The position numbers and the translations under genes were made by a program. A stretch of 35,471 nt of DNA, taken from Sporopachydermia quercuum (Eukaryota; Ascomycota; Sporopachydermiomycetes; Sporopachydermiales; Sporopachydermiaceae). The DNA lies in assembly GCA_001599295.1 (NCBI GenBank), contig BCGN01000003.1:1-35471 (forward strand), written 5' to 3'. The notes under the pieces were generated by a model that saw only the letters and a program-made list of their open reading frames with translations, searched no databases and was not told the origin of the DNA. Within the stretch, counting starts at the first letter, position 1, and each line of letters starts with the position of its first letter. Positions 1 through 35,471 of this stretch are shown here, one piece after another.

Positions 1-101
1 CAACTACCTCCCAACTACCTCCCAACTACCTCCCAACTACCTCCCAACTACCTCCCAACTACCTCCCAACTACCTCCCAACTACCTCCCAACTACCTCCC
101 A
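1..101. repeat. Telomeric repeat array, 11-bp unit
   Basis: Nine perfect copies of CAACTACCTCC (positions 1-99) are followed by the first two bases of a tenth, after which the sequence becomes unique. The + strand of the array has no G, so the complementary strand (GGAGGTAGTTG) has no C. This strand bias, the tandem order and the position at the very edge of the window, with the C-rich strand reading inward 5' to 3', fit a left-hand chromosome end. Yeast telomere units vary in length and sequence between species; I do not recognise this unit as that of a named species. Confidence 0.9.
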
Positions 102-1611
102 GTACTAGAGTAAACTTCCAATTTCATGTATATAGATACAGAGTATACACATGTCCACACAAACGTCATGCAAACCGTTAATATTCGACAACCTTAGGTC
201 CAAACAAGTAGAATCAGAACATAATGACAGCTCGTCAATAATTGAAATAATTATAATTCAAGCATATAAATGAATAGCTACAAAGTTTGAAAATTCAATG
301 AGTATACTTATTTGATTATGGATCAACTGTAAGATGAAAATATCGATCATGTATTCATGGCGGATGAACGAATGTACTATGGGTTCCTACAAGCCCATCG
401 ATAAAAAAACAATTCAAGGTCAATCTATTGAATAACATACATCATTAGAAATCCCTTTATTACTTCAGTGTACATAGTATATAATACTTATAAGAAGCAA
501 TGGAAAACATAAAATAATTGTAGTAATTGTATAAACCTTAATAAATGATTAAATAATCAAGGTAAGAAGTAAAGATGCTTAAAAGTAACTAATAATAAGG
601 CACAAATGTAAAATAAATAAATAAGTAACACTACGACGGATTCTGAATAAAGCAGACATATACAATATTCAATATTCTACAAACTCTAGAGTAATAAAAC
701 AGTTATCATTAAAATACATTATTAGAAAGCCATTCATTACTTAGAATACAATAATTACAAGAATGAATGAATAATATAGAGATATAACAGAACACATATA
801 GAACCTAATAAAAGCTTACGTAATTGTAATAAGGTTAGCGCTGCTTCTCAGAATTTCTATTGTTCCTTTACGCTACCTCATATAAAAGGGTAAAAAGTCG
901 ATCAGCAAAACTCATGCAGCTACCATAAATAACAAAATACTTCCATCAATAACTATTCAAATTAGAATATGTAATTACAAAGCTGAGAATCAGGGGATTG
1001 CAATAAATATAATATATTTTTGACTTGGCAAAAACACGTTTTGTAATTAATAGATCTGTTTGAATAAACAGGAGTAAATAGACGGTAGTATATTTAACCT
1101 ACATATCATTTTCCAAAGAACGAATATGGGAGAAAGTATGAGATCCTAAAAAGGTAATTATAGAGTCTACTTCCTGATATGAGATGTCTGGTAGGCAGGA
1201 AGTACCTCAGCAGCGCACCACCACTGTCCCACCTAGTATTCCTAGAGCGTAGAACAAATTCTAGAGCTTTCGTCTTCGGGTTAAGCTTAGTAAGAGAAAA
1301 ACTATTCCGAAGTTTAATACCATTCAGCCAAAAGCTGAACATTGATAATATTTGAATTGTGCTAGAGAGCGAATTAAAACACCTTATCCGAGATCACATT
1401 TCAAAATCAGACATATCCAGTACCTGTCATTCAGTAGCTTTGAAAGAAGCTTTATGGAACTATCTCTCTGATCCTCATTTTCCGACGCCGGTTATATAGA
1501 GAAATACAAGATATACCTCCCTGCCGATTATTTAGAGTTACTGAGAGTGCAGTTAACGTTCAAATTTTTGGCGGATTATTCGAAAAAGGAAGCTATGAGA
1601 CAACACCGATT

Positions 1612-1627
1612 CGGCCCGCTCTGGCCG
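1612..1627. promoter_or_regulatory. CGG-N10-CCG inverted element
   Basis: CGG at 1612-1614 and CCG at 1625-1627 are ten bases apart; the arms extend to CGGCC and GGCCG. Everted or inverted CGG triplets at fixed spacing are typical sites for Zn2Cys6 transcription factors, and N10 spacing is that of Put3. The element lies in a local GC-rich patch about 850 bp upstream of the transporter at 2472, which is far for a yeast promoter. It could be chance. Confidence 0.25.
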
Positions 1628-2363
1628 GCATCTCGGAGCCTCAACTCTAATTTCTTTTTCCCCGCATCCAAAGATAAATAAGTAAAAAAAGGCTCTTTAT
1701 GTAGTCATTTTTTTGAACAAAATCTATTATGTTATTTTAGATTCATAAGCTACAATTATAATGTTTAGGCATCTATTGAATATCAACAGTAATTCTTTGC
1801 ATCTGCCACCTCATCTTGATGTTAGAGTTCTCCACTTCTTACAATGCTTTATGATTTTTTTGTATTTCCTAAATAGGCAATTGAAAACTAAAGTTTAGAC
1901 TAAGAAATTAAATAAAGGAAATAAGGGCAAAGGAAGAGTTTTCAGGATCTTGGTAACTCCAGTGGTAACTCCAGTTTGTCTGCCGCTTCAGTCTAATATC
2001 AAGAGAAAGGGAAAAACAGCTATTGCAAAAGAATTTAATTTATTGGAATATTTTATGTAGTGTTGCTTTTTAAAACCTATCTGTTGCGGAAAAGCTTACA
2101 TTATACAGGAATCACCTTAGATCTTAGTATTTTGTTCCAATTTTTGTTCGATTAAAATTTGAAATTAACTGTATCAGGGGCCGAAGTCAACTTAAGATTT
2201 ATCGGAACTGAACAAATGAGGAAGGAATCAACATTCGGAAGTGAATTTAGCCCTCACGGATTTAAGTCAATGAGGTTTTTATACTAAAAATCAAAAGCAT
2301 ACTATAGTTTATAAAAGTTTTGCTCATCCGGACTTATTGAAGTGCCTGGCACAATTTATTGAA

Positions 2364-2370
2364 TATATAA
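2364..2370 (+). promoter_or_regulatory. TATA box of the MCH-like transporter
   Basis: TATATAA lies about 100 bp upstream of the first ATG of the transporter, a usual distance in yeast. It is supported by motif and position only. Confidence 0.4.
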
Positions 2371-2471
2371 GTAGCCGATGTCTCAGCTTCTAGATTTATA
2401 TGACTAACCAGCATGAATCAAATTTGAAGGTTCAAAAACGGTCCAGGTATATTCTAGGGATTATTAATTGA

Positions 2472-3839
2472 ATGTGCTTAGATCGAACAGAAACAATGGC
2501 TCAACAAATTGCCACGGAAGAGACAATGAAACAAGAAGAGGTAGTGGTTGAAACAAACCAACTAGATATGCGCGATTCTTCTGGTCTAGAAGTGGATATG
2601 GAAGCTGCAGAAGAGCCCAAAGAATTAGACACTTCTCCAGCCTTAACAGTAAATGAGTGGAATCTTTCTAGTATCCTGTGTGTGACTGGAGGATTTTTCA
2701 GTCTATTTTGCAGTTTTGGAGTTGTGAATACGTTAGGATTGTTTGAAGGTTACTATGTTCAACATCAGTTAAGTGACCATACTGCATCGGCCGTCTCCTG
2801 GATTATTTCTTTGCAAACTTTTATTCTGCTTTTCAGTTCTCTTTTTGTTGGTAGGATATTCGACGTGGTGGGAATTAAGATTATCACTCTTTTTGGCTGT
2901 GTATTCGGAACTCTAGGCTTCATGATGACATCAATTTCGAAGGAATACTATCAGTTTATGTTAGCCCAAGGAGTTTGCTGTGGTTTAGGTATTTCAGCAA
3001 TGTATAATGCTGGATTTGCTTCGGTATCAAGCCATTTTCATAAACATCGTGTGATGGCTTTAAGTATAACAGCTAGTGGGTCGTCTTTAGGAGGTGTTAT
3101 TCTTCCTTTAATGTTCCGGTCGATTTTGAAAGACACATCTTTTGCTGTTGCTGTAAGATCCATCGGTTTTTTATATCTTGGAATGACTGGTTCCTGTGTT
3201 TTTTTTCTGACTAAAAGAAAGGCTGAGAATAGTGATCATGAGAAAGCCCATGTGATCAAGGTATGCTACAAATTGGTGAGGATTCCAAGGTACTCTGTTT
3301 TACTGTTCGGAGGTTTTGTATTCTACCTGGGGTTATTCATCCCTTTTTCGTACATTCCACTGTTTGCTCAGAATAAAGGATTTTCTCAAGATATGTCATA
3401 CAATCTGATCTCAATTCTGAATAGTGCAAGTTTTTTTGGTCGTCTAAGTTCTGGATTTCTCGTCCCATATGTCGGTGTATATAATCTCTTCTTGGTGACA
3501 TGTGGACTGTGTGGGGTTTTTTGCACGGCGATGTGGGTGCCAATAAGTACTCATGTTCAGATTATTGTTTTTTCGGTTCTGATTGGGTTATTTAGTGGCA
3601 CCCCAATTTCGCTGACTACACCTATGTTTGCTGATGGATCACCTCACCATGAGATTGGCACTCGGATTGGACTTGCCTCTACTGTGATGTCCTTTGGGGC
3701 CCTTCTTGGGGCCCCTATGGCTTCACTTGCATTACACCCCGAATATGATAATTTATGGATTCTGGGAGTTTGGAGTGGTGTTTGCTTATTGACAGCTTCT
3801 GTCATTATGCGTCTGGCCCCGTTTGCACGAGCTGCATAA
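2472..3839 (+). CDS. MFS transporter, monocarboxylate-permease (MCH) type
   Basis: Encodes 455 residues. An acidic, hydrophilic N-terminus of about 65 residues is followed by roughly twelve hydrophobic segments in two halves joined by a basic loop near residues 245-270. The first half has the MFS loop motif GRIFDVVGIK, and the second half has FGRLSSGF after its second helix, the usual internal repeat. The order and spacing match fungal monocarboxylate-permease homologues (S. cerevisiae MCH1-5), some of which carry other substrates; Mch5 imports riboflavin. The substrate cannot be read from sequence. It is the gene nearest the telomere and lies in a sulfur-scavenging neighbourhood, so an organic sulfur acid is possible, but this is inference. 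A second in-frame ATG at 2496 (ACAATGGCT) has a better context and may be the true start. Confidence 0.85.
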   Translation: MCLDRTETMAQQIATEETMKQEEVVVETNQLDMRDSSGLEVDMEAAEEPKELDTSPALTVNEWNLSSILCVTGGFFSLFCSFGVVNTLGLFEGYYVQHQLSDHTASAVSWIISLQTFILLFSSLFVGRIFDVVGIKIITLFGCVFGTLGFMMTSISKEYYQFMLAQGVCCGLGISAMYNAGFASVSSHFHKHRVMALSITASGSSLGGVILPLMFRSILKDTSFAVAVRSIGFLYLGMTGSCVFFLTKRKAENSDHEKAHVIKVCYKLVRIPRYSVLLFGGFVFYLGLFIPFSYIPLFAQNKGFSQDMSYNLISILNSASFFGRLSSGFLVPYVGVYNLFLVTCGLCGVFCTAMWVPISTHVQIIVFSVLIGLFSGTPISLTTPMFADGSPHHEIGTRIGLASTVMSFGALLGAPMASLALHPEYDNLWILGVWSGVCLLTASVIMRLAPFARAA

Positions 3840-6800
3840 AAAAGAGTGTTTGGTTCTATAGGTGACTGATATGTTGAAATACGTTAGTTTGATTTCTTGG
3901 CGTGTCTGTGATTGTTAGCAAAGTGAAGTACGCAAAAAAGACGTACTACTATTTCTGACGAGCTGAAAAGTCCTTATCGTAATGGGGGACGTGTAAACAA
4001 CAATAAAATACATCTTCATGAAAAAGATATGCTACTACAACCGATAGAAAGCAATCTCAGCAGGTGGAATGGATCAAATTAGAGTTGAGAGGTTCCTCAA
4101 GAACTTGCTATAATTCTGAATGGTAAAGTTTATTCTTTTTTATGAGAATCAGAACTTAAGGAATAAATGCATGTAATAGCTACAGATCGATAGAATTGCC
4201 TAGGAGGACGTTGTAATAACTCGTGACAAAATATGAAGGATGTAATTAATCAGGAAAGAGTGTGAAAGGAGAAATACTATGAAATTGTGATTGAAAATCA
4301 GGAAATACTACATATAAAATATATACACAACTGCAGAAACTGCAGAATACACAATTTAAGATTAAATGTTGGTTGTTTGAATTTGTTTAGATGGTTAATT
4401 TAACAATTTATGGAGATGTAATAGCTTTGAGCTATACCTATGGTCCTTAATACTTTTAGACAATGAAGTAGCCTGAGAGTCATTCACACTCAAGTGAGAA
4501 ATAATAGAAGTTAACCTACAAGTGTATATAGGAGGAAGAGAAAATAGTTCTTTAAAATGTTCGAATTCATTAGTTGATCTCTAGCTAGTAACACCACTCA
4601 ATCTTGTAAATGAAATTGACTACGCACTTAACTTATGCTTTCTCTAGCCTGGCTTATGGTGAAATACTTGAACAATATGAAAAGGTATGAATAGAAGAAA
4701 TGAGTAAAAGAGAACCATAGAACGATAGATATTAATTAAAACTTACAGCCAAACAATTAATCCAATCAATATGTACAAATATAAATTTGATTCCAATCAA
4801 CTGAGTGTCGAGTCACCTGCTAAACATAGTTATCTTGCCATTTTTGGAGTATTAGAATTACGAGCTTAATCGGTAGTTTCATAGAAGTATATTCTATTTT
4901 CTAACTGTGAAGAAAGCGTTTGAAAGGCTNACTAGTTTAAATACTTTTTTGACAGCAAAACCAAAATCTTGCTATTAATTTCCATTGGAGATGGATGGTT
5001 TTATAAGGGCCGTGTGAGAAGTTTTCAGCTGAATATTACTCATGCTCTACTAGCAAACGTTTCAGAAAGCTAACAGTATTTGATACTTGTTCTCAGAATT
5101 TTCCTGACCAGATACGTTTCACCTAACCGAACTTCTAAAACTTACGTTAAATCCGGTGGTATGTTGACACAAAAACCTCAAACAATTCGTGATTCCAATT
5201 ATTCAATCTCCAAGTTCTTTTTCTCATCTTCTTCTGCACTGAGTCATATGGTGGTAAAGGAACTGATAGTTTAAAGTAAGATATTCGAACTTCCCATTAA
5301 AGCAACCTGTCAGGTGATTAAGAGATTATACATGTGCTTCAAAACTTATCACTGTAGCAGTCAAAATTGTGATGCTCCCCATTCATGAATAGTTTGAACA
5401 TTAAATGAAATCAGCAATTAATTACTTTCATTATCTTCACTTTGATAGGTTTCAATAGAAGTTTCAATATCAAGTCTAATTTAAAACAAATTATACTTCA
5501 TTATTGGTTTGCCCTGCTTGAAGAGTCTGATTCTATAGTGGCTTTAGCCATAGTTTGGCAAACACCGCCCACCATAGTTTGGCGTAATGCCCACTTTATC
5601 GTATTCCGCATTCAAAAAAGGGACCGTTTTAGTTCTTTTTATTTTCGATGAGAACTTTATATTTATTTTTCGAAATGTCATTAAAGTTTACATTTTTATA
5701 GAAGATTAATTGATTCGGCAGTTACACCACAGAAGTTACCGAGATTATAATTATATTTCAATCCTTTTTGAAAGTCTAATTATAATAACCTCGTTTTTAA
5801 AGTTAGCGTCAATGTATTATCAATTGAAATCGGAAACTCTGAAAGGTAGGTATAATATAAAGTTCTTTTTTCATATTCTTTTTCCTCTCATTTTAATTGA
5901 CGATTCAGGGTTATCAGTTATTTTCTATTGCTTACCTCAAAATGTACCAGATCAATAACGAATAATATGCCGGGTTGTTATCTTCATTACCATAATCATA
6001 GATTAGTTGAATAGTGAACATTGATATTCGAGAAAAACTGTTTACTAATTAATAGGTTCAGTGTATTGGCGCCTTTCATCTGAATCTAAGAACAAGATTT
6101 ACTCACGGCATTGATAAATTTCAGTATCTATTATAAGATATAGAGTAAACACCAAAGATTTTCAATGAAAATTAATTCAAATTTCACATATTGACTAGAG
6201 ATTTACAAGAAATGATCATAAAGAATGAGACAGTTACCCATTAAGAAGCGCTCTACAATCACGGGTTTCCATTGTTCAACTACTAAACTATCAATCATTA
6301 TTCGCATTATTGCTCTATTCACCCACATTACTTTTTCTTGAATGTATAGCTTCAAGCGAAGAAGGAACAACAAGGCATCATCCCATAAGATCACAACCAT
6401 CCAGGGTCCAAAACATTCTTGATCACCTAGCCTACATGAAACTATAATTATTGCACCATGAAAAGCTTGAAACAACTACAAGCACGCAATCAATTGACTA
6501 AATTGTTGAATAATTCATGATAGCGAGATGCAATGTCTGAAACTCTCTGATCGAAAATATTATGCTATTAAAGTTTATTATTACTCATATATAAGATTGA
6601 TTGTTCCATGCATATGGTTCATTGAACTCTAAATTGAGTTGTCTAAATTAGGATGTTGTATTTCTTGATAACGTTTTAATAATTACTTCCAGAAAGAATA
6701 AAGTAAATGAGGAGAACTTGTTACTCAACAAGATGCTATAGTGGAGTTAGGCATTTCTCTACTTCATACTAACCCAGACTCACGAAGAGAAGTGGAGCAC

Positions 6801-7497
6801 ATCAAAGCTCTCGTACTTATTTCAAATTAAAGTTGCGAATCATCAATAGCTATAAGCTCACTGAATCCTTGGTATTCGATTATATAGAGAACTATTATAT
6901 TCAGCAATTTATCTCATTTCTCTATAGCTATTTAGACTAATATCTGAATTAAACTAATCAGCATATGGTAAGACCACTTGCTGCCAAATAATATCAGCTT
7001 TCTTCTACAGTTTTATAAGGAAACCACTATGCCATCATCAGAAGAAAATGCCAATGCAATTGTCTTGTGAATTGGCAACCAAGAACCAGTTAACTTCTCC
7101 TTAACTTGAAACTGAAGGTGAATTTATTAATTTTAGTTCAACTTTATTTGAATAAAGTTGACGATTTGACAGATGATGCCTTCTGCTTCATTAAATGGTG
7201 TCTTACTATTTTTGAATGACCAAGCCAACTAACATATTGCTCTAGATTTTCTGATGATACTACAGCATTGAACTTACAGCAAAATTAACTGGAAAGAAAA
7301 TTTCTTTAATTCTAAGAAAAATTGTATAAATATGAAGCGTTCGGGCTTTTCTGCTGAGAACGATCTTTTACAAGATTGAAGCTCATATCCTTTTTTCTTT
7401 CTGTAACTAATTCTCTTTTATGTGTTGATAACAATCATACAGAAACACATAACATACAAACAGTAATAAAATAAACCAATTTTTAATCTTCTCAACC
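3840..7497. other. Intergenic region, no gene seen
   Basis: About 3.7 kb of AT-rich DNA. The open frames here (5080-5274, 5442-5651, 5710-5958 on +; 6203-6475 on -) all begin with TTG and match nothing I know. A direct repeat CCATAGTTTGGC occurs at 5548-5559 and 5572-5583. The only supportable element is the TATA box before the permease gene at 7498. Confidence 0.5.
7325..7332 (+). promoter_or_regulatory. TATA box of MUP1-like gene
   Basis: TATAAATA lies about 165 bp upstream of the permease ATG. I see no CACGTG or RTCACRTGA site in the kilobase before this gene. Confidence 0.4.
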
Positions 7498-9153
7498 ATG
7501 GTACTTGAGAAGGTGAAAGAAACGTTCCGAAAAGGTCGTCTCATTGAGATTGACGATAAATTGATTGATGAAACATATTCAGGAGCAGAGATAGAATTAG
7601 ACAAAGGTGTTCGAAGTGTTGGATATGTTACCGCAATTTTCCTTATTTTCAACCGAATTATCGGTACAGGTATTTTTGCTACACCATCAACAATCTTCAC
7701 ATTATCAGGTTCAGCAGGATTTTCTATGATGTTATGGTTATGCGGTACTATTATTGCATTTTCTGGAATGCTGGTATTTATGGAGTTCGGTGTTGCTTTA
7801 CCGAGAAATGGTGGAGAAAAGAATTATTTAGAATTTGTTTATACTAAACCAAAGTTCTTCATAACATGTTTCTACGCTATCTATGTCTTCTTTCTAGGCC
7901 AAGCATCTGGTAATTCTATTGTGTTTGGAGAGTTTATCTTAAATGCTGCTGGTGTGGAAGTAACAAGATGGAATCAAAGAGGTGTTGGTATTGCATGTCT
8001 TTCATTTGCTTTTCTTATCCACGCCTTTTTCAAGAAGACAGGTATGGTTTTACAGAATGTGTTGGGTACATTCAAACTTGTTATTATTGTAATGATTTCC
8101 GTCATCGGATGGGTAGCATTGTCTGGAAAGCTTAATATTCCACCAGCACATAATTTTGATAATTCATTTGCAGGTACTTCAGGATCTGCTTATGGTGTCG
8201 TGACAGCCCTTTATAGTGTCATTTGGTCCTACCTTGGTTATTCCAATGCAAACTACGCATTAGGAGAAATTAAGGATCCTGTAAAGACATTAAAGGTTGC
8301 AGCACCTGTTGCATTGATTATCGTTGCGATCTTTTATATGTTTGTTAATGTTGCTTATTTTGCTGTTGTACCAGAAGCTGAGTTCAAAGCTTCTGGAACC
8401 ATTTTAGCAGCAAAGTTTTTCAATATAGTATTTGGTGAGGAAGCTGAAAAGGCTCTCTCGGTTATTGTTGCATTATCAGCTTTGGGAAATGTGATGGCCG
8501 TTACCTTTTCTCAGGGAAGACTTTTACAGCAGTTAGCAAGAGAAGGTGTTTTACCTTACTCTTCATTTTTTGCTTCCAGTAAACCTTTTAACTCTCCTGC
8601 TGCTGGTCTTTTTGAACAATACGTTGTATGTCTGATTATTATCGTTGGACCTCCACCAGGTGATGCTTTCGAGTTTATCATGAAGCTTCAATCATATCCT
8701 ATCAATGTTATTAATGCTCTTGTATCTGGTGGTTTGATTTATATATATATTCAAAAAAGAAAAGGTAACATCGAATGGAGTCCTCCATTTAGAGCTACTT
8801 TGCCCGTTGTTATTTTCTTCTTCTTATCAAATGTCTACCTAATTGCTGCACCATTTGTTCCCCCTAGTAACGGTGAAAATGTTTACAATGATCTACCATA
8901 CTGGCTACATTGTGTAGTTGGTATTGGCATTTTATTTCTTGGTGGGGTCTATTGGGTTTTCTGGGCTAGAGTCTTCCCCAAATTGTTGCATTACGAACTT
9001 ATAGTTACTCAAGTTGTCGGTGAAGATGGATTTTACAGAAACAATATCACCAAAAGAAGTACTAAAGCTATTAATGATGTTGAAGGAGATCCTGCCAATG
9101 CAAATTCCAATGATGATTCGAAAGAAGATATTGAAAAAGTCTCTATCAATTAA
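7498..9153 (+). CDS. MUP1: High-affinity methionine permease, Mup1 type
   Basis: Encodes 551 residues, close to S. cerevisiae Mup1 (574) and Mup3 (546). Signature stretches match Mup1 closely along the whole length: GTGIFATPSTI in helix 1, MEFGVALPRNGGEKNYLE, TRWNQRGVGIA, SVIWSYLGYSNANYALGE, FSQGRLLQQLAREGVLP, FFASSKPFNSP and VPPSNGENVY. About twelve membrane segments follow a hydrophilic N-terminus of about 40 residues, and the C-terminal tail is acidic. The family takes up methionine, with lower-affinity uptake of cysteine, across the plasma membrane and belongs to the amino acid-polyamine-organocation superfamily. The start ATG (ACCATGG) is the only sensible one. It fits the sulfur theme of the neighbourhood. 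Mup1 is repressed by sulfur through Met4 in S. cerevisiae; no clear Met4/Cbf1 site is visible here. Confidence 0.95.
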   Translation: MVLEKVKETFRKGRLIEIDDKLIDETYSGAEIELDKGVRSVGYVTAIFLIFNRIIGTGIFATPSTIFTLSGSAGFSMMLWLCGTIIAFSGMLVFMEFGVALPRNGGEKNYLEFVYTKPKFFITCFYAIYVFFLGQASGNSIVFGEFILNAAGVEVTRWNQRGVGIACLSFAFLIHAFFKKTGMVLQNVLGTFKLVIIVMISVIGWVALSGKLNIPPAHNFDNSFAGTSGSAYGVVTALYSVIWSYLGYSNANYALGEIKDPVKTLKVAAPVALIIVAIFYMFVNVAYFAVVPEAEFKASGTILAAKFFNIVFGEEAEKALSVIVALSALGNVMAVTFSQGRLLQQLAREGVLPYSSFFASSKPFNSPAAGLFEQYVVCLIIIVGPPPGDAFEFIMKLQSYPINVINALVSGGLIYIYIQKRKGNIEWSPPFRATLPVVIFFFLSNVYLIAAPFVPPSNGENVYNDLPYWLHCVVGIGILFLGGVYWVFWARVFPKLLHYELIVTQVVGEDGFYRNNITKRSTKAINDVEGDPANANSNDDSKEDIEKVSIN

Positions 9154-12100
9154 TCAAATGTTTATCATTAACTTATGTTTATGATTTAAAGGCTGGAGTT
9201 ATTTCGTGGCTTTTTTTATCTCAATCCTTTAATTTTTCTTTTTATTTTATAGACATTTGTTGAATGATTTTATGTTTTGCATTTTTACATACTAAATGAG
9301 TCTATAAAACAAATCAACCTTATGAGGTTGGTACTGTTCTTTATTTACCAATATTGTAGTAGTTTTTAAAGTTAAAACAACCTTGGAGACTAGAAGTCTT
9401 CCAACCTCCACATCAACTGATACCTTTCCAATGTCTCACTTTGTTTATCAGCAAAGACCATATCTGATTATTACAAGTAAAAAGATTAGTTTTCAATATT
9501 ACGAATTTGATGCAAAATTTTCATGCATAAATCGTAATACCAATGCTGGCTCATTTAAGAGGGGGTAGACTTTCTCTGAGGAGAAAAGACAAGGCTCAGA
9601 AAAACGTTAAAGATAAACGTTATTTCAACTTCCTTAAACAAAATAAAGCTTTAAACTTTCTGCACCATTCTCACCTCACAAATTAGTAGCCATTATCTTC
9701 ATCGAAGGGATAGATTGAAAATAAACACTAAAAGAAGAAACTGAAAACAAACTGAGGAGGTATAAACTAGGAAATCTACCAATATTTTTTATGATTATAT
9801 TCCTAGGGAAGTAACGTAGCATAAGTATAAATCCTCCACTTACTTGTTTTCAACCCAAAAGTAATCTATATGAAGCAGGAGATGTCTAGTTCAATAAAAC
9901 AAGTCGAAGATACAATTACCAGGAACATCTTAGGGGATCATGACACATTACAGATACTTGGTTTTATAGTTTCTAGAAAACTATGACTAGAGAACTGGCA
10001 TAAATAGCATAGTCTTAATGATTAGCTTACAGTCTTACCTCTGCTGATCTAGAATAGAAGCATCTCTTTGTTTAATTTATTATAGAAATTCACAACAAAA
10101 TCTAATAGTATTTATTACTAAAACCCCATTTAATATTAAAATACTTATTGCTCTCAAATTTATCTGGCTTAGACTTTGATATGGTGATTACACCTTACTT
10201 CAGATTAGCATTAATAACATTCCTTCAGCTTTTAGTCTTGATGCAGCTGCAGAGTTTTGGGAGGGTGTTTTTTGACTATTTCATATTGCTTTGGGGTATT
10301 GTCGATAAAGTCCTATTGATATCGCTATAAAAGTCTATAATGCAGATATTATAATATTAAGAACTTCTCTTTACTTATTGGAGTTGAGAACAAAACATTT
10401 GAGAGATAAGTATTTTCAAACAGATAGATTGAATATCTATTCAGTTTAATCTGAATGGTGTATAATCTCCAATAGCTAATATTATTTACTAATAATCTAT
10501 ATGTTTTCGTTTTTATTTATTTTTGTTTTTGAATCGCTTTCTGTTGGGAGGTATACAATTATTATAGCTTGACTTCAACTTTCTTATTGCTCTACTCCCT
10601 GACGAATGATACTTCTTGCAATCTATAGAATAAGCTTTGGTTTTATTGTTCATGCGATTAATCTTAACATATATCAAAGCTTAGTAGTCAATATATCATT
10701 CAGTGATAAGTGATTGGCTGCGACCTAAACTTATAGCTGATTCCTAATAATTTCGTATATTTACCTAATGCTCTACTTTAGTGTATAGTAAACGTCCACA
10801 AGTATATGATATTCCTTAGGAATAATGAAAATAAGCATTTTCTGGAAAAACGTTTATTATAATTGTTTTTAATGGTTTCAACTCAGACTTCGTGAAGAAT
10901 GCCTGCATGTGAAGGATTTAAAATATTTCATGCTTTCGAGAGATTCTATTCATTGACCATACTCTGGCTCATAAATCTATTACTTACGCAGGAAAGTCGC
11001 TAGCTCAGTAAACCTTTGTGGCATTTATCAATTAAAAAAACTTCTTTCTAAAGCGGCTCTATTAATACAATTGATTTTTATAATTCAATTTCAAATCAAA
11101 GCCTGTGTCAATTCTTAATACAGTGGAATAGATTGTAGAGACTTCAGTACTCTGAAGTTCAATGAAAAGTACTACGATGGAAAAACATCCGCTGAGATAA
11201 ATTGACTATTAATTGGCTAACAAAAATAATCCCATATTGTAGATTATTTCTGAAAATCTAGGAGCAAAAATAGTTACCAGTATTAAAGCCCAAGCTTTGA
11301 TAATAATCCTAGATGCATTCATTACACTGACTGATAATGAATGGTATTTAGAAAGTTTCCATTAGTCTATAAGTAATTTTCAACCTATACAAACACATTT
11401 GTAAAAACCTATGTACCAACTTTCCAAAGATTTAGCTGTCCAACATGATTTCCACCAGCAATTATTGGCAGTAATTAGTTTATTCTCATTTGAATCAAGC
11501 TAGGATATGGCGCAACACATCAAGCCCTTAAAGTAGTTGGAAGACTTACATATTTGAAGCACAATAATGTACGGCTTGGCAAACAGCTTTGATAAGGATG
11601 GGATTATGTCTCAAATATATATTCTGTCAAGTAAAGATCTGCATCATGTTGTGCTTTGTGCTTTTTCCTAGGTTTATTTTACCTGTATTTTAAGTAGAAG
11701 TATCACTATTGTCCATTTTTGATCAAAGGCAGCTGAAAGGTTNATTCTTTTCTTTTCAATAAAAGAAAATGTTACAGTGACAATTAATTTTCCTTGTTAT
11801 TTTCACTATTCTTTGTATTGAAACAAAGATTAGTTAATCAGATGATAGCATTCCCTTCTACTCAGATACAGATAGGGGCTACATTAGAGAGTAATTTGTA
11901 CCTCAGTCATTTTTGCTTACATTGCACTTCTATTCTGAACAAAACTATAATAATGATCTCAGCCATTACTGTTTTGGTAGATAGTAATCCCACATATAGT
12001 CAAAGGGAAAAACATTTCAGAAAGAAGAAAAAGGCAGAAGAAACTATCATATTCCCGTCTAAGGACATAAATCAGTTATATTATGATTCATAGTTCACTG

Positions 12101-14637
12101 ACTTTAATTATCAATCAATAATTTAACTAGCAATGCAGTGCCAGATCTTCAACGACTTCCAGTAATACTGGGTTAACGAAAGTATTTGATGAACCAACCA
12201 TTAAACGCATATTCTTAATGAAAACATTCTCACTAAGAATGAGAATCCAAAGAACCACTCTGATGTATAACACATATCACAAGTAGCAAACTTATTGGAG
12301 ATAGGGAGGCAGATAAGGTACAAATTCAAGTATTCTCAAGTTTAAATTTTCTAAAGATATTTGAAAAGCAAACAAGTCGTCTTTCTTTCATAGGTTTGCA
12401 TTATTTAGTTGTTCCAGAATTTACCGGTAATGAATAAATAATTTCTCCTGATCAAAGCATCTTTGTCGGCTCCTTTTTCACCTTCCCAACATTGATTTTC
12501 ATTACCAAAATGAGCACCACAATCAAAGAGCCTATGACAGATCATGTTTGCTTTGTAAATGGTCTTGTTGCAAAATCCTTTAGTTGTCACTTCCAATTAC
12601 CGAAGCCAACTAATTAAAAGATTTAGTACTGAGAGTTAAAGCAATTATTGTTCTACTTTCATGTATATTTAAAGAGATTATGAAATAAAACAAGAAAATG
12701 TACTTCAGGAAAACAATAATCAAATAATTCCTCAAAGACTGTCTGTAACATAATAAAAAATAACGAGACAGGCGACGCAGTAATATATTATCGGAATCAT
12801 TTGTGAATAACTTCCATAATCTATACTAATTATTTCAAAAAAAAGGAAAACCAATAGAAGTCTAAAGCAAAGCTTACTATTCCTTTGCGCGATGGGTACG
12901 GTACAATCATCAGATAAGTTAATGAAAAGTTTCCCCATTAAAACTTGTTGTCACTATAATACTACAAGAAACTATTCATGAAATCAGAATAGTACTCTTA
13001 GTAGAATGCAGTTTCCATCAGGACGTTGATCTTTCTTTCTTTCCTTTTTCTTGGGATTGGCTCTCATAATTATCTCACTCGAAAGACATGGATCTAAATT
13101 TTTAGAATCTAAGTTTTAATAATGTCCTACAGTAACTTGGTGTAAATTTAATGGATAACCAATAAAGTCCTATTTGCAGAAAAGTAATAGTGTGTCATTG
13201 TAATGAAGTTTAATTTAGGTTGCATAAACTCCACACTAGCTTCAAGTTAAACTGCAATAGTACACAATTTAAGTTGAGGATCCATCTCATTTGAATGAAA
13301 TGTTAGATTATTATATTCTTAAGTGACACAAGTTGATAAGTTTTCTGAAGCATGGACCGTTAAATCAGCAGCTAAAGGGTTGTTGACACACTAATTATTG
13401 CAAAGAATTATGCTTGCTCTACACGTATTTCTTCAGCACATATCAACACGCTCAACAAATCAATAATAAAATTCAGGTTTTCTATGCAAATTATTACTAA
13501 AACTAATGAGTGCCATCATTTAATTCATATGATGGTCATCAGGTTCTAGATTTCCTAAACTTCAGAACCTTGACATTTATAAGCATCGCAATCATTTCTT
13601 GATCGATTTATCATTTCCCTTGCAAGGTGGTCATTGAAAATATATATTATTACGACCTTGCTAGACAACGTGATCTCCTTGGAACAAAATTATTGTCACC
13701 TTTTAACAATTCTTCAAATACTGGTCTTCTGTTTAAAAAGAAGTAACTGGAAACTGTATACTGGATCAAGCGGAACAAGAGCCAGAAGATGATTATAAAT
13801 CAGAAAAAACTAGGGACATAGATTGTTATTCTCGCTCCGAATGAAAACAATTTATATAACTCAGTAAAAGTGACAGAAAAGTATTAAAGGTTATTCTTTC
13901 CTTATCTATGTCTAGAATCAGTCTACTTGTGAAGTTGATTGAGCTTTTAGCAAGCGAGAGGAACGTATTTGCTGGAAATAAACGATAAAACCACTAATTT
14001 AACGTTCTAACTTTATGCAATAGTATGCATGGATAAAAGTAAGGTTTTTGATACAGTAAAAGTAAGTAAAAATTTTATTCAATTTATAAGGTAATAATAT
14101 AATATAGAGATAAATAAAAGGAAAGAGCATAGAGTCTGATATAGCAAAATCAGTAATATTTAGACTTTCAGTAATCAATAATAAAGTAGTAAAATAATAA
14201 TACGATAAAATGATAAAATGATAAAACGATAAGAAAATATAGTCACACGAAAGCTAAATAGTATTCATATTATATTTCAATAAGCGACAGCATTTGACCT
14301 GACGTCTCGTCTCGTCCCATTCAGCCATGAACAAAAACTTTAAAGTTCAAGAGGGCGAAGTATAAGTAGAGAGATAACGTTTGACTACAAAGGGGTTTCG
14401 GGGATTCAAGCTTGAAAGCACTAAACTTTGAATGAAATGACACAATTTCTGCAAGAATGAATCAAATCAAGTAGATCCTAGTTACATTCGTCTTCCTTGC
14501 AGATATTGTAATTGAAAAGTTTGAATGTATGAATAAGAATTCCCAAGAACAAAATTTTTACAGGTGAACTTTTTTGGCTTACATTTATTAGCTTTTAGAA
14601 TTTAATCGATACATTTTTTCATTAAAACAAATAGCTT
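9154..14637. other. Long gene-free subtelomeric stretch
   Basis: About 5.5 kb without a supportable gene, unusually long for a yeast. The open frames are short and mostly begin with TTG (9383-9568, 10148-10330, 11794-12093 on +; 12405-12596 on -). One ATG-initiated 68-codon frame (12732-12938, -) is hydrophobic and unrecognised. A short tandem of GATAAAAT-like units lies at 14204-14235. I see no transposon ends, tRNA B-box or RNA gene. Confidence 0.5.
14204..14235 (+). repeat. Short tandem repeat of GATAAAAT-like units
   Basis: Four successive units read GATAAAAT, GATAAAAT, GATAAAAC and GATAAGAA. It lies about 400 bp beyond the 3' end of the dioxygenase gene and in no obvious promoter, so it is most simply a microsatellite and not a cluster of GATA-factor sites. 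Confidence 0.5.
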
Positions 14638-15816
14638 TTAAATAAGGAAAGGTTTTTCGGCCATTGGTGTTAATCTGAAGGCATGTTTTCTATGAGGAAC
14701 CTCATCACCAAGTAAACTAGTATGAGCCGTTCGTCGATTATCCCAAACAACTACGGTTCCGGGCTTCAATGATGCACGAGCATGGAATTCCTTACCTTGA
14801 GATATGTGATCATATAAAAATTTTAAAATATAGTCCGATTCTTGTTTCTTTAACTGTAGAATTCTTCTACAGAAAATAGGATTAACAAATAACGACCTCT
14901 GACCAGTTACAGGGTGCGTTCGCACAATTGGATGCTCACTGATAGTTAATCCACGTTTTATACCTTTTCCACCAAATTTGGATAACGTGTCCTTGCCTTG
15001 CTCAATTCCTGAGTGAATGACAGTTAAGTGCTCTAAAAATTTCTGGAAAATTGGAGACAGTAAATTGTAGGCTTCTACTGTATCAACAAAATTAACATCA
15101 CTCCCGTTCTCGGGCAGTTCTAAAACTCCCAAAAATGTCACACCAGATGGTTGTCTCTCAAATGAGATATCAGAATTCCATAATGATCGTTCAAAAGACG
15201 TAACTACATCTGGTTGGGAACTATCTCTGAGCTTTGGGCTATAAAAGCTACTTATCTCTGGATAGCCTTTCGGAGAACCTGCAGCAGGATGAATGTGTGG
15301 GGGACCGAAGTAATTCGAAAATTTGACGATATCATCCAATGGTTGATCTTTTAAATCTTGATCTCGAAAAACAACAAATCCTCTCTGCTCGACAAATAAT
15401 GCTAACTCGTCCTTTTGGGTATCGCTTAGTTTTGATAACTGAATTCCACTCACCTCAGTACCAAACCTGGGTGTGACTTCTGAAATCTTGATATCAGAGG
15501 AATGGAATAAGTGATGAAACGAGGGATCTGCTCTCTTTCCAACATCTTCATGCTCGAATGCCTGTGGAATTTCGTAGGTTATCCATTTCTGATGAAAAGG
15601 AAGAAACTGTGGATATAAAGCTCTTTCTGCTTCTTCGGGTGCTAGCACAAAATTTCCTTCTTCGTCCTCAACAACTTTATACCGAAATACCTGTATTGCA
15701 ACTAATCCATTGTTACTTATTCCATTTAGAGCCCCTTGGTCAACACTGCTAGAGACTTCTATGTTTTGCAATGATTTGAGGTTTTCAATTGCAGCAGGTG
15801 CACTTATTGTTTCCAT
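14638..15816 (-). CDS. JLP1-like TauD-family dioxygenase with altered active site
   Basis: Encodes 392 residues, full length for the group (S. cerevisiae Jlp1 412). It aligns end to end with the three dioxygenases at 22910, 24684 and 29749: for example DELALFVEQRGFVVFRDQDL, GGKGIKRGLTISEHPIVRTH and WDNRRTAHTS. TauD-family enzymes bind Fe(II) through an HxD...H triad. Here the first His is Asn214 (N-S-D) where the sisters and Jlp1 have His. The 2-oxoglutarate-contacting Thr of GGDT, 27 residues later (E. coli TauD His99 and Thr126), is Val241 in GSDV. Asp216, the distal His365 and the C-terminal Arg residues (376, 381) remain. The frame is intact. It may be a pseudoenzyme, a recently silenced gene, or an enzyme of changed chemistry. 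No CACGTG is seen upstream. The start is the only Met consistent with the sisters' length. Confidence 0.9.
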   Translation of the reverse strand: METISAPAAIENLKSLQNIEVSSSVDQGALNGISNNGLVAIQVFRYKVVEDEEGNFVLAPEEAERALYPQFLPFHQKWITYEIPQAFEHEDVGKRADPSFHHLFHSSDIKISEVTPRFGTEVSGIQLSKLSDTQKDELALFVEQRGFVVFRDQDLKDQPLDDIVKFSNYFGPPHIHPAAGSPKGYPEISSFYSPKLRDSSQPDVVTSFERSLWNSDISFERQPSGVTFLGVLELPENGSDVNFVDTVEAYNLLSPIFQKFLEHLTVIHSGIEQGKDTLSKFGGKGIKRGLTISEHPIVRTHPVTGQRSLFVNPIFCRRILQLKKQESDYILKFLYDHISQGKEFHARASLKPGTVVVWDNRRTAHTSLLGDEVPHRKHAFRLTPMAEKPFLI

Positions 15817-18374
15817 CTTTATAACCGAATATATCTTTTCTTATCTTATAATCAACAAAAGAGATAAGAATTATTTTTCAATTTGCTTTTCAGTTGTGTT
15901 GTAGTTCGTATTGATCAAACAAAGTAAATCAGTTAGAACTATTGTTAAAAGAGGAAACCCCAAATATATGTATGTATGTTTTAAGGGTGTTTCAACGCGA
16001 ATTGGTATAGGCTATTCAAGTAACAAATAAGGAATCCAGTGTATCTCTCCACGGAGCCATTAACAGTTATCTGTAAATGAAACGAAACACTACTTCGTGA
16101 GCTAAACTTTCTAGATTGTTCAAAATAAAAACTCTAAAATTGGGAAGTACGAAATAAGTTCGGACTTTCGGATATAAACATGAAATACTGGAGGAAGTCG
16201 AGAAATAGAAAATTTTCAGTTGATACAAACTCGGTTTAGATATTTCTGTTTTACATTGGAACTAATGACTATCAAACCCTCTTTATTTACCAATGATTTG
16301 TTCGAAGGATTCTCGAAAAAAGTCTAATACAATCCCTGCTGGTCAAAGTTTTTGTGGTTTGCATCTAAGGCTTTACTTTAGGTTTGCTGTAATTTAGGCA
16401 GCTAATGAACTTAGAAGGAACTTAGAAGGAACTCAAAATAAAAAGAATAAATAACGAAGACTAAATAAACTCTATTTATAGACTTATTGAAAGCAATTTT
16501 TCATATAATAGTATTAGTAAAACTGGTTTCTCATCATTTTTAATTCTAACAAGATTATTGAAAAAACATTTTTAGTTGTTTTTCAATTTTTTTATGAAAG
16601 AAGAGCTTCCGGATGTTGAACAATGTTTCCTTTTTTCATGTCAGAACTACTTGAGATATTTATAGAGATTCACCGACATTGGTGATATAGTTTGACGACT
16701 TTCTTTTTCCGAGAAAGTATAATAACTAAATCAATTGATTTATGAAGGAGAACCTTTTTCTTAAATCTAAACAAAAAAAAATTGAAAATCAAACTGTGAA
16801 TGACTTGTAAGATAGCGATAAAGCATCATTTGTAGTAGCNAAGGATATAGCACCTTCATCATCTTTCCCTTCCGACAGCTTTCAACTCATTAGAAGACTT
16901 AGGACCCCTCTATATAATATATTCCAATATTCCAACTGAGTTCCATAAAGCTCAAGTCAGGGTTTATTTACTGATCAGATAGTAGCATTATTTATGCCTC
17001 ACGATGGTCTCTGGATATTACTTTGGAAATATAACATTAGGGTGAATACTTGCTCGAAGTGTTTAATCACTCTCTTCTACAGTTTATCCTACCACTTTTT
17101 CAGCTTATCATCTATTCTAACTAAGTATTTGAAATAAATTAACTCCAGGTTATATTTGTACCTTTCAACGGTTGTTCAACGTGAGAGTTCATATTGACTT
17201 AATTTCATTAGTCATTAACATGTTAGATGGCCTAAAGCTAAAGAAAGTTTTAATGAACCAAACTTCAATTCGTTTCGTAAATCCAAATCTGAGCCAACCA
17301 ATGGAAATACACTCAACTCAAAACGCTCCATGACAAAACTTTGGTCTCTCTCTGCTTGACTTGACTGATGCTTGCAAGATACAACATTTAATGGATACAT
17401 TAGAGCGAAACTGATAACTTTTATTGTTCGCTGACTCTTGCAGGAGTTGAAGGTAAACTGTTTTGTATTCACAACTTTACTATTTGTTGTTCAAAAAGTT
17501 GGGGTCAGTTAAATCGGGAGAATTTAAACAAAACAAAAATGGAACGGCCAGGTCAAATTGGGATAAGATAGTGATCTTGAGTTTTCCAACTACTAAATAC
17601 AACATATAATTTGATGATCAACCATAGCTGCTATTGAACAGCCTTCTGATATTTTATCATTGTATTAATTATCGCGCAATGACGTAAATTAATTATTATT
17701 GAAATTCTTATGCTCAGGCTAATACCAATATTATACTAACAATCGCTTTCATTTAGATTAATCAGAACAGCTTGGAAAATTACCTAACAAGCATCATCCA
17801 ATAAACTATATTATAAGAAATTGTTATCAAACAACATAAAGTACCCTTCATATAAATTAGCAAACTCTTGATGCTGGATAATAGCATTTAATGCTAATTA
17901 ACACCTTCAATGATAGGGAATCGGCTAGTCCGCCCTTTACTTATGCATTGCATAACTTCTTATTAAGTCATACTTTTTAACCATGGACTCCCCCAAAATA
18001 GAATAGAAAGGAGGCTTTTTGAATCATCAGAAACTTATTTAGGGATTATTTTCTCACTTGCCTTTCTTTCGTACTTAGGATATGGCATCATTTTCTTTGC
18101 AACTCGTGATTTGACGCAAATAAAGTTCCCCGTAAATCACCAATAAGATTTGAACTTGAATTTAACTTAAAAAATATTCTTCACACTTAGAAAGAAAAAT
18201 ACTAATTCTAAAGAATATTTTGATGTTACGGTAATACGGAATTAACAATCTTTTAGGCAACAGTTGTTGAGATTTGAATATAAATTCAATTGAAATGCTC
18301 TCTCATTAATAGTAGTACAGATATAATTTTAGAATCATGATAGAATGCAAACAACAGGACCTAGAAAATAGATT
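15817..18374. other. Divergent intergenic region
   Basis: About 2.6 kb between the - strand dioxygenase and the + strand alkyl sulfatase, presumably holding both promoters. It includes an 11-bp unit (GAACTTAGAAG) repeated twice with a partial third copy at 16407-16434. The frame at 17215-17472 (-) begins with GTG and is not recognised. No Cbf1-type site was found. Confidence 0.5.
18279..18285 (+). promoter_or_regulatory. TATA-like element of BDS1-like gene
   Basis: TATAAAT lies 90 bp before the first in-frame ATG (18375) and 135 bp before the second (18420). The longer distance would suit initiation at the second ATG, but this does not decide the start. Confidence 0.3.
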
Positions 18375-20321
18375 ATGGGAATACAATTGAAGTTGTTCAG
18401 ACTTACAAGCAGGATCAAAATGTCAAGCAAAGTACCTAAAGAGGCATCTGAATTTACCAAAGCAAATAATGCTGTGGTTTTGAATCAATTGCCTTTTGAC
18501 AATCAACAGGATTTTGAAAATTCTAGAAGAGGATTCATTGCTACTGTTGAGGATGAAGTCGTAAAGACCCCTAATGGTAAAGTGGCAATTGATATCAGCC
18601 AGTATGATTTTCTTAGAGATGAATCAAAGGCTCCTGATACTGTAAATCCAAGTTTATGGAGACAATCACAGTTACTACAGATTCACGGGTTATTTGAAAT
18701 AGTTAAGGGTGTTTATCAATTCAGGAATGTTGACCTTGCTAATACAACTTTTATTCGTGGTGAAAGAGGTTGGATTGTAATTGACGTTCTTACATCATTG
18801 GAAACTGCAAAAGTGTCATTGGATCTTATTAATAAACATGTAGAGAATCTGCCAGTAACTGGTGTTATTATCACACATTCTCACCTAGATCATTTTGGGG
18901 GGTTACGGGCAATTGTAGATGAAGAAGATGTTTTATCAGGAAAAATTCCTCTTGTTGTACCGGAAGGGTTCTACGAAGAATCTATTAGTGAAAACGTTTT
19001 TGCCGGAAATGCAATGAGCCGTCGTGCATCGTATATGTTTGGGAGGCTGATTCCGAAAAACACAAAAGGAAGTGTAGGAAATGGGCTGGGTACGGGATTG
19101 GTTTCTGGCTCAGTTTCTCTGTTCAAGCCAAACAAAGAAGTCACAACAACTGGGGAAAGGGTTACAGTTGACGGCATTGAATTTGAATTTTTAATGGCTC
19201 CCGAATCTGAGGCTCCAGCAGAAGCAATGATCTATGTTCCCAAGTTTAAGCTTCTTCATGCTGCAGAGAATGCTGGTCATACTTTGCACAATCTTTTAAC
19301 TTTGAGAGGAGCTAAAATTAGAAGTGCTAAGAAATGGTCAGGATATCTGCATGAAGCCATTCAAAGATGGGGGAACGAAGCTGAAGTATCTGTTGGAGGA
19401 CATGCTTGGCCAACTTGGGGTAAGCAAGCTGTGATTGACCATTTAGCCACTCAACGAGATTTGTACAAATACATTAATGATCAGACTTTGAGACTTGCTA
19501 ATCAAGGTTACACATTGAACGAAGTTGCTGAGAAATTTGTCTTACCAGAGGCGTTATCCAAAGAATTCAGTAACAGAAGTTATTATGGTCATTTGAAACA
19601 TAATATTAGAGCAACATATGTTTTTTATCTTGGATTCTGGGATGGTAATCCAGGAAATTTTGATCCTTACACTCCTGAAGAAGAAGCAAAAAAGATTACT
19701 GAACTTATTGGTGTTGAAAAAGCCTTTGAGGCTGCTCAAAAGGCGTTTGACCTAGGTGATTATCGTTGGACTGTCAATCTTACCAATAAATTAGTATTTG
19801 CAAATCCGGAGAACGAAAAAGCACGTTTATTAGAAGCTGATGCTTTAGAGCAATTAGCATATCAAGAAGAATCTGCAACTGTAAGAAACTATTATCTTAC
19901 CGGTGCTCAAGAACTTCGCAATGGCGTCAATAAGCCTAATGATCCAGTAGGAATCTCTGCAGATATTGTCGCTGGTTTGTCAATTAGTATCATCTTGGAT
20001 TTTCTGGCTATTCACTTAAATGGTCCTAAAATTGGAAACAAGCAGTTCAGCTTTAATCTTACTTTACCCGATATCAATGAAGAATATTCTATTTCTATTG
20101 CTAATGGTGTCTTAAACTTTACTGAAAACTTACTTGAAAACGTGGATGCATTTGTCACATTTAATAGATCTGTCTTGAATGACATTGCTCTCGGAAAATA
20201 TGAATTTAAAGAAGCACTTGCCACTGGAAANATCAAAATTGAAGGCACAAAAGAGAAGTTCTTTGAAGTTATACCTTACTTTGATAAGTTTGAGTTCTGG
20301 TTCAATATTTCTGAACCATGA
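18375..20321 (+). CDS. BDS1: Alkyl sulfatase, metallo-beta-lactamase fold (Bds1 type)
   Basis: Encodes 648 residues, like S. cerevisiae Bds1 (646) and Pseudomonas SdsA1 (658). It hydrolyses alkyl sulfate esters such as dodecyl sulfate to alcohol and sulfate. The di-zinc motif THSHLDH gives His168, His170, Asp172 and His173. Further ligands are Glu279 (SEAPAE), Glu298 (AAENAGH) and His343 (GGHAWPTWG); all stand one residue before the corresponding SdsA1 ligands. The dimerisation domain follows (about 350-500), then an SCP2-like C-terminal domain (about 520-645). No secretion signal is seen and the C-terminus is not a peroxisomal signal. A second ATG at 18420 (AAAATGTC) would remove 15 residues that are basic and lack acids; homology begins after it, so either start is possible. 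One N (20231) leaves a codon in the SCP2-like domain as Lys or Asn. Bacterial origin of Bds1 has been proposed for S. cerevisiae. Confidence 0.95.
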   Translation: MGIQLKLFRLTSRIKMSSKVPKEASEFTKANNAVVLNQLPFDNQQDFENSRRGFIATVEDEVVKTPNGKVAIDISQYDFLRDESKAPDTVNPSLWRQSQLLQIHGLFEIVKGVYQFRNVDLANTTFIRGERGWIVIDVLTSLETAKVSLDLINKHVENLPVTGVIITHSHLDHFGGLRAIVDEEDVLSGKIPLVVPEGFYEESISENVFAGNAMSRRASYMFGRLIPKNTKGSVGNGLGTGLVSGSVSLFKPNKEVTTTGERVTVDGIEFEFLMAPESEAPAEAMIYVPKFKLLHAAENAGHTLHNLLTLRGAKIRSAKKWSGYLHEAIQRWGNEAEVSVGGHAWPTWGKQAVIDHLATQRDLYKYINDQTLRLANQGYTLNEVAEKFVLPEALSKEFSNRSYYGHLKHNIRATYVFYLGFWDGNPGNFDPYTPEEEAKKITELIGVEKAFEAAQKAFDLGDYRWTVNLTNKLVFANPENEKARLLEADALEQLAYQEESATVRNYYLTGAQELRNGVNKPNDPVGISADIVAGLSISIILDFLAIHLNGPKIGNKQFSFNLTLPDINEEYSISIANGVLNFTENLLENVDAFVTFNRSVLNDIALGKYEFKEALATGXIKIEGTKEKFFEVIPYFDKFEFWFNISEP

Positions 20322-20915
20322 TGAAGGTCTTGTTGCACAAGTTTGACAGAAATAACTTCACATTTTATTCAAATGTCAATCTTAAAATTAATCATTTGAT
20401 TACTCAATTGAAGAATCTAATAGGGCTAATTTGTCGTTGTCAATAATGGAAAAGGATGCGCTGTTAAAATTATTAAGCAGTTTTGAAGAAAAAGTCAGGC
20501 ATATCATAGATCCTTCGGATTTCAGTTTATATTCTAGTTTTAAAAAGTCTATTATTTTCTCATTGACGTCTAGGATAGACCTCTCGTAGTCTCCATTTTG
20601 CTAAACATGCATTTATAGTAAAAGCTTGTTAGTTTGGAAGCTATGACATGAGATTCAACTGTGAAGTCGGAAGATATTACAATTTATTTGGATATTCATT
20701 CTTTGACTTGTTAATCATTTCCAAAAATTTTATAGGTGGTTTTTTTACTATTTCATTACTGAATTGGGTTTGAAGTATGTATAGATTGTTTGGAGATACT
20801 AGTCTATCAAATTATCATTCATCATTGTTGTAAACATTAGAAAGGAAACAATTTCAAATATCTCCCTATTGGGAATGTAAGTATAATAAACTCTAATGAA
20901 ATTAAAGATATTACT

Positions 20916-21317
20916 TTAACTGTAACCTAATTTTAGGTTTCTCGCCAATATTTCGCCTATTTCTACGTAAAGCACGTCATTCACTATATCCATATATCGA
21001 GACGGAAATATATTTTTTAAATCTCCGGCTTCTCCAAACTGTATTTTAAGATTCATCTGGAGCATAATTTCTTCATGAAACCATGAAGAATATCCATAAC
21101 ATGATTTCATCTTCCATGGATTTCCATTCCATAGCTTCTACAAGAAATTGATGTTTGCTGTATTATTTTCCAAACAGCAGAGAGCGCTAAACTTACCAGG
21201 AGGCAATACATTTCTAGTTGGTAGCAACCAAATCGTTCCTTCAGAAAGGACGCACATAAGGTAGCTGAAAGTATTTATTGGTTTTCTAACATGTTTCTTT
21301 GGTTCTACGAGAGATTT
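20916..21317 (-). pseudogene. Decayed, unrecognised protein-coding gene
   Basis: On the - strand, 134 codons in one frame are interrupted by a single internal stop and otherwise read as a normal globular protein: pieces include EPKKHVRKPINTFSYL, SEGTIWLLPTRNVLPPGKF, KSCYGYSSWFHEEIMLQ and YMDIVNDVLYVEIGEI. Random AT-rich DNA here rarely stays open this long or gives such a composition. Upstream on the same strand, coding-like sequence continues in another frame (KEIIWVNCDATNFLKIS, near 21310-21360), suggesting a frameshift as well. No start codon with good context is seen. I do not recognise the family. It is probably the 3' part of a host gene that has lost function, as is common near telomeres. 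Confidence 0.5.
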
Positions 21318-22613
21318 TCAAGAAGTTCGTCGCGTCACAGTTCACCCATATAATTTCCTTAATCCACATTGGTTATAAACTGAAGAACAAGAACACTGGA
21401 GCGGACAATTATAAATAGAGTTGATAGACTAGAATAATATATGGACGTAACTTCTTCTTCTAGTCTTAGATTGAGGAATCTGGTGCTGACTGACTGACAC
21501 CTTAGCGCTTGCTGAAACATCTGCTGATCAGAGACTCCCAACTACACTGCTTTACAAGATATCTGGAAAGGATTAACTATAATTTTGCTTGCAATATTAG
21601 AGCTGCTTTCAGCTTTATTGGCTAATTTGACAATAACAGTCGGCTTTGTGACTTTTCCTAATGTTCTTGTTTCTCATTTCCAGAATCCGAGATCCCAATT
21701 CTGTTAAACAATGAATATTGCCTTGCAATTGAGTTTAAGATTTATGCATACAAAAACATTAGAACCTTAAATGGACACCCTAAATTACCCTCTGTTTCTC
21801 CTGATTCACGTTTGACATATTTACTTTATCTTTAATTACCAAATGTGGTAACTCATCGAACCTTAATCCAAAGAGTTTCGACATTTTATTTCACTTTTCA
21901 AGTAAATAGAGATATGATTTCTAGTACTCCATAGGGACGATGATTTTGATTCATCATTCTGTTCCCCTTACCTTGAAAATCTAAAGAGAAGACCTGTATT
22001 CTCAGAGATAGCTATTTTAGCTACCAAAGAAAAATAGGAACTCTAATGATCCGAAAGAGTAGTTTTGGGGGAACCATCCTTCTTTTCAAGATAACCGATT
22101 TCCTTCCTTTAAATCCTTATAGTGAAGCTTTGTATACTATAATTTTCCTGTAGCTTTGTAACTTTGAGCTGATTAATGAGTTCTCTTACCACGATTACTG
22201 ATTAATCTGACCTGGAAAAATTGTCACTCTGGATTGGCTTCTATACAATTTTGCCTTTTCACAACTGAAAACTTTCAAACCATTTATTTGACTTCTTTTG
22301 TAGATTCAGACTATACTAAAGCTAAAAACTAATAGTATGGTAGTGTATTCTTATTGCTTGGTTTCCTTTTTGTTGTTCATAAATACTGAATCATTGGCAA
22401 TTTCGAGTATTTACGAACAACAAAATTAGTAATGTCAATAAAATGAAAATTAATGACTCGTTCAATATGAGAACAAATNAAATTCATCCTTTTCTATCAA
22501 AGAGTGCGAACGAATTAAAAATCATATTCGTTTTCAATGGTACTTTTTGTTTTTACTGCTAGGAATTAACAGTCCTACTTTATCATGTGCAAACATTTCA
22601 AAATTTCTCTCTC

Positions 22614-22621
22614 TCACGTGA
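22614..22621. promoter_or_regulatory. Cbf1/Met4-type site TCACGTGA
   Basis: A perfect 8-bp palindrome with the CACGTG core, about 290 bp upstream of the dioxygenase ATG at 22910. It matches the S. cerevisiae Cbf1-Met4-Met28 consensus RTCACRTGA except for the first base. It would couple the gene to sulfur starvation. Confidence 0.5.
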
Positions 22622-22738
22622 CATTTGTATGAAGAAAATTGTAATCTTTACATACAAAAAAGCATAAAGTTTATGTTTACAAGTATGTTTAGCTTCCGCA
22701 TTGAGCAATAATTTGCAACTCTATCTTAAAGAAAAAAG

Positions 22739-22746
22739 TATATAAG
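22739..22746 (+). promoter_or_regulatory. TATA box of first tandem dioxygenase
   Basis: TATATAAG lies about 170 bp upstream of the ATG at 22910, downstream of the Cbf1-type site. Confidence 0.45.
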
Positions 22747-22909
22747 AAAGAATCACTTCCCGGAACTCTTTCTAAAGCAAATATTATCGTAAAGAGTGGA
22801 CGAGATATTAGCCTTACTATTGTCCTTTTCCATCAATTACTTTTTAGTCCCACTTAATAATCAGTTTTTGAAATTACTCATCTCAGGAAAAAAAATTATT
22901 AGTATCAAA

Positions 22910-24082
22910 ATGGCTCCAACTGCATCTGCCACTGTTACAGTAACAGAACAAAACGATCAAGCTCGCTTGTTAAAAGACAAGAAAGCTGAAGAGCTAAAGA
23001 ATTTGATTTACCCAGTAAAAACTTACGGACTAGAATACAAAACTGTTGAAGATGAAGAAGGAAATTTTGTTATAGACCCCGAAGAGGCAAAAGGAGTATT
23101 GTATCCTCATTTTTTGCCATTCCACCAGAAAACAATTACTCATGAGTTACCAGGAGAATTTACAATTGAAGATGTTGCTAAAAAAGCTGATCCTTCATTC
23201 AAAAATCTTTTTAACTCGGAAAACATCAAAAAGTCAAACATTACCCCCAAGTTTGGAACAGACCTTTCTGGTATTCAACTTTCCAAATTAAACGATGCTC
23301 AAAAGGATGAACTTGCTCTGTTCATCGAACAAAGAGGATTGGTTGTACTTCGTGATCAAGATTTGAAAGATCAACCTTTGGATGATATCGTCAAATTTGG
23401 NGAATATTTTGGTCCTCAACACATTCATCCAGCAACTCCTTCGCCAAAGGGATATCCTCAAATTCATCTTGTTTATAAGCCTGAAAAAGAGGTGATCGCG
23501 GATCAAATCTTTTCGGACAAACTTAACAGTCTGGGATGGCACAGTGATATATCTTTTGAAGAACAACCAGCTTCGTTATCGTTTCTAGCAATTCTAGAAC
23601 TACCAGAGAGCGGTGGTGATACTTTGTTTGCTAATACTGCTGAAGCTTACAACAGACTGTCCCCAGCACTACAAAAGTTCTTGGAAGGGTTGACCGTCAT
23701 TCACTCCGGCATTGAACAGGGAGAAATGACTTTGAATAAGTTTGGTGGTAAAGGAATTAAGCGCGGATTAGCAATTAGTGAGCATCCCGTTGTTCGTACT
23801 CATCCAGTAACAGGAGAAAGGGCATTATATGTTAACCCTATCTTTTCAAGACGAATTCCTCAATTGAAGAAAGAAGAGTCTGATTACCTATTAAATTTCC
23901 TTTACGACCACATTTCTAAAGGACAAGATTTTCAAGCCAGAGCCAAATGGGAAGTAGGAACTGTCGTAGCCTGGGATAATAGGAAGACTGTGCATAGTCC
24001 TTTATTCGATTGGAGCTCCTCTGAAAGACGGCACCTATTTAGATTGACACCATTGGGCGAGAAACCATTCTTTAAGCCATAA
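22910..24082 (+). CDS. JLP1: Sulfonate/2-oxoglutarate dioxygenase, Jlp1 type (first tandem copy)
   Basis: Encodes 390 residues. The reading frame is open upstream to 22796, but that extension begins with GTG, whereas ATG 22910 (ATCAAAATGG) gives the N-terminus MAPTASATV shared with the copy at 29749. It is a Fe(II)/2-oxoglutarate TauD-family enzyme. His211-x-Asp213 (GWHSDISFE) and His362 (RKTVHSPL) bind iron, Thr238 (SGGDT) and the Arg residues at 373 and 378 bind 2-oxoglutarate; the 27-residue His-to-Thr spacing equals that in E. coli TauD. Jlp1 cleaves alkyl sulfonates such as taurine or isethionate to sulfite and an aldehyde, so sulfite can enter the methionine pathway. It lies 601 bp before a tandem sister. 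Bases 23150-23433 are identical to that sister, and codon 250 is CTG where sisters have TTG and CTT. One N (23401) falls in a Gly codon and changes nothing. Confidence 0.93.
   Translation: MAPTASATVTVTEQNDQARLLKDKKAEELKNLIYPVKTYGLEYKTVEDEEGNFVIDPEEAKGVLYPHFLPFHQKTITHELPGEFTIEDVAKKADPSFKNLFNSENIKKSNITPKFGTDLSGIQLSKLNDAQKDELALFIEQRGLVVLRDQDLKDQPLDDIVKFXEYFGPQHIHPATPSPKGYPQIHLVYKPEKEVIADQIFSDKLNSLGWHSDISFEEQPASLSFLAILELPESGGDTLFANTAEAYNRLSPALQKFLEGLTVIHSGIEQGEMTLNKFGGKGIKRGLAISEHPVVRTHPVTGERALYVNPIFSRRIPQLKKEESDYLLNFLYDHISKGQDFQARAKWEVGTVVAWDNRKTVHSPLFDWSSSERRHLFRLTPLGEKPFFKP
23150..23433 (+). repeat. Identical tract shared by dioxygenase copies (copy 1)
   Basis: These 284 bp equal 24921-25204 apart from N bases, and the part 23185-23376 also equals 30024-30215. 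Immediately outside, the copies differ at many silent and replacement sites. Confidence 0.9.
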
Positions 24083-24406
24083 AATCTTATATTACTGGTT
24101 TTTCTTTTCAATATAGCTTAATATAAAAATTCTATTAGTAGATTGAAGTATAAGATAAATGTAGGATATCTTAATTTGGGTTCTAGTATTTCAAGTTAAT
24201 TTTCCAGCTTGCATACCTCCCGTCACCTTTCTATTGTGTTCCAACCTTGATTCGTTTCAATATTTCAATCTTACTGAACATGTTATATACAACACTGACT
24301 ATTTTCATTTTTTTAGAATAATATTAATCGTATCATTTTTATAATCAGCATATGGATTTACGCACGCTCGATGCTTCATTCAGATATCAGATCATTCAGG
24401 AGACGG

Positions 24407-24413
24407 CACGTGA
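24407..24413. promoter_or_regulatory. Cbf1/Met4-type site CACGTGA
   Basis: CACGTGA lies about 270 bp upstream of the ATG at 24684, at nearly the same distance as the matching site of the previous gene. It is a probable Cbf1/Met4 element by motif and position. Confidence 0.5.
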
Positions 24414-24537
24414 CATGGTTAATTACTTTCCCATGTTTGACAGATATTTGATAAATTACGACAATTGAGATAGAGTTTATCTAATTCATGATTAGATCAA
24501 CTTAATCTCAAATACGAGAATTTTAATTTCTGAATAG

Positions 24538-24545
24538 TATAAATA
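24538..24545 (+). promoter_or_regulatory. TATA box of second tandem dioxygenase
   Basis: TATAAATA lies about 146 bp upstream of the ATG at 24684. Confidence 0.45.
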
Positions 24546-24683
24546 GTTCTTCATCATACTGTTTGAAAATTCATTCTTATTCTTTATCTATTTACTAACT
24601 GGATAAAGGGAATAGTTAAAGCATTAAGAGTATCAGTACTTGCAGTAACCATATTATTGATTTTACTCGCTGCTTTATACAAT

Positions 24684-25844
24684 ATGGCTCCAACAGTGAC
24701 TGAACAGAGTTTCACTAGTGGTGACACTACTGAACAATTATTGAAAGATCAAAAGGCTGAAGAGCTCAAGAAACTGGTATCAGGAGCTCAAACCTATGGT
24801 TACAACTACAAGTCCGTTGAAAATGAAGATGGTGATTTCGTTGTAGCTCCTGAAGAAGCCGAAGGAGCACTGTATCCACAGTTTTTACCTTCTCACCAAA
24901 AAGCCATTACACACCAGGTGCCAGGAGAATTTACAATTGAAGATGTTGCTAAAAAAGCTGATCCTTCATTCAAAAATCTTTTTAACTCGGAAAACATCAA
25001 AAAGTCAAACATTACCCCCAANTTTGGAACAGACCTTTCTGGTATTCAACTTTCCAAATTAAACGATGCTCAAAAGGATGAACTTGCTCTGTTCATCGAA
25101 CAAAGAGGATTGGTTGTACTTCGTGATCAAGATTTGAAAGATCAACCTTTGGATGATATCGTCAAATTTGGNGAATATTTTGGTCCTCAACACATTCATC
25201 CAGCTACGGGCTCGCCCAAGGGTTACCCCCAAATTCATGTTGTTTATAGGGCCAAGCAAGAAGGTGCCACCACCAACATATTCAAGGATCGTTTGAACAG
25301 TATAGCATGGCATAGTGATATTTCCTTTGAAGAGCAGCCGGCGGCTTTATCTTTTTTAGCAATCCTAGAGTTGCCAGATAGTGGTGGTGACACTATATTT
25401 GCTAATACTGCTGAAGCTTACAACAGATTGTCTCCAGCACTACAAAAATTCCTTGAAAGCTTAACTGTTATTCATTCAGGACTTGAACAAGGAAAGAACA
25501 CTCTAAATAGATTTGGTGGTAAAGGAATTAAGCGTGGATTGGCAATTAGTGAGCATCCCGTTGTTCGTACTCATCCAGTAACAGGAGAAAAGGCATTGTT
25601 TGTGAATCCTGCGTTCTCAAGACGAATTCCCCAATTGAAGAAGGAAGAGTCTGATTACGTGTTGAATTTCCTTTACGATCACATTTCTAAGGGACAAGAT
25701 TTCCAAGCCAGAGCCAAATGGGAAGTAGGAACTGTCGTAGCCTGGGACAATAGAAAAACTGTTCACAGTGCATTGTTTGATTGGGATACTGTTGAGAGAA
25801 GACATGCCTTTAGATTGACTCCCCTTGGAGAGAGGCCGTTCTAA
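24684..25844 (+). CDS. JLP1: Sulfonate/2-oxoglutarate dioxygenase, Jlp1 type (second tandem copy)
   Basis: Encodes 386 residues from ATG 24684 (AATATGGCT); the frame is open upstream only from a TTG at 24657. It is the closest sister of the preceding gene. The active site is complete: His210-x-Asp212 in AWHSDISFE, Thr of SGGDT, His of RKTVHSAL and the C-terminal Arg residues. It ends with GERPF, about three residues shorter than its sisters. Expected reaction: sulfonate + O2 + 2-oxoglutarate to sulfite, aldehyde, succinate and CO2, probably cytosolic because no targeting signal is seen. The region around residues 195-210, between the tract and the HxD motif, differs most from the sisters, which may mean a different sulfonate preference (inference). 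Two N bases (25022, 25172) lie inside the identical tract; the first leaves Lys/Asn undecided. Confidence 0.93.
   Translation: MAPTVTEQSFTSGDTTEQLLKDQKAEELKKLVSGAQTYGYNYKSVENEDGDFVVAPEEAEGALYPQFLPSHQKAITHQVPGEFTIEDVAKKADPSFKNLFNSENIKKSNITPXFGTDLSGIQLSKLNDAQKDELALFIEQRGLVVLRDQDLKDQPLDDIVKFXEYFGPQHIHPATGSPKGYPQIHVVYRAKQEGATTNIFKDRLNSIAWHSDISFEEQPAALSFLAILELPDSGGDTIFANTAEAYNRLSPALQKFLESLTVIHSGLEQGKNTLNRFGGKGIKRGLAISEHPVVRTHPVTGEKALFVNPAFSRRIPQLKKEESDYVLNFLYDHISKGQDFQARAKWEVGTVVAWDNRKTVHSALFDWDTVERRHAFRLTPLGERPF
24921..25204 (+). repeat. Identical tract shared by dioxygenase copies (copy 2)
   Basis: Equals 23150-23433 over 284 bp apart from N bases. Shorter identical tracts between the same two genes also occur at 25542-25590 (with 23771-23819, 49 bp) and in the segment matching 23933-23976 (44 bp). 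Confidence 0.9.
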
Positions 25845-26419
25845 ATTAGTATGGGGTTAGTATGGTTAAAGAGTTGTTAACCATATAACTATATTATTAG
25901 AGACAAGTTTACTATTCTGTTATAGTTTAAAGACTAAGGATGTTTGTTAAATATACGTCCCAACTTAATATGTAAGTAGAATAAATATTGAATTTAAATT
26001 GCCATAGGGCACGAAGCTACCTGAACTTGAACTATAGGTTTAGAAGAGTGTTTATTGGATGTTATCTGCTTCCCTACTTTCTGCTCTCGTTTATTGCAGC
26101 TCCCCCTACGGATATTTCAGCTATTCAAAAGTGCTCACATACATAAGCTACCCAAGTAAATCTTGTCAGTCAACTTTGAGCATAAAAACTAAAAATAGCG
26201 CTGATAAAGTCACTTAAAGTATAATATAACTTACTAATAGAATGAAATCCCAACCTTCGTTGTATTGTTTTAACATATACATTTTACTATATGGCGTCAC
26301 AAAACCATTTCAACATTCTTTAACTTAAAAAATTGTACTATTGAATCTATAGAAACTAGACAAAAGAGAAACGAGAAAAGCAAAATCCGAAGCTACTTAA
26401 GTCGGCGAATTACAACANC
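25845..26419. other. Convergent intergenic region
   Basis: About 575 bp between the 3' ends of the tandem dioxygenase and the SOA1-like gene. It should hold both transcript ends; no distinct element is recognised. An N lies at 26418. Confidence 0.5.
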
Positions 26420-28135
26420 TTAATGAGAAAATCTGAAGTCCAATCTTCTATTTCCTTTATCTTTTGTTGTCAAGGTGTATTCAACTTGTTCCTCTTTGGT
26501 GAAGGCATTCCACTTCAATTCTTTTTGTTTATTACGATATGAGTAAAACCATTTTGTTAAAAGAAGAAACACAATTGCAAGAAGATTTATCCCGAACAAG
26601 ACACCATTTCCTCTTCTGTAAAGAGGAGCATCGTCTTGTCGGTAAATATTAGAAGCAATTATGGCACCAGCTTGTACAAACATATTGTACAACGCGGCAC
26701 TCACAGTTCTAGATCTTACAGCATTGGAGTTTCGGGAGCACCACGCAACTAAAATGGCATGAATGTAAGGAGCACCCAGTAAAAGTACCAAGACTGCGTA
26801 TGTTTGCCAAATGTAACCAGGTTGAGCAACATTCTTCCAGAAAGCTAAGACTCCAATAAGTGGAACAAGCCACAAAGGTTGTAAAGTTGAAGTGAAGCAT
26901 TTCTCCTCCCTTTTCTCGGTAAGCCAAGTTAACCATATCATCAGGATAATATGGAGTACTTGATATGGGATGGTTAGAACTGTAGTTACAATTGCGGAGA
27001 AACCCATTCTTCTCAGAATAATTGTGATATATGCGCCTGTAGTGTTAATAGGGATTAAGATAATGAGGCCAATAAGATACAATGGCCACAAATCATAATC
27101 GGTCAAGGCTTCCCATAAGAGCTTCGGAGTTATATGCTGACGATTATTCATATCACCTTTACTTGGGTCATCACGCAACAATCTGTTCACAACGATTTTT
27201 TCCTCCCTGTCTGTAAACCATCCTTTCTTTCTAAACCATGTCCTTGTTTGGGCAGGAGATGCAGGCATTCTAAAAAAAGAAGCAATACCGATCACTAGAG
27301 TTAAAAGCCCTTGAAGTAAAAACAGCCATTGCCATCCGTGCCAACCATTAACACCTCTCATTCTCAACAGCCCAAAAGCCATTAAGGCAGTGGCAATTTG
27401 AGCAAAAGATAAAGCAGTCCAGAAGAAAGATAATCTGATTGGCAACTCTCTTGAAGTATAGAAATAGGATAGCCATAAGACAACATCGGGAATGAACCCA
27501 CCTTCTAAGAGACCCAATAAACATCTAGTAACAAAAAAGCTAGCTTTACCACTTAAAGCAGCTTGAGACATAGCAACAATTGACCATAAGCAAATCTGAG
27601 TGGGGATCCATCTGTCTGGTCCCAAACCCTTGGAAATCAGCTGAGATGGTAATTCAGCAGACAAAAATGAAACCAAGAAGATTGTTTGACCAGTATTGTA
27701 GTCATTGGTAGTAAGACCTAAGTCCGACAACATATTATCAGCCAAAGCCTGAATAATATTTCCTCTGTCAATTTGAAGAGCAATAAACATAATACAGGCC
27801 CAGAAACAAGCATACCATTCTAGCTTTCTCAGAACAATCTTCTCCTCCTTTAGTTCCCATTCAAAATTGGGATCAAATAAGTGCCTGCACTCATATTGTG
27901 TTTTCTCATAGAGCTGTCTATAGTATTCAGCTACCTCAGGATTACTGAATATATTATCGTCTTCACTATCTTCACGATGGGATACAATTTCCAAAATCTC
28001 CTCTGGAGTTTTAGTGGTACTATTTTTTCTGTATGATCTTGTTTCTGAATCTTTAACCGAGCTGTTTTCACTTTCAGTAGTATCACGTTTAGAGTCAGAT
28101 GTCTCTGACTTTTCTTTCTTGAAAAGGGTAACCAT
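26420..28135 (-). CDS. SOA1: Sulfonate/sulfur-compound transporter, Soa1 type (DAL5 family MFS)
   Basis: Encodes 571 residues, close to S. cerevisiae Soa1 (YIL166C). A hydrophilic N-terminus of about 100 residues, rich in Ser and charged residues, precedes twelve membrane segments. Close matches to Soa1 run along the protein: DNMLSDLGLTTNDYNTGQT, RCLLGLLEGGFIPD, VNRLLRDDPSKGDMNNRQ, DYDLWPLYL, VRSRTVSAALYNM, GAIIASNIYR and the C-terminus TTKDKGNRRLDFRFSH. Soa1 is a proton-coupled plasma-membrane importer of sulfonates, thiosulfate, sulfite and sulfate. Its place among four JLP1-type genes and two sulfatases fits uptake of the substrates of those enzymes. An ATCACATGA Cbf1-type site lies about 505 bp upstream in the region shared with the gene at 29749. 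Confidence 0.93.
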   Translation of the reverse strand: MVTLFKKEKSETSDSKRDTTESENSSVKDSETRSYRKNSTTKTPEEILEIVSHREDSEDDNIFSNPEVAEYYRQLYEKTQYECRHLFDPNFEWELKEEKIVLRKLEWYACFWACIMFIALQIDRGNIIQALADNMLSDLGLTTNDYNTGQTIFLVSFLSAELPSQLISKGLGPDRWIPTQICLWSIVAMSQAALSGKASFFVTRCLLGLLEGGFIPDVVLWLSYFYTSRELPIRLSFFWTALSFAQIATALMAFGLLRMRGVNGWHGWQWLFLLQGLLTLVIGIASFFRMPASPAQTRTWFRKKGWFTDREEKIVVNRLLRDDPSKGDMNNRQHITPKLLWEALTDYDLWPLYLIGLIILIPINTTGAYITIILRRMGFSAIVTTVLTIPYQVLHIILMIWLTWLTEKREEKCFTSTLQPLWLVPLIGVLAFWKNVAQPGYIWQTYAVLVLLLGAPYIHAILVAWCSRNSNAVRSRTVSAALYNMFVQAGAIIASNIYRQDDAPLYRRGNGVLFGINLLAIVFLLLTKWFYSYRNKQKELKWNAFTKEEQVEYTLTTKDKGNRRLDFRFSH

Positions 28136-28262
28136 TATGACTTTCCGAAACTCGGACGCTGAAAATCTATTTCTACTACTAGATAAGTTACAACTTGAAT
28201 CCGAACGAGTTTGAACTCCTTTTCTTACAGATAGTTCTTCTTTTCTTATTCATCTATTAATT

Positions 28263-28270
28263 CTATATAT
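28263..28270 (-). promoter_or_regulatory. TATA-like element of SOA1-like gene
   Basis: ATATATAG on the - strand, about 130 bp upstream of the transporter ATG. Such sequences are common in AT-rich DNA. Confidence 0.3.
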
Positions 28271-28639
28271 CATAAATATTCAGCTATTCCGCAAAACTCA
28301 TCAGTTTGTTGAGGGAAATCAGTGAAATTTATATCATCATATTGACAAAACGTTTAGCTTTACTTTCTCTATATATTTCTTCTGTTGGATACATTGATCA
28401 GACTTTAGCATTTTGTTATTGCTTAGCTTTTGGAAAAGGACTTGGCAGAAGTTCTCAATCTTTGATCTTGTAGTGAAAAGTGAAAAGTTTTCTGAAATTT
28501 CGGTGCCATTATTAGAATACTAAGAAGAAATCAGACATTCAATCTGCTTGCCAAGTCAATGAACATCAGTATTTATTGTTTTAATTGTCAAAAAATCTAT
28601 TGTCCTCATAAATCAAAAAAATCGATGAATAGTGTAATG

Positions 28640-28648
28640 TCATGTGAT
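28640..28648 (-). promoter_or_regulatory. Cbf1/Met4-type site ATCACATGA
   Basis: The - strand reads ATCACATGA, a full match to RTCACRTGA. It lies about 505 bp before the SOA1-like ATG and 1.1 kb before the divergent dioxygenase. Confidence 0.45.
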
Positions 28649-29564
28649 CTTGTCTCACATCGACTTTTACACATGAATTATTCCTAATACATTAGAAATT
28701 AGTATTAAACACTTCAAATAATGATGAGGAAAAATGTAGGTTAGTACAATTTAGCTCGAACTTTATTAAGTTATTTGTATGAAGTGCCAAGATAACTTTG
28801 AGCGCTTTATGATTAAGTTCTATTTTGGATCTTATCTTCCTTTTCGTTCCAAATTAGGCAATTGAAGAGATCTCATCGATTTCATGTAGTACTTAAGGGC
28901 TTAAATCTCACAATGTTTATTCCTACTCTCCGTAATTGGCTACAAAATGGTGCAATGTTCTCAGATAATGATAGATAATTAATGTGGCATTTGCATTTTT
29001 ACACAATTTATTGTGGCGCAGGGAGGAATCAAACAATCACGGATTTTAAAACTTTTATTCTCCATGTTATACTTTTCGTCCAGAATAAAGTTCTTTGATG
29101 GAAAATCGTAGATTGAACCTGAACTTTTTTCTTTGTTATAGTATGATTGGATTAGATCTTCAATAGCAAAATCTCAAGGAAACAGTGCAAAAGATATTCA
29201 TTTAATAAAACTTTCTATTAAAGATAGCATATTACCAATAAATTTATTTCAAATTTTTCTTTTCTCAATTCTATGCAACAATTTGAAATTTCTTTAGTCT
29301 ACGCTTCACCTTTATGTGAAAATGCATGGACCGTGCTGTTACCCCAGAAGGCAGCACAGAAATTTCAGAAGCTAAAGAAAACCAAATGTGGAAGCACCTA
29401 ATAGATTAATGTATAACGTAATTCTTCTTCTACGGGTAGTACCATCTTGCCATATTTTCAATTAGTTACTCATTTTCGTGATTTTTGGGTTTTTGTTTGG
29501 TTTCAAACTGAAATAACTTTTCTTGTTTACCTAAAATAAATCAGCTATTTTAATCCACTCTGGA

Positions 29565-29572
29565 TATATAAA
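29565..29572 (+). promoter_or_regulatory. TATA box of dioxygenase at 29749
   Basis: TATATAAA lies about 180 bp upstream of the ATG. Confidence 0.45.
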
Positions 29573-29748
29573 TTCAATGAATCGCCGGATTACCTTAAAC
29601 TATCAGAGATGTACTTACTTGTGAAGTAGGCTTTCTTGACCGATAATCATACAAAATACTGACAAATACCCCATTCGAGCTTTGTGAACTACATTGTTGA
29701 AAATTGCAAAGCGGTAATCAAGTAAGAACTGAATTTTAGGAATCAAAA

Positions 29749-30921
29749 ATGGCCCCAACTGTGTCTGCTACTGTCAGCGTTGTTGAGCAAGATCAAGAGA
29801 GACAACTCTTGAAGGATAAAAGAGCTGAAGAACTGAAGAATCTCGTAACACCCAGAGCTCTTTATGCATATCCATATAAAACAGTTGAAGATGAAGATGG
29901 AAACTTTGTGATTGACCCTGAAGAAGCAAAAAGTGCATTGTATCCTCGATTCTTGCCTACCCATCAAAAAGAAATCACTCATGAAATCCCTGATGAGTTC
30001 GAAATTGAGGATGTAGGCAAACGAGCTGATCCTTCATTCAAAAATCTTTTTAACTCGGAAAACATCAAAAAGTCAAACATTACNCCCAAGTTTGGAACAG
30101 ACCTTTCTGGTATTCAACTTTCCAAATTAAACGATGCTCAAAAGGATGAACTTGCTCTGTTCATCGAACAAAGAGGATTGGTTGTACTTCGTGATCAAGA
30201 TTTGAAAGATCAACCCTTCGAAGATATCATCAAGTTTAGTGAGTACTTTGGTCCTCAGCATGTCCACCCTGCCTCTGGTGCGCCAAAAGGATTTCCAGAA
30301 ATTCATGTTGTTTATAGACCTCCGGTAGAGATAGACCATGATAGAGTTTTTGCTGAGAAGTTGAATACCATTGGGTGGCACAGTGATGTTTCTTACGAGA
30401 GACAACCTGCATCTTTGTCTTTCCTCGCTATTCTTGAATTGCCTGAATCTGGTGGTGACACCTTGTTTGCTGATACTACTGAAGCATACAACAGACTTTC
30501 TCCTGCTCTTCAAAAATTCCTTGAAGGATTAACTGTGGTTCACTCTGGTCTAGAGCAAGGACAGGAAGCCTTGAGAAAGTTTGGAGGTAAAGGTATCAAA
30601 CGTGGATTAGCTATCAGTGAGCATCCTGTTGTTAGGACACATCCAGTAACCGGTACAAAATCCTTATATGTTAATCCTACATTTTCAAGGCGAATTGTAC
30701 AACTAAAGAAAGAAGAATCAGACTGGTTATTGAACTTTTTGTATGATCACATTTCTAAAGGACAAGATTTTCATGCAAGAGCTAAGTGGGAAGTTGGCAC
30801 TGTTGTAGCTTGGGACAACAGACGTACAGTTCACTCTGCCTTATTTGACTGGTATTCTCCTGAAAGAAGACACGCTTTCAGATTGACTCCTTTAGGTGAG
30901 AAACCCTTTTTCGAAGCTTGA
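29749..30921 (+). CDS. JLP1: Sulfonate/2-oxoglutarate dioxygenase, Jlp1 type (distal copy)
   Basis: Encodes 390 residues from an ATG in the context ATCAAAAATGGC, giving MAPTVSATV as in the first tandem copy. The active site is complete: His211-x-Asp213 (GWHSDVSYE), Thr of SGGDT, His of RRTVHSAL, and the C-terminal Arg residues before LTPLGEKPF. It is more distant from the tandem pair than they are from each other, except for 192 identical bases (30024-30215) that encode about residues 92-155. It is divergent from the SOA1-like transporter and convergent with the arylsulfatase. The substrate is probably an alkyl or aryl sulfonate; the exact one is unknown. One N (30084) falls at a silent third position. 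Confidence 0.93.
   Translation: MAPTVSATVSVVEQDQERQLLKDKRAEELKNLVTPRALYAYPYKTVEDEDGNFVIDPEEAKSALYPRFLPTHQKEITHEIPDEFEIEDVGKRADPSFKNLFNSENIKKSNIXPKFGTDLSGIQLSKLNDAQKDELALFIEQRGLVVLRDQDLKDQPFEDIIKFSEYFGPQHVHPASGAPKGFPEIHVVYRPPVEIDHDRVFAEKLNTIGWHSDVSYERQPASLSFLAILELPESGGDTLFADTTEAYNRLSPALQKFLEGLTVVHSGLEQGQEALRKFGGKGIKRGLAISEHPVVRTHPVTGTKSLYVNPTFSRRIVQLKKEESDWLLNFLYDHISKGQDFHARAKWEVGTVVAWDNRRTVHSALFDWYSPERRHAFRLTPLGEKPFFEA
30024..30215 (+). repeat. Identical tract shared by dioxygenase copies (copy 3)
   Basis: These 192 bp equal 23185-23376 and the corresponding part of 24921-25204 apart from N bases. The sequence diverges abruptly on both sides, including at silent sites. Confidence 0.9.
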
Positions 30922-31452
30922 GTATTTGAGGTGTGAGAATTGTGATGAATGCTTAAAGTATATTGAATATACTCTTGTCAATTTTTAGATAGGCTATTTG
31001 TTTTTTTGTTTTCTAATCTATTCATCATTAGTCATAGAATCTGAATTAAGTTGAACTTGAGTAATAAAATTCTTAGTGTTAGTTGAAATTGAATAATAAA
31101 ATTACATCTACTATTTTGAATTCCATTTATTTTGTTTTTCGAAAAGTGGTAGTTAGGCTAACATGTTTATTAAGATTATGATCTTGTAGAAATGATAGAA
31201 TTCATGGTATTTGCAATTCATCGATACTCTAAAATATATAGTTGAACCTTATTACTCAAACCTTAGACCTTCAATTACTTTTACAAGTTGGAGATTAACT
31301 TTCAATTTATGCTTGTTATCAATTACAATGGGTGTACCAAATTGGTCAATTAAACATATTGAAAAGTCTAGAAGTTTGTTTATTCTCTAGTTTTTACATA
31401 TCAATTTCTCAAAATTCCTGCGCAGATCTGATGCCTATATGTTTCAATGTTC
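30922..31452. other. Convergent intergenic region
   Basis: About 530 bp between the 3' ends of the dioxygenase and the arylsulfatase. It is AT-rich and presumably holds both polyadenylation regions; nothing else is recognised. Confidence 0.5.
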
Positions 31453-33129
<1,677 letters not shown>

Positions 33130-33299
33130 CTACTGTAACAAATGAACAGTTATATGTATTGCAATTGAGTTATAATAGCAATTGGTATGAACGATCCACT
33201 CTTTAGACTTTTCTTGGGCCTAAAGATGTACAATAATAAGAAAGTTCAAGTTGAGCGGTTAGTACATAAAGGATTTTTGTATGGAAGATGGGATTAAAA

Positions 33300-33307
33300 C
33301 TTTTATA
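33300..33307 (-). promoter_or_regulatory. TATA box of arylsulfatase
   Basis: The - strand reads TATAAAAG, about 180 bp upstream of the arylsulfatase ATG. Confidence 0.45.
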
Positions 33308-33388
33308 AATCCGGAGACTTTACATCTTTTATAACATGCTAAAATAGAGAGAAAGNAAGAAAATTGGAAACCAGATCTCCGAAACCCA

Positions 33389-33410
33389 AAACTTGTGGGG
33401 ACCACACAGT
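33389..33410. promoter_or_regulatory. Met31/32-like inverted element
   Basis: ACTTGTGG and CCACACAGT face each other across a few bases, forming an imperfect palindrome. Each half resembles the S. cerevisiae Met31/Met32 site AAACTGTGG with one or two extra bases. It lies about 270 bp upstream of the arylsulfatase ATG, between the TATA box and the CACGTG site. Confidence 0.3.
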
Positions 33411-33581
33411 TCTCCCGTTTATTTCGCCAAACTCAATATATTAACATACTTACTTTGGGTACTTCAACTCCTATTATTGTCAGAGAAATCAATGAAATAA
33501 TAGCTCTCCTGATATGATTCATCTTGGTCTAAGTATTGAATTATTGAGTGGCTGTTTTGCTTTATGTAAGATATTTCAATT

Positions 33582-33587
33582 CACGTG
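33582..33587. promoter_or_regulatory. Cbf1-type site CACGTG
   Basis: CACGTG preceded by T, about 460 bp upstream of the arylsulfatase ATG. The gene on the other side starts 1.6 kb away, so the arylsulfatase is the likelier target. Confidence 0.45.
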
Positions 33588-34106
33588 GTAGTATGCAATT
33601 TGATTTTAGAGTTGCATCATCAATCTTAAAGTTTCAACGTCTAAATTTCAACTAGCATTCCTTGTAGGATCTTCCTAAAAGTCCGGATGTCCATTCAACG
33701 ACTTTAGACTCATTATCGCGGAGATTCGGCGTTGCAGCCAACTTGTCAATTTAATGATTAAATAATTTTAAATGAACGCAGAGTTAAATTTATACCATAT
33801 TTGAATACAAGGGAGATATCATTAGAAGAAGTCAAAAGTAACTCTAACCATATTCGGAAAAATAACGGTATCTNGCATTACGAAAAGGGTAGGTAAGATT
33901 ACGCCATTTCTGCCTAAGAAAACAAATAGTTCAAATCTTAAGTTTAACTTAAACCATCGGACATTCGCACTGTGGATTGATTTGCAAGAATTCATGTTTC
34001 GATAATTAGCACACTCATAAACCCGAAAAAAAAAAAAAAGAAAGTAGAAGATGGACCAGTTTAATATTAAGACAAATAAATATACTTGAAGATCTCATCA
34101 CATTAA

Positions 34107-34376
34107 AGCTTAACAAGTGAGTGGCAAGCAAAACGATGTAGCTATCAATATTATGGTCCATATAAAAAGGCTGATGCCTCCCAATTGCTTCAATATTTTC
34201 ATGAAAGTGGGCGTGATTATTTGTTTCAATTGGGTTCACCTCAAAGTTCGTATTTTAATATTTCTCCATATACTTTAAAGCCATTTTGTCTCCCTTGCAT
34301 TCAATTGGCTATCTCAATTCTGTGTCTTTTAACCTTATGGCAAGTTTTGGGTTATGCAGCTGTTGTCTTATTATGA
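34107..34376 (+). other. Coding-like open frame without start codon
   Basis: The frame stays open for about 90 codons between two stops and lacks an ATG. It includes hydrophilic, protein-like pieces such as QYYGPYKKADASQLLQYF and HESGRDYLFQLGSPQSSY, then a hydrophobic end. It could be a worn 3' fragment of a gene; the family is not recognised and chance is not excluded. Confidence 0.2.
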
Positions 34377-34817
34377 AAGAAGCCTTCCAAGACGACCCCC
34401 TATCACAATGCAAACATAAACCATTGCCACCTCTTTCATTCATTTAGTAGAGTGAGAGGAATACCATAAAAGAAAGAGGACAAGAGCATTCCTCTGCTTA
34501 ATACTGAGTTGGTTAGCTTTGCAGAATTCTTTTTTCCAGGCAAGTAATAGCTCATTATCATAGGTTTCCAGTTGCTTACATTTGAATTGACAGTGCGGGC
34601 CATTTAGGAATTAGTATTCTGTNCTGTAAGTCATTTCCTCCTACTAAGCTGTAGAAAAGCCACCAAAACTTGGCGATAATAACCAAAAATAGAAAGTATG
34701 CCACTGGGTTGCAATATTGAATGACTCTAGCATTTCTTATCGTTTTACCTTCTTCAGAAAGTAATTCAAATCAATAACTAAGTCTTAATAAGCGGTTTAT
34801 CATTTAGACTTTCAAAG

Positions 34818-34826
34818 TCATGTGAT
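34818..34826 (-). promoter_or_regulatory. Cbf1/Met4-type site ATCACATGA
   Basis: The - strand reads ATCACATGA, the same nine bases found before the SOA1-like gene. It lies about 385 bp upstream of the partial transporter at 35212. Confidence 0.45.
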
Positions 34827-34861
34827 TAGTAACAATAATCATTGATATTGTCACAATTCGG

Positions 34862-34902
34862 GTGGCTCCTTGATGATTTGCTTGAGGCTTTTGGGGAGCC
34901 AC
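34862..34902. promoter_or_regulatory. Inverted GTGGCTCC / GGAGCCAC pair
   Basis: GTGGCTCC (34862-34869) and its perfect reverse complement GGAGCCAC (34895-34902) flank 25 bases. Each arm contains the GTGGC core of Met31/32-type sites. It lies 36 bp from the ATCACATGA site and about 310 bp before the partial transporter. It could instead form a hairpin or be chance. Confidence 0.3.
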
Positions 34903-35052
34903 ATTAACAGGAAAGTTAACTGTGCAGAAAGGAACTAAGCTTCCAAACTTAACCTTAANTTTACCAGTAAACCGTTCCATTAAGTGAATAAAGTTATTCA
35001 ACCGCTTGAAAATGCTTTCATTTTTCATAAAAAACTGGATAGAAAAATCAAA

Positions 35053-35059
35053 TATAAAT
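35053..35059 (+). promoter_or_regulatory. TATA-like element of right-edge transporter
   Basis: TATAAAT lies about 150 bp upstream of the ATG at 35212. Confidence 0.35.
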
Positions 35060-35211
35060 GATGATAAAAAGAACATTCTAAGAAAATGTTGTTTTCAGAA
35101 ACCACTAATAGTAAAAAAGAGAAAAAACAGCTTCATTCATACTTATTGTTGCATCAACGTTAATTTCTTATTGTTGATTTAGAGGTATTTCAGTGTCCAT
35201 AGATATACAGG

Positions 35212-35471
35212 ATGTCATCAAGTGATAAATTAGAAAAAATTGCTACTACAGAACTGAAGAGTTCCGGATCATCAATTGATTCGTTAGAAGATAAGAAATT
35301 GNATGACTTTCCAAAGACGTACATTTATGATGCTGATAAAGACAGAGTTACTTTTTTAGAAAAGAACTGGACAGAGGAAGAAGAGAGAAGAGCATACAAG
35401 AAACTTGATTTCACTATCATACCTCTATTATTCTTCGCTTTCTTCCTATTACAGCTTGATCGTGGTAATAT
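35212..35471 (+). CDS. DAL5/SOA1-family MFS transporter, N-terminal part (cut by window edge)
   Basis: The first 86 codons are in the window, starting at ATG 35212 (MSSSDKLEKIATTELK). A hydrophilic, Ser-rich N-terminus leads to NWTEEEERRAYKKLDFTIIP and the first membrane helix, which ends in LLQLDRGN. The acidic patch before KKLD and the DRGN motif at the end of helix 1 match DAL5-family transporters; the SOA1-like protein in this window has ALQIDRGNII at the same place. No stop occurs before the window edge. It is probably another importer of organic anions and, given the promoter elements and neighbours, a sulfur-compound carrier (inference). One N (35302) leaves residue 31 unknown. Confidence 0.8.
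   Translation, partial: MSSSDKLEKIATTELKSSGSSIDSLEDKKLXDFPKTYIYDADKDRVTFLEKNWTEEEERRAYKKLDFTIIPLLFFAFFLLQLDRGN

Follow-up and report, generated by a model that had tools for sequence, protein, structure and literature searches.

A probable organosulfur-scavenging locus, including an altered TauD/Jlp1-like protein, at a chromosome end of the yeast Sporopachydermia quercuum

The chromosome end and its genes

The window, by which we mean the whole stretch of 35,471 nucleotides analyzed, comes from the yeast Sporopachydermia quercuum (contig BCGN01000003.1). It holds 10 genes, including one cut by the right edge: a Mup-type permease, four TauD/Jlp1-type genes (J1 to J4), a Bds1-type alkylsulfatase (BDS), a PAS-type arylsulfatase (ARS), two related MFS transporters, the second represented by its start only, and a further MFS gene closer to the chromosome end. 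Genes were called from open reading frames and a Pfam profile search.

1..101, no strand assigned: telomere-type array, 9.2 perfect copies of CAACTACCTCC
2472..3839, plus strand: MFS gene between telomere and cluster, without evident sulfur link (MFS_1, 126 bits)
7498..9153, plus strand: LAT-type amino acid permease, probably Mup1-like (AA_permease_2, 331 bits)
14638..15816, minus strand: J1, TauD/Jlp1-like protein, intact reading frame, altered catalytic site (TauD Pfam domain; alignment to solved TauD chains)
18375..20321, plus strand: BDS, Bds1/SdsA-type alkylsulfatase (Lactamase_B, Alkyl_sulf_dimr, and Alkyl_sulf_C)
22910..24082, plus strand: J2, TauD/Jlp1-type dioxygenase, complete Fe/2-oxoglutarate site (TauD Pfam domain; alignment)
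24684..25844, plus strand: J3, as J2
26420..28135, minus strand: MFS transporter, Dal5-like (MFS_1, 65.5 bits)
29749..30921, plus strand: J4, as J2
31453..33123, minus strand: ARS, PAS/AtsA-type arylsulfatase with CSPTR motif, domain from residue 6 (Sulfatase Pfam, 181 bits)
35212..35471, plus strand: second Dal5-like MFS transporter, start only, cut by the window edge (match to 26420-28135)

The array at positions 1-101 is built of an 11-bp repeat whose C-rich strand reads inward, in telomere orientation. It begins at base 1 and bears out the subtelomeric position proposed in a first-pass annotation of this DNA. That annotation had also described a permease, four JLP1-type genes, an alkylsulfatase, an arylsulfatase, a transporter, and a partial gene as an organosulfur group within 28 kb; reading frames and Pfam families confirm inventory and grouping alike, and the extent is correct (7498 to 35471).

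Coding sequence makes up 37.5% of the window, and 5.5 kb of apparently gene-free DNA separate the permease from the core (14.6-35.5 kb). In gaps longer than 1 kb, a six-frame Pfam search at E 0.1 returned no match except DUF7618, and no gene remnant was accepted; the DUF7618 match, in 33125-35209, was taken as chance (E 0.03; 14.9 bits, far below the cut-off of 27). Three gaps shorter than 0.61 kb (24083-24683, 25845-26419, and 30922-31452) were covered by tblastn alone, the queries being the proteins encoded in the window, and no remnant was accepted. Against the whole masked window, the same proteins gave one 17-residue match, judged to be chance.

Paralogues use another leucine codon at 6 of the 7 CTG columns in the dioxygenase alignment, which argues against a CUG-Ser yeast and for a host that reads CTG as leucine. 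Candida albicans and C. parapsilosis, by contrast, read CTG as serine. The kinds of genes found at this chromosome end are already known; the content is mostly ordinary, and J1 is the interesting part.

Permease and carriers

The permease falls among the LAT-type APC carriers, its nearest solved chains being b(0,+)/LAT-type. It is probably a Mup1-like methionine permease. The Dal5-like carrier at 26420..28135 may be a Soa1-type transporter; MFS_1 is its only Pfam family, and a search of solved structures found no relative at E 1. The partial reading frame that opens with the ATG at 35212 and runs off the right edge lacks a Pfam match. It does match the 26420-28135 transporter over 34 residues (35%, E 0.001), with a Q-[LI]-DRGN segment in common, so we read it as the start of a related transporter; the first-pass annotation was right to call it the start of another family member.

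Two bacterial-like sulfatases

BDS aligns nearly end to end with the solved alkylsulfatases 7tl5 and 4nur (688 bits) and retains HxHxDH. It has the makeup of a type III alkylsulfatase, namely a Lactamase_B domain with that motif, a dimerisation domain, and a C-terminal domain, and it matches a Caballeronia plasmid gene at 57.9%. ARS matches 1hdh, which we take to be the Pseudomonas aeruginosa arylsulfatase PAS, over nearly its full length (627 bits; the next different sequence reaches 221 bits). The type I arylsulfatase signature (CxPxR plus metal and sulfate residues) is present, and 10/10 PAS active-site residues, mapped by eye on the alignment, are found in ARS, with Cys52 at PAS position 51.

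A variant of the K. lactis arylsulfatase reportedly lacks formylglycine. According to a review, formylglycine modification is apparently absent from fungal arylsulfatases, and for this reason the activity of ARS is uncertain.

Both sulfatases are bacterial-like and likely of bacterial ancestry. Very recent bacterial transfer is disfavored, because, measured against the window's nine complete genes, BDS and ARS are unremarkable in codon usage and GC3. A search of a genome collection with ARS returned 2 weak loci from uncultured Clostridia (28% and 20%), to which we give no weight.

Three dioxygenases with complete sites

All four TauD/Jlp1-type proteins carry the TauD Pfam domain (167-211 bits). 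Aligned with solved TauD chains, J2, J3, and J4 each have an intact HxD...H facial triad (WHSD and DNR[RK]TVH, 3/3). The equivalents of TauD Thr126 and Arg266, which contact 2-oxoglutarate, and of Arg270, which contacts the sulfonate, are T, R, and R in all three, and the equivalent of the sulfonate contact His70 lies within H[IV]HP, again in 3/3.

The three residues that bind the taurine amine in TauD (Y73, D94, and N95) are all replaced in J2-J4, by T/T/S, N, and S/S/T, respectively. These replacements would suit a reading in which some of J2-J4 are AtsK-like sulfate-ester dioxygenases and not sulfonatases, as would a review's mention of yeasts that use sulfate esters with neither sulfatase family. 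We regard this as unlikely: the substituted residues are polar, unlike the hydrophobic ones that AtsK and Rv3406 have at Y73 and D94 in the available part of their description, and all four proteins match solved TauD better than AtsK (J1, 114 versus 61 bits; J2, 143 versus 95; J3, 140 versus 94; J4, 144 versus 83).

Gene conversion and a hypervariable loop

23150..23433, plus strand: converted block in J2, 284 nt identical to J3 (N allowed); within it, the 192 nt of 23185-23376 also match J4 exactly
24921..25204, plus strand: converted block in J3, the same 284 nt as in J2; 24956-25147 also in J4
30024..30215, plus strand: converted block in J4, 192 nt common to J2 and J3
23465..23530 (J2), 25236-25301 (J3), and 30304-30369 (J4), plus strand: hypervariable loop before HxD, alignment columns 190-211

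Gene conversion has acted among J2-J4, since identical blocks sit within otherwise diverged genes. Inside the block (columns 96-160) dS is 0-0.04; outside it, dS is 1.15-2.8 or beyond the range of the method. For each of the three pairs, the longest identical run was matched by 0 of 2000 shuffles. The blocks might instead be an assembly artefact from mixed reads of paralogues, a suspicion fed by the 4 of the window's 16 single N that lie inside them, one at the same column in J2 and J3. Mixing requires long near-identical stretches beforehand, yet the flanks have dS above 1, and the block boundaries of J2/J3 are not those of J4; we judge an artefact to be improbable.

The loop before HxD has diverged. 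In the alignment, 15 of its 22 columns vary, versus 34 of 180 after column 212. The densest 22-column span holds 16 variable columns, a count reached by 0 of 5000 shuffles, for a loop that was chosen after inspection of the data. The equivalent loop is disordered in Rv3406, as far as its available description goes. Hypervariability may be a simple lack of constraint; the divergence is also compatible with differing substrate ranges of J2-J4. The first-pass annotation had read the four copies as a division of labor by substrate. For J1, whose iron ligand is gone, that reading falls; with the hypervariable loop it survives as a possibility that can apply at most to J2-J4.

J1, a copy with an altered catalytic site

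15175..15177, minus strand: J1 codon AAT, encoding Asn214 in place of the first iron-ligand histidine, by alignment

J1 is a more diverged copy in which catalytic residues have been lost. Alignment to solved TauD chains places N214, V241, and K377 at the positions of TauD H99, T126, and R266. The facial triad is incomplete, with D216 and H365 retained; V241 and K377 alter both 2-oxoglutarate contacts. Because the first iron-ligand histidine is asparagine and the two 2-oxoglutarate contacts are changed, J1 probably does not function as a sulfonate dioxygenase. In mutagenesis of TauD, His99 is said to be irreplaceable.

Although J1 appears to have lost its iron-binding site, it seems to be preserved. 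Omega on its branch is 0.079 versus 0.064 for the paralogues, comparable purifying selection, although the J1 value is an average over a branch that is long (t about 2.5) and includes time before any catalytic loss. Neutral evolution is rejected for the branch (2dlnL 36.1), and no elevation over the paralogues is supported (2dlnL 0.25). Predicted structures of J1 and J4 (mean pLDDT 29.9 and 30.8, each from an alignment of four sequences) were too poor for use.

The averaging over pre-loss time leaves room for J1 to be a dying gene, in which catalytic loss is recent and nothing special is preserved. Its divergence fits as well: among the 282 columns invariant in J2-J4, J1 departs at 71, 23 of them radically. 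Decay is harder to square with an unbroken frame of 392 residues, with change at three catalytic positions, where T to V takes two base changes, and with an omega that is not elevated. We hold decay to be a nearly balanced call, leaning slightly against it. More tentatively, and with the expectation that it will rather fail than hold, J1 could be a conserved pseudo-dioxygenase: a TauD/Jlp1 scaffold with the equivalents of the sulfonate-holding His70 and Arg270, shorn of iron and 2-oxoglutarate chemistry and retained in a different role, which might be to sense or buffer sulfonates, or to partner with and regulate J2-J4. If so, nature would have provided, in a preserved Jlp1-like protein lacking the iron ligand, a test of what the dioxygenase scaffold can do minus its chemistry.

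Regulatory motifs

22615..22620, no strand assigned: CACGTG, 295 bp upstream of J2
24407..24412, no strand assigned: CACGTG, 277 bp upstream of J3
33582..33587, no strand assigned: CACGTG, about 459 bp upstream of ARS

A motif scan found three sites of the Cbf1 motif CACGTG, each upstream of a cluster gene, and three were reached in 1 of 300 shuffles. The transporter and J4 share 387 bp of upstream sequence, which the shuffles count twice, so the test is slightly conservative. CACGTG is absent upstream of J1, BDS, J4, the permease, and both core MFS carriers; the Met31/32 motif CTGTGGC occurs 0 times in the window, where no other Met31/32 form is enriched. Sulfur regulation of the locus is weakly supported by these sites. 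In C. parapsilosis, the same enzyme classes are Met4-dependent and rise on cysteine and methionine starvation, and the sulfur-starvation genes of C. albicans include such enzymes, as far as the available text of both reports goes.

A locus for organosulfur use

We consider it quite likely that the window is a yeast chromosome end with an organosulfur-scavenging locus, made of known families. Judging by its genes, the locus probably allows sulfonates and sulfate esters to serve the cell as sulfur sources when better ones run short. The Dal5-like carriers would import sulfonates or sulfate esters. With Fe(II), O2, and 2-oxoglutarate, J2, J3, and J4 would oxidise the carbon adjoining the sulfonate and release sulfite, as their family and complete active sites suggest; BDS would hydrolyse alkyl sulfates to sulfate, and ARS would do the same for sulfate esters, aryl or other. 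Sulfite and sulfate would then enter normal assimilation, and the Mup-type permease nearby would take up methionine. Local duplication would have produced the dioxygenases; since then, gene conversion has kept one portion of J2-J4 similar and the loop ahead of the iron site has diverged, both of which are seen in the sequence.

Subtelomeres gather genes that are dispensable and frequently duplicated or of bacterial origin, and JLP1 duplication plus chance neighbors might account for most of the sulfur theme, with no joint function behind the grouping. Four of the 10 genes are paralogous, the subtelomere is gene-poor, the same end holds an MFS gene that has no obvious connection to sulfur, and regulatory motifs are sparse. 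Chance has more to explain in the two unrelated sulfatase families and the Mup-type permease that accompany the dioxygenases in 28 kb, and BDS1-SOA2 and JLP1-transporter neighbors are known from other fungi in the available literature text; we find this account quite unlikely. A review counts sulfonates and sulfate esters among the main sulfur forms in terrestrial soils. If the scavenging function is true, a single chromosome end opens both to this yeast, and the locus would be a compact system in which to ask how substrate range is molded by duplication and gene conversion in a subtelomere.

Comparison with known systems

ARS resembles P. aeruginosa PAS in its near full-length match and its active-site residues; it differs in sitting in a yeast host, where formylglycine is only putative. 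J1-J4 share their family with S. cerevisiae Jlp1 and E. coli TauD, and J2-J4 have the full TauD site. Unlike those systems, four linked copies occur here, one of them altered at the His99, Thr126, and Arg266 positions; the residues were compared with those of TauD.

The number of JLP1 copies had been called striking, and it is not: going by the available text of published work, yeasts have four or five. Five JLP mutants are named in C. albicans, C. parapsilosis has four Met4-dependent dioxygenases, and Brettanomyces naardenensis has five sulfonate dioxygenases. The grouping, likewise called striking, is real and in part already known. In the text available, synteny of BDS1 and SOA2 is described for four Saccharomyces species, and Basidiomycota and Eurotiomycete fungi are described as having a predicted transporter gene co-localised with their JLP1 orthologues.

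Like BDS1-SOA2 of S. cerevisiae, as far as its available description goes, this locus places a bacterial-like alkylsulfatase close to a Dal5-family transporter; unlike it, an arylsulfatase and four TauD-family genes are added at one chromosome end. The JLP genes of C. albicans and the Met4 regulon of C. parapsilosis also combine several dioxygenases with arylsulfatases for organosulfur use, but the available accounts describe a regulon and not a physical cluster. The B. naardenensis expansion is alike in its multiple sulfonate dioxygenases (five versus four TauD-family genes here), with no cluster described in the accessible part of that report, whereas in S. quercuum the genes lie together at one chromosome end.

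Gene content of the chromosome end

At its left end (1-101) the window carries an 11-bp telomere-type unit (CAACTACCTCC, G strand GGAGGTAGTTG) in 9.2 perfect copies, C-rich strand inward, and is therefore a chromosome end. A rotation of this unit occurs as a single copy at 10543 and again at 21535, possibly by chance. The first-pass annotation had described a subtelomeric sulfur-scavenging cluster, and Pfam matches and open reading frames bear out its gene list.

Complete genes of the window
2472-3839, MFS gene nearest the telomere
7498-9153, plus strand, LAT-type permease, probably Mup1-like
14638-15816, minus strand, J1, TauD-family
18375-20321, plus strand, BDS, three-domain Bds1/SdsA-type alkylsulfatase
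22910-24082, plus strand, J2, TauD-family
24684-25844, plus strand, J3, TauD-family
26420-28135, minus strand, MFS transporter
29749-30921, plus strand, J4, TauD-family
31453-33123, minus strand, ARS, type I sulfatase of the PAS/AtsA type

A reading frame cut at the right edge resembles the MFS transporter (35% over 34 aa, E 0.001). Coding sequence makes up 37.5% of the window, in which ARAGORN found no tRNA genes. The permease lies 5.5 kb from the core (14.6-35.5 kb); this interval (9154-14637), of a length unusual for a yeast, has no Pfam match in any frame and no stop-to-stop frame above 101 codons. The remaining gaps over 1 kb gave no Pfam match above a cut-off, and three gaps under 0.61 kb were searched with the window's own proteins only. 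An imperfect inverted repeat (22368-22425; 85% over 61 columns) lies upstream of J2.

Sixteen isolated single N (4930, 11743, 16840, 20231, 22479, 23401, 25022, 25172, 26418, 30084, 33024, 33356, 33874, 34623, 34959 and 35302) may be ambiguity codes reflecting heterozygosity or a mixture of reads. When the dioxygenases are aligned, 6 of 7 CTG columns have a different Leu codon in a paralogue; CTG is thus decoded as Leu, which argues against membership of the CUG-Ser yeasts.

Gene conversion and a variable loop in J2-J4

J2, J3 and J4 are 77-82% identical to one another and 61-63% identical to J1. The three share an identical stretch of 192 nt (N allowed), extending to 284 nt in J2 and J3 alone, and in each of the three pairs such runs were reached by 0 of 2000 shuffles. 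Within columns 96-160 dS is 0-0.04, against 1.15-2.8 or values beyond the method's range in the flanks; pairs with J1 have no such block, their longest runs (16-21 nt) being reached by 69, 76 and 587 of 2000 shuffles. This pattern is gene conversion among J2-J4. The blocks contain four of the single N, with J2 and J3 carrying one at a shared column; assembly may therefore have mixed reads at these points, and the copies may look more exactly alike than they are.

Immediately downstream, the loop preceding the HxD motif is hypervariable: 16 columns vary in the densest 22-column window (0 of 5000 shuffles). In columns 190-211, a region picked post hoc, 15/22 vary against 34/180 beyond 212 (Fisher p 4e-6). 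The loop aligns to the TauD segment ending in the taurine-amine residues Asp94 and Asn95, and its variability fits a diversified substrate range. A poorly constrained mobile loop would fit equally well: in Rv3406, an enzyme whose iron site has the same numbering, a loop at about residues 69-92 is described as disordered.

J1 as a divergent paralogue

Active sites were read from an alignment with solved TauD chains and from the codons. J2-J4 keep the whole iron site (both His and Asp), Thr126, Arg266 and Arg270 (TauD numbering). In J1, His99 is replaced by Asn (codon AAT), Thr126 by Val and Arg266 by Lys. Replacement of TauD His99 is reportedly not possible. Given these changes, and since the Rv3406 paper describes the iron motif H-X-D/E-Xn-H as essential, J1 is probably not a 2-oxoglutarate dioxygenase; the first-pass annotation erred in counting four working enzymes.

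J1 is not visibly decaying. Over 244 codons, all outside the converted block, omega is 0.079 on its branch and 0.064 elsewhere (2dlnL 0.25), and omega 1 on that branch is rejected (2dlnL 36.1). These values weigh against a recent catalytic loss, yet the branch is long and also spans time before any loss, so that a low omega is compatible with one; recent loss has the larger odds. J1 is the part of the locus worth following up.

Sulfatases

BDS scores 688 bits against bacterial-type alkylsulfatases, and its first-ranked match among 166 plasmid records is a Caballeronia gene (57.9%). ARS aligns almost end to end with PAS (1hdh; 627 bits, next different sequence 221) and matches plasmid-borne bacterial genes at 40-47% (best 10 of 617 records); J4, for comparison, reaches 31-37% (best 10 of 435). 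For S. cerevisiae BDS1 a bacterial origin has been published (review PMC5857272 and other papers). Codon usage gave no recent-arrival signature among nine genes compared; the largest distance, 0.150, belongs to the MFS gene nearest the telomere (GC3 0.34). The predicted arylsulfatase activity of ARS is uncertain, because fungal arylsulfatases apparently lack formylglycine, according to PMC5857272.

Regulation

All three CACGTG sites in the window lie upstream of cluster genes (J2, J3 and ARS), a count reached by 1 of 300 shuffles. CTGTGGC is absent from the window, and the other Met31/32 forms tested were not enriched. Because ten motif forms were tried, the sites lend weak support to sulfur regulation.

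Comparison with other fungi

Among the papers listed, judged by title and abstract start, none places the whole set of families together in a single yeast subtelomere; subscription papers fell mostly outside the search, including Linder 2012, a genomic survey cited in PMC5857272. The organosulfur locus at this chromosome end is real and coherent, and most of it is ordinary. The content first proposed stands; the view of its copy number as striking does not, with four or five copies in other yeasts. C. parapsilosis has four dioxygenases and two arylsulfatases that depend on Met4, B. naardenensis has five sulfonate dioxygenases, and of mutants in five C. albicans JLP genes jlp12 alone failed on taurine, under hypoxia only. 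Neighbouring BDS1-SOA2 and JLP1-transporter pairs are likewise already known in other fungi, so that both the parts of this locus and its dioxygenase copy number are ordinary.
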